From an uncultured Pseudomonadales bacterium (GTDB lineage Bacteria; Pseudomonadota; Gammaproteobacteria; Pseudomonadales; Azotimanducaceae), in assembly GCA_958296405.1 (NCBI GenBank), contig OY282519.1, positions 3,208,132 through 3,272,131 of the forward strand: a stretch of 64,000 nucleotides of DNA, in the 5' to 3' direction. This document shows positions 1 through 64,000 of the stretch, piece by piece. The notes beneath the pieces are model-generated. The model saw only the letters and a program-made list of their open reading frames with translations, had not been told where the DNA came from and made no database searches. Each line of letters begins with the position of its first letter. Positions within the stretch are counted from its first letter, which is position 1. The position numbers were made by a program, and so were the translations under genes.

Positions 1-1525
1 CCGCCAAGAAGCCCTGCAGCAGCCGCTCGCCCTGCACATAGTCGCGCACGCCAGTCTGCCGCCGCACCGCATCCGCCAGATAGTCCACCGCCGGGCGCCA
101 AGCGCCGTCGCGGGCCATCGCCCAAGTGAGGTCTTCGAACGCCAGCAGATCCACCGAGAACACGCCCACGTCGCGGTAGGCGTCGCGCAGGTAGCCGTAC
201 ATCAGCCGCCGCACGGTCTGGTTCGGAACGCCGAGGCGCAGCCGCCCGTCCGTCGCCCCGTGGATGGAGAGCAGCCCGAAACAGTGCAGCAGCGTCAGAA
301 AGTTCTCGCGCTCGCCAAGCTGCTCCACCGGAAAGCTGGGGTTCAGGTCAGAGTCCACCCGTCCTTCGGCGATCACCTCGCGCAACACATCGAAGTTGCC
401 GTTGAGGCCGAGCGCTCTCGCGTCGCGCAGCTCCGCGCTGTTCGAGACCCGCCGCGGCACTTCGGCGCTAGCGGCCCGCTCGACGGCAACCACGGCGTCG
501 CGATTCACCACCACCAAATGCCGTAGCTTGACATAGTCCACGCGCACGTTGGAGTCGATCAGATAGTCCGGCCCTGCCTTGTTGGGGATGCAGTGCTTGA
601 GGTAGTACAGCACCATGTCGGTGTTGTACATGTCTTCCGCGGCATCCTTGGCGAAGCGGTAGCCGTTGTACCACTCGCGCATCACGTCCATAGCCGTCTC
701 GGCCGGCTGGTCGAAAACGCCCAAGCCCCCGTACATCGCCACCAGATCGCCCACTTCCTTCTCGGTAAAACCCACCATCTGGTTGTACGCGGCGTCGAAG
801 CTGATGTTGGCACCGACGTTGAAGCCGCTGGTCACGTCGTCCATCGTCACCGGCGAGACGCCGGTGATGAACAGCCGCTCTAGATTGCCGGATTCCGTGC
901 CCGCCTTCAGCGTGGCGAAGAAGTCGCGAAAGAAGCCGCTGCCGTGTGTCACCGCGTGGTACGCGGCCACGCCTTCGCCGGCCAGAATCGTGTTGGCGAA
1001 GTTGTCGTACTCGTCGATCAGCACGTACAGGCGAACGCCGAGCCGTTCGGAGTGCAGGAACAGCTCGTTCAGCCGGCCGCCCATCGTCGGCGGCGCCAAG
1101 ATGCGCTGCGCCAGCTTCTCGGGGAACAGGTCTGCGTTCGCCTCCAACATACCCCGCAGCCGCGTATGGCAGTACTCCTCGAAGCGCTCTTCCAACGTCT
1201 CCAAGCGCTTGCCGAATGCCGAGAAGTTGAGCCGCAGCACCGCGTAACGGCTGCAGTTCGCCGTTGGCTCACGGCCGATGTCCGTGCCCGCGAACAGCGC
1301 CTCAAAGCCGTCCTTGCGCGTGCGGTCGTAGTAGTGCTCCAGGATCGACACCCAGCACGTCTTGCCGAACCGCCGCGGGCGCAGGAAAAACACGTGACGC
1401 TCGTTCTCCAGCTCGCGCACGAAGCGCGTCTTGTCCACATAGAGGTATCCCTCGCGGCGGATGGCGCGAAAATCCGCCATGCCGTAGGGAATGGGCGGAT
1501 AGGGCTTGCTGTCGGCGCTGGCCAC
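1..1525 (-). CDS. AAA-ATPase-like / PD-(D/E)XK (DUF1703) family protein, 3' end outside window
   Basis: Translating the minus strand gives the standard opening of this family, YPPIPYGMADFRAIRREGY, followed by YVDKT, a P-loop-like RPRRFGKT, a Walker-B-like LIDEYDN and ITGVSPVTMDDVTSGFN. Family knowledge: an AAA-type ATPase domain (AAA-ATPase_like) followed by a C-terminal PD-(D/E)XK nuclease domain. Members are common in accessory regions and have no firm role. The frame is open from a GTG at 1525 to the window edge, so about 508 residues are present and the nuclease end is cut off. The start is uncertain: GTG 1525 has only a weak AAGAG upstream, and an internal ATG (the M of YGMADF) is possible. 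It stands alone, with over 500 bp of non-coding DNA upstream. Confidence 0.8.
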   Translation of the reverse strand, partial: MASADSKPYPPIPYGMADFRAIRREGYLYVDKTRFVRELENERHVFFLRPRRFGKTCWVSILEHYYDRTRKDGFEALFAGTDIGREPTANCSRYAVLRLNFSAFGKRLETLEERFEEYCHTRLRGMLEANADLFPEKLAQRILAPPTMGGRLNELFLHSERLGVRLYVLIDEYDNFANTILAGEGVAAYHAVTHGSGFFRDFFATLKAGTESGNLERLFITGVSPVTMDDVTSGFNVGANISFDAAYNQMVGFTEKEVGDLVAMYGGLGVFDQPAETAMDVMREWYNGYRFAKDAAEDMYNTDMVLYYLKHCIPNKAGPDYLIDSNVRVDYVKLRHLVVVNRDAVVAVERAASAEVPRRVSNSAELRDARALGLNGNFDVLREVIAEGRVDSDLNPSFPVEQLGERENFLTLLHCFGLLSIHGATDGRLRLGVPNQTVRRLMYGYLRDAYRDVGVFSVDLLAFEDLTWAMARDGAWRPAVDYLADAVRRQTGVRDYVQGERLLQGFLA

Positions 1526-2062
1526 GGCTCTTGCGTCACCAAGGGTGGTCGATGGGTCGGATTCTCACACCAAGGCCGCGCCCTGTCTAACCGACGGGCA
1601 CGTTCGGCAACAAGCGCCGTCTAGCACAGCGCTGCGGGGCCGGGCGAAGACGAGCGTTGGACAGGGCGGCGATGCTTCTCGGCCTGCTGGCGGGAGCGGA
1701 CTCGCCAGCCAGCCGACGGAATAGGGCGCGAAGCAGGTTAGGCGGGGTCCGCATAGAGCGGGGCGGCCACCGATAGTTCCGGTGTTGCAGAAGGCCGCCG
1801 AAGACGCGAGAGACGAAGGCCGCAGTGTGCAGGGCGTTTTCGCTCAATGAAGCTGGTTGAGGCAGGAACATAAACATCTACCTCTCCGCAAAACAGCATT
1901 CAACCACTCCCATCAAGCCTCTCCTCCACCATCCCGCTGGTTTCTTGCTCAGAGGCGTTTAGCGTTGCCACAACTTGCCGATTATAACACAAGTTGTCGA
2001 CCTTTTGCTTCTCATACACCACGAAGATATAACTCCTGTCCACAACGGTACGGGCACAGGAC
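1526..2062. other. Non-coding stretch between DUF1703 gene and Sel1 gene
   Basis: No reading frame here looks like a known protein; the open frames are arginine/proline-rich shadows. The only structure I see is the inverted repeat at 1970-1997. Confidence 0.5.
1970..1997. promoter_or_regulatory. Perfect 8-bp inverted repeat around a TATAAT-like sequence
   Basis: ACAACTTG (1970-1977) and CAAGTTGT (1990-1997) are perfect inverted repeats separated by 12 bp. The spacer holds ATTATAAC, which reads TATAAT on the minus strand. This layout is typical of an operator overlapping a promoter. I see no convincing -35, so direction and target gene are open. Confidence 0.3.
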
Positions 2063-2770
2063 ATGGTATTCAAGAGCACAGCAAGTGGCGCTGCACAGCA
2101 AAATACTCAAGCAACGGGCTGCAACGCCGACACTCAGACGGAGCTGGAGGCAATCCGCGCCGCGGCCGAGGGGGGTGATGCGGTGGCCCAGTGTAAGTTG
2201 GGGCAGCGACACATGGACGGAGATGGCGTTCCCAAAGACGGCCGGGAGGCGATATTTTGGTTCCATCAAGCTGCTGAGCAAGGGCTAGCGATTGCCCAAC
2301 ACAACTTGGGATACATGCACGATACTGAAGCGAGCGCCAGAGATCGTAGTGTCACCATTTCTTGGTTCCAAAAGGCCGCCAAGCAGGGATTGGTGCAGAG
2401 CCAGCTTTCGTTGGGCGCTGCTTACTTCCTTGGCAGAGGCGTGGCCAAGGACGACGTGGAAGCCATGCTGTGGTATCGCATGGCGGCCGAGCGAGGGGAC
2501 GCCGCCGCCCAACTCAACATGGGAACCGCGTACGCCCTCGGACAAGGTGTCCCCAAGGACTATGGCGAGTCCACACGGTGGTACCGAAGAGCCGCCGAGC
2601 AGGGAAATGCCCATGCCTCGCACAACTTAGGAACAGCGTATCATCAAGGCTTGGGCGTGCCCAAGGATCACGACAAGGCCGCATATTGGTTCCAAAAGGC
2701 TAGAGAGCAACGCCGCTCCCCTAGCATCAACGGGTTGCACGAGGTGTGTCCCGCCACATCAGGAAACTAG
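2063..2770 (+). CDS. Sel1-repeat (SLR/TPR-like) protein
   Basis: About five or six tandem Sel1-like repeats of roughly 36 residues start near residue 27. Each has the form A.GG.A.AQ..LG..Y..G.GV.KD...A..W...AA; examples are GQRHMDGDGVPKDGREAIFW and GTAYALGQGVPKDYGESTRW. Sel1 repeats form alpha-alpha solenoids that bind other proteins. No signal peptide or enzymatic domain is visible, so a cytoplasmic scaffold or adaptor is the most that can be inferred. The ATG at 2063 has a weak ACAGGAC upstream. A second Sel1 gene follows on the same strand, probably a paralogue. Confidence 0.85.
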   Translation: MVFKSTASGAAQQNTQATGCNADTQTELEAIRAAAEGGDAVAQCKLGQRHMDGDGVPKDGREAIFWFHQAAEQGLAIAQHNLGYMHDTEASARDRSVTISWFQKAAKQGLVQSQLSLGAAYFLGRGVAKDDVEAMLWYRMAAERGDAAAQLNMGTAYALGQGVPKDYGESTRWYRRAAEQGNAHASHNLGTAYHQGLGVPKDHDKAAYWFQKAREQRRSPSINGLHEVCPATSGN

Positions 2771-3021
2771 GGGTGGGGAGCTACGAGACTGCCGGTGGTA
2801 CGGAGGGGACACCAAGCAGAAACACACGGCAGCCGAGTAAAACGTGGCCGCACTATGCGACTCCGGCAAGGCTTTGCCGTGGGCAGGCCGAAGCCACGTT
2901 GTGATACCGTAGAGTGGCAGAGCGGAGGTAGCGGAGGCGTGGCCCCGTGTGGAACGGGCACTTCGCCGGCTTGGAGATAGCGAAGCCACCCGCCCAAAAG
3001 AGAACCAAGGGGGATGGCTAG

Positions 3022-3684
3022 GTGGCCAAGTCTGGGCGCGGGACATATGAACACTACGCTGGATTCATGTACGCCGATGGCGAAGCGCTTCCCGCAGAGT
3101 ATCACAGAGCCACATTTTGGTTGCAATTTCGGTACAACCACGTCTCCGTTGATGAGCAATCGGCTACCAAATGGATGCAGGGCGCAGCCAAGCGAGGCCA
3201 CCGGCTAGACCAGCACAACCTCGGCCTCGCGTACTACCTTGGATTGGGCATCGAGCGAGACCTCCACCAAGCGGAGCGGTGGTTCCTCAAGGCTGCCGAG
3301 CAACGGCTCGCGCAGGCTCAGCACAACCTAGGCGTTCTGTACCGTCTCGTCGACGGCTTCATTCACCACCGGCTAGCGGTGAAGTGGTTCCGCCAAGCCG
3401 CCGAGCAAGAGCTCCCAGAGGCGCAGCATCGCTTGGGGGTGTGCTACTATGAGGGAGAAGGCATCGGCAAGGACTTGAGCCAGTCCCTTGCTTGGCTAAG
3501 TGTAGCCGCAGCAGCGGGCGTCGAATCTGCTAGCGAACTCAAGACATCATTGGCCGCAAACATGAGCGCGGCGCAGCGGTCAAAGGCCGACCAGCTAATC
3601 GCGGCCCGCCAGCCCGTCGTAGATCGCCAGCTTGCGCCCAGCGTGACCCCAGTCAAAGTGAGCCCACATCGGTCGCTGCTCTAA
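3022..3684 (+). CDS. Sel1-repeat protein
   Basis: 220 residues from a GTG, with four to five Sel1 repeats. Clear ones are GLAYYLGLGIERDLHQAERW, a repeat around AQAQHNLGVLYRL, and GVCYYEGEGIGKDLSQSLAW, followed by the usual closing ALSVAAAAG-type helix. The C-terminal 50 residues are non-repeat. The first repeat region (GTYEHYAGFMYADGEALP) is irregular, so the N-terminus may be degraded or start elsewhere. Likely a paralogue of the upstream Sel1 gene; the 250 bp between them holds no recognisable gene. It ends 37 bp before the truncated fbpA copy at the edge of the CRISPR island. Confidence 0.75.
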   Translation: MAKSGRGTYEHYAGFMYADGEALPAEYHRATFWLQFRYNHVSVDEQSATKWMQGAAKRGHRLDQHNLGLAYYLGLGIERDLHQAERWFLKAAEQRLAQAQHNLGVLYRLVDGFIHHRLAVKWFRQAAEQELPEAQHRLGVCYYEGEGIGKDLSQSLAWLSVAAAAGVESASELKTSLAANMSAAQRSKADQLIAARQPVVDRQLAPSVTPVKVSPHRSLL

Positions 3685-3720
3685 CCCGCTCGGCACACCC
3701 TCTGCGCATGAGAACGCCTC

Positions 3721-4170
3721 TCACTTCCACCCAGCACGGTCAAACACTTTCACCGCAAGGGACTGGTTGGCACTGAACACGGCGGCTTTGGCGGCATCTT
3801 CCTTGAACGTGCCGAGTTGAGCGACGGGGCCGGTGGCGGCGCCCACAACCGGATACTCGTTGTTGCCTGCGGCGAACAGGCGCTGGGCGAAGTCGCTGGT
3901 GAGGTATTCCAAGAACCCAATGGCCGCGTCACGGTTCGGGGCATGCCGGGCGATGCCCGCGCCGCTGATGTTCACATGCGCGCCCCGCCCTGCTTGGTTC
4001 GGAAACAGCACGCCCAAGCTCTCCACCACGGCTTGGTCCGCGGCCGCATCCGAACCGAGCAGGCGGCCGATGTAGTAGGTGTTGGCGATGGTCACGCCGC
4101 ACTCGCCGGCTGCGACGGTGCGCAGCTGGGCGGTGTCGTTGCCTTGTGGCCGACGGGCGAAGTTGACCAC
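3721..4170 (-). pseudogene. fbpA: Truncated fbpA: C-terminal 149 residues of an iron-binding protein, left boundary of the CRISPR island
   Basis: The minus-strand frame matches the last ~149 residues of the intact iron-binding protein at 21069-22073, ending in the same KVFDRAGWK. My hand alignment gives roughly 40 mismatches and no gaps over about 450 bp (~91% identity), with only about 15 amino-acid changes and no stops. Similarity starts a few bases past the stop codon (near 3712) and ends abruptly at 4170. Nine bases later the first CRISPR repeat begins. The signal peptide, N-lobe and start are missing, so it cannot make a working protein. The excess of silent changes says it belonged to a functional gene until recently. 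Confidence 0.9.
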
Positions 4171-4179
4171 TCAGGTGGT

Positions 4180-7052
4180 GTCTCAATCCCTTCTTCGTCA
4201 GGGCGAGTGCTCGAACTTGTGGGCGACATGCCCATCAAGGAAGTTCGGGCATTGGTCTCACTCCCTTCTTCGTCAGGGCGAGTGCTCGAACGGCTCCGCG
4301 GTGTTCGTCGGGCGAAGCTATGACCGTCTCAATCCCTTCTTCGTCAGGGCGAGTGCTCGAACAGAGGCCGCGCTAGAGCAATACATCGCATCCGCGCTTG
4401 CTGTCTCAATCCCTTCTTCGTCAGGGCGAGTGCTCGAACCGACGGTGTTCGGCGCGGCGGGGGGTCAGTTGGTGTCTCAATCCCTTCTTCGTCAGGGCGA
4501 GTGCTCGAACGGTTGCTTGACCAACTCACCAGCTAGTCTCTTTTCGTCTCAATCCCTTCTTCGTCAGGGCGAGTGCTCGAACGGCCAGCGGCGGCTCACC
4601 TCCGCCAAGTCCAGTTCGGTCTCAATCCCTTCTTCGTCAGGGCGAGTGCTCGAACCGACTCGAATGGGCGCGTCGTATCGTGAGGTGTACGTCTCAATCC
4701 CTTCTTCGTCAGGGCGAGTGCTCGAACCGGCACAGGAGAAAGACCATGAGCGAACACTTCAGTCTCAATCCCTTCTTCGTCAGGGCGAGTGCTCGAACTT
4801 GTCAGCATCGACTTAAACGGCAAAGCCGTCTACGTCTCAATCCCTTCTTCGTCAGGGCGAGTGCTCGAACGTAGAACTGCCCGAGGAATTGGTACTGATG
4901 ATGGGGTCTCAATCCCTTCTTCGTCAGGGCGAGTGCTCGAACGGCCCTCTCGAAGTCGCGGTCCACGGCAGCTATCCGTCTCAATCCCTTCTTCGTCAGG
5001 GCGAGTGCTCGAACCGAGGCCTTCGCGGGCACCGGGCGCAGCGCCGATCAGTCTCAATCCCTTCTTCGTCAGGGCGAGTGCTCGAACAAGAGCACATCAA
5101 TCGCGCCAAAGGGCTGCGGCTCACGTCTCAATCCCTTCTTCGTCAGGGCGAGTGCTCGAACCTCGCGCAATGTCTGCGACTCCGTAGACCTTGCGTCTCA
5201 ATCCCTTCTTCGTCAGGGCGAGTGCTCGAACAATTGAGGCTGATTGATGCGTGTCGAACGGGCTGGGTCTCAATCCCTTCTTCGTCAGGGCGAGTGCTCG
5301 AACGGCGCCCAAGTTGCCGACGCCCCGCACATGCAAGACGTCTCAATCCCTTCTTCGTCAGGGCGAGTGCTCGAACGACAGGGCGCGACGCGAAGGGTTT
5401 CATCCGTTGGCGGGTCTCAATCCCTTCTTCGTCAGGGCGAGTGCTCGAACGCGCTCCAAAGCGCCACGGGGCAATTCTGGCAGGTGGTCTCAATCCCTTC
5501 TTCGTCAGGGCGAGTGCTCGAACGGGAGATGCCCTTGGAGGAAGCGGCGGAGGATAAGGTCTCAATCCCTTCTTCGTCAGGGCGAGTGCTCGAACGCCGT
5601 GCGGCTGATCTCTGCGGAACGGAGTGCTGTGTCTCAATCCCTTCTTCGTCAGGGCGAGTGCTCGAACCTATCGGGGGAGTGGCGGAGTCGTCCGTGTTCG
5701 GCAGTCTCAATCCCTTCTTCGTCAGGGCGAGTGCTCGAACGGCAGCGTCCACGCGATAGCTTGTGACTCGCATCGTCTCAATCCCTTCTTCGTCAGGGCG
5801 AGTGCTCGAACCCCCAAGAGGCTGCCAAGATCGTCACCGAGCGCGAAGGTCTCAATCCCTTCTTCGTCAGGGCGAGTGCTCGAACTGGCAGCGTCCACGC
5901 GATAGCTTGTGACTCGCATCGTCTCAATCCCTTCTTCGTCAGGGCGAGTGCTCGAACCCCCAAGAGGCTGCCAAGATCGTCACCGAGCGCGAAGGTCTCA
6001 ATCCCTTCTTCGTCAGGGCGAGTGCTCGAACTGGCAGCCCACTACGACTGCTCGCACCTTATCCCAGGGTCTCAATCCCTTCTTCGTCAGGGCGAGTGCT
6101 CGAACTTGGGCGGTGGATGGTGCCCGCCCCATGCAAGTGCCGTCTCAATCCCTTCTTCGTCAGGGCGAGTGCTCGAACCATCAAGCGCAACCGCAAAGGC
6201 GATTTGACTGCGCGCGTCTCAATCCCTTCTTCGTCAGGGCGAGTGCTCGAACTTGATGGGGCGAGACTGACATGGACTACCTAGTGAGTCTCAATCCCTT
6301 CTTCGTCAGGGCGAGTGCTCGAACCCGACCGCGGCGATCAAGCGCTACATCGAAATCACGCGGTCTCAATCCCTTCTTCGTCAGGGCGAGTGCTCGAACC
6401 TGAGCGTGAGGCGCAGCGCCGGCTTTTGGGAGACTGTCTCAATCCCTTCTTCGTCAGGGCGAGTGCTCGAACGTTTCCGCGCCCAAGGAACAATCAATCC
6501 ATGATGTCTCAATCCCTTCTTCGTCAGGGCGAGTGCTCGAACGCCGCTACGGTTGCGGTTGGGAAAGCCGCAAGCCGTCTCAATCCCTTCTTCGTCAGGG
6601 CGAGTGCTCGAACGGCGGCAACGCATCCTCATGCGTATCGCGCATGACGTCTCAATCCCTTCTTCGTCAGGGCGAGTGCTCGAACACCGAGCAATGGGGC
6701 GTGATGCCGCCGGAAGCCGCGGTCTCAATCCCTTCTTCGTCAGGGCGAGTGCTCGAACGATTGGGCAATCCGTACAATGGGAACCGTGGATGGCGTCTCA
6801 ATCCCTTCTTCGTCAGGGCGAGTGCTCGAACTGCAGAAGGGCCCATATCCCAGGCTTTTCGCGCTCCGTCTCAATCCCTTCTTCGTCAGGGCGAGTGCTC
6901 GAACTGACAAAAGTGCTTGCATCCTGTTTTCCGTTGTGCCGTCTCAATCCCTTCTTCGTCAGGGCGAGTGCTCGAACCGAGCGCTATGGGCGGTGGCCTG
7001 GGTACAACCTTCGCCGTCTCAATCCCTTCTTCGTCAGGGCGAGTGCTCGAAC
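4180..7052 (-). CRISPR. CRISPR array, 40 repeats of 37 bp and 39 spacers (33-40 bp), type III-B
   Basis: I located 40 copies of a 37-bp repeat; on the plus strand it begins GTCTCAATCCC and ends GAGTGCTCGAAC. Spacers are 33-40 bp. On the minus strand the repeat ends in GGGATTGAGAC: a short CCCT/AGGG stem followed by ATTGAGAC, the usual 8-nt 5' tag of Cas6-processed crRNA. Transcription is therefore leftwards from the leader at 7053-7178, continuing the cas operon. Only the repeat at 4255-4291 deviates (GTCTCACTCC), consistent with this being the old, leader-distal end. Spacers at 5886-5920 and 5958-5994 duplicate those at 5741-5774 and 5812-5848. Long plus-strand open frames across the array are artefacts of the repeat. 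Confidence 0.98.
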
Positions 7053-7178
7053 AGACCACGGTCTGTTTTGAGCGACATTTCAATGGCTTGGAGCATGACT
7101 CGTGTATGCAAGCACGGCACCGTGGGGTTAACCTTCAAATGGGCACTCCTCCGTTTGGGGCGAACTGTCAAAGAGCGT
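7053..7178 (-). promoter_or_regulatory. CRISPR leader
   Basis: This 126-bp AT-richer non-coding gap lies between the last cas gene (cas2, stop at 7179) and the leader-proximal repeat. An inverted repeat AGACC-AC-GGTCT (7053-7064) abuts the first repeat, where new spacers would be inserted. A TTGACA on the minus strand (7166-7171) could be a -35, but no good -10 follows at the right distance, so the promoter is not defined. Confidence 0.75.
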
Positions 7179-7469
7179 CTACCGCCAAGCGAAAAGCAAA
7201 TCCTTGGCAAGCAGGTCTCTACCGTAAACCGACAATGGCGCGGGCGTCAATAGCGGGTACGCCCGAATGTCATCTCGGCGTGGATCAACGATGTGCTCCA
7301 GTTCACCGAGCCTTCGAACTACCTCGCGCCGCGTCAGATGGGTTTGAAACACCGAGTACTGGAGCGGCAAGGCGTACCGTTTCACCTGCTTATGCACCTC
7401 TCGAAGCCGGCGGGGATCAGCGATGTCATAACAGATCAACCAAGGCCGCCGTCTGTTCGCAGCCATCAT
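7179..7469 (-). CDS. cas2: Cas2, CRISPR adaptation protein (second copy, next to the leader)
   Basis: 96 residues. The opening RRRPWLICYDIADPRRLREV is the ferredoxin-like first strand with the conserved Asp, followed by the Cas2 pattern LQYSVFQTHLTRREV and the C-terminal DDIRAYPL segment. Cas2 dimers bridge two Cas1 dimers during spacer integration. Two start ATGs exist (7469 and 7466); the first overlaps the stop of the upstream Cas1-like gene as ATGA, so translation is probably coupled. It is the last gene before the leader. Clearly different in sequence from the other cas2 at 9178-9462. Confidence 0.93.
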   Translation of the reverse strand: MMAANRRRPWLICYDIADPRRLREVHKQVKRYALPLQYSVFQTHLTRREVVRRLGELEHIVDPRRDDIRAYPLLTPAPLSVYGRDLLAKDLLFAWR

Positions 7470-8209
7470 GCCTTCTCCCTAATGAGCCGAGCGAGGCCTA
7501 GCAGAGCTTGCCTAAGGTGAAAGTCAGTCGTCATCCGATCGCCTTCGAACAGCCTCACCAAGTCGGTTGCGCATCGGCCGATGCGGCCATGGGAGCCGTC
7601 TCGGGCGAGGTTCGGATGTAAACCCCACTGAATCACTGTTACGAGGTCCGGTGCCACCACCTCCAGCGAACGGTCAGCGTCACAGCAACCCAGCTTAGCC
7701 AACTCTTCAAGGCACCGGGCATACGCTAGGCCATAGAAAACACGCTTCTCTGCACGGAAGCCGGCGTCGTGCGTCGCCCATCGACGCACCGCGCGCAGAA
7801 CGCGCCCGCCACCCCGACCACCCAGCCCCATACGCAGCGAACAGAGGCCGATCGCGCGGCGTCTCCAAGCGAAGGCCCACTGCCGGTACGCATCGTGGCT
7901 ACCCGGCCGTTCGAGGAAGTGCCGCCAATCCTCGGAAAACGTGCTTCGGCTGGACGGCTCGCCGATCCAGCGCCGGCAAGGCAGACCATCGGAACCAAGC
8001 GCACACACCACGATGCCCGCAGCACCACATGCTAGGAGCGCTTCCGCAGCCCAGTCCACTTCCCCGAATACGACCACGCGAGAGACGCGTTTCAGCGGAA
8101 ACCGGCTATCGTCCGAGTGTCGTTTGCGAAACCGCAGTGCCGGGCCATCCAAGCACACCCGGATCCGTTCGGTAGCGCGAACATACAGAGGCGTCGCCGC
8201 GGTGTTCAT
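7466..8209 (-). CDS. Cas1-like protein, probably catalytically inactive paralogue
   Basis: 247 residues, shorter than the neighbouring 321-residue Cas1. The N-terminus has the Cas1 beta-domain pattern (LYVRATERIRVCLDG, FPLKRVSRVVVFGEVDW, GIVVCALGSDG). The C-terminus has a recognisable but altered version of the Cas1 active-site helix, GLHPNLARDGSHGRIGRCA then TDLVRLFEGDR. The Glu-Gly motif of the large domain (GIEG in the neighbour) is missing, the catalytic His position appears to be Asp, and the Glu after DLx is Arg; only one Asp is kept. Inference: a structural or regulatory Cas1 subunit, or a decaying copy. The frame is intact and overlaps cas1 and cas2 by 4 bp each, which argues it is expressed. 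I have not matched it to a named subfamily. Confidence 0.6.
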   Translation of the reverse strand: MNTAATPLYVRATERIRVCLDGPALRFRKRHSDDSRFPLKRVSRVVVFGEVDWAAEALLACGAAGIVVCALGSDGLPCRRWIGEPSSRSTFSEDWRHFLERPGSHDAYRQWAFAWRRRAIGLCSLRMGLGGRGGGRVLRAVRRWATHDAGFRAEKRVFYGLAYARCLEELAKLGCCDADRSLEVVAPDLVTVIQWGLHPNLARDGSHGRIGRCATDLVRLFEGDRMTTDFHLRQALLGLARLIREKA

Positions 8210-9171
8210 ACGGTCGCCTCCAAGGCCTTGCCATGCTGCACAAACTCGCGGGCAACCCGGCGCATTTCGCGGCGCAGGAGACGCCGCATCGTTTCGTTAA
8301 ACGGGTTGAAGTGCTCGTAGAAGCGTCTCCGAGCCGGTTTCCCCAACAACACCGCCTCCCCTTCGCGGCGAAAGCTCTGGTTGGTGAAAGTGCGCTCACG
8401 GAATTGCTCCCACACCCATTCATCCACATGGGGTCGAAACGGCTCGATGACATCTGCGGCGAACGACTCCCGCCCATACGCCGGTTGGTGGTAGAGGCCC
8501 AACATTGGGTCGAGGCCGGCCGCATGAGCTGCCGACACCGCCTCATAGTGCAACAGCGTATAGGCAAACGATAAGCAAGCGTTCACCGGATCGGGGGGCG
8601 GACGACGACGACGCCCTGCAAACCCCAACGACGGTGGGAATAGGCCCGCGTATGCGGAGAAGTATGCGGCCGCGGCCGCGCCTTCAATGCCCAAGAGCCG
8701 TGCCAACGTGAGTTCCGTGCATGAAGATGCGCTCTCAAGCGCCGCATCGAGACGGCGGATGGCGGCGAACAATGCGCGGCGCTGGCTCGGCCGTGATTCC
8801 ATCGCCCGTCGAAGCAAGCGCTGCTGCGCACTGATCTTCGCCTTCACCAGTTCCCGGGCCCAACCGACGCGGGCAACCGGATTTCGATAGGCGTCGAACT
8901 GCCCTAGCCGGCGCCATACATCGTTGTGAACCTGACCCACGCACGTGGCCAAATACCGAGAGCGCCTTCCACCTAACAGCGCAATGCTCGCACCCGCCTC
9001 CACCAATGCACCGATCACCGACGTGGAAAGCCGCACACGCCCATGCAACACCACGCGGTCTAACCCCGCAAGTGGAATCGAACCGCGGCGGCCCGCAGGC
9101 TCGTACACCTCCAACGCGCTCCCGGCGCAGCGAAGCTCAATGTCCTTACGATCGATGTAGAGCGTAGACAT
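8206..9171 (-). CDS. cas1: Cas1, CRISPR integrase
   Basis: 321 residues, typical length. Opens MSTLYIDRKDIELR with the beta-domain PLAGLDRVVLHGRV and GASIALLGGRR. The helical domain carries the metal-binding set: Glu in LLGIEGAAAAAYF, then His and Asp/Glu in GLYHQPAYGRESFAADVIEP. This is the catalytically competent Cas1 of the locus, inserting new spacers at the leader end with Cas2. The ATG at 9171 is 6 bp after the upstream cas2 stop, and the end overlaps the Cas1-like gene by 4 bp. No reverse transcriptase or Cas4 fusion is present. Confidence 0.96.
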   Translation of the reverse strand: MSTLYIDRKDIELRCAGSALEVYEPAGRRGSIPLAGLDRVVLHGRVRLSTSVIGALVEAGASIALLGGRRSRYLATCVGQVHNDVWRRLGQFDAYRNPVARVGWARELVKAKISAQQRLLRRAMESRPSQRRALFAAIRRLDAALESASSCTELTLARLLGIEGAAAAAYFSAYAGLFPPSLGFAGRRRRPPPDPVNACLSFAYTLLHYEAVSAAHAAGLDPMLGLYHQPAYGRESFAADVIEPFRPHVDEWVWEQFRERTFTNQSFRREGEAVLLGKPARRRFYEHFNPFNETMRRLLRREMRRVAREFVQHGKALEATV

Positions 9172-9177
9172 GTGCCG

Positions 9178-9462
9178 TCACCCCACATAGTAGAAACGGG
9201 GGTCAGTCGGCGGTGTCGCGATGCCCAGCAACACCGGCTCCGCCCGTTCCTCAACGCGCAGAAGGGCGAATCGATCCTCTCGTTCGTTGATCAGCCGGCG
9301 CCCCTGCACCAGCAAAGTCTTCCGCTCCAACGAAGTGAGAAAGCATTCGAACACAGACTTCTGCCCACCCGTCGCGTACGCCTTCACCGCACGATGCACC
9401 TGGTGCCGGCGGGAGTCGCTGGCCACATCGTATGCGGCAATGAAGAGTGATCGATTTGACAT
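9178..9462 (-). CDS. cas2: Cas2, CRISPR adaptation protein (first copy)
   Basis: 94 residues from the ATG of MSNRSLFIAAYDVASDSRRH, which places the conserved Asp in the first strand. KSVFECFLTSLERKTLL and FALLRVEE follow the Cas2 fold pattern. The start at 9462 is preferred over an upstream in-frame TTG because it has GGGGACGAG upstream and gives the normal Cas2 length. It leads a four-gene adaptation unit cas2-cas1-cas1-like-cas2. The 132 bp before it is the only large gap on this side of the locus and carries the shared near-palindrome at 9524-9538. Confidence 0.93.
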   Translation of the reverse strand: MSNRSLFIAAYDVASDSRRHQVHRAVKAYATGGQKSVFECFLTSLERKTLLVQGRRLINEREDRFALLRVEERAEPVLLGIATPPTDPRFYYVG

Positions 9463-9523
9463 GGCTCGTCCCCGTGCAAGAAAGATGCACACAGTGAACC
9501 ATCGCGGAGCGCAGCTCGCATGG

Positions 9524-9538
9524 TTGGCAAGGTTGCCG
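9524..9538. promoter_or_regulatory. Near-palindrome TTGGCAAGGTTGCCG upstream of the adaptation genes
   Basis: A 15-bp sequence with core GGCAAGGTTGCC, located 62 bp upstream of the cas2 start. The identical 15 bp occurs upstream of cas6 (21000-21014) and an 11-bp core upstream of cmr1 (17501-17511). Probably a shared regulatory site of the cas units. Confidence 0.45.
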
Positions 9539-9594
9539 GATGAGCGGCATCGGGGATCGGCTGGCGGAACAGTCGCCGTTGGTACCCATCTTCT

Positions 9595-10869
9595 CTACAC
9601 CTCTGGCGGCTCAGTGGGTAGCTGGGTAGGCTCCTTGCGCAAGCCTGCATGCTCGCGCAGCATCGGCAGAAACCGGTCCGCCGTCCACTGCTCGAGATCA
9701 TGCCAAGCACCGCTGGACACCGGATGGAAGCCGTGAGCGAGAATCGAATGGTTGCGCTTTTCCGAGTGAGCGAGCATTCGCTGGGCCTCGCGGTCGGCGA
9801 ACTGTTGGCAGGCGCCCTTGCACCGGGCTGCAACGATCTTCCAAGCGTTCGAGAGGCCAATCCTTACGTTCCCATCATCGCCTGCTGCGAGATCCATGCC
9901 GCTCGGCAGTTGATCGTGTGGAAACGCCTTCGTCTCGAAGCCCAACTGTTCTTTGATTTGCCACTGCGCCGTCCACTCAAGCAGGCGATACCAACGCGCT
10001 GTTGCATCATCGAACCGCCCTTGCGCAGCGCGTCGCTTTGCATTCAGCCAGAGGTCGAATAGCTGGGCAGGTTGGCGTCTTTCGCCGGCGCTCGTTAAGA
10101 GCTTTAGGTTTGGCACTAGATCGGGATAACGCTCCATCAGATCCGACCGGAAGGGTTCAACCAAGCGCCATGCCTCCTTGTGATCAAAGCGATCCCAACA
10201 GGCTAGCGCACGGCTCAAGGAGTGCGCGAAGAAGAACGTCTCGCCCAAACCCGGAGTGTTGATGCGAGGGCTCATCGTCTGCAACCCTTCTGCCGCCTCT
10301 TGGTAGGCGAACCGGCGCCAGCCATCCAAATGTACCGCCATGGCACTGCGTAGACGCAACGCATCCACGCTCGCAACCATCGACTGTTCGGTGCCGCCGG
10401 ACACCTGCTTCATATTGGTTCGCGGGCCGGTCACCAACCGCAACTCCACATCGTCGAACTCCAACGCGGCAACCACTAGCGCCGCAGTCATCGTTTTCGT
10501 GCCTCCAGTGTAATCCGCCACAAAAAAGTGCTGGGGGTACTGCTGCAATAGCGTGGTGATAGACCTTCGAATCACCTCGACGGCACCGTCCAAATCGTCG
10601 GCTGGCACCGTGCGGCACTCAAACTTGCCCTCTGCAAGGTGCGCTTGCGTTGGAATGTTGGGCAACGTCGGCTTCTCATCTTGTGCTTCGCTTCGAATGA
10701 CAAGACCGGACCCCTCAATTTGCACGATGGACCCGGGGCGACCAGATTTGCCTGCCGTGCAAAAGAAACAGACGTAATCCGGTTTCAAATCTTTGATCGC
10801 CCGCAGAATCGGCTGGTGGGTCCCACCGACGGTGCAGAGGAGAACGGTAGGCATCTTCGATCGGGGCAT
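9595..10869 (-). CDS. CARF-HEPN protein of the TIGR02710 type, cyclic-oligoadenylate effector
   Basis: 424 residues. The N-terminal Rossmann-like CARF domain shows VLLCTVGGTHQPILRAI at its start and ADYTGGTKTMTAAL, the signature loop of this family, near residue 120. The C-terminal third is helical and contains RNHSILAHG, an R-x6-H motif as in HEPN ribonucleases. Family knowledge: CARF domains bind cyclic oligoadenylate made by Cas10, and HEPN domains cleave RNA. It follows cmr6 after 18 bp in the same operon. Start: ATG 10869, or ATG 10854 (MPTVLLCTV), which fits the domain edge slightly better. Confident on CARF; the HEPN assignment rests on one motif. Confidence 0.8.
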   Translation of the reverse strand: MPRSKMPTVLLCTVGGTHQPILRAIKDLKPDYVCFFCTAGKSGRPGSIVQIEGSGLVIRSEAQDEKPTLPNIPTQAHLAEGKFECRTVPADDLDGAVEVIRRSITTLLQQYPQHFFVADYTGGTKTMTAALVVAALEFDDVELRLVTGPRTNMKQVSGGTEQSMVASVDALRLRSAMAVHLDGWRRFAYQEAAEGLQTMSPRINTPGLGETFFFAHSLSRALACWDRFDHKEAWRLVEPFRSDLMERYPDLVPNLKLLTSAGERRQPAQLFDLWLNAKRRAAQGRFDDATARWYRLLEWTAQWQIKEQLGFETKAFPHDQLPSGMDLAAGDDGNVRIGLSNAWKIVAARCKGACQQFADREAQRMLAHSEKRNHSILAHGFHPVSSGAWHDLEQWTADRFLPMLREHAGLRKEPTQLPTEPPEV

Positions 10870-10887
10870 CGCAGTTCGCCTAGAACG

Positions 10888-11910
10888 CTAGCTCTCCGTG
10901 TCCGGGGGCAAGTAGATTGCCTTCGTGCTCCGAGCCGCCCGGCTAGGCGGGCTATCCCACCAACCTTCCTTCTGCCAACGGCGACGAATGTCCTCAAAGG
11001 CCTCTCGCTTGAGATCCAGATCCTCGATCTCAGCCCAACGTCCTGCAAGTGGACGGCCACGCAACGTGTCATCTTTCGATGCACGGTGTTCTTTCATCAG
11101 CGCCTCAACGGCGTCGTCCACCCAATTGCAAGTCGGTTCCGGCTTTACGATGGCGTCGCACAGGAAGAAGCCATATCCCGCTCGAGTCTTCGCCCCAATT
11201 CCTCGCGTATGCAGTGCGTCCGTCAAAATCTCGCACGCTAGCCCGAGCCATGCGTTAGGACCTTCCATCACAAAGAAGAAATCTCCTTGCACCGCCACCT
11301 GTGCATTGGGCACGGGGCTATCCCAATCCGTCGCTGGACACTGGCCTCCGGTGCCGTAGTACTCCTTGTGGTGGCTGGTCACCACCTCCGCCACCAGCGG
11401 AGACTCTGCCGAGTCGGGCACCCACCAAACGTCGTGGAAACCGATCAGTCCAGCGAGGCCGGCAGGGTGGTGCTGAGTCGGTTCCGAACCGAAGAGTTCC
11501 CTACACACCGCGCGGCCTTCGTCGCCCTTGCTGCCGAATCGCTGTCGCGCACGGGCGCCGACAACACCCTTCACGCTAGAGCCTGGGATGTACGGCATGC
11601 CGTAGCTGTGGCTGATGGCGCAACCGATCTCCAAAGCGCCCTCACCCGCGGTGCCGATGAAGAGCCGCGACTCAAGGCGCAGCGTTATCTGGGAAAAGCG
11701 CTGCTGGTCCGCCGTTGCATCCTTCCAGCGACGGAAGGCGTTGCGGTACAGGCAGCTTGTAGAGACATTGCATATCTTCTGTATGTGTTTGGTCTTGGCT
11801 TCTTCCTTGGCATGCGCTTCCCAGCCTCGCTGCAGGAGCAAGCCGGCGTGTTGGTCGCAAGCCGCTTTGTACAACTCTGGCAGGCTCTTCCTCATCAACG
11901 GAGTCGACAT
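10888..11910 (-). CDS. cmr6: Cmr6, RAMP subunit of the type III-B effector complex
   Basis: 340 residues. The RAMP core is clear: RLESRLFIGTAGEGALEIG, then YGMPYIPGSSVKGVVGARAR (the G-S-S-x-K-G loop), GLIGFHDVWW, and late GIGAKTRAGYGFF (glycine-rich loop). Cmr6 caps the 3' end of the crRNA filament together with Cmr1. The ATG overlaps the cmr5 stop as ATGA. The first ~70 residues are a helical, basic extension. It is the last Cmr gene, followed by the TIGR02710-type gene. Confidence 0.92.
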   Translation of the reverse strand: MSTPLMRKSLPELYKAACDQHAGLLLQRGWEAHAKEEAKTKHIQKICNVSTSCLYRNAFRRWKDATADQQRFSQITLRLESRLFIGTAGEGALEIGCAISHSYGMPYIPGSSVKGVVGARARQRFGSKGDEGRAVCRELFGSEPTQHHPAGLAGLIGFHDVWWVPDSAESPLVAEVVTSHHKEYYGTGGQCPATDWDSPVPNAQVAVQGDFFFVMEGPNAWLGLACEILTDALHTRGIGAKTRAGYGFFLCDAIVKPEPTCNWVDDAVEALMKEHRASKDDTLRGRPLAGRWAEIEDLDLKREAFEDIRRRWQKEGWWDSPPSRAARSTKAIYLPPDTES

Positions 11911-12338
11911 CAGGCACTGCCCCCAGCGGCGTGTGTCTGATCTTCAGTGTGCCGGTCTCCCCGATCTTTCAGCAGGCCCTGCGCATAGCGCTTGATCCAC
12001 CCACTGGCCTCCAACGCATGCCGCGTGAGCTGCATCCACCGTTGCGGGTCGTCGCTGCCGATGATCTCTTCGTGAAGCTGCCCGACGTCGTTGCCTGCAC
12101 TGACAACGTCGGCGGCCTGCAGCACAGCGTTCAGGTCCCCAAGCAGCGCCTTGTGTTCGGTTTGGCACTTGGCGATGAGAAACCCCGTGGCTTGGGCGAG
12201 GCCATTCTGCAAGATCATGCCCGGCAACGCCTGCGCCAAGGATCGGTATTGTTCTTTCTCCTTGTCCGGCAAGCCAACTCGCGCGGCCACCCGCCGGTAT
12301 GCCTCTCGCGCCATCAAATGTGTGCGGGTGGTGATCAC
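11910..12338 (-). CDS. cmr5: Cmr5, small alpha-helical subunit of the type III-B complex
   Basis: 142 residues, helical. Begins ITTRTHLMAREAYRRVAARV and contains the Cmr5 pattern YRSLAQALPGMILQNGLAQA then TGFLIAKCQTEHKALLGDL. Cmr5 lines the minor filament of the Cmr complex. Coupled to cmr4 (4-bp overlap, start at 12338) and to cmr6. Confidence 0.93.
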   Translation of the reverse strand: MITTRTHLMAREAYRRVAARVGLPDKEKEQYRSLAQALPGMILQNGLAQATGFLIAKCQTEHKALLGDLNAVLQAADVVSAGNDVGQLHEEIIGSDDPQRWMQLTRHALEASGWIKRYAQGLLKDRGDRHTEDQTHAAGGSA

Positions 12339-13237
12339 GAGGCGCTCTCCTCGGCGAGAAAGCGAACCAAGCCATGTCCAACGGAAGCGTTGCCGCCAAG
12401 TTGCAGCAGCGTCTCGCCATTCGGCATCGCTCTGGCGAGTTCGTCTTCCGAGCGACGGTCACCCGGCCTAGAGGACGCGGAGAGGGTGAAGACACCCCAA
12501 AGCATGGATTCGGCGGGCAGGTTTTCCTCGTACCAGAGCGCACCCCTCTTCACCGTTCCCGTCTCTGAATCTATAGCGACGCGCGCTCGTACTTCGGTGG
12601 CCGTCTCGGCCAGAAAATCCATCACATCGTCCGGCAGGATCGCGAAGCGGGCCATCACGTCGCACTGTGAATCGTTATCGCCGGGATAGACAACCGCAGC
12701 CACATGGTCCGCCCACTTCTTCGCCGATTCAGCCTCGCTCGCTTCTAGATCGACGTCCTCAAGCACGACCTTCGCGTTTGCCTCGCCACGCCCCTTCACT
12801 GTGTTGGCAGACCCGGGCGGGATCAGCGCCACGTTCTGCTCTGGCACCTCCGTGGGCGGAGCAGCCCTTCCGGCCCGCTTCAGATCACGCGCATAGCGAC
12901 CGAGGATGAACGGGGACGTTGCATAGCACACGATGCCGCCAAGGCTACGTACCGGCAGCGCCAATAGGCTCGCGTCGCCAACGGCCAAAGCGCCGGCAAA
13001 TGCCCCCTTATCGTCAGTCACCCCGCTTGGCCCAAACAGGGCCTCAGCATCGCCGTCGCTCGCGTTGGAAGCAACCTCATCCCGCAGCACGCCGCGCAGC
13101 GACGATCCGGGGACGATAGGCAGCTTCGTGGCGCGCGCCCGAGCAATCGGCAAGTCCACCACGCCGTCGGACTGCCCGATTCCGCAGTGCAAGGCGGAGA
13201 GGGCGTGCAGATGGAACAATCTAGGCTGCAGTTTCAT
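12335..13237 (-). CDS. cmr4: Cmr4, backbone RAMP subunit and target-RNA nuclease
   Basis: 300 residues. RAMP motifs: LHALSALHCGIGQSDGVVDL (with the loop Asp region that cleaves target RNA in Cmr4), PIVPGSSLRGVLRDEV, and the C-terminal glycine-rich LLQLGGNASVGHGLVRF. Cmr4 forms the repeated filament along the crRNA guide and cuts the bound transcript at 6-nt intervals (family knowledge). The start is 13 bp after cmr3; the end overlaps cmr5 by 4 bp. Confidence 0.95.
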   Translation of the reverse strand: MKLQPRLFHLHALSALHCGIGQSDGVVDLPIARARATKLPIVPGSSLRGVLRDEVASNASDGDAEALFGPSGVTDDKGAFAGALAVGDASLLALPVRSLGGIVCYATSPFILGRYARDLKRAGRAAPPTEVPEQNVALIPPGSANTVKGRGEANAKVVLEDVDLEASEAESAKKWADHVAAVVYPGDNDSQCDVMARFAILPDDVMDFLAETATEVRARVAIDSETGTVKRGALWYEENLPAESMLWGVFTLSASSRPGDRRSEDELARAMPNGETLLQLGGNASVGHGLVRFLAEESAS

Positions 13238-13250
13238 GCTTGTTTTTTCC

Positions 13251-14513
13251 TTATGACTTTGCCGCCAGCGGCGTCCAAGGGCCCGGCACGGCTAGGCCGA
13301 ATCCGTCTAGCCGGTCCTGTTCGTCATCACTCACATTGGCCAGCCACAGTGCCCGCAACGCTTCCTCGTCGACACCCTCGATAAGTCGAAACCAATAAGT
13401 CGCGCCACTAGGCACGAGCTTGCGCGTCGGGCGAGGCTCGCGTTTGACGAGATCCCATCCGGAGTGCGCCTGCCAGCGCTCCAATGCCGCGGCGCAGAGC
13501 TGTAGCCGCAAGCCCGGAACAGTTGGCGGGCTGCCGATCAACTCCGCGTCCAGCCAACCTGGCAGATGGCCAGCCGAGAAAACGCCCGGCGTCAACAGCG
13601 TCAAGCAGATGCCGCCGGAGTTGGCAATGTCCGGCAGCCAGCCAGTTGGGGGAGTTGGCCAGACGGTCGGCGCCATCGGTTCCAGTGCGCTGAGGCGGCG
13701 CTCGCCGCCGAGATGCACCAAGGCCGGCCCCAAGGCTTCGCAAGAACGCGCGAGCAGCCGCAGCCCCCCGGTGGCCGCATCGTCAGCGCGTCCGCCATCC
13801 AGCACCAAGCCCTCCGTCTGAAACAGCTTGCCGTCGGTGGCGGCCCCTCGCCGCCGATCGATGGCTACATGAGTTCGCCGGTCCGGAGCGCCGGGCGACC
13901 AGCCGCATCGACCAAGCGCTTCAACCTTCACGTCCTCACCACGCCGAAAGTCCAGCCAGTGCTTCAGTGTCCACCAGAGGGGGCCGCTAGCCGGTTTCCC
14001 ATCGACTTGCTGCGTTAGCTGAAGCGGCGACAGGCCGTTCGGCAAGTCTGAACCACAGCCTGCATCAAAGGCGCTTGGCTTGGCGCGAACGCAAACTGTT
14101 GATTCACCAACACGGAAGTAATGGGCATCGGCCGGCTTCGGCAACAACACCGTGTCTTGACGGTCGAGCAACAGTGGCCCAGAAACGGCGAGCGCTCGCA
14201 GATGCGAACCAAAATCTTGCCCCGTTTCTCGCGCCCAAGCCGTTCGCAAACATCCGGCAAGCGTGGAAGGTGGCGGAAACCGCGGCGCTTCTGGGCCGGA
14301 TTGGCCGTCGAATGGCCGGCCGGAGCGAATAATGAGGGGCGCAAGCGGATCCAAAGCCACGGTGGTGCTGGCAGCCCATGCGGCCTGTTCCGGTGCCGAA
14401 GCCGCCGCCATAGGGGCGCTGGGCGTCTTGGCTCGGGCAGCAATTCGCGCCTGCCTGCTTGGGTTGTGTTGCCGGCGCTGCTTGCCGCGCCCCTTCTTGC
14501 GCTTCTTGCTCAT
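13251..14513 (-). CDS. cmr3: Cmr3, crRNA 5'-tag-binding subunit
   Basis: 420 residues. After a basic, disordered N-terminal ~45 residues comes the Cmr3 core: LDPLAPLIIRSGRPF, FPPPSTLAGCLRTAW (RAMP loop), VLLPKPADAHYF, and near the end TLLTPGVFSAGHLPGW. Cmr3 sits beside Cas10 and holds the 8-nt crRNA tag. The long KR-rich leader (KKRKKGRGKQRRQH) is unusual and may bind RNA, or the real start may lie downstream. Overlaps cas10 by 4 bp. Confidence 0.88.
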   Translation of the reverse strand: MSKKRKKGRGKQRRQHNPSRQARIAARAKTPSAPMAAASAPEQAAWAASTTVALDPLAPLIIRSGRPFDGQSGPEAPRFPPPSTLAGCLRTAWARETGQDFGSHLRALAVSGPLLLDRQDTVLLPKPADAHYFRVGESTVCVRAKPSAFDAGCGSDLPNGLSPLQLTQQVDGKPASGPLWWTLKHWLDFRRGEDVKVEALGRCGWSPGAPDRRTHVAIDRRRGAATDGKLFQTEGLVLDGGRADDAATGGLRLLARSCEALGPALVHLGGERRLSALEPMAPTVWPTPPTGWLPDIANSGGICLTLLTPGVFSAGHLPGWLDAELIGSPPTVPGLRLQLCAAALERWQAHSGWDLVKREPRPTRKLVPSGATYWFRLIEGVDEEALRALWLANVSDDEQDRLDGFGLAVPGPWTPLAAKS

Positions 14514-16252
14514 CGTTCGCCCAGCTCTGCGGCCACCCTGGCGGAGAGCCAGCGTGCCACGATCAGCAGATCCGCCACCTGGGCAAGCGGCTGCCCGTGA
14601 ACCCGTCGTTCAATGAGTTCGCGCTGCTCGGCGGCAATTTTCTCACCAACACCGGTTCGAGCCCGATCCAACAACAAGCAAATGTCCGCGTTTCGCATGC
14701 CATTGGCGCACTCGCTGCTGTCGCCGCGAAGCCACCACAAACGGCGATCGATGCCGCGCAAGTCGTAAGCGATGCGGGAAGGGAGCTTGCCGTCTCGAAA
14801 CGCGCCGATGGCGGAGCGCAAATCGTTCAACGCCGCCGCGTCGTCCCATTTCAGGCGCACCCGGTGTTCGCCGCCCGAGCGAATGCCCAAGACGATCGCC
14901 AGCGCGTTGCGCGGGCTGTCGCAAAGGCTGCCCTTGGCAAGGCGCTCTGCTTCTTCCGCCCGCGCGCGCAGCGCCCCCAACGGTTCCATGAAGTGACCAA
15001 GGCCGAGGCCCACAGAGAGCGTGGGCGAATCGCCGGCATCGATGTTCAACTCCGCCGCGACAGAAGCGAGACGCTCCTTGAAGGCCGCGGCCAATTCCTC
15101 CGCGCATCGAATCGACCGCGCCAGCGGTACCAGCGCCAGCACGTCATCGCCGCCGGCATAGATGGCATGGCCGCGGTGATGCTGGACCACTTCGCGAACG
15201 CGCGATGCGAAGCTTTGCAGGGCACGGGACATCATTCGTGATTGATCCACGTCGCTGGCCTTGGATAGGAACTGGCCCATCCTGTCTCCATCGGCCTTCA
15301 GGATCGCGGCGTAGGGAACCGGATACCCCCGGCCAATCCAACCCACACACTCCTGCAAGCCCCTGAGCTTTTGCTCTTCGTCTTTGTCCTCGGTTTGTGA
15401 GAGCGCCCGGTCCAGCCGAGACGGGTACAGCAACTGCGCGTCGTACGGCAAGGCGCGGTATGCGCCATCGTTGCCGCCCACCCGCGTCGCCAGCCCCAGC
15501 CCGACCATGGGTTTATAGGCTTGCCGCAGGCGATGTCGCTGTTCCCCGGTGAGCGACTCCTCGATCCAAGGATCAGCCGCAATGCGGGAATACGCGGTGA
15601 ATTGCTCTGAATCACCGGCCATGCGTTTCATCACGCCAAGCGCATCAAGCTGCTCGTTATCCGACAGGCCGAGTTTCCGCCGGGCGCGGCGGTTTTGTGG
15701 CGGCTTGGGCAGCACGGTTTCAAAGGCCCCATCCAACGAAGACTTCGGCAGCCCTGCCGTCGCCAAAGGCGGGCAAGGACGAAAATCTCGTGTCGCCTTG
15801 CGGGCCGCGAGCACACGGCCAAGCCGCCGGCCCGCCTCTCCGTAGTCCTCGCCGAGTGGCACCCAAGCCGCGTAGCACTCTAAGATGGTGTCCACTTGTG
15901 CGCTCCAAACATCCTCACGCAGCGGTTCCGCGAGCTTCTTCCGAGCGTTTTCGCCAAGCGCGACCAACCACGCCGCCGCAGTGTCCTTCGCTCCTTGGCA
16001 CAGATCACGAACGGCCTCCGCATCCGGCGCGGCAACTTCGGCCCGAAGGATGTTTGAAACGTTGGGTTCCTCCAACGCATCCAAGGGAGGGAAGATCAAG
16101 CAACCCGGATGGTGCTTGTGCAACTCGCGCGCGGCCGCTCGGGCCGCTTCTGACAGGAGCCACGATCCACACCACAGATCTCGGGTGCGGCGGGCGGCGC
16201 CGATTAAGCTCTGAACGGGCCCAAGGGACAACGCTAGAAGGTAACGGGTCAT
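14510..16252 (-). CDS. cas10: Cas10/Cmr2 without HD domain, cyclic oligoadenylate synthase subunit
   Basis: 580 residues. Begins directly with the first Palm region (LALSLGPVQSLIGAARRTRD), so the N-terminal HD nuclease domain of long Cas10 proteins is absent. The second Palm domain carries HAIYAGGDDVLALVPL, an intact GGDD active site for ATP cyclisation, followed by the usual LSVGLGLGHF strand. The first Palm keeps YAAILKADGDRMGQFLSKA. Expected role (family): crRNA-guided binding of foreign transcripts switches on cyclic oligoadenylate synthesis, which the three CARF proteins here would sense. With no HD domain the complex should not cut ssDNA through Cas10. Overlaps cmr1 and cmr3 by 4 bp each. 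Confidence 0.95.
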   Translation of the reverse strand: MTRYLLALSLGPVQSLIGAARRTRDLWCGSWLLSEAARAAARELHKHHPGCLIFPPLDALEEPNVSNILRAEVAAPDAEAVRDLCQGAKDTAAAWLVALGENARKKLAEPLREDVWSAQVDTILECYAAWVPLGEDYGEAGRRLGRVLAARKATRDFRPCPPLATAGLPKSSLDGAFETVLPKPPQNRRARRKLGLSDNEQLDALGVMKRMAGDSEQFTAYSRIAADPWIEESLTGEQRHRLRQAYKPMVGLGLATRVGGNDGAYRALPYDAQLLYPSRLDRALSQTEDKDEEQKLRGLQECVGWIGRGYPVPYAAILKADGDRMGQFLSKASDVDQSRMMSRALQSFASRVREVVQHHRGHAIYAGGDDVLALVPLARSIRCAEELAAAFKERLASVAAELNIDAGDSPTLSVGLGLGHFMEPLGALRARAEEAERLAKGSLCDSPRNALAIVLGIRSGGEHRVRLKWDDAAALNDLRSAIGAFRDGKLPSRIAYDLRGIDRRLWWLRGDSSECANGMRNADICLLLDRARTGVGEKIAAEQRELIERRVHGQPLAQVADLLIVARWLSARVAAELGER

Positions 16253-17436
16253 GAGCGGTTCCGCTGTGCTTTGAAGTAATGCATGAAGGCCGACAACACG
16301 TCTTCGCCTCGCCCCCGCATCGGCTCAATCTGATCCGCCAACCGTTTGCGGTTGTCGGCGTCGGCTGGCCACGCTGCCACCGATTGCCCCTTGCCAGCGG
16401 CAGCGCCCCTAAGCGCCACGGTCACGCCGATGCGTTCCTTCCAGCCAGGCAACAACAGGGCTAGCGGGCGATGCGCCTGGCCATCGAAATACGGGCGCAG
16501 GATGAGTGGGCTCGCCATGCGATCGTGCTTTTCCGCGGGTTCAAGCGTGGCGTCACTCGGGTCACTTTTGTCCTTGAAATGAAAGACGATCGGCAGGCCA
16601 AATGCGGCGCGAGGAAAGAAGCCATCTACTGAGTGCTTTGGCTCAAGCGACCACTGGCCAGCCTTGCGCCGGATCGTGTCTGCCTCGGGCCAGTTGCTGC
16701 GCCCAGGTCCCTTGCCACCGCCACGCCCATGCGGCGCTTGACGGAACCCCTCAAGTCGCTCAATGGCGCGTTGCCAAGCATCTGAAGCATTGGCGGCGGC
16801 CGGGCCAACCTCCATCCACCCCCCGAGCGCTTGGACTTCGTCGACAGACACCGGCTCGTGGGCAGACGCCGTCACCGCGCCAAAGCCACGCCGCGTTCGC
16901 GCCCCCACGCCGCCGAAGCTAGCCCACCAACGAATGCACTCACGTACCCGGCCGCGTTGCCCTTCATCAAGGCGATCATCAAAGCTGATCACAGCCTTGA
17001 AGGCGTAGCCCTCTTGTAGCAAGCACGGATCCTCACCGGGTTCCAGAATCAATCCATACGAAGGCAGGCGCAATTCGCTCTTGGGCCGCAAGCGCCTGCC
17101 CGCCGGCTCGCCTTGCACACGCAGGCCCACCATGCTGGCTTTGGCGTCACCGCCCGCAAGCCCGCCCCAGAGCTCGCGCTCCTCCCGAAACAGATCCTTG
17201 GGGCTGAGCCGACCGTTGCGGTTGTTCAAGAGACGCCACCAGAACCGCAGTTGACCGCGTATGCCGCTCGCGCGTATCGGCATCGCTTTGTCCACCTGTC
17301 CGGCGGCCACCCCACCGCCGTACATCGGCGTGGCCAAACTGCACTCCAACATCTCGCTCGATTCGGCACCTGCGGAGCTGGCGTTCCAGAGCTCTCGCGC
17401 CCTGTCCGCGCTGATGGTGGGCTGGCGGCGCCTCAT
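16249..17436 (-). CDS. cmr1: Cmr1, RAMP subunit of the type III-B complex
   Basis: 395 residues from the ATG at 17436 (GGAG eight bases upstream; a TTG two codons earlier is less likely). Typical N-terminus EMLECSLATPMYGGGVAAGQ, then MPIRASGIRGQLRFWWRLLN, which is the diagnostic Cmr1 motif, and later WWASFGGVGARTRRGFGAV. A C-terminal RAMP domain follows (SPLILRPYFDGQ). Cmr1 and Cmr6 form the head of the complex at the crRNA 3' end. First gene of the cmr unit, preceded by a 70-bp gap containing the shared near-palindrome. Confidence 0.95.
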   Translation of the reverse strand: MRRRQPTISADRARELWNASSAGAESSEMLECSLATPMYGGGVAAGQVDKAMPIRASGIRGQLRFWWRLLNNRNGRLSPKDLFREERELWGGLAGGDAKASMVGLRVQGEPAGRRLRPKSELRLPSYGLILEPGEDPCLLQEGYAFKAVISFDDRLDEGQRGRVRECIRWWASFGGVGARTRRGFGAVTASAHEPVSVDEVQALGGWMEVGPAAANASDAWQRAIERLEGFRQAPHGRGGGKGPGRSNWPEADTIRRKAGQWSLEPKHSVDGFFPRAAFGLPIVFHFKDKSDPSDATLEPAEKHDRMASPLILRPYFDGQAHRPLALLLPGWKERIGVTVALRGAAAGKGQSVAAWPADADNRKRLADQIEPMRGRGEDVLSAFMHYFKAQRNRS

Positions 17437-17500
17437 GCACAAACTCCGTCAAATCCTTGAAGGCAGAGCATACTCGGTGAGCGCGTTGCCTCGAATCGTC

Positions 17501-17511
17501 GCAACCTTGCC
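17501..17511. promoter_or_regulatory. Shared 11-bp core (GCAACCTTGCC) upstream of cmr1
   Basis: Reverse orientation of the GGCAAGGTTGCC core found upstream of cas2 and cas6. It lies between the csx1-like stop and cmr1, next to ATAATGG on the minus strand. See 9524-9538 and 21000-21014. Confidence 0.4.
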
Positions 17512-17512
17512 A

Positions 17513-18706
17513 TTATGAAAAGTGCCGCTCCAAGGACCGCTGCAACGCCTTCTTGAGAGCGGACGGCGTCTGGAGAGCGTTTCGCGCGTCCCTCGCCCAA
17601 TGCGGAGGGGGCGTGCCATGGGCCAGCGCGTTGCGAATGTGCGTGAGGGTCCAATACGCGTCTCCCTTTGGCCCATGTTCGCCATTCAATTCGGCCTCAA
17701 AGTCTTTGACAGCCAGTTCGCGTTCCTTGAACGTTGATGCCCCGCGCTGCTCGCAGACTCGGCTCGCGCAGGCTTCCTTGCCGAACATCGCCGCGCGCAC
17801 GAAGTCGCCGCGGTTGAGGTACTGATGCGCCAGCTTGCGCTGCTGCTCCCAGAGCGGATGCGCCCTCGCCCAGCGCAGCCGCTCGCTCAAGCGGCCTTGG
17901 AAGAGCCCGGAAGCGCCCGGCAGCCGCTCGTCCAAGACGGGCAGGAAGGCGCCGATCTCCCGCGCCGCGTCACGGACGTTCAGCGTCCTCTCAAGGAACG
18001 CCGCGGCTTCAAGGCAATTGGCTTGGTCCGCCGCGACGCCGTCCTCCTTGAGGAGCGGCGCGAAGACACCATAGTCACCGGTGGCGTCAAACCGGCCGAG
18101 CGCGTCCAACCAGCGGCGCACCCGCAACAACCCATCGAGCCGCAGCACCGGCGTGACGCCATCGTCAGCGGTCATGTCCAGCGCGCCGTACCACAAGCCG
18201 CGCACCCTTACGCCGCGCAGGCGCTCCAGCATGAAAGCAGATAAGAATCCCACCATGCCTAGATGCCGAAAGCCGTGCGTGAGGTCGAAATGCAACTCCG
18301 TGTTTCCGCCGGCGGCCGCATCGACCGCTTCCAAAATGGCGTGTTGTTCAGCTTCGTCGCGCGCATTTGGAATGAGCTTCGGCTCCACGGACGCATTCAT
18401 CGCCTGTCCCATCAACGGAGCGAGGCGGTCGAGCAATGGCTGCTGAACTGAGCCGGCGTTGTTCAACTCCTCTCGAGCGTCCATGCCATCGCCCCGGTTG
18501 CCGGCTAAGGCATCCACCAGCACGCTCCAAGAACTGCCCGACGTGCCGAGGATCACGATCCTGTCCGGCTGCAAGTGGCGAGCCAGCGCAAAGCCGAAAA
18601 AAGGCGTTTGATCAGTCGCGCCGTTCGGAAACCGATAGGTGGCCTCCTTGTATCCCCCGTCGCCATCCGGCACCTTGCCGAGAACGGTGATCATCGTGTG
18701 GGTCAT
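17513..18706 (-). CDS. Csx1-like CARF-HEPN ribonuclease (DxTHG family, TIGR02221-like)
   Basis: 397 residues. The CARF part starts MITVLGKVPDGDGGYKEATY, with RIVILGTSGSSWSVLVDAL and then the family signature FDLTHGFRHLGMVGFLSA (DxTHG). The C-terminal helical domain ends with HIRNALAHG, a canonical HEPN R-x4-H active site. Family knowledge: cyclic oligoadenylate binds CARF and activates non-specific RNA cleavage, causing dormancy or abortive infection. The start ATG 18706 overlaps the stop of the CARF-wHTH gene (ATGA); an ATG four codons later is equally good. Confidence 0.88.
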   Translation of the reverse strand: MTHTMITVLGKVPDGDGGYKEATYRFPNGATDQTPFFGFALARHLQPDRIVILGTSGSSWSVLVDALAGNRGDGMDAREELNNAGSVQQPLLDRLAPLMGQAMNASVEPKLIPNARDEAEQHAILEAVDAAAGGNTELHFDLTHGFRHLGMVGFLSAFMLERLRGVRVRGLWYGALDMTADDGVTPVLRLDGLLRVRRWLDALGRFDATGDYGVFAPLLKEDGVAADQANCLEAAAFLERTLNVRDAAREIGAFLPVLDERLPGASGLFQGRLSERLRWARAHPLWEQQRKLAHQYLNRGDFVRAAMFGKEACASRVCEQRGASTFKERELAVKDFEAELNGEHGPKGDAYWTLTHIRNALAHGTPPPHWARDARNALQTPSALKKALQRSLERHFS

Positions 18707-19851
18707 GGCACCGCGCTGCCAAAGCGGATTGCGGCCGCGGGGATGTCCAAGCCGTAGACTCTGCGCCGCCCTTCCACGAGATCGCTCACCAGATAGTCTG
18801 CTGCGCCCCGGAGACCGAGAGCCTTAGTGAGAGCGCGATGCAGCCGCGACTTGTGCTGCGAAAAGAAGCCGCTGTCCATGCCGTGCTTCAGCCTGTCTGA
18901 CGTGCGGTCACGAGCGCCCATCGGCCCGACGATCGCATCGTATTCTTGCAAGTAGGCTTTGGCGTACTCCCGGTCTGGCACGCCCTCGACGGGGCACGGC
19001 AACCGCCCCAACCCATTTTTTCGCCGCCTAGCCAGCCACGCCAACAAAGCGAGTTGCGCCGGTGGCAGCCTGACGATGCGGCCGCCAGAACGCACCCGCT
19101 TGCCGGGCAGGTCGATCACGAGTTGCAGGGGGCCGATGGCTTGCTGCGCCGCAACCACCGCATCATGGAACCGAATCTCCCCATCCAGCAACCCGTGGGG
19201 CAAACCCTCCCGCAGGCGCACGAACGGTATCTCAGCGAGTGTCACTTCGGCGTCTTGCGCATCAATGACATCGCCCTGTTCGCCTACCGGATGAACGGGC
19301 GCACTCGCCGGCGTTGGGTAGAAGAAATCCCCCGATGATTCGTAGCGCGAGCTTACCAACACATGCGATAGCCGATCTTGTGGACGGCCGTAAAGCGACA
19401 GCGCATAGCCTACATAGAAGCCCATCGTCTTGCGTCCGCCGGCAATGGACACATGCAGCGCACTCGTCTCATCCTGTGTGAGCTCGCAGAGCAACTGCGT
19501 GATCGCGTCGGCGGCGGCCGTGTTGTCCGCCGGCGTACGAATGTCATCTAGATGGCGGCCCGAAGCGTCCTGCAGCACATGGATGCATTGCACATCGAAC
19601 TCGATCGGCGGCAGCCGGTAGTCTGAAAGGAGGCGGTGAAACCAACCGGAGTTCGCGTCCAGCAGCTCTTTTGCCGCCAATGCCGCGCCATGCTGCGTCG
19701 TCACCAGCCTCACTTCCGTGGGCACGAACGCTGGCGACCCAGCAACAGCAAGCGCGTACACCGTTTCGGTGAGGATTTGCGGCGACATGCCCGTCACCGC
19801 CACCAAGACACGCTTGGGGTACGCTTCCGGATGCGCCGGATCAAAGATCAT
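18703..19851 (-). CDS. CARF-wHTH protein of the NE0113 family (TIGR02584), putative ring nuclease or sensor
   Basis: 382 residues from the ATG of MIFDPAHPEAYPKRV. The CARF part shows VLVAVTGMSPQILTETVYAL and ALHVSIAGGRKTMGFYVGYA, the recognised NE0113 motifs. The C-terminal half, from about residue 240, contains RIVRLPPAQLALLAWLARRR and ends VEGRRRVYGLDIP, which resembles a winged helix. Family knowledge: NE0113 proteins are annotated as CRISPR-associated ring nucleases, degrading the cyclic oligoadenylate signal. The winged helix also suggests DNA binding. Start chosen for fit to the family; the frame is open 34 codons further. Lies between cas6 and the csx1-like gene. Confidence 0.82.
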   Translation of the reverse strand: MIFDPAHPEAYPKRVLVAVTGMSPQILTETVYALAVAGSPAFVPTEVRLVTTQHGAALAAKELLDANSGWFHRLLSDYRLPPIEFDVQCIHVLQDASGRHLDDIRTPADNTAAADAITQLLCELTQDETSALHVSIAGGRKTMGFYVGYALSLYGRPQDRLSHVLVSSRYESSGDFFYPTPASAPVHPVGEQGDVIDAQDAEVTLAEIPFVRLREGLPHGLLDGEIRFHDAVVAAQQAIGPLQLVIDLPGKRVRSGGRIVRLPPAQLALLAWLARRRKNGLGRLPCPVEGVPDREYAKAYLQEYDAIVGPMGARDRTSDRLKHGMDSGFFSQHKSRLHRALTKALGLRGAADYLVSDLVEGRRRVYGLDIPAAAIRFGSAVP

Positions 19852-19909
19852 GGCGAAGCCGCGTTCAACTAGCGCCGCCGGGCGATTCGCGGACCGGGCA
19901 CAGCCAACA

Positions 19910-20932
19910 TCACAGCGACCCCGGGCCCTGCCAGCTTCCCGCAGACTCCGCATCCAGTGGTTCCAGCGTATATTTGCCTAGCCCCATCGTGCAGCCCTTG
20001 CCGATGTGTGTCCACTGACCAAGCCACAGGCACGGCCAGAACGCAGCTAGCTCGGGCGCGCGCAGGGTGAAAGTACCCAGCAGCCCACCCATCGGCACCA
20101 CCGCGTCTTGGCGGGACGAGCGACGGGACAAGTCCCGCCAGCGCAGCTCAGCGTCCCTAAGCGCCACGCCTTCGGCGCTGCGCACCAGCGCGGCGAAATC
20201 CACTTCCAACGGCTCTTCACCGCAGAAGTAGGTGAGCAGCGAGATGCGACGCAACAAGTTCGCAGCGAAGGCGCGAAAGTCAAACTTTATCGGCCGCACA
20301 TAGCCTCCGCCGCGGCGCACGCGCAGCGGCGAGAGCAGGCGCACACGCACCGTCTCTGGCACCGCCGGCGGCCGCAACGGCACCGCCATTGCGGCGGTCA
20401 AGTGCTGCTTGGCTGGTTAGATGGTCTCCCAAACCGGGCCATCCGCCCCGGGCCGCTCCATCTGCACTTCCTCCAAGTCGAGCACAACGCCAGCAGGGGT
20501 TAGTCCATCTCGACCAGCGCTCTCAAGGGCATGGAGCACCGTGAGCGCGTCGTCATTCGCACGGCCAAACAAAGTGAGGCCAAGGTTGACCGTACTGTGC
20601 TTTCCATCGGAGCTTTCGGCTGGTTCGATGACATAGGGATTTGGGGCAGTCGGGTAGAGGCGGAGCTTCTTGGCATCGGCCGGTGGGCGGTTCTCAAACG
20701 TGCGCGGATAGACGCACGATGCCAACAAAGCGCACTCATCGCAGCTCGGTGGCAAACCCATGATGCACACGGCGCGACGCAACGCATGTCCGAAGGCCCC
20801 GCGCCACGCGGAACCCAAGTACCTCCCGGCCAGCAGGTTGGCGTCGTCAGCCCGAAAACGCAGCCGGTAACGTGCGATGCGCAGTTGCGGCGCCATGTTT
20901 GCTGCGGCGCTCAAGGTTTGCGAGTTAGCCAC
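19910..20932 (-). pseudogene. cas6: Cas6 pre-crRNA endonuclease interrupted by an in-frame TAA
   Basis: Two same-frame halves. Residues 1-171 (20932-20420) have the Cas6 N-terminal pattern, including GSAWRGAFGHALRRAVC and a Cys cluster CDECALLASCVYP. The second half (20401-19913) has the C-terminal domain: VRVRLLSPLRVRRGG, NLLRRISLLTYFCGEEP and a glycine-rich end GKGCTMGLGKYTLEP. They are separated only by TAA (20417-20419) and five sense codons, with no frameshift. The second half could restart at TTG 20401 or ATG 20389 but lacks a good ribosome site. Cas6 should cut each repeat before ATTGAGAC. This is a recent nonsense mutation, a split protein, read-through, or a sequencing error. GTG 20932 is preceded by TAAGGAG. 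Confidence 0.85.
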
Positions 20933-20967
20933 CGCGAGACCACTCCTTACCCACGGTTTGTGCAGCC

Positions 20968-20996
20968 ATTATCGAGGCCGCCACACCACGCGCCAA
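20968..20996 (-). promoter_or_regulatory. Sigma-70-type promoter for cas6 and the cas genes
   Basis: On the minus strand TTGGCG (20996-20991), exactly 17 bp, then GATAAT (20973-20968). The predicted start is about 30 bp before the cas6 GTG, with TAAGGAG between. The shared near-palindrome lies directly upstream of the -35. Confidence 0.6.
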
Positions 20997-20999
20997 TGC

Positions 21000-21014
21000 T
21001 TGGCAAGGTTGCCG
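21000..21014. promoter_or_regulatory. Near-palindrome TTGGCAAGGTTGCCG next to the cas6 promoter
   Basis: Identical over 15 bp to the element upstream of the adaptation genes. It ends 4 bp upstream of the cas6 -35, a common place for an activator or repressor site. Confidence 0.45.
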
Positions 21015-21068
21015 CGGTTCGCCTAGTCCATCCGGAGCCCAGCCTCCTCGCCAAAGCGCGAACGCCGC

Positions 21069-22073
21069 TCACTTCCACCCAGCCCGGTCAAACACTTTCA
21101 CCGCAACGGCCTGGTTGGCGCCGAACACGGCGGCGTTGACGGCGTCTTCCTTGAACGTGCCGAGTTGCGCGACGGGGCCGGTGGCCGCGCCCACAACCGG
21201 ATGCTCGTTGTTGCCTTCGGCGAACAGGCGCTGGGCGAAGTCGCTGGTGAGGTACTCCAAGAACTGAATGGCTGCGTCCCGGTTCGGGGCGTGCCTGGCG
21301 ACACCCGCGCCGCTGATGTTCACATGCGCACCCCGCCCCGCCTGGTTTGGAAACAGCACACTCAAGCCCTCCAACACGGCTTGGTCCGCTGCCGCGTCCG
21401 AACCGAGCAAGCGGCCGATGTAGTACGTGTTGGCGATGGTCACGCTGCACTCGCCGGCGGCGACGGCGCGCAGCTGCGCGGTGTCGTTGCCTTGCGGCGG
21501 GCGGGCGAAGTTGGCCACAACGCCTTCGGCCCACGCTGTCGCGGCCGCTTCGCCGTGGTGTTCGACGAGCGAGCCGAGCAGCGAAAGGTTGTAGATGTTG
21601 CCGGATGAGCGCATGCAAACCTGGCCCTTGAGCCGCTCGTCCGCAAGGTCTTCATAACGCGCAACGCCATCGGGCAAACCAGCCGATTTGTTGTGGACGA
21701 TCACGCGAGCGCGCTTGGAGAGCCCAAACCAGCGGCCATCCGGGTCGCGCAGGTGGGCGGGCACGCGCTCGGCCAGCACCGCCGAGTCGATGGGTTGGAA
21801 CAAGCCCTGTTCCTGCGCGCGCCAGAGCCGGCCTGCATCCACCGTGATGAGGATGTCGGCCGGGCTGAACTCGCCCTCGTTGGCGATGCGCTCCATCAGG
21901 GCGTCGCTGCCGCCCTCGATGAGATTGACGGCGAGGCCGGTGGTCTCCTCAAAGCGTTCGTAAAGGGCAAGGTCTGTGTCGTAGTGGCGAGCGGAGTAGA
22001 CATTCACCTCCGTGGCCGCCGCCGTCACAGCGCCGATGAGCAAGAATGTGAGACTGATGGCTTGGCGAAGCAT
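21069..22073 (-). CDS. fbpA: Iron(III) ABC transporter, periplasmic binding protein
   Basis: 334 residues. Signal peptide MLRQAISLTFLLIGAVTAAA with cleavage before TEVNVYSARHYDTD, the start of the mature protein in the FbpA/FutA family. The iron-ligand Tyr pair lies in IANTYYIGRLLG. The start at 22073 is chosen for the signal peptide and the GGGAAG upstream; a Fur-box-like sequence precedes it. Role: captures ferric iron in the periplasm for the FbpB-FbpC transporter. The fbpC stop lies 48 bp upstream. Its 3' half is duplicated at 3721-4170, on the other side of the CRISPR island. Confidence 0.93.
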   Translation of the reverse strand: MLRQAISLTFLLIGAVTAAATEVNVYSARHYDTDLALYERFEETTGLAVNLIEGGSDALMERIANEGEFSPADILITVDAGRLWRAQEQGLFQPIDSAVLAERVPAHLRDPDGRWFGLSKRARVIVHNKSAGLPDGVARYEDLADERLKGQVCMRSSGNIYNLSLLGSLVEHHGEAAATAWAEGVVANFARPPQGNDTAQLRAVAAGECSVTIANTYYIGRLLGSDAAADQAVLEGLSVLFPNQAGRGAHVNISGAGVARHAPNRDAAIQFLEYLTSDFAQRLFAEGNNEHPVVGAATGPVAQLGTFKEDAVNAAVFGANQAVAVKVFDRAGWK

Positions 22074-22090
22074 GAAGAAGACTTCCCTAC

Positions 22091-22109
22091 GAATGAAAAT
22101 CATTTGCGA
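22091..22109. promoter_or_regulatory. Fur-box-like operator upstream of fbpA
   Basis: GAATGAAAATCATTTGCGA matches the palindromic Fur consensus (GATAATGATAATCATTATC) in its core ATGA-x-x-TCATT and lies 18-36 bp before the fbpA ATG. Iron-dependent repression is expected for this transporter. Confidence 0.6.
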
Positions 22110-22121
22110 TGGTAAACGCAA

Positions 22122-23156
22122 TCAGCACGGCGCGGTGGCCGGATAGATGAACGTGCCGCGTGCGTCGAACGTGGCGGCTACACGGTCGCCCACGCTGATG
22201 CCGGCCAAGTCCGCGACGCTGGCGCGCAACGTTTCGCCGGCGGCGCTCGCCAGCACGAGATAGCGGTCTCCCAAGAAACGCACGTCCTGCACCACCGCTC
22301 CCTGCGGCGCTTTGCGCAACCGCACGGCGCTTGGCCGCGTCACCACATCGCAGGCCGCTCCCTCGGCGATCGCGCCTTGCCAAGGCAACACGCCGAACTG
22401 CGTGGTGACCGCGCCGTTCGTGACCGTGCCGCTCAAGCGCTGCGCTTGGCCGAAGAGGGACGCCACCAACGCCTGTGCCGGTGTCTGCCAAACCTCAGCG
22501 GGGGTGCCGGCCTGCAAGATGCGCCCGGCGCCGAGGATGGCGATGCGATCCGCGAGTTCCAACGCCTCGTCGGGATCGTGCGTCACCACCACCGCAATGG
22601 CGCCGGAGGCGCGCAACGCTTGGCGGGCATCTTCGCGCAGCGCCCGCCTGAGCGTCACGTCCGCGTTGGCGAACGGCTCGTCGAGCAGCATCACGCGCGG
22701 CGCCGGCGCCAATGCCCGCGCCAACGCCACCCGTTGCTGTTGGCCGCCGGAAAGGGTGTCTGGATAGCGGTCTGCGAAGGCACTCAACGACACACCGCGC
22801 AGGCTCGAGCGGGAAACCTCGCGCCGCTTCGCGCCCGTTAGATGCCGCAAGCCGAACTCCACGTTCTCGCGCACCGTTTTGTGCGGAAAGAGCACATGGT
22901 CCTGAAACACCAAACCGACGGGTCGCCGCTCTGGCGGCAGGCCCTTGCCGGGCTCAGCGAGGGCTTCGCCATCAAGGAGGATGCGGCCCGCCTGCAAGGG
23001 CTCCAAGCCGGCGGCGAGGCGCAGCAACGTGCTCTTGCCGCTGCCGGACGCGCCGAGCAGACAAGTGATTTCCCCAGCACGCGCCTCCAAGGCGACGTCG
23101 CGCAACACTTTACTATCGCCAAAGTGGTGGCTCACGCCGTCGAACAACAAGCTCAT
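22122..23156 (-). CDS. fbpC: Iron(III) ABC transporter, ATP-binding protein with TOBE domain
   Basis: 344 residues from the ATG of MSLLFDGVSHHFGDSK; the open frame runs 88 codons further but that part is arginine-rich shadow. Walker A GASGSGKST, Q-loop LVFQDHVLFPHKT, signature LSGGQQQRVALARAL, Walker B VMLLDEPFANAD, H-loop VVVTHD. The C-terminal ~100 residues are the TOBE regulatory domain. It energises iron uptake with FbpA and the permease at 24492-26099. Ends 48 bp before the fbpA start, on the same strand. Confidence 0.93.
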   Translation of the reverse strand: MSLLFDGVSHHFGDSKVLRDVALEARAGEITCLLGASGSGKSTLLRLAAGLEPLQAGRILLDGEALAEPGKGLPPERRPVGLVFQDHVLFPHKTVRENVEFGLRHLTGAKRREVSRSSLRGVSLSAFADRYPDTLSGGQQQRVALARALAPAPRVMLLDEPFANADVTLRRALREDARQALRASGAIAVVVTHDPDEALELADRIAILGAGRILQAGTPAEVWQTPAQALVASLFGQAQRLSGTVTNGAVTTQFGVLPWQGAIAEGAACDVVTRPSAVRLRKAPQGAVVQDVRFLGDRYLVLASAAGETLRASVADLAGISVGDRVAATFDARGTFIYPATAPC

Positions 23157-23191
23157 GGCTTCGCAGTGTAGCGGCGCACGGGCGCCGACGG

Positions 23192-23407
23192 GTGCGCCAC
23201 GAAGGCAGCGTGCTGCACATGGCGCTGAACAACGTCGACGCCCGTTTCGTGGAGGCCAGGGACGGGCGCGGCTACGGTTTGGGCGGCCTAGACCTAGAGG
23301 TGGCCGATCGCCAGCGCATCCTCGCCAATGCCAAAGAGCGCGATGCTTACGTCTCCGACGACGAAGTTCGTGTCTGCGACGTGAGGTTCCGGCTGTTGGA
23401 TGCCTAA
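23192..23407 (+). pseudogene. C-terminal fragment of a VOC/glyoxalase-like protein
   Basis: About 60 residues, from HMALNNVDARFVEARDGRGY through VADRQRILANAKERD to VCDVRFRLLDA, have the strand-helix-strand rhythm and closing CxVRFRL of VOC (glyoxalase-like) domains. The first half of the fold is missing and the 5' edge runs into the divergently placed fbpC start. Probably a remnant left by rearrangement; the family call is tentative. Confidence 0.4.
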
Positions 23408-23498
23408 GAGGCTGCGCCAAGGAGACAGCGCAGATTCCCAGAAAGCGATCGTATTCGCCAAACGCCGAGCTTTCGCCGGCGCGCTCACGTCCGAACGG

Positions 23499-24131
23499 CT
23501 AAAGCGCCGCTTTCAATTCGTCGAGGAAACGGGCGCGCGCCTCGCCAGCGGTATCGACATGGCAGACCGGGTTGTTGGCACCGGTATTGGCCAGCAACGC
23601 ACCGAATTCGATGCTCGCCAGCAAATCCAAGGTTGCCAGCATCGTCTTGCGGTTTTTCTTGCTGGCAAGCGCCCGCCAAGCCTTGCCGTCGTGGTAGATG
23701 GTGTCGCCCACGAACAGGCAGCGCCGGCCAGCCACCGGAACCAGATAAGAGACCGCGCCGGGACGGTGACCGGGCGTTGGCACCACTTCCACGCCAGCGG
23801 TCAGTTCGTGTCGCTCGAACGGAAAGCTCCGCACGTTGCTTACCTTGCGCCGAACGTCGGGCGCTTCGAGTTCGCTGCACATCGTCACCGTGCCGAAGCG
23901 CTCGTCCACGTCGTCGTTGTAGCGAGCGGCGAGATGCATATCGCCCAACAGGTGGTGGGCGACACCGCCCATTGCTTCGATCGCATCGAAACTGCCCTCG
24001 ATGCTGCTGTGGCCGCCGAGACAGGAAAACAGCAGGTTGCCGGCATCGCGCCGCACAAACAGGCTGCTGTACTTCGACGGCGTCATCTTGGTTGGCAAGA
24101 CACGATAGACATCCTCGAACACGAGCTCCAT
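23499..24131 (-). CDS. Metallo-beta-lactamase-fold protein with non-canonical metal site
   Basis: 210 residues from the ATG at 24131. MBL-fold features: [14 protein letters not shown] (His of the third motif) and [17 protein letters not shown] (bridging Asp). The first metal motif, normally HxHxDH, appears here as [16 protein letters not shown], so one or more ligands are replaced. The closing His motif is also unclear ([11 protein letters not shown]). Role unknown; a hydrolase with an altered site, or a non-catalytic relative. It stands between fbpC and the permease gene, on the fbpC strand. Confidence 0.6.
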
Positions 24132-24149
24132 GGCCAAGCACTCCTCGAA

Positions 24150-24330
24150 CGCTGCTCTTGAAGCCGCTCGATGGTAGCGCCCAACGCCTGCAAGCGACCT
24201 TCCAATCGTTCGTAACCGCGATCAATCTGACCGATGTTGTGAATGGTGCTCTCGCCCTCAGCGCAAAAACGCCGCGATCACCAGCGCCATGCCGGCGCAG
24301 GGTTCGCCCATGTCCATCCACCTCCCCTGC
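24150..24330 (-). pseudogene. C-terminal remnant of MurA-like enolpyruvyl transferase
   Basis: Minus strand. One frame reads [10 protein letters not shown] and hits TGA; the next frame continues [20 protein letters not shown] then [13 protein letters not shown]. Together they match the C-terminal end of UDP-GlcNAc 1-carboxyvinyltransferase (A-L-V-I-A-A..AEG..TI..I..IDRGYE....L..LGA.IER), with a frameshift at a T-run near 24264. No N-terminal part or active-site Cys region is found, so it is a fragment. Ends are approximate. Confidence 0.5.
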
Positions 24331-24491
24331 CCCGCCACGCCGGCGCGGGTTGCTTGGTCATGCGCGTCCACGCACCGGAAGAGATGACGGCTCGCGATGC
24401 CGGCGCACAGTTGCTGCCCACGCCAACGGTTCGCCAGCACCGGGATGGCAGCCGCTCAAATGCCCCGCCGTCGGCGTGGGAAAATGCCGCC

Positions 24492-26099
24492 ATGAACCGC
24501 CTGTGGAGCGTCATCGCATGCAGCTTGGCCGCCTTGGTGGCGGTGCCGCTCATCGTCGTGCTGAGCGCGTTCGCGGCGCCCGTCGGCGATACATGGGCAC
24601 ACCTCAGGCAAACCGTGCTGGCGGACTATGTCGTCAACACTCTGCTATTGGTGCTGGCCGTCGGCGTGTTGGCCGCCCTGCTCGGCGTCGCCACTGCGTG
24701 GACGGTGGCCAGCCGCGACTTTCCCGGCCGTCGCCTGTTGTCTTGGGCGCTCGTGCTGCCGCTCGCAGCGCCCGGCTATGTCACTGCTTATGTCTATACG
24801 GATCTGTTGGAATTCGCCGGCCCGCTGCAGACAGCGCTGCGCGATGCCGGTTGGCACGCGGCGCTGCCCCCCATCCGTTCCCTCGGCGGTGCCGCGCTGG
24901 TGCTCGGCCTCGTCCTGTATCCCTACGTCTACCTGCTCGCCCGGCGAGCGTTCGCAACGCAAGCCGGCTCGCTCTTCGAGGCGGCGCGCGCCCTCGGCGC
25001 GGGGCCGACGCGGGCGTTCACCACCATCGCCTTGCCGGCGGCGCGGCCAGCCATCGTCGGCGGGGTGGCCCTCGCAATGATGGAGGCGGTGGCGGACTAC
25101 GGCGTCGTCGAATACTTCGGCGTCGCCACCTTCACCACCGGCATCTTCCGCACTTGGTTCGCGTTGGGAGACCGCGCCGCGGCGCTGCAGCTTGCCGCTT
25201 GGCTGTTCACGCTGGCCGCGGCGTTGATCTTGATGGAACGCGCCGCGCGCCGCGGGCGCGTGGGCAACCCCGTTGCGCACAGCGCCGCCGCGAAGCCTAC
25301 CGCGCTCATCGGCTGGCGCGGTTGGCTCGCGGCCATCGGCTGCGCCCTGCCGGTGCTGCTCGGCTTCGTGGTGCCGCTCGTGACACTCGCCCGCTACGCC
25401 ATCCTCGTCGGCGACCCCCTTTGGGGGCGGGGCTTCGCAGACTTCGCGGGAGCGAGCGCCAGCGTCGCCGGCGCCAGCGCACTGCTCGCCACGTTGGTGG
25501 CGCTCACACTTGCCTATGCCGAACGCTTGAGCCGCCGTCCCGCCACGATGTTGGCGGTGCGCACGGCCACGCTTGGCTATGCGCTGCCCGGCGCCATGCT
25601 GGCGGTTGGCCTGCTCGTGCCCCTCACCGCCATCGACAAGTCGCTGGCGCGTTTTCTCAACGCCCGCTTCGACTTGGACGTGGGGCTCCTGCTCACGGGC
25701 ACCGTCGCCGCGTTGGTGTTCGCCTATGTGGCAAGGTTCCTCACGGCGGCCTACAACGCCTGCCACAGCGGGCTGGAGAAAATCCATCTGCGCTTGGATG
25801 ACGCCGCGCGCAGCTTGGGGGCGAGCCCAGGCCGGGCATTGCGCGAAGTGCATGCGCCGCTGATGCGCGGCGCCGTGGCAAGCGGCATCCTGTTGGTGTT
25901 CATCGACGTGATGAAAGAGCTGCCGGCCACGCTCATCCTGCGGCCGTTCAACTTCGAGACGCTGGCGACGCGCACCTATCGGCTGGCCGCGGACGAGCGC
26001 CTCGCCGAGGCTTCCACTGCCGCGCTCACCTTGCTGCTCCTAGGCGTTGTGCCAGCCATCCTGCTGGCTGCGGCAAACGCGCGCCGACACGGCGGTTGA
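24492..26099 (+). CDS. fbpB: Iron(III) ABC transporter, permease
   Basis: 535 residues with about twelve hydrophobic segments in two homologous BPD_transp_1 halves. Each half carries an EAA-type loop: FEAARALGAGPTRAFTTIAL in the first, DDAARSLGASPGRALREVHA in the second. The start is the ATG of MNRLWSVIACSLAALVAVPL, the first membrane segment. Double-length permeases of this kind pair with FbpA/FbpC. It lies on the strand opposite to fbpA and fbpC and about 1.3 kb beyond the fbpC start, so it needs its own promoter. Gene remnants between them suggest the operon was broken. Confidence 0.9.
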   Translation: MNRLWSVIACSLAALVAVPLIVVLSAFAAPVGDTWAHLRQTVLADYVVNTLLLVLAVGVLAALLGVATAWTVASRDFPGRRLLSWALVLPLAAPGYVTAYVYTDLLEFAGPLQTALRDAGWHAALPPIRSLGGAALVLGLVLYPYVYLLARRAFATQAGSLFEAARALGAGPTRAFTTIALPAARPAIVGGVALAMMEAVADYGVVEYFGVATFTTGIFRTWFALGDRAAALQLAAWLFTLAAALILMERAARRGRVGNPVAHSAAAKPTALIGWRGWLAAIGCALPVLLGFVVPLVTLARYAILVGDPLWGRGFADFAGASASVAGASALLATLVALTLAYAERLSRRPATMLAVRTATLGYALPGAMLAVGLLVPLTAIDKSLARFLNARFDLDVGLLLTGTVAALVFAYVARFLTAAYNACHSGLEKIHLRLDDAARSLGASPGRALREVHAPLMRGAVASGILLVFIDVMKELPATLILRPFNFETLATRTYRLAADERLAEASTAALTLLLLGVVPAILLAAANARRHGG

Positions 26100-26277
26100 G
26101 CCACCGCGTCGCTGGCGAGCGTACCGGCGCCGTGGCAACCATCTCCGCCCGATGCAAGGCGCAGCAGCTGTTGCGCCAGCGACGCCGGACAGCCCCTTCG
26201 ACCTCTGCGTCCTTCACACCGGGCGCAGCGAGCCGATCGTCTGGCGACGCCGGCGCGTTGCCCGCAACGGCCGCCGG

Positions 26278-26463
26278 TTAGCGCTCACGCTCTGTCGGGG
26301 CCTCTTCGCGAATGCGCCGATAGATCTCTTCCCGGTGTACCGGGATGTCGCGTGGCGCCTTGATGCCCAAATGCACTTGATTGCCCTTGACGCTGAGTAT
26401 GGTCACGGTCACGTCGTCACCAATCGTGAGCGTCTCTCCGGCCCGCCGAGTAAGAATCAGCAC
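26278..26463 (-). CDS. csrA: CsrA carbon storage regulator
   Basis: 61 residues from a GTG (26463) preceded by AAGGGGG. Sequence opens (M)[19 protein letters not shown] and has the RNA-binding segment [19 protein letters not shown], full length for the family. CsrA dimers bind GGA motifs in mRNA leaders and control translation and stability. It follows lysC in the order alaS-lysC-csrA, as in many gammaproteobacteria, but with a long 416-bp gap that could carry its own promoter. I found no tRNA-Ser after it. Confidence 0.95.
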
Positions 26464-26879
26464 GGAACCCCCTTGGCTTGCGTTTCCGAGCGCCCATTCC
26501 CCACTAGGCGCTCCCACTTCGCGCCACGCTCCGGCAGCGCTTCATCAACGCATCCGGCGCGGCCACGCCGACGGACATGGAGCAAGCCATCGCCTGCCTC
26601 TTGAAGCCCCGTTGGTGCCACGCGCCAGCCCGGCCACCCCCCGTGGCCGCGGCGCATCCAAGCGGATGCCCCCGCGCACATCGCTGGTTGCTCATGCAAC
26701 GTCAGCGACCCACGCCATGCCGAGCCGCTATTGTGACGCAGGAAGGCGCATAACGCATCTGCCGTGACGCTGGCTTTTCTTCCGGCACATGCAGTCCGAG
26801 CAGCCTGCACCCCACCGCGGCTCGCCCCGCAGGGGCGCCGCGCAACGTCCCTCACATCAGCGCAACGCGCCCGGGAGCT
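26464..26879. other. Non-coding gap between lysC and csrA
   Basis: 416 bp without a recognisable gene or tRNA on either strand; the open frames have no family resemblance. It probably contains the csrA promoter, which I cannot define. Confidence 0.4.
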
Positions 26880-28112
26880 TCAATCGGTCGCCACCCCGGC
26901 CGCCGCCAGCCCGAAGGCGCCATGAATGGACCGCACGGCAAGCTCCAGATACCGCTCCGCGACGATGACGGAGATCTTGATTTCCGATGTGGAGATCATT
27001 TCGATGTTGATGTTCTCCGCCGCCAATGCGTCGAACATCCGCGTGGCGACGCCGGCGTGGGAGCGCATGCCCACGCCCACCACCGACACCTTGGCAATGC
27101 GGTCATCGCCAGCGACGCCGCGCACGCCCAAGCTGCCCTGCACGGCCTCGAGGAGCTCCCGCGCGCGCTCATAGTCGCCCCGCTTCACGGTGAACGTGAG
27201 GTCCGTGGAGCCATCCACGCCAACGTTCTGCACGATCATGTCCACTTCAATGCCCGCCGCCGCGATGGGGCCAAGAATCTTCGACGCCGTGCCAGGCGCA
27301 TCCGGCACGCCCAAGAGCGTGAGCTTGGCTTCGTCCCGGGAATGGGCGATGCCAGACACCAAGGGCTCTTCCATGCTGCTTTCCTCCGTCGTGATGAGGG
27401 TGCCCGGCCCCTCGTCGAAGCTCGACAGCACGCGCAACGGCACGGCGTACTTGCCGGCAAACTCCACGGCGCGCGGATGCAGCACCTTGGAGCCCAAGCT
27501 GGCGAGCTCCAGCATCTCCTCAAAGGTGGCGACATCGAGGCGCGTGGCGTCGGGCACGATGCGCGGATCTGCCGTGTAGACCCCGGCGACGTCAGTGTAG
27601 ATGCGGCACTCATCCACCCCAAGCGCCGCCGCCACCGCCACCGCGGTGGTGTCTGAACCGCCTCGGCCCAACGTGGTCACGTCGCCCGCGGCGTCAATGC
27701 CTTGGAAGCCGGCGATCACGGGCGTGACGCCGGCGTCAAGGTCTTCAACCAGGGCCGCCACTTCCACCTGCTCGATGCGCGCCCGGGTGTGCGCGCCGTC
27801 CGTGCGGATGCGCACCTGCGAACCAAGATAAGACTTCGCCGGATGGCCGCGCTCGATCAGCGCGATGGCCAAGAGCGCAATGGTCACTTGCTCGCCAGAC
27901 GCAAGCAGCACATCCCGCTCGCGCGTGTCCGGACGCCCGGCCATCTGCGTGGCCAAGCCCTCCAAGCGATCCGTCTCGCCCCCCATCGCCGACAGCACCA
28001 CGACAACCTGATGCCCCGCGGCAACGGTGTTCGCCACACGGTTGGCCGCCGCCAAGATGCGCTCGGCGTCTGCCAGCGACGTGCCGCCGTACTTGTGAAC
28101 GTAGCGAGCCAC
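26880..28112 (-). CDS. lysC: Aspartate kinase
   Basis: 410 residues from the GTG at 28112, giving the expected N-terminus (M)ARYVHKYGGTSLADAERI. Kinase motifs: KYGGTS and GRGGSDTTAVAVAAALG, with IYTDVAGVYTADPR. Two ACT domains follow (from about residue 265), including VDMIVQNVG and ISTSEIKISVIV. Catalyses the first step from aspartate to lysine, threonine and methionine; the ACT domains mediate feedback inhibition. The start is 4 bp after the alaS stop, so the two are co-transcribed. Confidence 0.95.
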   Translation of the reverse strand: MARYVHKYGGTSLADAERILAAANRVANTVAAGHQVVVVLSAMGGETDRLEGLATQMAGRPDTRERDVLLASGEQVTIALLAIALIERGHPAKSYLGSQVRIRTDGAHTRARIEQVEVAALVEDLDAGVTPVIAGFQGIDAAGDVTTLGRGGSDTTAVAVAAALGVDECRIYTDVAGVYTADPRIVPDATRLDVATFEEMLELASLGSKVLHPRAVEFAGKYAVPLRVLSSFDEGPGTLITTEESSMEEPLVSGIAHSRDEAKLTLLGVPDAPGTASKILGPIAAAGIEVDMIVQNVGVDGSTDLTFTVKRGDYERARELLEAVQGSLGVRGVAGDDRIAKVSVVGVGMRSHAGVATRMFDALAAENINIEMISTSEIKISVIVAERYLELAVRSIHGAFGLAAAGVATD

Positions 28113-28116
28113 TGCG

Positions 28117-30747
28117 TCAATCCGCGCCGTCGGCGACGCGCGCCTGCACCCAATCCGCCACGGAAGCGAGCGCGGCGGGCAATGCCTCTGGCCGGTCGCC
28201 ACCGCCGGCGCGGGCCATGTCTGGGCGCCCTCCGCCCCGGGCGCCCACCTGCTTGCCGACAAAGGCGATCACGTCACCAGCTTTGAACCGATGCGTCAAA
28301 TCCGCGGTGACGCCGGCGATGAGGTTGACCCGCCCGGCATCGGCTTGGCCGAGCACGATGACGGCGCTGCCCAAGCGATCCTTCAAGCTGTCCAAGGTTG
28401 CCAGCAGCGCTTTGCCATCACCGCGCACTTCTGCGCCGAGCACCTGCACGCCGGCCACGTCCTGCGCCTGCGCGGCAAGGCCGACCCCTTGGGCCTGCGC
28501 CAAGCGCCGTTTGGCCGCCTCCAGCTCCTTCTCCAGCGACTTCGCGCGCACTGAAAGCGCCTGCACGGATTGCGCTGCTTCCAACCGCGCAGACTTGACG
28601 ATGGCGGCCACTTCCGCCACCTCGCGCTCAGCCCCCTGAAAGTGCGCCACGGCCGCGCCGCCAGTGACCGCTTCGATGCGGCGCACGCCGGCGGCGATGC
28701 CGCTTTCGGACACGATGGCGAACGCGCCGATGTCGCCGGTGCGCTCAACGTGGGTGCCGCCACACAGCTCCACGGAGTAGCCATCGCCCATGTTCAACAC
28801 CCGCACTTCGGCACCGTACTTCTCGCCAAAGAGGGCGATGGCGCCCTGCTCGATGGCGTCCTCATAGGGCAGGCGCTGCGTCACCACCGGCGAGTTTTCG
28901 CGGATGCGGGCGTTCACTTCGGCCTCGATTTCGCGCAATTGCGCCGGATTAACTGGCGCAGGATGCGCAAAGTCAAAGCGCAGGCGCCCTGGCGCGACCA
29001 GCGAGCCTTGCTGCGTGACGCTTTCGCCAAGGGCGCGACGCAACGCCGCGTGCAACAGGTGCGTCGCCGAGTGGTTGAGCGCGATGTCCCGCCGCCGCGC
29101 CGCCTCCACCCGCGCCACCACGGCTTGACCGACGCGCAGCGCCCCGCCGGCGACCGTGCCCCGGTGCAGGTGTTGGTCTCCCCCTTTTGTCACGTCGGCG
29201 ACGGTGAAACGCCCGCTCTCCCCGGTGAGCTCGCCGGCATCGCCCACTTGCCCGCCGGCTTCGGCGTAAAACGGCGTCCGATCGAGGACGACGAGCCCCT
29301 GCTCGCCCGCTTCAAGCACCTCCGCCTTCGCCGGGCCCGCCGCGGTGGAACGAAACAGGGCCAGCACCGAGGCGGGGCTTTCCAGCGTCGCGTAGCCCTC
29401 GAAAGAAACCGCAGAATCCACTTCCACACGCTGTTCGTCGCTGGCCGTAAAGCGCGCCGCCCCTTGCGAACGCGCCCGCTGTTCCGCCATCGCCGCGTCG
29501 AAGCCGGCCATGTCCACTGCCACGCCGCGCTCCCGCGCCACATCTGCCGTGAGATCCGTCGGGAAGCCGAAAGTGTCGTAGAGCTCGAAGGCGATGGCGC
29601 CGGGCAGCTCAGCGCCATCCAGGCCGTCCAGAGCGCGGGTGAGCATCTCCATGCCACGCGCTAGAGTGGCGGCAAAGCGCTCTTCCTCCGCGAGCAACGC
29701 GCCTTCAATGTGTGTTTGGCGTTCAACGAGGCGCGGATGGGCGGCACCCATTTGCTCCGCTAGCGGCGCCGCCAAGCGGTGGAAGAAAGGTTCGCGCAAG
29801 CCGAGCCGATGCCCGTGGCGCAGGGCGCGGCGCACGATCCGCCGCAGCACATAGTTGCGCTCGCCGTTGCCCGGCAACACGTCCTCCGCGATGAGGAAGG
29901 CCGCGGCGCGAATATGGTCTGCGATGACGCGCAGCGACACGTCGTTCAGCATCTCGCGCTCGTTGCGCAAACCCGCCATGTCGCCAGCGTGGAGAACGAG
30001 GCTGCGCAGCGGGTCTACCCAATAGTTCGCCAACACCCCCTGCGCCAAGGCGGCGGTGCGCTCCAAACCCAAGCCAGTGTCGATGCCGGGCGTCGCCAAC
30101 GGCGCGAGCTCCCCATCCGGCTGGCGATCGAACTGCGGAAACACCAAGTTCCAGAACTCGAGGAAACGATCGCCATCTTCTTCCGGTGAACCGGGCGGAC
30201 CACCGGCCACGTCGGATCCTTGGTCGTAGAAGAGTTCGGTGTTCGGGCCGCAGGGGCCGGTTTCGCCCATCGCCCAAAAGTTGTCTGGATGGTCGATGAC
30301 GCGTTCCGGCGCCAAGCCGATCTTCTGCGTCCACAACGCGCGCGCCTCGGCGTCCGTGGGGTGTACCGTCACCCACAGGCGCTCCTTGCCCCAACCCAGC
30401 ACGTCGGTGACGAACTCCCAAGCCCAGGCAATTGCCTCCTCTTTGAAGTAATCCCTAAAGCTGAAGTTGCCGAGCATCTCGAACAGCGTGTGATGGCGCG
30501 CCGTGTAGCCGACGTTCTCCAGATCGTTGTGCTTGCCGCCGGCGCGCACGCACACTTGGCAGGAAGCCGCCCGCGCAAAGCCAAGATCTTCCCGGCCTGC
30601 CAAGGCGTCCTTGAATTGCACCATGCCGGCGTTGGTGAAGAGCAGCGTCGGGTCGTTGGCCGGCACAAGGCTGCCAGACGGCACGATTTGGTGGCCGCGG
30701 GCGCGAAAGAACTCTAGGTACGCGGAGCGGATATCCGCCGTCTGCAT
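28117..30747 (-). CDS. alaS: Alanyl-tRNA synthetase
   Basis: 876 residues from the ATG of MQTADIRSAYLEFFRARGHQ. Catalytic core includes PTLLFTNAGMVQFKD and RHHTLFEMLGNFSFRDYF. The editing domain has the zinc site NHSATHLLHAALRR plus CGGTHVERTGDIG, and a C-terminal coiled-coil/C-Ala domain follows. Charges tRNA-Ala and clears mischarged Ser/Gly. Length and domains are normal. Sits between recX and lysC; 40 bp separates it from recX. Confidence 0.97.
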   Translation of the reverse strand: MQTADIRSAYLEFFRARGHQIVPSGSLVPANDPTLLFTNAGMVQFKDALAGREDLGFARAASCQVCVRAGGKHNDLENVGYTARHHTLFEMLGNFSFRDYFKEEAIAWAWEFVTDVLGWGKERLWVTVHPTDAEARALWTQKIGLAPERVIDHPDNFWAMGETGPCGPNTELFYDQGSDVAGGPPGSPEEDGDRFLEFWNLVFPQFDRQPDGELAPLATPGIDTGLGLERTAALAQGVLANYWVDPLRSLVLHAGDMAGLRNEREMLNDVSLRVIADHIRAAAFLIAEDVLPGNGERNYVLRRIVRRALRHGHRLGLREPFFHRLAAPLAEQMGAAHPRLVERQTHIEGALLAEEERFAATLARGMEMLTRALDGLDGAELPGAIAFELYDTFGFPTDLTADVARERGVAVDMAGFDAAMAEQRARSQGAARFTASDEQRVEVDSAVSFEGYATLESPASVLALFRSTAAGPAKAEVLEAGEQGLVVLDRTPFYAEAGGQVGDAGELTGESGRFTVADVTKGGDQHLHRGTVAGGALRVGQAVVARVEAARRRDIALNHSATHLLHAALRRALGESVTQQGSLVAPGRLRFDFAHPAPVNPAQLREIEAEVNARIRENSPVVTQRLPYEDAIEQGAIALFGEKYGAEVRVLNMGDGYSVELCGGTHVERTGDIGAFAIVSESGIAAGVRRIEAVTGGAAVAHFQGAEREVAEVAAIVKSARLEAAQSVQALSVRAKSLEKELEAAKRRLAQAQGVGLAAQAQDVAGVQVLGAEVRGDGKALLATLDSLKDRLGSAVIVLGQADAGRVNLIAGVTADLTHRFKAGDVIAFVGKQVGARGGGRPDMARAGGGDRPEALPAALASVADWVQARVADGAD

Positions 30748-30787
30748 GGCTTGGGCCCCGCCAAGGAGTGTGCGGCAAAACCTGCGA

Positions 30788-31287
30788 TTATACGGGCTGC
30801 CTCTCTTCAACACCTGCTGCAGTGCCCGCTGCCGCTCGATACGCGACGTCTGCGGGATAGCCGCGCTGGGACAGAAAGCGCAGACGTCGGCCACATTCAT
30901 GGGCATCCGCCGGCGCCTCGTCTCCAAAGCGCTTGTCGAGCGCCGCGCGGGCGCGTTGCAGCCAGAACTCGTCGAGATGACCGAGGGCGCTGTCGATGAG
31001 GGCGTCCGCCACTCCCCGCGCCAACAGGCCGGCGCGGATCTTCACCGGCCCTTGGCCGCGCTCGACGCGGCTGCGGACATAGCTCTCGGCGAAACGCTCG
31101 TCTGACAACAAGCCGCTTTCCGCGAGCCGCTCCACCACGGCGCCCACCGCGGCGTCATCGCCATCGCGCAGCAGCTTGCGCCGCAACTCCAGCGCCGAGT
31201 GCTCGCGCTGGGACAAGAGCCGCAGCGCCTGCGACGTGAGCGCCTCAACGCCAGCATCGGCAGCCGCTGCGGTGCGGCGCTGCCAAG

Positions 31288-31291
<4 letters not shown>
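30788..31291 (-). CDS. recX: RecX, regulator of RecA
   Basis: 167 residues of three-helix repeats; diagnostic segments are [20 protein letters not shown] and [21 protein letters not shown]. RecX binds the RecA filament and limits recombinase activity. Overlaps the recA stop by 4 bp, so recA and recX are translationally coupled and under the same SOS control. Confidence 0.93.
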
Positions 31292-32373
<1,082 letters not shown>

Positions 32374-32409
32374 CGATTCCTCCTTGGCGGGAAGCCACCA
32401 CTTCCCATA

Positions 32410-32425
32410 CTGTACATACATTCAG
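32410..32425. promoter_or_regulatory. LexA (SOS) box of recA
   Basis: On the minus strand CTGAATGTATGTACAG, matching CTG-N10-CAG with AT-rich centre, 37 bp before the recA ATG. Confidence 0.8.
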
Positions 32426-32613
32426 ATCACGGCGCAAGCGATCGTCTTGGCAATCTGGCGGCGCCAGTGGCCAACGCGGCAGCCGGCGGCGCCGGCGTCA
32501 CGACCGGTTCCCCTTGGGTCACGCTTCGCTTGACAGCGCAGGTTCCGTGACAGAATACCTTGGCCAACGTCGCTTCGAGCACATTTCCGCAATCTCTCAC
32601 GCGAGTTTCAGCA

Positions 32614-35220
32614 TTGTCTCAAGACCGCCCCTTCTCCCTCGCGCCAACGCCCGCCACCACCGCCTCGCACACCCCGATGATGCAGCAGTACCTGCGCATC
32701 AAGGCCGAACACAAAGATGCCCTGCTGTTCTATCGCATGGGAGATTTCTATGAACTCTTCTACGCAGACGCGGAGGAAGCGGCGCGCCTCCTAGACATCA
32801 CGCTGACCGCCCGCGGGCGCTCCGCCGGGCAGCCAATTCCGATGTGCGGCGTGCCCTTCCACAGCTTGGACGGCTACTTGGCGCGGCTCTTGAAGCAGGG
32901 GCGGGCCGTTGCCATCTGCGAACAGATGGGCGTCGCCACGGGCGCCACCGGCCCAGTGGAGCGCAAGGTCACGCGGGTGGTGACGCCAGGCACGCTGGCC
33001 GAAGAGGGGCTTCTGGAGGCGGAGCGGGAAAGCATCCTCGCCGGCGTGCATGGGGACGGCGAAAGCTGGGGGCTGAGTTGGCTGAACCTCTCGTCCGGCG
33101 AATTCCGCATTCGCGATTGCGAGACAGCTGCCACCCTCGCCGCCGAACTGGCTCGCCTCGGCGCCGCCGAGGTGGTGATCGCCGAGGATGTGGAGCTGAA
33201 CTTGGAGCAACCCGTTCAGCGCCGCCCGGCGTTGGACTTCGACCCAGACCTTGCGGCGCGTTACCTGGCCGACCACTTCGGCGCCCGGGATCTCACCGGC
33301 TTCGGCATCGAGCGCATCACGGCCGCAGTGGCAGCGGCGGCGGCAGTGCTGCGCTATGCCCAAGACGCGCGCCGCCAAACTTTGGACTACATCGACGCGC
33401 TGAAGGGCTCGACCGGCACCGAACACATCGCCTTGGACGCGGCCACGCGACGCAATCTGGAAATCGATGTCCGCTTCGACGGCGCCGGCGGCGCCGGCAC
33501 CCTCTACGGCGTGTTGAACGTCACTGCGACGCCCATGGGCGCGCGGCGGCTGCGGGCGTGGCTGCACGCGCCACTGCGCGATGGGCGCCGGGTGCGGCAG
33601 CGGCAACGGGCGGTGGCGGCGCTGTTGGAAACCGGCGCCTACGAGGAGCTGCCCCGCCACCTCAAGGCGGTGGGAGACATGGAGCGCATTCTCACCCGAG
33701 TGGCGCTCGGCAACGCCTCGCCGCGAGACTTGGCGCGGCTGCGCAGCGCCTTGGAGACGTTGCCGCGCATCGCGGCCACCGTTGTGGATCTCGACGCCCC
33801 CGCGCTGGCCACCCGCTTCCAGGCACTGGCGGACTTCGGCGCGGAAACCGATCTGCTGCGCCGCGCCATCGTTGCCGAGCCGCCGGCGGTGATGCGCGAT
33901 GGCGGAGTGATCGCGCACGGCTACGACAGCGAACTCGACGCCCTGCGCGACCTCACCGAAAACGCCAGCACCTTCTTGAGCAACCTTGAAGCGCGCGAGC
34001 GGCAGCGCACCCATCTGGCCAATCTCAAGGTGGGATACAACCGCATCCACGGCTACTACATCGAGCTGCCGCGCAGCGCCGCGGCGGCCGCGCCGGCGGA
34101 CTATGTGCGCCGCCAAACGCTGAAGAACGCCGAGCGCTACATCACGCCGGAACTGAAGCGCTTCGAGGACGACGCGCTGACCAGCCATGCGCGCGCCCTG
34201 AAGCGCGAGCGGCAGCTATGCGAACAACTGCTGGCGAAGCTCAACGAATCTGGCGCCGCGCTGCGCGACGCCGCCGACGCGCTGGCCGGGCTGGACGTGC
34301 TGGTGGCGTTTGCCGGGCGCGCCGAGCGCTTTGCGCTCACTTGCCCACAGTTGAGCGATGCGCCGGGCATCCACATCGAGGGCGGGCGCCATCTGGTGGT
34401 GGAGGCGCAGTCCGAAGCGGCGTTCGTGCCGAACGACGTGCGCTTGAGCGACGCCCGCCGCATGCTCATCGTCACCGGCCCGAACATGGGCGGCAAATCC
34501 ACCTTCATGCGCCAAACCGCGCTCATCGTCTTGCTCGCCTGGACTGGATGCTTCGTGCCGGCCGCGGCAGCCGAGATTGGTCCCATCGACCGCATCTTCA
34601 CGCGCATCGGCGCCAGCGACGATTTGAGCGGAGGGCGCTCCACCTTCATGGTGGAGATGACGGAAACGGCCAACATCCTGCGCAACGCCACCGCCGAGAG
34701 CTTAGTGCTGCTCGACGAGATCGGGCGCGGCACCAGCACCTACGACGGCTTGGCGCTGGCGTGGGCGGCGGCGCGGCACCTGGCGCTGGAGCTGCGCGCC
34801 TTCACGCTGTTCGCCACGCACTACTTCGAGCTCACCGCGCTGCCAGCGGAACTCGAAGGCGTCGCCAACGTGCATTTGGACGCGGCGGAATACAGCGGCG
34901 AGGTGGTGTTCCTGCACTTGGTGCGCGATGGCCCCGCAAGCCAGAGCTACGGCGTGCAGGTGGCCAAGCTCGCCGGGGTGCCCACGGAAGTGCTGGACGA
35001 CGCCCGCAGTCGGCTGAAGCAACTCGAAGCGAGCCATGCAGCGGGCGTGACGCCAGACGGCGATCTGTTCGCCGCAACGCCGCCAGCGTCGCTGTCAGAC
35101 CCGTTGCGCGAACGCTTGGCCGACGTGCAGGTGGACGACTTGACGCCGCGCCAAGCTTTGGAGTTGGTGTTCGAGCTAAGGCAGATGGCCACCGCGGCGC
35201 CTACCGAGAACGACGGCTAA
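32614..35220 (+). CDS. mutS: MutS mismatch-recognition protein
   Basis: 868 residues if started at TTG 32614; an in-frame TTG at 32560 is 18 codons upstream, and the family core begins at [16 protein letters not shown]. Mismatch-reading motif GDFYELF (Phe-x-Glu) near the start, Walker [15 protein letters not shown], Walker [15 protein letters not shown], and a C-terminal helix-turn-helix. Recognises mispairs and recruits MutL. Divergent from recA across about 240 bp. The start is the only uncertain point. Confidence 0.95.
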
Positions 35221-35303
35221 CCCTCCGACGGCGCCGATGTCCCGCGGCATGGTCGCAACCACCCTTCCATGCAAGAATATGCGCCCTGTCGCGAGGAGGC
35301 CCC

Positions 35304-35627
35304 ATGACGTTCGTAATCGGAGAAGCCTGCATCAAGTGCAAATTGACGGACTGCGTGGAGGTCTGCCCCGTCGATTGCTTCTACGAAGGCCCAAACATGC
35401 TCGTCATCCACCCAGACGAGTGCATCGACTGCGCCTTGTGCGAACCGGAGTGCCCCGTGGACGCCATCTACTCGGAGGACGAGTTGCCGGAAGATCAGCA
35501 GGAGTTCTTGGCGCTCAACGCTGAGTTGGCTGAAACGTGGCCGAACATCACCGAGGCGAAAGACCCGCCGGCAGACGAAGCCGAATGGCGCGAAGCGCCG
35601 AACAAGCGAACGCTGCTCGAACGCTAG
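35304..35627 (+). CDS. fdxA: Ferredoxin FdxA, 3Fe-4S/4Fe-4S type
   Basis: 107 residues, ATG with GCGAGGAGG upstream. Cluster motifs [17 protein letters not shown] and [17 protein letters not shown], then the ~50-residue C-terminal extension of the Azotobacter FdI/FdxA group. Electron carrier in the cytoplasm. In gammaproteobacteria fdxA commonly follows mutS, as here (83 bp). Confidence 0.95.
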
Positions 35628-35679
35628 GCCGGCGGCCATGCCCCGCGTTGCGACATGATGCCCATAAGGAAGCAGGCCC

Positions 35680-36555
35680 GTGCAGCTGCATCTGCTCGAC
35701 GGCACCTATGAGCTGTTCCGGGCGCACTACTCCAAGCGCCCCACGCACCTGACGCCGACGGGCCAAGACGTCACCGGCGTGCTCGGCGTGATCACCTCCG
35801 TCATCGGCCTCCTGCAAGACCCGCGCGAGGCCGTGACGCACATCGCCGCAGCGTTCGACAACCCCATCGCATCGTTTCGCAACGACCTGTTCGACGGCTA
35901 CAAGGCCGGCGAGGGGCTGCAGCCGGTCATCTTGGCCCAGTTCGATCTCGTCGAAGCAGCCGTGGCGGCGCTCGGCGTCAAGGTGTGGCGCATGCGGCGT
36001 TACGAGGCGGACGACGCGCTAGCCACAGGCGCGCAGCGCTGGCGGGATTCCGTCGCTCAAGTGCGCTTGTTGACGCCGGACAAAGACCTCGGCCAATGCG
36101 TCACTGGCAATCGCGTCGTGCAAGTGGACCGCATGCGCCGCCGCGTCATCGACGAGGATGGCGTACGCGAGCGGCACGGCTGCGCGCCGCGCGCCGTGCC
36201 GGATTGGCTCGCCTTGGTCGGCGACGCCGCCGACGGCATCCCAGGGATCGCGCGCTTCGGCGCCAAGACGGCGGGCATCCTGCTGCGCCGCTTCGGTTCG
36301 CTGGAAGCCATCCCCGACGACGCCGCAGATTGGCCAACCAGCGTGCGTGGCGCGCGCCGGCTTGCCGAGACATTGGCGGCGCAGCGGGAGGCGGCAGCGC
36401 TGTACAAGCGCCTCGCCACTTTGGTGGAGGATGTGCCGTTCGCGGAATCCTTGGCGGACCTGCGTTGGCTCGGCGCCCGCAAGGCACCCTACGAGCGTCT
36501 GGCGCAGCGGCTCGGCACACGGCTGCCGCACCCGCCCCGCTGGCGCGAGGACTGA
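35680..36555 (+). CDS. 5'-3' exonuclease (PolA N-terminal/FEN family)
   Basis: 291 residues from a GTG. LHLLDGTYELFRAHY with the first metal-binding Asp, FDNPIASFRNDLFDGYKAG, RRYEADDALATGAQRW (second acidic site), LLTPDKDLGQCV, and LVGDAADGIPGIARFGAKTA (helix-hairpin-helix plus GD..D site). A stand-alone flap/5'-nuclease like E. coli ExoIX but with the full acidic set. Likely processes Okazaki or repair flaps. Follows fdxA after 52 bp on the same strand and converges on nlpD. Confidence 0.88.
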   Translation: MQLHLLDGTYELFRAHYSKRPTHLTPTGQDVTGVLGVITSVIGLLQDPREAVTHIAAAFDNPIASFRNDLFDGYKAGEGLQPVILAQFDLVEAAVAALGVKVWRMRRYEADDALATGAQRWRDSVAQVRLLTPDKDLGQCVTGNRVVQVDRMRRRVIDEDGVRERHGCAPRAVPDWLALVGDAADGIPGIARFGAKTAGILLRRFGSLEAIPDDAADWPTSVRGARRLAETLAAQREAAALYKRLATLVEDVPFAESLADLRWLGARKAPYERLAQRLGTRLPHPPRWRED

Positions 36556-36648
36556 ATCGACCGAGCGCCGCAGCGGCAAGCCAAGCGCTCGCGAGCGGCC
36601 AGATTCGCGGTTGGCGGAGCGCGGCCGGCGACGCCCGCTAGGGCTGCT

Positions 36649-37590
36649 TCAGCGCCCGATCACCTTGCGCGGATCCACCGGCGCGCCGTTGCGCCGAATC
36701 TCGAAGTGCAGCCGTCGCGCCACCGCGTTCGCGCCGTCCATCTCGGCGAGTCGGGCACCTGCGGTCACCGCGCCACCCTCGGCCACTTGCGGCGGCGCAT
36801 TGATGCTGTAGGCGGATAGATAGCCGCCGCCATGCTCAACGATGACAAGATGCTTGTAGCCGCGCAGCCCAGGCCCGGAATAGACGACCACCCCCGGCGC
36901 CGCGGCGCCGACTCCCTTGCCGCGGGCGACGGCGTAGTCCAAGCCGTTGTTGCCGCCGCCGAAACCGCGCGCCGGGCGGCCATCGACGGGCCAACGCCAA
37001 CGCCCGCCGGACGCGGCCGGCTTGGGTGCGGCGGTGGTGGGCGCGGCCGGTGCTGGCGGCGGCGCGGGCCGCGTGGTCTGCGCCGCCGGCGTGCGTTGCG
37101 GCGCCGCAGGTTTCGCGGTCGGCATGGGCGGCGCTGGTGAGGGAGGCTGGGCTCGACGCGCAGGCACACGCGCAACCGTTCGATCGGACGGGCGCGGTTT
37201 GGGGGTCGCTTGCCGCGGCGGGGCGGCATCCTCGCCGCCGGCGCCGGGCGTCACCGCATCTGCCTGGGCCGTAGCGCCTCTCGTCACCGGCGCCGGCCGC
37301 GACCCAGCGCGCACCGGCGCACCACTCGGCAGCTCAAGCGTTTGCCCAGGATAGATCGTGTAGGGCGGCCCAATGCCGTTCAAGCGCGCGATGGCCTTGT
37401 AGTCCAACTGGTGGCGCCACGCGATGGCGTAGAGCGAATCCCCAGCTTTCACGGTGTGCTCCGCCGGCACACGGGCGGCATGGGTCGAACGGTCGATCAC
37501 TGGCGCCGGGCCGCCGCCGGGCGATGCGCAGCCCACGCCGAGGGCCGCCAGCAGCGCGGCCGCGAACCTAAGCGCTGGCCGCTTGTCCAC
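36649..37590 (-). CDS. nlpD: NlpD-like LysM/LytM protein, murein amidase activator
   Basis: 313 residues from GTG 37590. Signal/lipoprotein-like N-terminus ending LAALGVGCAS, one LysM domain (HTVKAGDSLYAIAWRHQL to IYPGQTLELP), a long Pro/Ala-rich linker, then a C-terminal LytM/M23 domain. Catalytic residues of active M23 peptidases are lost: the first His-x-x-x-Asp site reads NNGLDYAV, as in NlpD/EnvC. Role: activates the septal amidase AmiC during division. Overlaps the DUF368 gene by 23 bp. surE and pcm, its usual neighbours, are absent. Confidence 0.9.
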   Translation of the reverse strand: MDKRPALRFAAALLAALGVGCASPGGGPAPVIDRSTHAARVPAEHTVKAGDSLYAIAWRHQLDYKAIARLNGIGPPYTIYPGQTLELPSGAPVRAGSRPAPVTRGATAQADAVTPGAGGEDAAPPRQATPKPRPSDRTVARVPARRAQPPSPAPPMPTAKPAAPQRTPAAQTTRPAPPPAPAAPTTAAPKPAASGGRWRWPVDGRPARGFGGGNNGLDYAVARGKGVGAAAPGVVVYSGPGLRGYKHLVIVEHGGGYLSAYSINAPPQVAEGGAVTAGARLAEMDGANAVARRLHFEIRRNGAPVDPRKVIGR

Positions 37591-38449
37591 TGCGCACCAA
37601 GAGCACGGCGCCGCCGACGCCGGCGAGGGCCGCCAGCACGACGAGGATCAGTAAGGGATCGTCTCCCGTGGCGATGCCATAGGCACCCGGCGTGAGCCAG
37701 GTGTCGTCGTGCCGCCACGGCCACAAACGCGCCATCGAACCCGCCATCAGGCCCGTGAGCGCGGCAAGCACCGCGGCGCGATGGCGGCGCAACAGGAACG
37801 ACGCTGCCTTGGCGAACGCAAGCAGGCCCACCGCCATGCCGGCGCCGGTGGCGGCGAGGATATCGAGGTGGAAGGCGTTCACCGCGGCGACGAACGGCTC
37901 GTAGAGGCCGAGCAACAGCAGCACCAGCGAACCTGAGATGCCGGGCAGAATCCAAGCCGTCACCGCCAGCGCACCGCCAAAGAAGAACTGCACGAGGCCC
38001 GGCGCAGCGCTCGCCGCGGCCATCGTGGCGACCCCAGCGCCGAGTATCGCGCCGACAAGGCCGAACGTCGCCGTGAAGCGGCGCGGCGTCTCGCGCAGCA
38101 GTTGGTAGATGGAGGCGGCAATCAGCCCAAGGAAGAAACTCCACAGCGCGGGGCCGTAGTGGTCGAGCAAGTAGCCAATGACGCGAGCGGTGGCCAAGTA
38201 GCTCGCCACCATGCCGGCGCCGAGGGTGAACAGAAAGCCAAGATCGTGAGTGCGCCACAGCGCGGCCGGCCCTTCTCGAAACAAGCGCTGCGCCGAGCGC
38301 GGCGACCAGGCTGCGAGCGCCCCAAGCAACCGATCGTAGATGCCGGTGATGAAGGCGATGGTGCCGCCAGAAACGCCGGGAATCACCTCGGCGACGCCCA
38401 TGGCCAAGCCGCGGGCGAAGGTGCCCCCACGGTGGCGCCAACCGCTCAA
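37568..38449 (-). CDS. DUF368 membrane protein (polyprenyl-phosphate transporter family)
   Basis: 293 residues starting at TTG 38449, which overlaps the truD stop (TTGA) and has AAGGGGGC upstream. First conserved motif RGLAMGVAEVIPGVSGGTIA, second TAWILPGISGSLVLLLLGLY: the two PGxSGG/PGxSGS hairpins that define DUF368. About eight membrane segments. Members of this family have been implicated in recycling undecaprenyl phosphate across the membrane. It sits in the cell-envelope run between truD and nlpD. Confidence 0.9.
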   Translation of the reverse strand: MSGWRHRGGTFARGLAMGVAEVIPGVSGGTIAFITGIYDRLLGALAAWSPRSAQRLFREGPAALWRTHDLGFLFTLGAGMVASYLATARVIGYLLDHYGPALWSFFLGLIAASIYQLLRETPRRFTATFGLVGAILGAGVATMAAASAAPGLVQFFFGGALAVTAWILPGISGSLVLLLLGLYEPFVAAVNAFHLDILAATGAGMAVGLLAFAKAASFLLRRHRAAVLAALTGLMAGSMARLWPWRHDDTWLTPGAYGIATGDDPLLILVVLAALAGVGGAVLLVRSGQAASA

Positions 38450-39482
38450 GCTGCCCCCTTGGGCGCCAACGCATCGGCAGCGGTGAAGCGGCCAGCCTCG
38501 CGCAACACGCTGGTCGCGTAGACGCCTGGCGGCAAGGTGAACTCGACGCGCCACCCCGTGTCATCGGCGCACCAAGACAAGCCATCCGGCACGATGCAGA
38601 GGGGGCGCCGCTCGTGGCGCAAGCCAACGTGTTCCAAGGCATCGGTGATGGCGCCGTGCTGCGCCGCAAGCCGTGCCTCAAGGCGTCCCGCGCAGCCGTC
38701 GCTGGGTGGCTGGCCGCGCCCCCAAAGGGGGCCGCTGGCGGCGCCCGCGACAACCGCCTCGCCCGGCAACGGAGACCGCCAAGTGCCGTTGGCCACCCGC
38801 ACCGCCAACACCTCGTTGAAGATGAAGCTGCGCAAGCTGGATAGATGCAGGCCGCGGGCGAAGCGGCTGACCGGCGGGCGACCGGCGCCGAGCCAAGCGA
38901 CGGCCCGCGCCACATTGCCGCCATCGGCGCCAAAGCGCTGCGGGCCGAAGTAGTTGGGAGCGCCATCGCGGGCCACCCGCTCCAAGTTGGCGGCGACTGG
39001 GCCACCCGCGTGCTGGATGCGGATGCGGAACGCGTTGCCGCTGAGCTCGCCGCGGCGGAGTTTGCGGGAATGCCACTCGCGCGCCAGCACCGCCCAACCC
39101 TCATCGCCGGCAAAGTTCTCCCTGCGCGGGCGCCGCACGCTGAACCACTGGCGCGCCACGGCGCGTTTGTCCTTCATGCCGGCATACGCAACATCCAGCG
39201 GCGCGACGCCCGCCGCGGCCGCAAGGGCCGCTTGCACCGCCGGCGTCGTCATGCCGCGCTTCTCGACGAAGCAGTACAGGTGCTCGCCGGCGCCGCTCGG
39301 CTCGAAGGCGAGGGTCTCGGTGACGTCGAAATCCTCCAAGGCGAACCGCAGCGCCCCGCTCGCGGTGTCCGCGGCGGGATTGGCGCAGGGCCAACCGTCG
39401 ACTGGCGCCGCCACGCGAAATGCAGCGCTGGCGCCCGGCCCGTCACGGGATGCGTCGCTCAGCGCGGCGCCGCGGGTTGGCA

Positions 39483-39483
<1 letters not shown>
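38446..39483 (-). CDS. truD: tRNA pseudouridine(13) synthase TruD
   Basis: 345 residues. Catalytic motif DVAYAGMKDKRAVARQWFSV (Asp of GMKDK) and GNAFRIRIQHAGG, with NYFGPQRFGADGGNV, all typical of TruD. The TRUD insertion domain is of normal size. The ATG at 39483 overlaps the ftsB stop. In many relatives ispD and ispF lie between ftsB and truD; here they are missing. Confidence 0.95.
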
Positions 39484-44929
<5,446 letters not shown>

Positions 44930-44939
44930 CGCGGTTGCC

Positions 44940-47900
44940 TCAGGTGTAGGCGACCTCGACGCACTCGGCGCCGAAGGCCGTGCGCAAGGCGGCCAGCAAG
45001 TCGTCCGAGGGCGCCACGCGCCACGGGTCGCCCAGCGTGAGTTGGGCCTCGCCTTCGGCGCGACGATAGGCCAGCACCACCGAGCAAGGCGGCACATCGA
45101 TGGCCGCGCCATTGCCTTGGCCTAGCTGCAGCGCACCCTCCAAGCGGTCGCCAAAGTCCGCCCCAACCGCGTCTCCATCAACGCTCACCTTGATGCGGCG
45201 GGCGTACACCGCGCGCGCCTCTTCAATGGTGTGGATGGAGCGTGGGCGCAGCTTCAGGCCACCGGACCGCTCGTCGTCCTGCACCTCGCCTTCCAGCACC
45301 AGCACAGCATCCTTGGCGAGCTTGCCGCGGTTGGCCTTGAATGTCTCGCCAAAGATGGCCGCTTCAATGCGGCCGCTGCCATCGTCGAGCTCTGCAAACC
45401 CCATCACGCCGCGGCGCGTGCGGTAGGAGACGACCACCCCGGCGACCCGCTGCGGCTTGCGGCTGCTGGCAAGGTCTGCGATGCGGCAGAGGCGGAAGTG
45501 CTTCAATTCGGCCGCATGGTCGTCGATGGGGTGGCCGGTGAGGTACAAGCCAAGGGCGCCCTTCTCCGCCACGAGGCGTTCCCGGCACGCCCAAGGACGC
45601 GGCGCGGCGACGCGGCGCGGCACGCTCGGCGCCGTCGCGCCGCCGAACATGTCCGTCACGCCGAGGGTCGCATCCCGCGCCACCTGCTCCGCGCCCAGCA
45701 GCGCATCGGGCAGTTGCGCCCAAAGCCGCGCCCGCAGGCCATCGATCGGCTCCCCAAGGGCACCGAAGCAATCCATCGCCCCAGAACGAATCAACGCTTC
45801 CTGCGCCGCCCGGTTGACGCGCGCGCTATCGACGCGACGGCAGAAATCCGCCAAGTCCTTGAAGGCGCCAGCGGCGTCGCGCTCCGCCACGATGGCGCGC
45901 ACGGCGCCTTCGCCCACCTCGCGCACCGCGCCCAAGCCATAGAGGATGGCTTCGCCATCCGCGGTCGCCACGGCTTTGAAGCCGAGCTCGCTCAAGTTCA
46001 CATTCGGCGGCTTAAGCGCGAGCTCCATGCGCCGCGCCTCGTCCACCAACGTCACCACCTTTTCGATGTTGTCGCCCATGTTCGCCGACAACACCGCTGC
46101 CATGAACTCGGCGGGATAGTGGGTCTTGAGCCATGCGGTCTGGAAAGTCACGAGGCCATAGGCGGTGGCGTGGCCCTTCGGAAAGGCATAGCCGGCGAAC
46201 TTCTCCATCTGGTCGAAGACATTGCTTGCGACCACCTCATCAACGCCTTCGGCACACACGCCGTCCATGTACTGTTGCCGCACCTTGGCCATTTCCTCGG
46301 GCTTCTTCTTGCCCATGGCGCGCCGCAGCAGGTCTGCCTGGCCCAAGCTGAAACCCGCCAGCGATTGCGCCGCGCTCATCACCTGCTCCTGATAGAGCAT
46401 CACGCCGTAGGTGTTCTTGACGGCGCCTTCCAAGCGCGGATGCGGGTAGCGCACCGGCGCGCGGCCATGCTTGCGATCTATGTAGTCGTCCACGGCGCCG
46501 GATTGCAGCGGGCCGGGACGATACAGAGCCACCAGCGCGATGAGGTCGTTGATGCTGTCGGGCTGCAGGCGGCGCACCAGCTCCTGCATCCCGGAGGACT
46601 CAAGTTGGAAGACGCCGGTGGTTTGCCCGGTGCGCAGCATGGCGTAGGTGTCTGGATCGTCCAGCGGCACGGCAGCCAAGTCGATGGGCGGTTCGTCGCC
46701 GGCCTCGCGCCGCCGGTTCACCGCCTTCTGCGCCAAATCGATGATGGTGAGCGTTCGCAAGCCGAGGAAATCGAACTTCACGAGGCCGGCGCGCTCGACG
46801 TCGTCCTTGTCGAACTGCGACATCACGCCGCCATCGGCTTGGTAGAGCGGCACGAACTCCGAGAGCTTCGACGGCGCGATGACAACGCCGCCGGCGTGCA
46901 GGCCCACGTTGCGAACGATGCCTTCGAGCTTGAGCGCCATCTCCCAGACCTCGGACACGGCGTGGTCTTCGGCGATGAGCTGGCTGAGCTCCGGCTCTTG
47001 GGCGGCGGCGGCCGTCAACGTCATGCCCACCTCGAACGGAATCAGCTTGGCCACCCGGTCTGCCAGCCCAACTGGCTTGCCCTGCACTCGCGCCACGTCG
47101 CGCACCACGGCGCGCGCGGCCATGGTGCCGAACGTGGCGATCTGCCCCACGGAAGCCGCGCCATAGCGCTCCGCCACATGGCCGATGACGGCGTCGCGCC
47201 CGGCCATGCAGAAGTCCACGTCGAAATCCGGCATGGACACCCGCTCCGGGTTCAGGAAGCGCTCGAAGATGAGGTCGTAGGCGAGGGGGTCGATGTCGGT
47301 GATGCCCAACGCCCACGCCACCAGCGAACCGGCGCCGGAGCCGCGCCCCGGCCCCACCGGCACACCGTGTTGCTTGGCCCAATTCACGAACTCGGCGACG
47401 ATGAGGTAGTAGCCGGCGTAGCCCATCTGCTTGACCACGCCGAGTTCGTAATCCAGCCGGGCGCGGTAGCGGGCGCGCTCGGCATCCACATCTTCCACCG
47501 CGGAGTTGGCGCCGGCGCCATTCGCCGGCACCGCGGCCAAGCGTTCGTCGAGCCCCTGCCCCGCGCTGCGGTCGAGGAGCGTCTCCAAGGATTCGCCAGC
47601 CGGCGTTGGGTAGTTCGGCAGGTGATAGGTGCCGAGTTCCAGTTCGAGATTGCAGCGCATGGCGATCTCGCCGGCGTTGGCAAGCGCCTCCGGCACGTCG
47701 GCGAAGAGTTCCGCCATCTCCTCGGGCGAGCGCAGATATTGCTGCGGCGTGTAGTCGCGCGGGCGGCGCGGGTCATCCAACGTCCGCCCATCCTGGATGC
47801 ACACCCGCGCTTCGTGCGCCTCAAAGTCCTCTGCGAGCAGAAAGCGCACGTCGTTGGTCGCCGCCACCGGCAAGCCGCGCTTAGCCGCCAATTCGACGGC

Positions 47901-48431
47901 CGCGGCCAAGTGCCGGCCCTCGCCGGCGCGGCCCGTGCGCCGAGCCGCCAGATAGAAGCGGTCGCCGAAGGCGCGGGTCCAGTCGTCAGCCAGCGTCGCG
48001 GCCTGCTCCATGTCGTCGCCCAACATCGCCCGGCCAACGTCGCTGTCCGCCCCGGACAGGGCGATCAGGCCGCCGGCGTTGTCCAGAATCCAGCTTCGGG
48101 GCACCACCCCTTCCTGCCGATCTTGGCTCCAAGCCTGCGAGACGAGCTGCAGCAGCCCCGCATAGCCCTGCCGAGTCATGGCGAGCAGGACGCAGCGATC
48201 AATGCGGCCGGCGTCATCGCGAAAGCGCATGTCCGCGCCGACGATGGGCTTGACGCCGGCGGCGTGGCAAGCGTCTTGGAACTTGACCAAGCCAAAGAGC
48301 CGCGTGAGGTCTGTGATCGCCACCGCCGGCATGTTGAGTTGCCGCGCGCGCTTGACGAGCTCCGGCACCTTCACCATGCCATCGACGATGGAGTACTCGG
48401 TGTGTACCGAGAGGTGGACGAAGGGGCTCAT
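44940..48431 (-). CDS. dnaE: DNA polymerase III alpha subunit
   Basis: 1163 residues from the ATG of [20 protein letters not shown] (PHP domain), which overlaps the rnhB stop as ATGA. Polymerase site: [19 protein letters not shown] and [13 protein letters not shown]; then [10 protein letters not shown] and a C-terminal OB-fold/tau-binding part. Replicative polymerase. The rnhB-dnaE pair downstream of lpxB is the classical arrangement; accA, often next, is absent and tilS follows. Confidence 0.97.
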
Positions 48432-49069
48432 GTCAGCGCCAACTGCGCTTGTCGCCGGCGCACCGGCGCAAAGCTCTTGCGGTGGATGTCGCAAGGGCCG
48501 TGCCGGCGCAGGGCCGCCAAGTGGCGCCGCGTCGCATAGCCCTTGTGCCGCTCGAAGCCGTACTCCGGGTGGCGCTCCGCCAAGGCGGCCATCTCCGCGT
48601 CGCGGGCCGTCTTGGCGAGGATGGATGCCGCGGCGATGGCCGCCACGGTGGCATCGCCACGCACCACGGCCACTGCTGGACAAGGCAAGGCCGGGGCGAT
48701 GTTGCCGTCCACCCATGCAGCGTCCGGCGCCACGCCAAGCGCGCTGACGGCGCGGCGCATGGCTGCCAAGGCCGCCGCCAAGATGTTGCTGCGGTCAATT
48801 TCCTCCACCTCGGCGCGGCCATAGGCGAAGCTCCGCGCCTTCGCCTTGATTTCCCCTGCCAACGCTTCGCGCCGCTTTGCGCTCAACAGCTTCGAATCTT
48901 TGAGGCCGGCGATGGCTTGGCGTGGATCGAGTATCACCGCGGCCGCCATCACCGGCCCGGCGAGGGGCCCCCTGCCGGCTTCATCCACGCCGGCAATCAC
49001 GGCGCCGTCGCCAACGCCGATGCTGGCGGCGAACAAATCCGCTGCCTTCTTCACTGCCCGCTTCTTCAT
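48428..49069 (-). CDS. rnhB: Ribonuclease HII
   Basis: 213 residues. [20 protein letters not shown] carries the DE..G metal site; further acidic residues in LKDSKLLS and AAWVDGN, and [15 protein letters not shown]. Removes ribonucleotides from DNA. The first 25 residues ([20 protein letters not shown]) are an extension. Coupled to lpxB and dnaE by 4-bp overlaps. Confidence 0.96.
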
Positions 49070-50223
49070 TGCCCGCGCACCAGCGTCAGCACCGCCCGCG
49101 CCGCCTGCGCCGATGCGTCGCCGGCGAGCCGCGCGCGTTGCCGCTCGAACTCATCGAAGTAGCTTGCCTCCTGCTCAGCGCGTCGCATTTCGCCAAGCAG
49201 CGCCGTAGCCAGTTTTGCCGGTTCGGCGTCATCCTGCAAGAGTTCCGGCACCAGTTCGCGGCCACTCAAGATATTCGGCAACGCGACGAAGCCCGGCTGC
49301 TTGAGCGCCTTCACGATGCGGTAGGTGAGCCCGCCCAAGCGATAGGTGACCACCATGGGCCGGCGCAGCAGCATCGCCTCCAACGTGGCCGTGCCAGACT
49401 TGACGAGCGCACCATCCGCCGCCGCCAACGCCGGCTGCGCGTGGCCGTCCACCAAGTGCAAACGCAGATCGGGATGGCCTCCTTCGAGCGCGCGCATCGC
49501 CGCGGCCACGCGCTCGTTGACGCAAGGCACCACGAACGCGCAGGGCGCGAGTTCGGCTGCGAGCCGCTGCGCGGCGTCCAGCATCAGCGGCCCAAGCTGC
49601 GCCACTTCAGACATCCGGCTCCCCGGCAGCAAGGCGATGACGGTGTCGCGTTCCGGCAAGCCGATGGCCGCGCGGGCGCGCGCCTGCGCCGCGGCGGCGC
49701 CGGCCTCCGCGGCGATTTCGTCCGCCAACGGGTGCCCGACGAACACCGCTTTAACCGGGTGGCCGGCGTAGAGCGCCGGCTCGAATGGGAACAGGGTCAG
49801 CAACAAGTCCGCAGCGCGGGCGACGCGCTTGACGCGGCCTTGCCGCCACGCGTACACGGACGGGCTCACATAGTGGGCGGTGGGAATGCCGCGCCGCTTC
49901 ACGGCGCGCTCCAAGAGCAGATTGAAGACGTTGAAGTCCACGCCGATGACGGCGTCCACCGGCGGCGACGCAAAGTGCCGCACCAAGCCGCGCAGAATGC
50001 GCAGCAAATCCGGCAGGCGCTTGAGCGGATCCACGAAGCCGTTCACGTTCAGCCGCGACAGCTCCGCGCACGGGCGCAGCCCTGCGGCGAGCATGCGCGG
50101 GCCGCCAATGCCGCTGAACTCGACCGCCGGCACATGGCGCTTGAGGGCCGCCATCAAACCGCCGCCCAGCGCGTCCCCGGAGGCTTCGCCAGCGACGATG
50201 CCGATGCGCAGCGGCGCCGCCAA
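49066..50223 (-). CDS. lpxB: Lipid-A-disaccharide synthase
   Basis: 385 residues if started at TTG 50223 ([17 protein letters not shown]), the first start codon after the upstream gene's stop. Motifs [72 protein letters not shown]. Membrane-associated glycosyltransferase making the lipid A disaccharide. The ribosome site is weak, so expression probably depends on coupling with the preceding permease gene. Separated from lpxA by three inserted genes. Confidence 0.94.
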
Positions 50224-50225
50224 GG

Positions 50226-51407
50226 CTAGCTGAGCAGGCGGCCGCGCCGATAGCGCGACGCGGCGACCGCACCGAGCAGCACGGCAATCGCCGCGGTGCT
50301 GACCACCGATGTGAGCACATGCGTCGGCACCAAGTCCTCGCCCTTGACCAACGCCGTTGTGAGCAGGTGTTGCGACAGGCTTGGCACCAACATCGCCGGC
50401 AACGACGCCGGCATCGGCTTGATCTGCAGATAGATGATTGGCAGGGTCGGCACCAAGATGCACAGGCTGCTGTACGTCCACGCCTCTTTGGTCGTCTTGG
50501 CGAACGATGCCACTAATTTGATGACGCTCGCGGCGAGCAGCGCGAACGGGGCGACGACCAGCCAGATGCCCACCGAGTTGGCAAGGCCCATGTTCGCCGT
50601 CATGCCGGCCTCGGCGAGGGGCAACCAGCGGGTTGCGACGGCGAACGTCGCGATGCAAACGGCCAGCGCAATCAACATGAAAGTGGTCGTCGCGAAGAGC
50701 TTTCCCGCCACCAACGCGCCGCCTGAAACCGGCATTGCCAACAACGGCTCCAGCGAGCCGCGCTCACGCTCGCCGACGGTGGTGTCCACCGCAACCTGCG
50801 AACCGCCCATGAACGTGACGAACAGCAAAAAGTAAGTCATCACGCCGAACAGCAGGATCGATCTACCCTGCGGCGTGGAGAGATCCTGTTCCAACGTGAT
50901 GATGGGGCGGGCGATGGCCGGGTTCACGCCACGCAGCAGCAATCGGCCGCCGCCGAGCGTTCGGCCGTACTCGTTGATGATTCCTTTCAATCGCATCGAA
51001 GGCACGGCGGCCGTCATCTGCGATGAGTCATGCAACACCCATACCCGCGCCGGGGCGCCGGATTGCAGCGCCGCGCCGAAGTCCTCTGCGATCACCACGC
51101 CGGCATCCGCTTGCCCCGCCTTCACCGCGGCGGCGAGGCTGGCGCGGTCCGCATAGGCGTCGTGATCCGGCTCGATGCCGTCCGCTTCGAGTTGCGCCAT
51201 CAAATGCGGCGCGGCGGCGCCGCCCACCACCGGCACCGACAACGGCGCGGTGGCTTCCTGCCAGCGTTCCTGGACCATGAGATAGATCGCGCCGCCGCTC
51301 ATCAGCGGCATGCCCAACGGCGCCAAGAGCAGTGCGGTCAGCACGCTGCGGCGGTCGCGCAGCGCATCCCTCAACTCTTTGAGATAGACGACGCCGAGCC
51401 CTCTCAT
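50226..51407 (-). CDS. ABC-2 type permease, NatB-like exporter subunit
   Basis: 393 residues. N-terminal membrane helix after VYLKELRDALRDRRSVLTAL, a long periplasmic domain (about residues 50-180), then five to six membrane helices at the C-terminus, with the conserved GERERGSLEPLLAMPVSGG cytoplasmic motif of NatB/ABC2 permeases. With the ATPase encoded just upstream it should form an export pump; the substrate is unknown (NatAB exports sodium). Start overlaps the ATPase stop. Placed between lpxA and lpxB. Confidence 0.87.
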   Translation of the reverse strand: MRGLGVVYLKELRDALRDRRSVLTALLLAPLGMPLMSGGAIYLMVQERWQEATAPLSVPVVGGAAAPHLMAQLEADGIEPDHDAYADRASLAAAVKAGQADAGVVIAEDFGAALQSGAPARVWVLHDSSQMTAAVPSMRLKGIINEYGRTLGGGRLLLRGVNPAIARPIITLEQDLSTPQGRSILLFGVMTYFLLFVTFMGGSQVAVDTTVGERERGSLEPLLAMPVSGGALVAGKLFATTTFMLIALAVCIATFAVATRWLPLAEAGMTANMGLANSVGIWLVVAPFALLAASVIKLVASFAKTTKEAWTYSSLCILVPTLPIIYLQIKPMPASLPAMLVPSLSQHLLTTALVKGEDLVPTHVLTSVVSTAAIAVLLGAVAASRYRRGRLLS

Positions 51408-52135
51408 CGCAGCGCTCCATCGCCGCCGACCGCCGCCACGAACGCATCCTCCAAGTCTTTACAGCCAGTTGCCGAGCGCACCTCGGCGGCGGTGCCGGAC
51501 ACAGACACTCGGCCGTCGGCAACGATGACGATGCGGTCGCAGAGCGCCGCGACCTCCTGCATGATGTGGCTGGAGAACAGGACGCAACAACCGGCGTCGC
51601 GCCGATCGCGGATGACCTCCCGCAAGGCGCGGGTGGCAAGCACATCCAAGCCGTTGGTTGGCTCATCGAGCAACAGCGTCGGCGGATCATGCACCAGTGC
51701 GCGAGCGAGCGCGACGCGGATGCGCTGGCCTTGCGAGAAGCCCTTCGCGCGCCGCGCCTCGATTTCGCCCAAGCCAAGGCGCTCGATGATGGCGTTCACC
51801 CGTTTCTTGGCCCGGGCGCCGCGCAGGCCCTGCAGCGCCGCGTGGTAGGCGATGTTCTCCCGCGCTGAGAGGTTCGCGTACAGGCCGGCATTGTGCGGCA
51901 GCGCGCCGATGCGCCCGCGCACCTGCAAGGGCTTGCGCACCACGTCGATGCCGCCGATGCGAGCCAAGCCAGTGTCCGCCTTCAGCACCGTTGAGAGAAT
52001 CCGCAAGGCGGTGGACTTGCCGGCGCCGTTCATGCCGAGCAGCCCAGTGATCTCACCATCGGCGGCGGTGAACGACATTTCGTCCAACGCCGTGACGCGG
52101 CCGTAGCGCTTGACCAGCCCCTGCACCTCGATCAC
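51404..52135 (-). CDS. ABC transporter ATPase, NatA-like
   Basis: 243 residues from GTG 52135, which overlaps the hydrolase stop. Walker A GLLGMNGAGKSTALRIL, Q-loop region IGALPHNAGLYANLSARENI, signature FSQGQRIRVALARAL (Ser-Gln in place of Ser-Gly, as in NatA-type ATPases), Walker B LLLDEPTNGLD, H-loop FSSHIMQEV. Partner of the permease downstream. Confidence 0.9.
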   Translation of the reverse strand: MIEVQGLVKRYGRVTALDEMSFTAADGEITGLLGMNGAGKSTALRILSTVLKADTGLARIGGIDVVRKPLQVRGRIGALPHNAGLYANLSARENIAYHAALQGLRGARAKKRVNAIIERLGLGEIEARRAKGFSQGQRIRVALARALVHDPPTLLLDEPTNGLDVLATRALREVIRDRRDAGCCVLFSSHIMQEVAALCDRIVIVADGRVSVSGTAAEVRSATGCKDLEDAFVAAVGGDGALR

Positions 52136-53679
52136 GGCCCTGGCCCCATCGGCGAAGCGAACAGCGGCGCCGGGATCAAACTCTCCATGCAGGACGTGTC
52201 GAGCTTCCACTCTGGGTCCGCCGCGTTGGTGATGAACGCGGCCATCAGGCGCGGCACGCAGCCGCTGCCCACCAAGCCATGCCCTTGGCCTTGGCCGATG
52301 ACGTGAGTGCCCCGCGCGAACCCGGCGCCGGCGCGTTGCGCGTAGCTGGGCGGCGTGATGGGATCGAACTCGCCGCTCAAGAGGAGCGCCGGCACATCCG
52401 TCGCCAGCGGCGCCTTCAGATCTGCATCCATGAAGCCCTGCGGCCATGCAGCGCAGACGCGCCGCTGCACATCCATGGCCACGTTGCCCATGTAGGTGCG
52501 GCGCTGGGCGTCCACATCAACGGCGCCCCAAAACGGCACGTCTTCGGTGCAGAGCACGGCAAAGTTCAGCCCGTACGCAAGGCTGCCGATGCTGCTTGCC
52601 ATGTTGACGAGTTGCGCCGCCAAGGGTTGGTAGCGTTCCGCGAACGCTTGGTCGAGCAGCGCCGGCAACAGGCTCATGGTGTCCGGCGTGTAGAGCAGGA
52701 GCCGAATCGCAGCCGCGGCGCCGTTGCGCGACAACTGCATGGTGACGGTGGCGCCGGTGAGCGGATGCGGAAACGTGAGTTCCGGCGGCGCTGCATCCAA
52801 ACGGCCCAAGAGGGCGCCAAGGCGCGCCGGCAGTTCCGCGAAAGCGGCGCCGCATGCGGCGTCCTCGGCACAACGGGCGAACAGGGCATCGAGGGCGGCT
52901 TGGCTGTTGAGGGCGATGTCTGGCCCCAACGCCAGCGACGGCGGCACCACGCCATCCAAGATGACGCTGCGCGTGCGCTCTGGGTAGCGGCGCAGGTAAT
53001 GCTGTGCCACGCGGGTGCCGTAGGACGCGGCGTACAGGTTGAGGCGTTCGTAGCCCAAGGCGGCGCGGACTTGTTCCAGATCCCGCACGGCGGCGCTGGT
53101 GGTGAACCAACGCGGGTCGTCTTCCAATGCCGCGAGGCACTCCAAGGTGGCCGCCACCACATCGTCCGCCGAAGCGGCCATGCTCTCGCGCAACTCCCAA
53201 GCCTCGACGTTCGCGCAGTGCAGGGGCGCCGAGCCGCCGGTGCCGCGTTGATCCACCAGCAGCACGTCGCGAGTGGCGAGGATGCTGAAGAACGCGCCTT
53301 GGACGAGCGGGAACAGCTCGCTGGCCGCTTGCCCAGGGCCGCCGGCCAGCAACGTGAGCGGGTCTGGCTCTGGCTCTGGCGTTAGCGCCGGCACCACCGC
53401 CACGGCCAGCTCAATGGTGTCGCCGCCAGCGTCATCGGGGTTGAGCGGCACCGCCAACCGGCCGCACTGCGCACCCACCTCGACGCGGCCCTCGGCGGCC
53501 GTCAACCAACATTCGGAGAGCTCCAGCGCGACCGCCGGCGCCCACGCCAAGCAGGCAAGCCACAGCAAGGCGCCATGAATGAAGCGACGGCAAGCGGTTC
53601 GTGGCGCGCGCGGCCGGCGCGACGGGAACGCGGCGCGGCGCTCCGGCTGCTGCGGCGCGGCGCGCTCGCGCAAAGTCAC
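52132..53679 (-). CDS. Secreted alpha/beta hydrolase with TAP-like C-terminus
   Basis: 515 residues with a basic N-terminus and a hydrophobic signal segment ending WAPAVALELSEC, so it is probably periplasmic or exported. Hydrolase features: oxyanion loop LLAGGPGQAA, VLLVDQRGTGGSAPL, nucleophile Ser in LYAASYGTRVAQHYL, Asp in LLSGEFDPITPP and His in GQGQGHGLVG. Same build as proline iminopeptidase/tripeptidyl aminopeptidase-type enzymes. Substrate unknown. Overlaps lpxA and the ATPase gene by 4 bp, so it is expressed with the lipid A genes. The true start may be downstream of 53679. Confidence 0.88.
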   Translation of the reverse strand: MTLRERAAPQQPERRAAFPSRRPRAPRTACRRFIHGALLWLACLAWAPAVALELSECWLTAAEGRVEVGAQCGRLAVPLNPDDAGGDTIELAVAVVPALTPEPEPDPLTLLAGGPGQAASELFPLVQGAFFSILATRDVLLVDQRGTGGSAPLHCANVEAWELRESMAASADDVVAATLECLAALEDDPRWFTTSAAVRDLEQVRAALGYERLNLYAASYGTRVAQHYLRRYPERTRSVILDGVVPPSLALGPDIALNSQAALDALFARCAEDAACGAAFAELPARLGALLGRLDAAPPELTFPHPLTGATVTMQLSRNGAAAAIRLLLYTPDTMSLLPALLDQAFAERYQPLAAQLVNMASSIGSLAYGLNFAVLCTEDVPFWGAVDVDAQRRTYMGNVAMDVQRRVCAAWPQGFMDADLKAPLATDVPALLLSGEFDPITPPSYAQRAGAGFARGTHVIGQGQGHGLVGSGCVPRLMAAFITNAADPEWKLDTSCMESLIPAPLFASPMGPGP

Positions 53680-54473
53680 GCCGTGCCCAATGCCCCGCGT
53701 CGCGGGCGCACGATGCCGTGTTTTGAGGCACGGACGCTAGCCAAGAAAGCCGCCACTTCCGGGCAGCCCGCCGCATCCACCTCCAAGGCCGCGCACGCTT
53801 CGCTGACCGTGTGCCCACGCCGATACACCACTTTGTAGGCCCGGCGCAGTGCGGCAATGACTTCCGGCGCGGTCTTGCGGCGACGCATGCCCTCGACGTT
53901 CAGCCCCACCGCTTGGGCCGGATTGCCGAGCGCGGTGACGAAGGCGGGAACATCCTTGATGACGTAGGAGAACGCCGCCACATGCGTGCAGGCGCCCACG
54001 GTGCGGAATTGCACGATGCCGGAATAACCGCCGATGTTGGCGCCGTCGCCCACCGTCACATGGCCGGCGAGCGATGCGTTGTTCGCCATGATGACGCGAT
54101 CGCCGACCTCACAATCGTGGCCTACATGGACATAGGCCATGAGCAAGTTGTTGTCGCCGATGACGGTGACGCCGCGATCCTTCAACATGCCGCGGTGGAT
54201 GGTGACGCCCTCACGGATCACATTGTCGTTGCCGATGCGCAGCGCAGTGGGCTCGCCGCCATAGGCGAGGGCCGGCGTATCCTCCCCCACCGAGGCGAAC
54301 TGGAAGATGCGGTTGCGTTTGCCAATCTCTGTGGGGCCTTTGACGATGGCGTGGGGGCCAATGTGGCAGTCGTCGCCGATGGTGACGCCGGAGCCGATGT
54401 AGCTCCACGGCCCCACCGCCACGCCCGAGCCAAGTTCCGCGCCCACATCGACGATGGCGCGCGGATCGATCAT
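53676..54473 (-). CDS. lpxA: UDP-N-acetylglucosamine acyltransferase
   Basis: 265 residues of left-handed beta-helix hexapeptide repeats starting [20 protein letters not shown]. Catalytic-loop and ligand motifs [14 protein letters not shown] and [16 protein letters not shown] (catalytic His), [11 protein letters not shown]. First step of lipid A synthesis, transferring a 3-hydroxyacyl chain. Start (54473) overlaps the fabZ stop. Confidence 0.97.
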
Positions 54474-54913
54474 TCGTTCAAGTTCCGTTCGGCGCAGAGA
54501 ATCTCGGTGTTGCAGGCCACCTCGCCGTCCACCATCGCCGTGCACCGGAACTTCATCACCGAGCGCCGCTCGCTCAATATGGCCGCCTCCATGTCCAGCC
54601 GGTCGCCCGGCGTCACTGGGCGCTTGAAGCGCGTTTTGTCCATGCCGGCCAAGTAGTAGACATAGCCGTCCGCAGGCTTCTTGCCGCGAGTCTTGAAGGC
54701 CAGCACACCGGCGAGCTGCGCCAGCGCTTCGACGATGAGCACCCCCGGCATCACCGGATGGCCGGGGAAGTGGCCTTGAAAGAACGGCTCGCCGATGGAG
54801 ATGTTCTTGAAGCCGGCCACGCGCTCGCCGACCGTGAGCGACGTCACCCGGTCCACCAACAGGAACGGGTAGCGGTGCGGCAGGTATTCGTGGATGGCGA
54901 CGACGTCCATCAT
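54470..54913 (-). CDS. fabZ: 3-hydroxyacyl-ACP dehydratase FabZ
   Basis: 147 residues, hot-dog fold. [13 protein letters not shown], then the active site [20 protein letters not shown] with catalytic His and Glu, [14 protein letters not shown]. Dehydrates 3-hydroxyacyl-ACP and competes with LpxA for substrate. Between lpxD (2-bp gap) and lpxA. Confidence 0.97.
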
Positions 54914-54915
54914 GC

Positions 54916-55938
54916 TCAGCCCACCTTCTGCTCCAGTCGCGCTAGGCGCCGCGCCAACTCATCCAACTTGGCGAAGCGCAGCGCACTGCGCTTCCAGCCC
55001 CGCGCGGGGCCGTGCAGCGTGCCACCTGAATACAGGCCTGGCGTGGTGATGGAACTCGTGACATGGGTGGTGGCGGTGACCATCACACCGTCGCATAGCT
55101 CCACCGGGCCGTCCCCGGCGACCCCCACGCCGCCGCCCAACATGCAGTGACGCCCAATGCGCGTGCTGCCCACCAGCCCAACTTGGCCGCAGAGGACGCT
55201 GTGCGCGCCGACTTCGCAGTTGTGCCCCACCTGCACTTGATTGTCGATTTTGACGCCATCGCCGATGACCGTATCGCGGATGGCGCCGCGGTCGATGGCG
55301 GTCAACGCGCCGATGCTCACATCGTCGCCGATGCGCACGCCGCCGAGTTGCGCGATGGCCTGCAGCCGCCCGGCTGCGTCTGGGGCGAAGCCAAAGCCAT
55401 CGGCGCCGATGACAGCGCCGCTGTGGACGATGCAGCGGCGGCCAAGGCGCACGCCGTGGCAGAGCGTCGCGTTGGGCATGATCTGGGTGCCGGCGCCCAC
55501 CACGGCGCCCTGCCCCACAAAGGCGCCGGCGCCGACTTGAACCCCTGCGCCGAGTTCGACTTGAGCCTCAATGATGGCGCCCGGGCCGATGGCGACCTCC
55601 GCGCCAAGGCAAGCCGCAGGATGCACCGCGGCGTTCGGATGCACGCCGGGCGCTTGGCCTGGGCGCGTGTCAAACAGCGCCGAGGCGACGGCGTAGGCGT
55701 GGTAGGGATGCGTCGCCACCAGCGCGTTGGTGGGGCAGTTGGGCGCGTCCGCGGCGGCCAAAATGACCGCCGTGGCAGACGTGTCGGCGAGATAGCGCCG
55801 GTAGGCGGGGCTTGACAAGTGGGTGAGATCGCCGGCCTCGGCATCCTGCAGCGCACCGAGGCCGCGCACCGTCGCCGCTGGGTCGCCAATCAGCCGGGCG
55901 CCAATGCGCTCCGCGACTTCGGCCAAGGTGATCGGCAC
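54916..55938 (-). CDS. lpxD: UDP-3-O-acylglucosamine N-acyltransferase
   Basis: 340 residues: N-terminal uridine-binding domain ([20 protein letters not shown]), then many hexapeptide repeats with the catalytic segment [20 protein letters not shown] and [14 protein letters not shown]-terminal helix [16 protein letters not shown]. Third step of lipid A synthesis. Confidence 0.97.
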
Positions 55939-55955
55939 GGTGACCTCTTAGCGGG

Positions 55956-56453
55956 CTACTGCTTTTCGTTCAGCTTCTCCGTGACCCGGCGCGTGATGTC
56001 GTGCTTGACGTTGACGTACAAGAGGCCGCCACGCTGGAGCACTAGGTCGTAGCCTTCGATCTCCACCAAGTCGTCCAGCACGGCTTCCAGCTTCGGCGCC
56101 ATGTCGCGCAACACTTCCTCTTGGCGATCCTGCAGCTCTTTCTGCAGTTTGTTGGCGCCGAACTCAAAGTCCAACCGCTTGTCCTCGATGTCCTTGCCGA
56201 TGCGGCGCTTTTCCTCATCGCCCAAGATTTCCGCATCTTTCTCAAGCTGCTCTTGCAGCGCCTCGATGTCTTCCCGGAGCTGGTTCAGCGAGTCCCGGTC
56301 CTCCTGCAAATCCTGCTGGATCTGCTCCGCAGCCGCCTTCGCCTCGTCGCTCTCGCTGAGCGCGCGCTGCACGTTCAGGACGGCGACTTTGAGTTCCGCC
56401 GCGGCGCCAAACGCCGCCGCCATCAACGCGACCGCCGTCAACTTCTTGATCAC
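55956..56453 (-). CDS. skp: OmpH/Skp periplasmic chaperone
   Basis: 165 residues from GTG 56453 with AGGGAGAAGG upstream. Signal peptide IKKLTAVALMAAAFGAAAEL, then LKVAVLNVQRALSESDEAKA, a long charged coiled coil and the final VILVQ-type strand seen here as YDLVLQRGGLLYVN. Escorts outer-membrane proteins. First gene of the lpxD operon; bamA, normally upstream, is absent here. Confidence 0.93.
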   Translation of the reverse strand: MIKKLTAVALMAAAFGAAAELKVAVLNVQRALSESDEAKAAAEQIQQDLQEDRDSLNQLREDIEALQEQLEKDAEILGDEEKRRIGKDIEDKRLDFEFGANKLQKELQDRQEEVLRDMAPKLEAVLDDLVEIEGYDLVLQRGGLLYVNVKHDITRRVTEKLNEKQ

Positions 56454-56644
56454 ATCCTTCTCCCTTGCTGAACACCAAGACGATGCCGGCGCCCCAAACG
56501 CCACCATGCCATTGTAATGGACGCGCCGTGGGATTAGCAGGGCGGCGGCGCCGACATGCTGACGTTGGCCAGCGACTCCGCGGCTGTTGGCGCAGCCGCA
56601 ACGCCGGTCGCCACCCGCCGGGGTTGCCCATGCGCCACGCGACG

Positions 56645-57646
56645 TTAGAAACCGAAATTGTCTGCCGTGAACGCCTCGAACGTGACGCGCGCCTCCGCCG
56701 CGCCCGAGACGCCAAGCGGGGCGATGATGTGCGTGTCCACGCCGTTCACCGCGTCTTCGCGCAACCCTTCGCGCACTTCATCCGCGCTGCCGATGAGGGC
56801 CACCTCGTCGATCAGCGCCTCGCTGAAGGCGCCCGTGGTGCGGGCACGGTCCCGCGCCGCCCAACCGTCGAGAATCTCCTGCGCCGTGTCTTCGTAGCCA
56901 GCCCAAGCGAGGAAGTTGTTGTAAACCGGATTGGCGTAGTAAGGCGCGAAGTGCTGCCGGAAGCGCTCGCGGCCCTCCTCTGGGTCGTCCGTCACCAGCA
57001 CCATCTTGCGGTTCACCACCTCAACATCTTCGGCGCGCTTGCCAGCGCGTTCGGCGCCGATGCGCACATGCTCCATCATGCGCGGCAGCGCCTTCTTGGG
57101 CCAGAGGTTGAAGATGACGCCGTCGCCGTGCTCCGCCGCCATCTCGATCATCTTTGGACGCAGCGCGGCCAAGTAGATGGGCGGCGGGTTTGCCATGGGC
57201 GCTTGGCGGTAGCCGTTGCTCGACAGCGTGGTGAGATTGAAGCTCGTGCGGCCGCCGGCGAGCATCTCGCGCACGATGATCGCGGTTTCCTTCACCCGCG
57301 TGAGCGGCTTTTCCAGCGCAATGCCGTTGAAGCGCGTCATGATCGTCTCGCTCGACGAGCCAAGGCCCATCACGAAGCGGCCCGGATACACTTGGCCGAG
57401 CACGTTCGCGGTGGCCGCGAGCACCGAAGGCGAGCGCGTGTACACCGGCGTGACCGCGCAGCCGACGCGCATCGCCTTGATGTGGGCTGCCACCGCCGCC
57501 GCCATCGTCAGCGAATCCGGGGCGCCGGAATCCGAAAACCAAACGTCCGGGTAGCCGTTCGCCTCCGCCCACTTGACCAGCTCGATGGTGTCTTCGATGC
57601 GCGGCCCCATCGGCAACGTCACCGCCACGCGCTTCGCATGCGCCAT
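56645..57646 (-). CDS. LLM-class flavin-dependent oxidoreductase (F420-type family)
   Basis: 333 residues, TIM-barrel of the luciferase-like family: VAVTLPMGPRIEDTIELVKW, DVWFSDSGAPDSLTMAAAVA, VGCAVTPVYTRSPSVLAATA, GRFVMGLGSSSETIM, PIYLAALRPKMIEMAAEHGD. It resembles the methylene-H4MPT-reductase-like group, often annotated as F420-dependent, but whether it uses F420 or FMN cannot be read from the sequence. Stand-alone gene with no neighbour that suggests a substrate. Confidence 0.85.
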   Translation of the reverse strand: MAHAKRVAVTLPMGPRIEDTIELVKWAEANGYPDVWFSDSGAPDSLTMAAAVAAHIKAMRVGCAVTPVYTRSPSVLAATANVLGQVYPGRFVMGLGSSSETIMTRFNGIALEKPLTRVKETAIIVREMLAGGRTSFNLTTLSSNGYRQAPMANPPPIYLAALRPKMIEMAAEHGDGVIFNLWPKKALPRMMEHVRIGAERAGKRAEDVEVVNRKMVLVTDDPEEGRERFRQHFAPYYANPVYNNFLAWAGYEDTAQEILDGWAARDRARTTGAFSEALIDEVALIGSADEVREGLREDAVNGVDTHIIAPLGVSGAAEARVTFEAFTADNFGF

Positions 57647-57782
57647 GCTCTCCTCTCCCCCTGCCTCTTCCAGTTAAGCCTGTCTTCGTGATGCCGGCCG
57701 CGGGCAACGCGAGCCAAACGCAAGGTTCGCATTTTGCCGCCTTCGCCGGCAACCGCATCGGGCGCCGCGGGTGATTTCGCGC

Positions 57783-58784
57783 TCAATCGATCAGGGCGCC
57801 ACGATTGCGCGCGTTCAAGAACTCCTTGTAGCCACCCTCCGCAAGGACGCAGAGCCAGCCCTCGTACATCTTGCGAAGACCCGACTTGGCCATGATGGAA
57901 ACGCTTGTCGTGCGTCCACCGCCCCGCTTCGGTTGAACGATTTCGCCCCAATCCACTTCCACTAGATCACTCGCATAGAACATCGCGGCGATGCGTGGCC
58001 GGCCGTCCACGAAGTCCCACAGCAGCCCGATGAGGTTGTTGGTCTCACGGTGATGTGCCTTCCAGTCGTAACCGGTCAGGCACCCAATCCTTGAGTCGCC
58101 AATGTCTGGTCTCCTGATGCCGCGGCCCCTACAAACGGCCGGTGAGGGCACCGCGCCACAGGTTGCCTTCACCTCTATCCCGCCGCTGGCGAATGGGCTG
58201 AAAGGCGCTTTTTCGTCTAGCTGATCCGCCAGACGCAGCCAGTCCTTGCGTCCCCGGGCGTCCATCAGAAGCAAGTCCGGATACCCGTCCTGATGCGGAT
58301 TCGGCAGCAGTTGGTCGCTGCACACCCTAGCCAAGGCCGCGGCGAAAAGCTCACCGACGAAGGCGCTCAGATTCCTTAAGCCCAAGACGGTCGAGATGTC
58401 CAGCTCGGCGCCGTGCATGTCGTCCACAAGTTCATGAGTCGCGTCCACCGCGTCCATTAATCGGCCGGTCGAAACAGTTCCGGCAGCGCGGGATACAGAC
58501 CCCGAGCGGCGCACAACGGCGATGTGCGGCTGCTGCCTCACGGTGTAGTGCGAACCCACCCGCGGGCTGTCCGGCATCGGGGTGCGCAACAGCCCCCGAG
58601 GCGTGACGCCCAGACACTCCGCGAGCTTCTCCAATGTGCTGAGCGTGGGGCTCTTATGCGCTCGCTCCAGCTGGCTGATGTACGTTCTATCGAGTCCAGC
58701 CGCACTAGCGAGACCCTCTTGGGTCATCGCAGCCAACAGACGATAGTGCCTGAGCGCACCCGCGAATACGGCGTTGATGGACAC
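57783..58784 (-). CDS. XRE-type HTH fused to a PD-(D/E)XK restriction endonuclease
   Basis: 333 residues. Residues ~8-65 are a helix-turn-helix: LRHYRLLAAMTQEGLASAAG, LDRTYISQLERAHKSPTLST, LEKLAECLGVTP. Residues ~165-215 hold a nuclease core: DGYPDLLLMDARGRKDWLRL and GGIEVKATCG, i.e. Asp...Glu-x-Lys. The rest shows LTGYDWKAHHRETNNLIGLL and FYASDLVEVDWGEIV. Sits just downstream of a C5 methyltransferase gene on the same strand. Inference: type II endonuclease whose own N-terminus acts like a controller (C) protein; a C-box-like sequence lies 33-46 bp before its ATG. Confidence 0.78.
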   Translation of the reverse strand: MSINAVFAGALRHYRLLAAMTQEGLASAAGLDRTYISQLERAHKSPTLSTLEKLAECLGVTPRGLLRTPMPDSPRVGSHYTVRQQPHIAVVRRSGSVSRAAGTVSTGRLMDAVDATHELVDDMHGAELDISTVLGLRNLSAFVGELFAAALARVCSDQLLPNPHQDGYPDLLLMDARGRKDWLRLADQLDEKAPFSPFASGGIEVKATCGAVPSPAVCRGRGIRRPDIGDSRIGCLTGYDWKAHHRETNNLIGLLWDFVDGRPRIAAMFYASDLVEVDWGEIVQPKRGGGRTTSVSIMAKSGLRKMYEGWLCVLAEGGYKEFLNARNRGALID

Positions 58785-58816
58785 ACGCCAAGCATGGCCA
58801 CAACAGCTAGCGTGGC

Positions 58817-58830
58817 CACGGACTATAGTC
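58817..58830 (-). promoter_or_regulatory. C-box-like operator upstream of the HTH-endonuclease
   Basis: The minus strand reads GACTATAGTCCGTG, followed by GCCACG. GACTATAGTC is a perfect palindrome, and TATAGTCCGTG matches the centre of known controller-protein boxes as I remember them. It lies in the 61-bp gap between the methyltransferase stop and the endonuclease start. Confidence 0.6.
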
Positions 58831-58845
58831 TACACACGGTGAAAC

Positions 58846-60186
58846 CTAGGCGGGACTAGGGCTGTTCTGCAACGCGAAGAGCGGGCCGGCATCTTCCCAC
58901 GGAGACTTGGCGTCCGCACAAATGGCCGTCAAGTGATCGGTGATGGCCTGAAGGCCCGCCGGCGGAATGCTCTCGCCGATCACTTCGCGAATGGTCTTAT
59001 CGCTCAGTTTCACTCCATCCGCTCGTCGCCAAGCATAGTCATAACGATCGAGCGTGTGAATGCGGAACGCCTCCCGAAGCGACAACACGCGGTTCTGCTC
59101 GGGGTGGAGCTTGTTATCGCTGCATGCGTAGGAGAGGTTGCGCGTCAACGCGCTGGCTGGCCTGTCATACGACATGCGCTTGTATGCCGACGTGTAGCCA
59201 TGCATCAACTCGCGCTTGCCATCCCGCTCGACGCTGGGCCTAGGAAGCATTGCGCCGCACCGGCCGCAGAACAATGGCGTCGATCGCGAGGCTCGGTTGA
59301 TGCCGGCACGGTCCCGTGCAGAGCAGTGTTTTGGATTGTGCGCGAACCCGCAGGCTTGGCACTGGTTATCGAAGGCGCTTCGTCCCGGCGGCGTGTTTTC
59401 CACCCACCAGTACTTCATCGTGTCCAAGGTCGGCACCCGATGGAAGGGCACATCGGAGGTGGCCGAAGCCCGACTGCCGGCGTCCAAGGGCGGCAATCCC
59501 GCGATGGCGTCCCGAACCGTCACCCACGGGCGAGTGTCGGGGAGAGCCTCCGCTGAGTGCGTACGCGGCGGCATCAGCGTGCGCGCCGTCGCGTAGCGGT
59601 CTTTGATGGGGCCGCTCCTCGAATAGACAGTGATGAGCCGCCGCCGGCATTGCGGCACGCCGTAGTCTGCGAACTCCACCACCTCGGCCCCGCCGACGTA
59701 TTCCGGCCCTAGGCGCCGTTCGACGTAATCCGGTATGGAAACTGCCCGTCCGCGCTCGTCCAAGATCAGCGTCTTGGCCATCTCCGGCACGTTTTCGAGC
59801 AAGACCATACGCGGACGAAGCCGCTCAGCAATGTCCATTGTGGGCACAATCAGGCGGTTGCGCTCGTCAAGCGGTGCCTTGCGGCCGGCTCGGACCGCAC
59901 TCAGCAACTTGCCTTGGCCATTCTTCGACATGCCCTGACACGGTGGGGTGGCATAGAGGAGGTCTAACTCCCGGCCAGCCAGCCGCCGCACCGTCTCCGA
60001 CTCAATCCGGCCAACCTCCCGCCAAACGTCACCCGTAATCGCCGTGGTCGCGGGAAAGTTGTACGCGAACAGGGCATGTCGATCTGCCAGTTTTTCGTTG
60101 GAGACGAGGATGTCGAAACCGCTGCGACGAACTGCAAGGTCGCCAATGCCCGCAGATGTGAACAGGCTCAAAGCCGTGCGCGTCAT
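58846..60186 (-). CDS. C5-cytosine DNA methyltransferase
   Basis: 446 residues from ATG 60186 (MTRTALSLFTSAGIGDLAVR, motif I); ATG 60195 or 60258 are alternatives, but a TATAAT at 60229-60234 favours a downstream start. Motif IV LLYATPPCQGMSKNG with catalytic Cys, motif VI MVLLENVPEM, motif VIII YGVPQCRRRLITV, closing motif IREVIGESIPPAGLQAI. The target-recognition region contains two Cys pairs (CQACG with KHC, and CGRCG), suggesting a zinc ribbon insertion. Protects host DNA against the endonuclease fused to the HTH just downstream. Recognition sequence unknown. Confidence 0.93.
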   Translation of the reverse strand: MTRTALSLFTSAGIGDLAVRRSGFDILVSNEKLADRHALFAYNFPATTAITGDVWREVGRIESETVRRLAGRELDLLYATPPCQGMSKNGQGKLLSAVRAGRKAPLDERNRLIVPTMDIAERLRPRMVLLENVPEMAKTLILDERGRAVSIPDYVERRLGPEYVGGAEVVEFADYGVPQCRRRLITVYSRSGPIKDRYATARTLMPPRTHSAEALPDTRPWVTVRDAIAGLPPLDAGSRASATSDVPFHRVPTLDTMKYWWVENTPPGRSAFDNQCQACGFAHNPKHCSARDRAGINRASRSTPLFCGRCGAMLPRPSVERDGKRELMHGYTSAYKRMSYDRPASALTRNLSYACSDNKLHPEQNRVLSLREAFRIHTLDRYDYAWRRADGVKLSDKTIREVIGESIPPAGLQAITDHLTAICADAKSPWEDAGPLFALQNSPSPA

Positions 60187-60228
60187 TTGACCCATTCGCA
60201 CAAGACTGTGCTTCTCAACAGGTTTCGG

Positions 60229-60234
60229 ATTATA
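60229..60234 (-). promoter_or_regulatory. Candidate -10 (TATAAT) for the C5 methyltransferase
   Basis: Exact TATAAT on the minus strand about 35-45 bp before the likely starts. No clear -35 at 17 bp, so support is partial. Confidence 0.4.
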
Positions 60235-60362
60235 GCCTCGGCGAGCGGGCGTGGCCATCAGGACACGCTCCGTGTGCCACCCGCCGCAACGCGCGGCAGC
60301 GGGCGACGCCGAAGCGTTGCCTTTCCCCTCTCACCGGGCCGGACCGGGCGCAGCGAGGAACA

Positions 60363-61058
60363 TCAGCCGGATGCATCCGGCCCTGCATCATTGCGCGTCG
60401 AGGCGCCAAGCACTTCGCGGACGCACCAAGCCGCTTTCTCCTGCAAACGCGAGTAGTTCAAACGAACCCGAAAGTCCTCCCCTCGGGTCGGCGCATCGCG
60501 CCCCGCCAGCCAGATCGTGTCCGCGGCGCTCGAGTTGTAACGTTCCTGCAAACGCCCATTGGGGATGCAGGCGACGATGATGCGCTGCAGCCTGTGTGAT
60601 TCGCCGTGTTCGGTGTACACATACTTGGCGATGACCGTCACGACACAAAACGCCTGCCCACCCCGCAAGATCGTCTGCTCCAACAGCCCAGGCTGGTCGA
60701 TCAGCCTGCCGCCCCGTTCCATCTTCACGCGCATCGATGTCTGGGACATTTGGATCGTCGCCGTCCGATCGCCATTGGGTTTTTCCGCTTTCGCGTCAAG
60801 CATCAACGCAACGGGCGTCGCTTCTGGGAGAAAGACGTAGATGGCCTTCTTGTAATCGACCTTCCCATACAGCCGATGGCCCGCGTCCGGCAGCCCCATG
60901 GCCTCGACGGCCTCTCTCGTCACGTCCTCGGCGATGTCCTGCGGGAGGTCTGACTCTTCGCGGAAGATGGTCTCAGCTTGTTGTCGGTAGTCTGTCAGCG
61001 CCTGAACCACCATCTCAAAGGCAGTTCGCTCGAGCCGCTCCAACTCATCGAGCGTCAT
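60363..61058 (-). CDS. SfiI-family type II restriction endonuclease
   Basis: 231 residues from ATG 61058 (MTLDELERLERTAFEMVVQA). Pattern matches the SfiI family as I remember it: N-terminal LDELE..E helix, DYKKAIYVFLPEATPVALML then DAKAEK (catalytic Asp and Asp-x-Lys), RLQERYNSSAADTIW and TRGEDFRVRLNYSRLQE. SfiI is a tetramer that cuts two copies of GGCCNNNNNGGCC; the site of this homologue may differ. The start overlaps the end of the methyltransferase gene by 14 bp, the expected R-M pairing. Confidence 0.8.
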   Translation of the reverse strand: MTLDELERLERTAFEMVVQALTDYRQQAETIFREESDLPQDIAEDVTREAVEAMGLPDAGHRLYGKVDYKKAIYVFLPEATPVALMLDAKAEKPNGDRTATIQMSQTSMRVKMERGGRLIDQPGLLEQTILRGGQAFCVVTVIAKYVYTEHGESHRLQRIIVACIPNGRLQERYNSSAADTIWLAGRDAPTRGEDFRVRLNYSRLQEKAAWCVREVLGASTRNDAGPDASG

Positions 61059-62058
61059 CGGTGCGCCGGCGGGCGATTTGCACAGACTCGGCGTCGGCAT
61101 CGATGCCGAACCATTGGCGACCGAGCAGTTTCGCCACCTTGGTGGTGGTGCCCGAGCCGACGAACGGGTCCAGCACCACCCCGCCCACCGGCGAAAAGAG
61201 ACGAATCACGCGGGCGGCAAGTTCTTCCGGAAACTCAGCTTCGTGGCGGTCATTGCGGCTCACGGAGCGGATTTGCCAGATGCCGCGAGAACCCCAATCC
61301 GCCCACTCGCGGGGGGTGAGCCGTTCGCGGTCGTACTGCGTGATGCCGGGCCGCCAGAAGACGTAGACGTGCTCGAACTCGTCCACGGCGCGATACGAGT
61401 TGGAATGCCAGCGGCTGTTCGCCCAGCACGGATCCTTGTGCCAGATGCGTTGGTCGTAGAGGTAAAACCCTGCATCTTCCGCCCACTCGGAGATCAAGCA
61501 GCCGGTCAACAACACCTTAGTGGAGGTGGACTGCTTGCCGCCGCGCACGTTGTTGTGCTCGAGGCGCCGTTGAATGGTCTGCTCGCTGCAACCGAGCAGC
61601 GCCGCTAGCTCCTGCCGCCTAGCCTGCGGGTGCGCCTTGCGCGCCGCCAGCACCTCCTCCCGAGTGACGGAATTGGTCTTCCGGCGCACATTGTCGGCTT
61701 GGAACTTCGGCATCGACGCATCCGGGAAGCACAGAATGTCGCCGATGTTGACGACGAGGAAACCGCCGGGCTTGACAATGCGCGTGTGGCAGCTGATGAC
61801 GCCCCGCAAGAGTTCGCGCCAATCGGCGAAGGACAGGTGGCGTTCGTAGGACTTGCCGACGTAGTACGGCGGCGACCAAAAACTCAGGTCGATGCTGGCC
61901 TCGGGCAACTGCGGCAAGCAAGTTCTAGCATCGCCCGCCCAAATGCGATTGAAGAGGAACTGACCGTTGGCGGCACCGGCTGCCCCGCGATCGCCGCGCC
62001 CAGAAGGAGCGCTGATGGTGGCAACGCCAGATGCAGTGCTCGGCGTTTGCTTCGGCAT
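61045..62058 (-). CDS. N4-cytosine-type DNA methyltransferase of the SfiI-like system
   Basis: 337 residues from the ATG of MPKQTPSTASGVATISAPSG with AGGAG upstream. Catalytic motif LSFWSPPYYVGKSY (SPPY, typical of N4-cytosine enzymes), SAM-binding motif LDPFVGSGTTTKVAKLLGRQ near the C-terminus: beta-type order. The middle (residues ~140-190) carries REEVLAARKAHPQARRQELA and LLGCSEQTIQRRLEHNN, a helix-turn-helix-like insert. It precedes and overlaps the SfiI-like endonuclease, so the methylase is translated first. Confidence 0.9.
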   Translation of the reverse strand: MPKQTPSTASGVATISAPSGRGDRGAAGAANGQFLFNRIWAGDARTCLPQLPEASIDLSFWSPPYYVGKSYERHLSFADWRELLRGVISCHTRIVKPGGFLVVNIGDILCFPDASMPKFQADNVRRKTNSVTREEVLAARKAHPQARRQELAALLGCSEQTIQRRLEHNNVRGGKQSTSTKVLLTGCLISEWAEDAGFYLYDQRIWHKDPCWANSRWHSNSYRAVDEFEHVYVFWRPGITQYDRERLTPREWADWGSRGIWQIRSVSRNDRHEAEFPEELAARVIRLFSPVGGVVLDPFVGSGTTTKVAKLLGRQWFGIDADAESVQIARRRTDDAR

Positions 62059-62394
62059 GGTTGTGTCGACTCCTAGTGGTTGGCGTGCCAGCCGCTGCCT
62101 CGGCCGAGGCAACCGCCATCCAAGCGCAGCCCGCGCCCTCGCTTCGGCCACGAGGCGTTAGGCTGCCACGCAAATGGTCTTTTGTACAGCATTAAGCCAT
62201 CAACGCTATGTGAGCACAAACTCACGGCCTGAGTCTAATGTCGCGTGAGCATGAACGTGCGCCGGGTCTCCACACTCGGCGGATGATCTTGACACTTTGA
62301 GCGAGCGTTGGCGACTCGGCTGGCACTTGCTGGGCGGTTTCGCCGGCAACCGTATATGCTTTGCGGGGGTGGTCAAGAGTGGAAGGGGGCACCG
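62059..62394. other. Divergent intergenic region
   Basis: 336 bp between the methyltransferase (leftward) and the phosphotransferase gene (rightward). It should hold both promoters. TTGACA at 62289-62294 and TATATG further on are not at a standard distance from partners; nothing else recognisable. Confidence 0.4.
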
Positions 62395-63447
62395 ATGAGC
62401 GACGTGGAGATCACGCCGGTGCGCGAGGCGCATCGCTTTGATGAGGACGCCTTGCACGGCTATCTGAGCGAGCGCGTCGCCGGCTACGCGGGGCCGCTGC
62501 GGGTGAGGCAGTTCGAGGGCGGGCAGAGCAACCCCACGTTCCTGCTCGAAGCGGCCAGCGGCGCCTATGTGATGCGCAAGCAGCCGCCCGGCGTCCTGTT
62601 GCCGTCCGCGCATCAGGTAGACCGCGAGTACCGCGTGATGGACGCGCTCGGTGCCACCGGCGTGCCCGTGCCACAGATGCATGCGCTGTGCGAAGACCCG
62701 GCCGTCATCGGCACCAAGTTCTATGTGATGGAGCATGTGGATGGGCGGCTCGTCACCAACACCCTGATGCCGGGCTTCGACCCGGCTGAACGCCGCGCGG
62801 TGTACATGGACATGGTGGCGATCTTGGCGCGGCTGCATGAAGTGAACCCGGCGGCGGTGGGCTTGGCGGAGTTCGGGCGCCCCGGCAACTACTTCGCCCG
62901 TCAAGTGAGCCGGTGGTCGAAGCAGTACCTCGCCTCCGAGACGGAGACCATCGAGGCGATGAACAACTTGATCGAGTGGCTGCCGCAAAACTTGCCGGCG
63001 GATGTGCCGCCAGTGGTTGTGCATGGCGATTACCGGCTCGGCAACCTGCTGCTGCATCCGAGCGAGCCGCGCGTGGTCGCCATCCTCGATTGGGAACTCT
63101 CCACGTTGGGCGATGGCTTGGCGGACTTGGGCTATTGGCTGCAAGAGCGGCATGGCGACCCTGCCGACGAGGCCGGCCTGCCCGGCGCGGACATCGAGGC
63201 GCTCGGCATCCCCACGGAAGAAGAAGTCCTAGAGGCGTATTGCGCGGCGCGGGGCATTGACCGCGTCGAGAACTGGAACTTCTACATCGCGTACAACATG
63301 TTCCGCTCGGCGGGTATCGTCCAAGGCGTGTACAAGCGCGGCTTGGACGGCAACGCGAGCTCCGAGAAGGCCCTTGAGCACGCCGGCGCGGCACGGCGGC
63401 GCTCCGAACAAGGGTGGGCGCTCGTGGAGGAGATGCTGCGCGGCTGA
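62395..63447 (+). CDS. Phosphotransferase family protein (APH/acyl-CoA-dehydrogenase-associated)
   Basis: 350 residues, ATG with GGAAGGGGG upstream. Kinase-like fold: FEGGQSNPTFLLEAASGAYV, VMRKQPPGVLLPSAHQVDRE, YVMEHVDGRLVTNTLMP, catalytic loop VVHGDYRLGNLLLHP and metal motif VAILDWELSTLGDGLADLGY. This subgroup is usually encoded beside acyl-CoA dehydrogenases and related to bacterial ACAD10/11 kinase domains. It is thought to phosphorylate hydroxyacyl substrates during fatty-acid breakdown, not antibiotics. The partial gene at the right edge may be the dehydrogenase partner. Confidence 0.9.
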   Translation: MSDVEITPVREAHRFDEDALHGYLSERVAGYAGPLRVRQFEGGQSNPTFLLEAASGAYVMRKQPPGVLLPSAHQVDREYRVMDALGATGVPVPQMHALCEDPAVIGTKFYVMEHVDGRLVTNTLMPGFDPAERRAVYMDMVAILARLHEVNPAAVGLAEFGRPGNYFARQVSRWSKQYLASETETIEAMNNLIEWLPQNLPADVPPVVVHGDYRLGNLLLHPSEPRVVAILDWELSTLGDGLADLGYWLQERHGDPADEAGLPGADIEALGIPTEEEVLEAYCAARGIDRVENWNFYIAYNMFRSAGIVQGVYKRGLDGNASSEKALEHAGAARRRSEQGWALVEEMLRG

Positions 63448-63630
63448 CGGAACGGCGGGGATCGACCCAATCTCGGATTCACCAAGGAACGGCCGTAGCG
63501 GCGGCCGAGCGTCAAACATCTTTCGGCACACACGGTGAACGTCATCGTCTATGTTTGCTTGTTGTCGAAGGATCAGCCGCGGAACGCTGCACACGGCTGA
63601 CGCCAACCAGTGGAATGTTGGAGGCCGACA

Positions 63631-63822
63631 TTGTTAAGAGCGAGATTCGTGTACTGGAAACAGGACGAAATGTGGCTGGGCTACTTCCAAGAGCATCCAG
63701 ACTATTGGACGCAGGGCGAAACGCTCGAAGACCTTAAGGAGCACTTGCGCGACCTCCACGCGGATTTAGCCAGCGGAACGATAGCGGGCATCCGCAGGGT
63801 CGACGAATTGGCCATCGCCTAG
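63631..63822 (+). CDS. HicB-like small protein without visible HicA
   Basis: 63 residues from TTG 63631 with GGAGG six bases upstream. RFVYWKQDEMWLGYFQEHPD then YWTQGETLEDLKEHLRDLHA follow the HicB antitoxin-like fold (partial RNase H-like: strand, strand, W..G.T..E....L). No HicA toxin frame is visible on either side, and the C-terminal DNA-binding domain of full HicB is absent. Either a solitary family member or a remnant. Confidence 0.65.
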   Translation: MLRARFVYWKQDEMWLGYFQEHPDYWTQGETLEDLKEHLRDLHADLASGTIAGIRRVDELAIA

Positions 63823-63942
63823 TCCTGAAGTGCCGCCACCGCCCGTGTCGAGACTTGGCGCTTCGGTGCGACCTCCCCGCAGAACGAAGGCATGGCCATC
63901 CGTCTGGCGCGGGCGGCGCCGCCCCGCCCGCGACGGCTACCC

Positions 63943-64000
63943 CTAAAGCATCTCGTTGGCAACGAGCTCCAACGCTTCGCCGCTGCCGCCGCCGATGAGC
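63943..64000 (-). CDS. C-terminal end of a gene, possibly acyl-CoA dehydrogenase
   Basis: Only 18 codons before a TAG at 63943-63945: LIGGGSGEALELVANEML. The GGGSxE...L pattern resembles the last helix of acyl-CoA dehydrogenases, and the phosphotransferase nearby supports this, but the piece is too short to be sure. Confidence 0.35.
   Translation of the reverse strand, partial: LIGGGSGEALELVANEML

Follow-up and report, generated by a model that had tools for sequence, protein, structure and literature searches.

Within the window, the whole 64-kb stretch of DNA that was analysed, a CRISPR-Cas locus lies between two copies of the 3' end of fbpA, as BLASTN bears out. Comparison of the window with itself by BLASTN aligned positions 3712-4170 with 21060-21518 over 459 bp on the same strand, with 90.85% identity and no gaps, which agrees with the initial annotation of gap-free copies of about 450 bp and about 91% identity flanking the island. 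A repeat-finder agreed with BLASTN on this pair and gave a spacing of 17,348 bp. The genome is a single contig of 3.83 Mb, and a search of all of it found strong matches to the fbpA region in these two places, plus matches of 30 and 44 bp. In the 153,132 bp around the site the pair is the sole repeat of at least 200 bp outside the CRISPR array (E ≤ 1e-20).

The copy at 21060-21518 (minus strand) is the 3' part of an intact fbpA (21069-22073, minus strand), the product of which is by sequence a FutA/FbpA-type ferric-iron-binding protein (Pfam SBP_bac_6; PDB entry 2pt1, E = 2e-109). It adjoins the gene for an ABC transporter ATPase (22122-23420, minus strand; Pfam ABC_tran and TOBE_2). The copy at 3712-4170 (minus strand) is an orphan fragment from which the 5' end is missing; it runs for 149 codons without a stop, and the sole start-like codon in the list of open reading frames (ORFs) is a GTG at the joint. 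Next to the fragment is a sel1-repeat gene (3022-3684, plus strand; Pfam Sel1), the orthologue of which follows fbpA in G008, the closest relative in our genome collection. The present order is intact fbpA, cas genes, array, fbpA tail fragment and sel1. The intact gene now faces the cas genes and its native neighbour, sel1, stays with the fragment.

The interior holds a 40-repeat array, cmr1-cmr6, cas1, cas2 and CARF genes, all on the minus strand, and the presence of Cmr1-Cmr6 with Cas10/Cmr2 identifies a type III-B locus. The array (4180-7052, the distal end being taken as 4180) has 40 repeats of 37 nt and 39 spacers of 33-40 nt. It is followed by cas2 (7200-7469, with an approximate 3' limit; Pfam CRISPR_Cas2, 1.1e-14, and tblastn matches to the syntenic places in the related genomes G226 and G066), a second, diverged Cas1-like protein (7466-8209; PADLOC 'Cas1, diverged variant, second in the loci', 3e-9), cas1 (8206-9171; Pfam Cas_Cas1, 4.5e-73), a second cas2 (9178-9492; Pfam CRISPR_Cas2, 6e-10) and a CARF-HEPN effector of the Csx1/Csm6 type (9595-10869; Pfam Csm6 HEPN and PADLOC). 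The effector module comprises cmr6 (10888-11910; 4e-29) and cmr5 (11910-12338; 3e-24), both identified by PADLOC, then cmr4 (12335-13237; TIGR02580, 216.6 bits), cmr3 (13251-14513), cmr2/cas10 (14510-16252; TIGR02577, 154 bits) and cmr1 (16249-17442; TIGR01894, 43.6 bits). Cmr1, Cmr2 and Cmr4 pass the NCBIfam cut-offs; Cmr3 scores 73.5 bits with TIGR01888, below the cut-off of 100.4, but this is its best match and the gene is in place. Two further CARF genes encode a CARF-HEPN protein of the TM1812 type (17513-18706; TIGR02221 and PADLOC, with no Pfam match at 1e-3) and a CARF protein of the NE0113 type (18703-19953; TIGR02584 and Pfam Cas_NE0113; ring nuclease/Csm6 in NCBIfam). The last gene, cas6 (19910-20932), is split in translation by an in-frame TAA at 20417-20419, yet similarity to Cas6 is kept in both parts (PADLOC N- and C-terminal matches); the cas6 genes of G226 and G066 have no such stop. 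A promoter-like match of 9/12 lies upstream of cas6 (mean of 0.1 in shuffled sequence), and terminator-like sites at the joints were no more frequent than in shuffled controls.

At its distal end the array is joined to the middle of fbpA, near codon 186. The last repeat has 0/37 mismatches and ends 9 nt from the fragment; the 9 nt (4171-4179) may be the remnant of a cut spacer. In the two related arrays that we compared, the outermost repeats are degenerate, with 7/37 mismatches in G066 and 10/37 in G226, where the outermost repeats (10, 1 and 7 mismatches) sit in a cluster about 2 kb away from the main array. A perfect terminal repeat set against such degenerate ends suggests that the natural end of the array is probably missing, the break having apparently fallen within a spacer. 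Where the homology between the copies is cut off, only four identical bases precede the first mismatch. One end joined without extended homology, here with the array apparently truncated, is the arrangement expected of homology-facilitated illegitimate recombination.

The comparison with an island-free relative proposed in the initial annotation is informative. G008, the only close relative in the collection, has at the same place a single fbpA match, then about 100 bp and then the sel1 gene, with neither island nor fragment, and so presents an empty site. On its fragment side the window runs colinear with this order, the fragment itself being 92.2% identical to G008 and the sel1 protein 86% identical in amino acids. 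The fbp side of the window is likewise continuous with G008 synteny, the homology ending 12 bp beyond the fbpA stop codon, at 21057. Two full tandem fbpA genes with no island between them, the arrangement that would have told against the initial reading, were not seen in this one close relative, and with a single fbpA match in G008 we rejected tandem genes as a source of the two copies. Nor need one suppose a second fbpA paralogue interrupted by the insertion, since next to the fragment stands the same sel1 gene as follows the single fbpA of G008. The suggestion that the fragment arrived from a relative together with the island probably has the direction the wrong way round: the fragment is in its native context, and the island with its attached fbpA allele is therefore more likely to be the incoming part.

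This polarity was considered against synonymous divergence from G008. After 13 of 62 ORFs had been dropped for stops in G008, the regional median dS of the remaining 49, some of which are probably in the wrong frame in this GC-rich DNA, was 0.13; fbpA (0.17) and the ABC ATPase gene (0.08) are indistinguishable from it. Across these 49 ORFs dS gave no clear sign, and no visible boundary, of imported DNA on the fbp side. The dS of sel1, 0.395, is the second highest of the set, so that the left flank, too, may be imported DNA; the polarity would then run the other way.

The two copies differ at 42 sites, 22 of them silent, 19 non-silent and one non-coding, and the longest identical run is 37 bp. 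The initial annotation had described the changes as mostly silent and the fragment as under selection until recently; neither description holds, since 19 of the 41 coding differences are non-silent and 15 of those fall on the fragment branch. With G008 as reference, 15 non-silent and nine silent changes fall on that branch, whereas the intact copy and G008 have four and 21 on their two branches combined (Fisher p = 0.0012; a comparison with only the intact branch gives p = 0.027). The evolution of the fragment is relaxed, and purely neutral drift is compatible with the data (P = 0.08-0.19). In part, then, the fragment answers to the old, drifting pseudogene that had been named as evidence against the initial reading.

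The values of dS among the fragment, the intact copy and G008 are 0.244, 0.206 and 0.220, the fragment-intact pair being about as divergent as either copy is from G008. Such distances are expected for alleles of two lineages, and a recent local duplication of fbpA is disfavoured. The proposed tree of both 3' segments, built from the 450-bp segment and six outgroups, among which G001 and VXNE are near-identical, retained all three orders in the approximately unbiased (AU) test: intact with G008 (0.69), fragment with G008 (0.42) and fragment with intact (0.159). The order was not settled by it, but the sister pairing expected of copies from one duplicated sequence is the least favoured, in line with an origin from two alleles. 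Of the 21 informative sites beyond repeat position 215, G008 shares 17 with the intact copy, and a maximum chi-square test gives a hint of a mosaic within the repeat (p = 0.019 at silent sites, 0.081 at all sites).

The nearest Cmr2 relatives that we found (61%) are in G066 and G226, members of the same family. Their type III-B loci have the same order of shared genes, a similar repeat and proteins that are about 50-83% identical to those of the window in best matches, with no match in G066 to the second Cas1 or the CARF-HEPN gene at 9595 and none in G226 to the CARF-HEPN gene at 17513. Unlike the locus described here they lie elsewhere in the chromosome, have degenerate outermost repeats and an unsplit cas6, and carry no flanking duplication. 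We extended the comparison to genomes in which a Cmr2 or Cmr4 match was taken as a real locus; once weaker matches and 14 genomes below the cut-off had been dropped these numbered 15 (G066 and G226; G553, G407, G482 and G512; and nine above the cut-off). Ten loci were compared, that of G638 over 24.7 kb only, with G683, G625, G675, G594 and G579 left out. A direct repeat of a host gene across the Cmr locus was found in none of the ten, so that the duplication is no regular feature of such islands. G902 gave raw direct matches of 780-850 bp and about 70% identity between CRISPR array units on either side of the locus, and G759 one 58-bp direct match of 91%, a short repeat; the other eight gave no raw direct match (translated matches only in G553 and G612).

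We think it somewhat more probable than otherwise that an fbpA allele with the island attached entered the fbpA-sel1 locus by recombination from a related lineage, with the array side joined illegitimately. We build on features seen in the sequences: fbpA 3' sequence in two copies, G008 with its empty site, the native neighbour of the fragment, the perfect last repeat and the relaxed evolution of the fragment. In this view recombination would have taken place between fbpA alleles of two related lineages, of which only one had the island downstream. Homologous pairing on the fbp side would have carried in the donor fbpA, presumably the intact copy, followed by the island; at its other end the incoming DNA, broken within the CRISPR array, would have been joined without extended homology to the recipient fbpA near codon 186. 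The product would be fbpA, cas genes, truncated array, the recipient's own fbpA tail as an orphan scar, and sel1. The mosaic hint within the repeat is not needed by this model. A donor arrangement of fbpA and island without the fragment was not found among the 206 genomes of the family, of which one, that of the window itself, contains the array repeat with up to three mismatches. Both joints are known from one assembly and the history of the island from one close relative in the collection.

An insertion with long target duplication, in which the island entered fbpA and duplicated a 459-bp target in one event, the initially identical copies diverging as the 5'-truncated one decayed, is an unlikely but respectable alternative. 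It predicts the structure seen, with long direct repeats of the target here and an empty site in a related genome; purely neutral drift of the fragment is compatible with it and the fragment-intact sister tree survives the AU test. The divergence between the copies, similar to that from G008, would however make the duplication about as old as the species split, and the missing natural end of the array is left unexplained. Less likely is single-crossover (Campbell) integration of a circle that carried the island and a 459-bp piece of fbpA. The outcome would be precisely that seen, one complete fbpA, the island and a copy that lacks its 5' end, and the mosaic hint at silent sites would fit a crossover inside the repeat if the donor were nearer to G008 than the recipient was, but the mosaic loses significance when all sites are counted, a prior event must have placed the fbpA piece beside a cut array on the circle, and scanning 15 minus-strand ORFs in the interval brought up no plasmid gene. 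It is more doubtful again that the island is ancestral and was lost from G008 by recombination between the copies. The age of the copies, close to that of the split, and the structure of G008 are as such a deletion would leave them, but past the crossover the 3' end of the G008 gene should resemble the fragment, and it is the intact copy that it matches; moreover, the array repeat was not found in G008 or in seven other genomes of the genus.

Integrase-type genomic islands often restore the 3' end of their target gene. A site-specific island of this kind, or a composite transposon, is nevertheless very improbable here: the scan of 15 minus-strand ORFs between the copies with Pfam, NCBIfam and PADLOC turned up neither integrase nor transposase, and so no integrase gene with an att core, the window has no tRNA, the cut end shows only its four identical bases, and the flanking repeats are fbpA coding sequence rather than insertion sequences at both ends. 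An assembly artefact, conceivable in that the structure is drawn from the assembly and not from reads, is hardly credible, the copies being 91% and not 100% identical, with both flanks colinear with the G008 assembly and the genome in one contig. BLAST of the 39 spacers against 153 kb of the same genome and 180 kb of G008 gave no match to fbpA or to the joint.

Two-allele joining has parallels, and the arrangement, informative as it is, resembles known routes of gene acquisition. For type VI secretion modules of Vibrio cholerae, homology-facilitated illegitimate recombination is offered as a putative mechanism that leaves orphan gene ends (PMC5361080). There, too, a module enters behind a conserved anchor and part of the recipient's genes, once displaced, stays downstream as an orphan; here, in contrast to that account, the cargo is a CRISPR-Cas locus of 17 kb, and the end displaced is that of a transporter gene, the proposed anchor itself. 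Insertion with long target duplication has been proposed for restriction-modification genes of Helicobacter (Nobusato et al., 2000, as cited in PMC4978471 and PMC3031569). The likeness lies in defence genes between long direct target repeats with an empty site in a relative, and the difference in the 9% divergence of the copies and the apparent truncation of the array, which suggest two alleles rather than duplication of a single target.

The leftover homology would permit later loss of the island. Recombination between the copies to delete it, as the initial annotation envisaged, is possible in principle, but the longest identical run is 37 bp, there is no sign that it happens, and the claim that an intact fbpA would remain needs qualification, as at most crossover points drifted codons of the fragment would enter the product.

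To our knowledge, the entry of CRISPR-Cas loci that lack mobile-element genes into chromosomes is rarely visible. An empty site, an orphan tail in its native context and an apparently cut array together preserve a record of such an entry, and they define a signature that can be searched for: the end of an array lying against a 5'-truncated copy of whichever gene stands on the other side of the cas operon. None for CRISPR was seen in the literature titles and abstracts searched, which is weak evidence of absence as most subscription journals lie outside that coverage. We offer, as a tentative generalization, that CRISPR-Cas loci may move between related bacteria without mobile-element genes, using homology at an anchor gene at one end while the other end is broken in the array; the orphan tail would be both the signature of the event and homology for later loss, so that immunity may here be reversible.

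The fbpA direct repeat that the initial annotation placed around the CRISPR-Cas island is real. An orphan copy of the 3' end of the gene (3712-4170, hereafter the fragment) and the corresponding end of intact fbpA (21060-21518) form a 459-bp repeat, 90.85% identical and ungapped, with both copies on the minus strand. The gene product is an iron-binding protein of the FutA/FbpA ferric type, as judged by sequence comparison with solved structures. In the window's own genome (one contig, 3,825,434 bp) fbpA DNA matched two places strongly and gave two further matches of 30-44 bp. Across the surrounding 153,132 bp, array excluded, no second repeat pair of 200 bp or more (E<=1e-20) exists, so general repetitiveness does not account for the fbpA repeat.

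The genes and array between the copies all lie on the minus strand, the direction of fbpA. The array (4180-7052) comprises forty 37-nt repeats and 39 spacers and is accompanied by cas1, a second diverged Cas1, two cas2 genes (the first supported by Pfam), cmr1 to cmr6 including cas10/cmr2, with a Cmr3 score below its NCBIfam cut-off, three CARF proteins and cas6. Under the usual orientation rule, the handle-like repeat end ATTGAGAC indicates that the array presumably has its distal end at 4180, in agreement with the location of cas1 and cas2 at the opposite end. Closely related loci occur within the family in two genomes, G226 and G066. The second Cas1-like protein (7466-8209) is encoded immediately behind cas1, and G226 has one too. 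An in-frame TAA (20417-20419), absent at that position from G226 and G066, splits cas6, with Cas6 similarity kept in both parts. Two spacer-repeat units form an exact 146-bp tandem duplication at 5741-6032. The spacer at 5015-5050 has a 31-nt match (30 identical) to its own chromosome beyond the window (about 91257-91287 on the window's scale), in an HlyD-type gene that is also present in G008, the closest relative in the collection. Provided that the proposed array orientation is right, guide and HlyD-type mRNA share one sense, and a type III complex should therefore not recognise the transcript. A distant Cas1 homologue (34-36%) is encoded elsewhere in the window's genome (G000:C1:2458604-2459368, L144) and in G008 (G008:C1:2905189-2905953, L026), so that both may carry a second CRISPR system.

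An fbpA without the island, which the initial annotation suggested looking for among relatives, occurs in G008. There a single fbpA lies between the ABC ATPase gene and, after about 100 bp, the sel1-repeat gene (sel1), and the island is absent. The left side of the window, consisting of the fragment, sel1 (3022-3684) and, between them, 22 bp that gave no BLAST match, is colinear with this arrangement. An fbpA match (E<=0.001) was obtained in 14 of the 58 genomes of the relatives search, the window's own counted, several being just 28-78 bp long; the one close match was that in G008 (95% identity). The CRISPR repeat (up to three mismatches) was found in one of 206 family genomes, the window's own.

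On the cas side, homology of intact fbpA to G008 ends 12 bp beyond the stop codon; on the array side, fbpA homology ends at 4170 and a perfect repeat starts at 4180. Outermost repeats are degenerate in G226 and G066 (10/37 and 7/37 mismatches) and perfect in the window, where the next repeat has one mismatch; the comparison covers two arrays, in one of which about 2 kb separate the outermost cluster from the rest. On the simplest reading, the array has lost its natural end and the joint falls within a spacer.

Synonymous distances are 0.206 between the fragment and G008, 0.220 between the intact 3' part and G008 and 0.244 between the two copies, against a regional median of 0.13 (49 ORFs); the tree slightly favours the fragment outside intact fbpA plus G008 (bootstrap 52). 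The initial annotation had considered the changes mostly silent and the fragment selected until recently. This does not hold: the 42 differences are 22 silent, 19 amino-acid-changing and one non-coding, and 15 non-silent changes fall on the fragment branch. Assigned by agreement with G008, silent/non-silent changes number 9/15 on the fragment branch, 12/4 on the intact branch and 9/0 on that of G008 (fragment versus the other two pooled, p=0.0012; versus intact alone, p=0.027). Under neutral simulation, 15 or fewer non-silent changes among 24 have P 0.08-0.19, and zero stops P of about 0.57. This excess, together with the simulation, argues that the fragment has drifted for a large part or the whole of its time as a separate copy.

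We propose that an island-bearing fbpA allele was joined to an island-free one, in which case the fbp-side joint would be homologous and the array-side joint illegitimate. Such a joining fits the roughly equal distances of the copies, the native context of the fragment, the array apparently cut in a spacer and the naming of no mobile-element gene among the ORFs scanned between the copies. It resembles a route put forward for orphan gene ends in the T6SS clusters of Vibrio cholerae (PMC5361080). The main rival is insertion with a long target duplication, which PMC4978471 and PMC3031569, citing Nobusato et al. (2000), describe for restriction-modification genes. The synonymous distance of sel1 to G008 (0.395) is the second highest among 49 ORFs, which cautions that the exchanged or imported side may instead be the left flank. 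Before repeat position 215, G008 sides with the fragment at 12/20 informative sites and beyond it with the intact copy at 17/21, a hint of mosaic ancestry within the 459-bp repeat at a break picked for maximal contrast (permutation p = 0.081 for all sites, 0.019 for silent sites). Had the G008 lineage simply deleted the island, the reverse order of agreement along the repeat would be predicted.

Judging from their sequences, recombination between the copies, whose longest stretch of identity measures 37 bp, could occur in principle; most crossovers would carry altered codons of the fragment into fbpA. A Cmr2 or Cmr4 match was accepted as a real locus in 15 other genomes, and in the 10 fetched no host-gene direct repeat spanned the Cmr locus (0/10), the matches across that of G902 being CRISPR array units. 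Among the loci surveyed, the flanking duplication is therefore specific to the event in the window and no standard component of type III-B islands.

To the left of the window, a 392-bp stretch (-2871 to -2482, L021) is matched by three copies (about 91%) within the 180 kb covered in G008 and is possibly a mobile element. The slot beyond sel1, bounded by a common sulfatase-side block and the fbpA side, differs between genomes: in G008 it is occupied by a NACHT-domain ATPase (L019:15985-18273) and in the window's genome by an AAA ATPase similar to NsnB/AriA (-2350 to -986; L021:6782-8146). The island thus adjoins a place already variable in defence-like genes, which, judged from two genomes, may be a defence hotspot.
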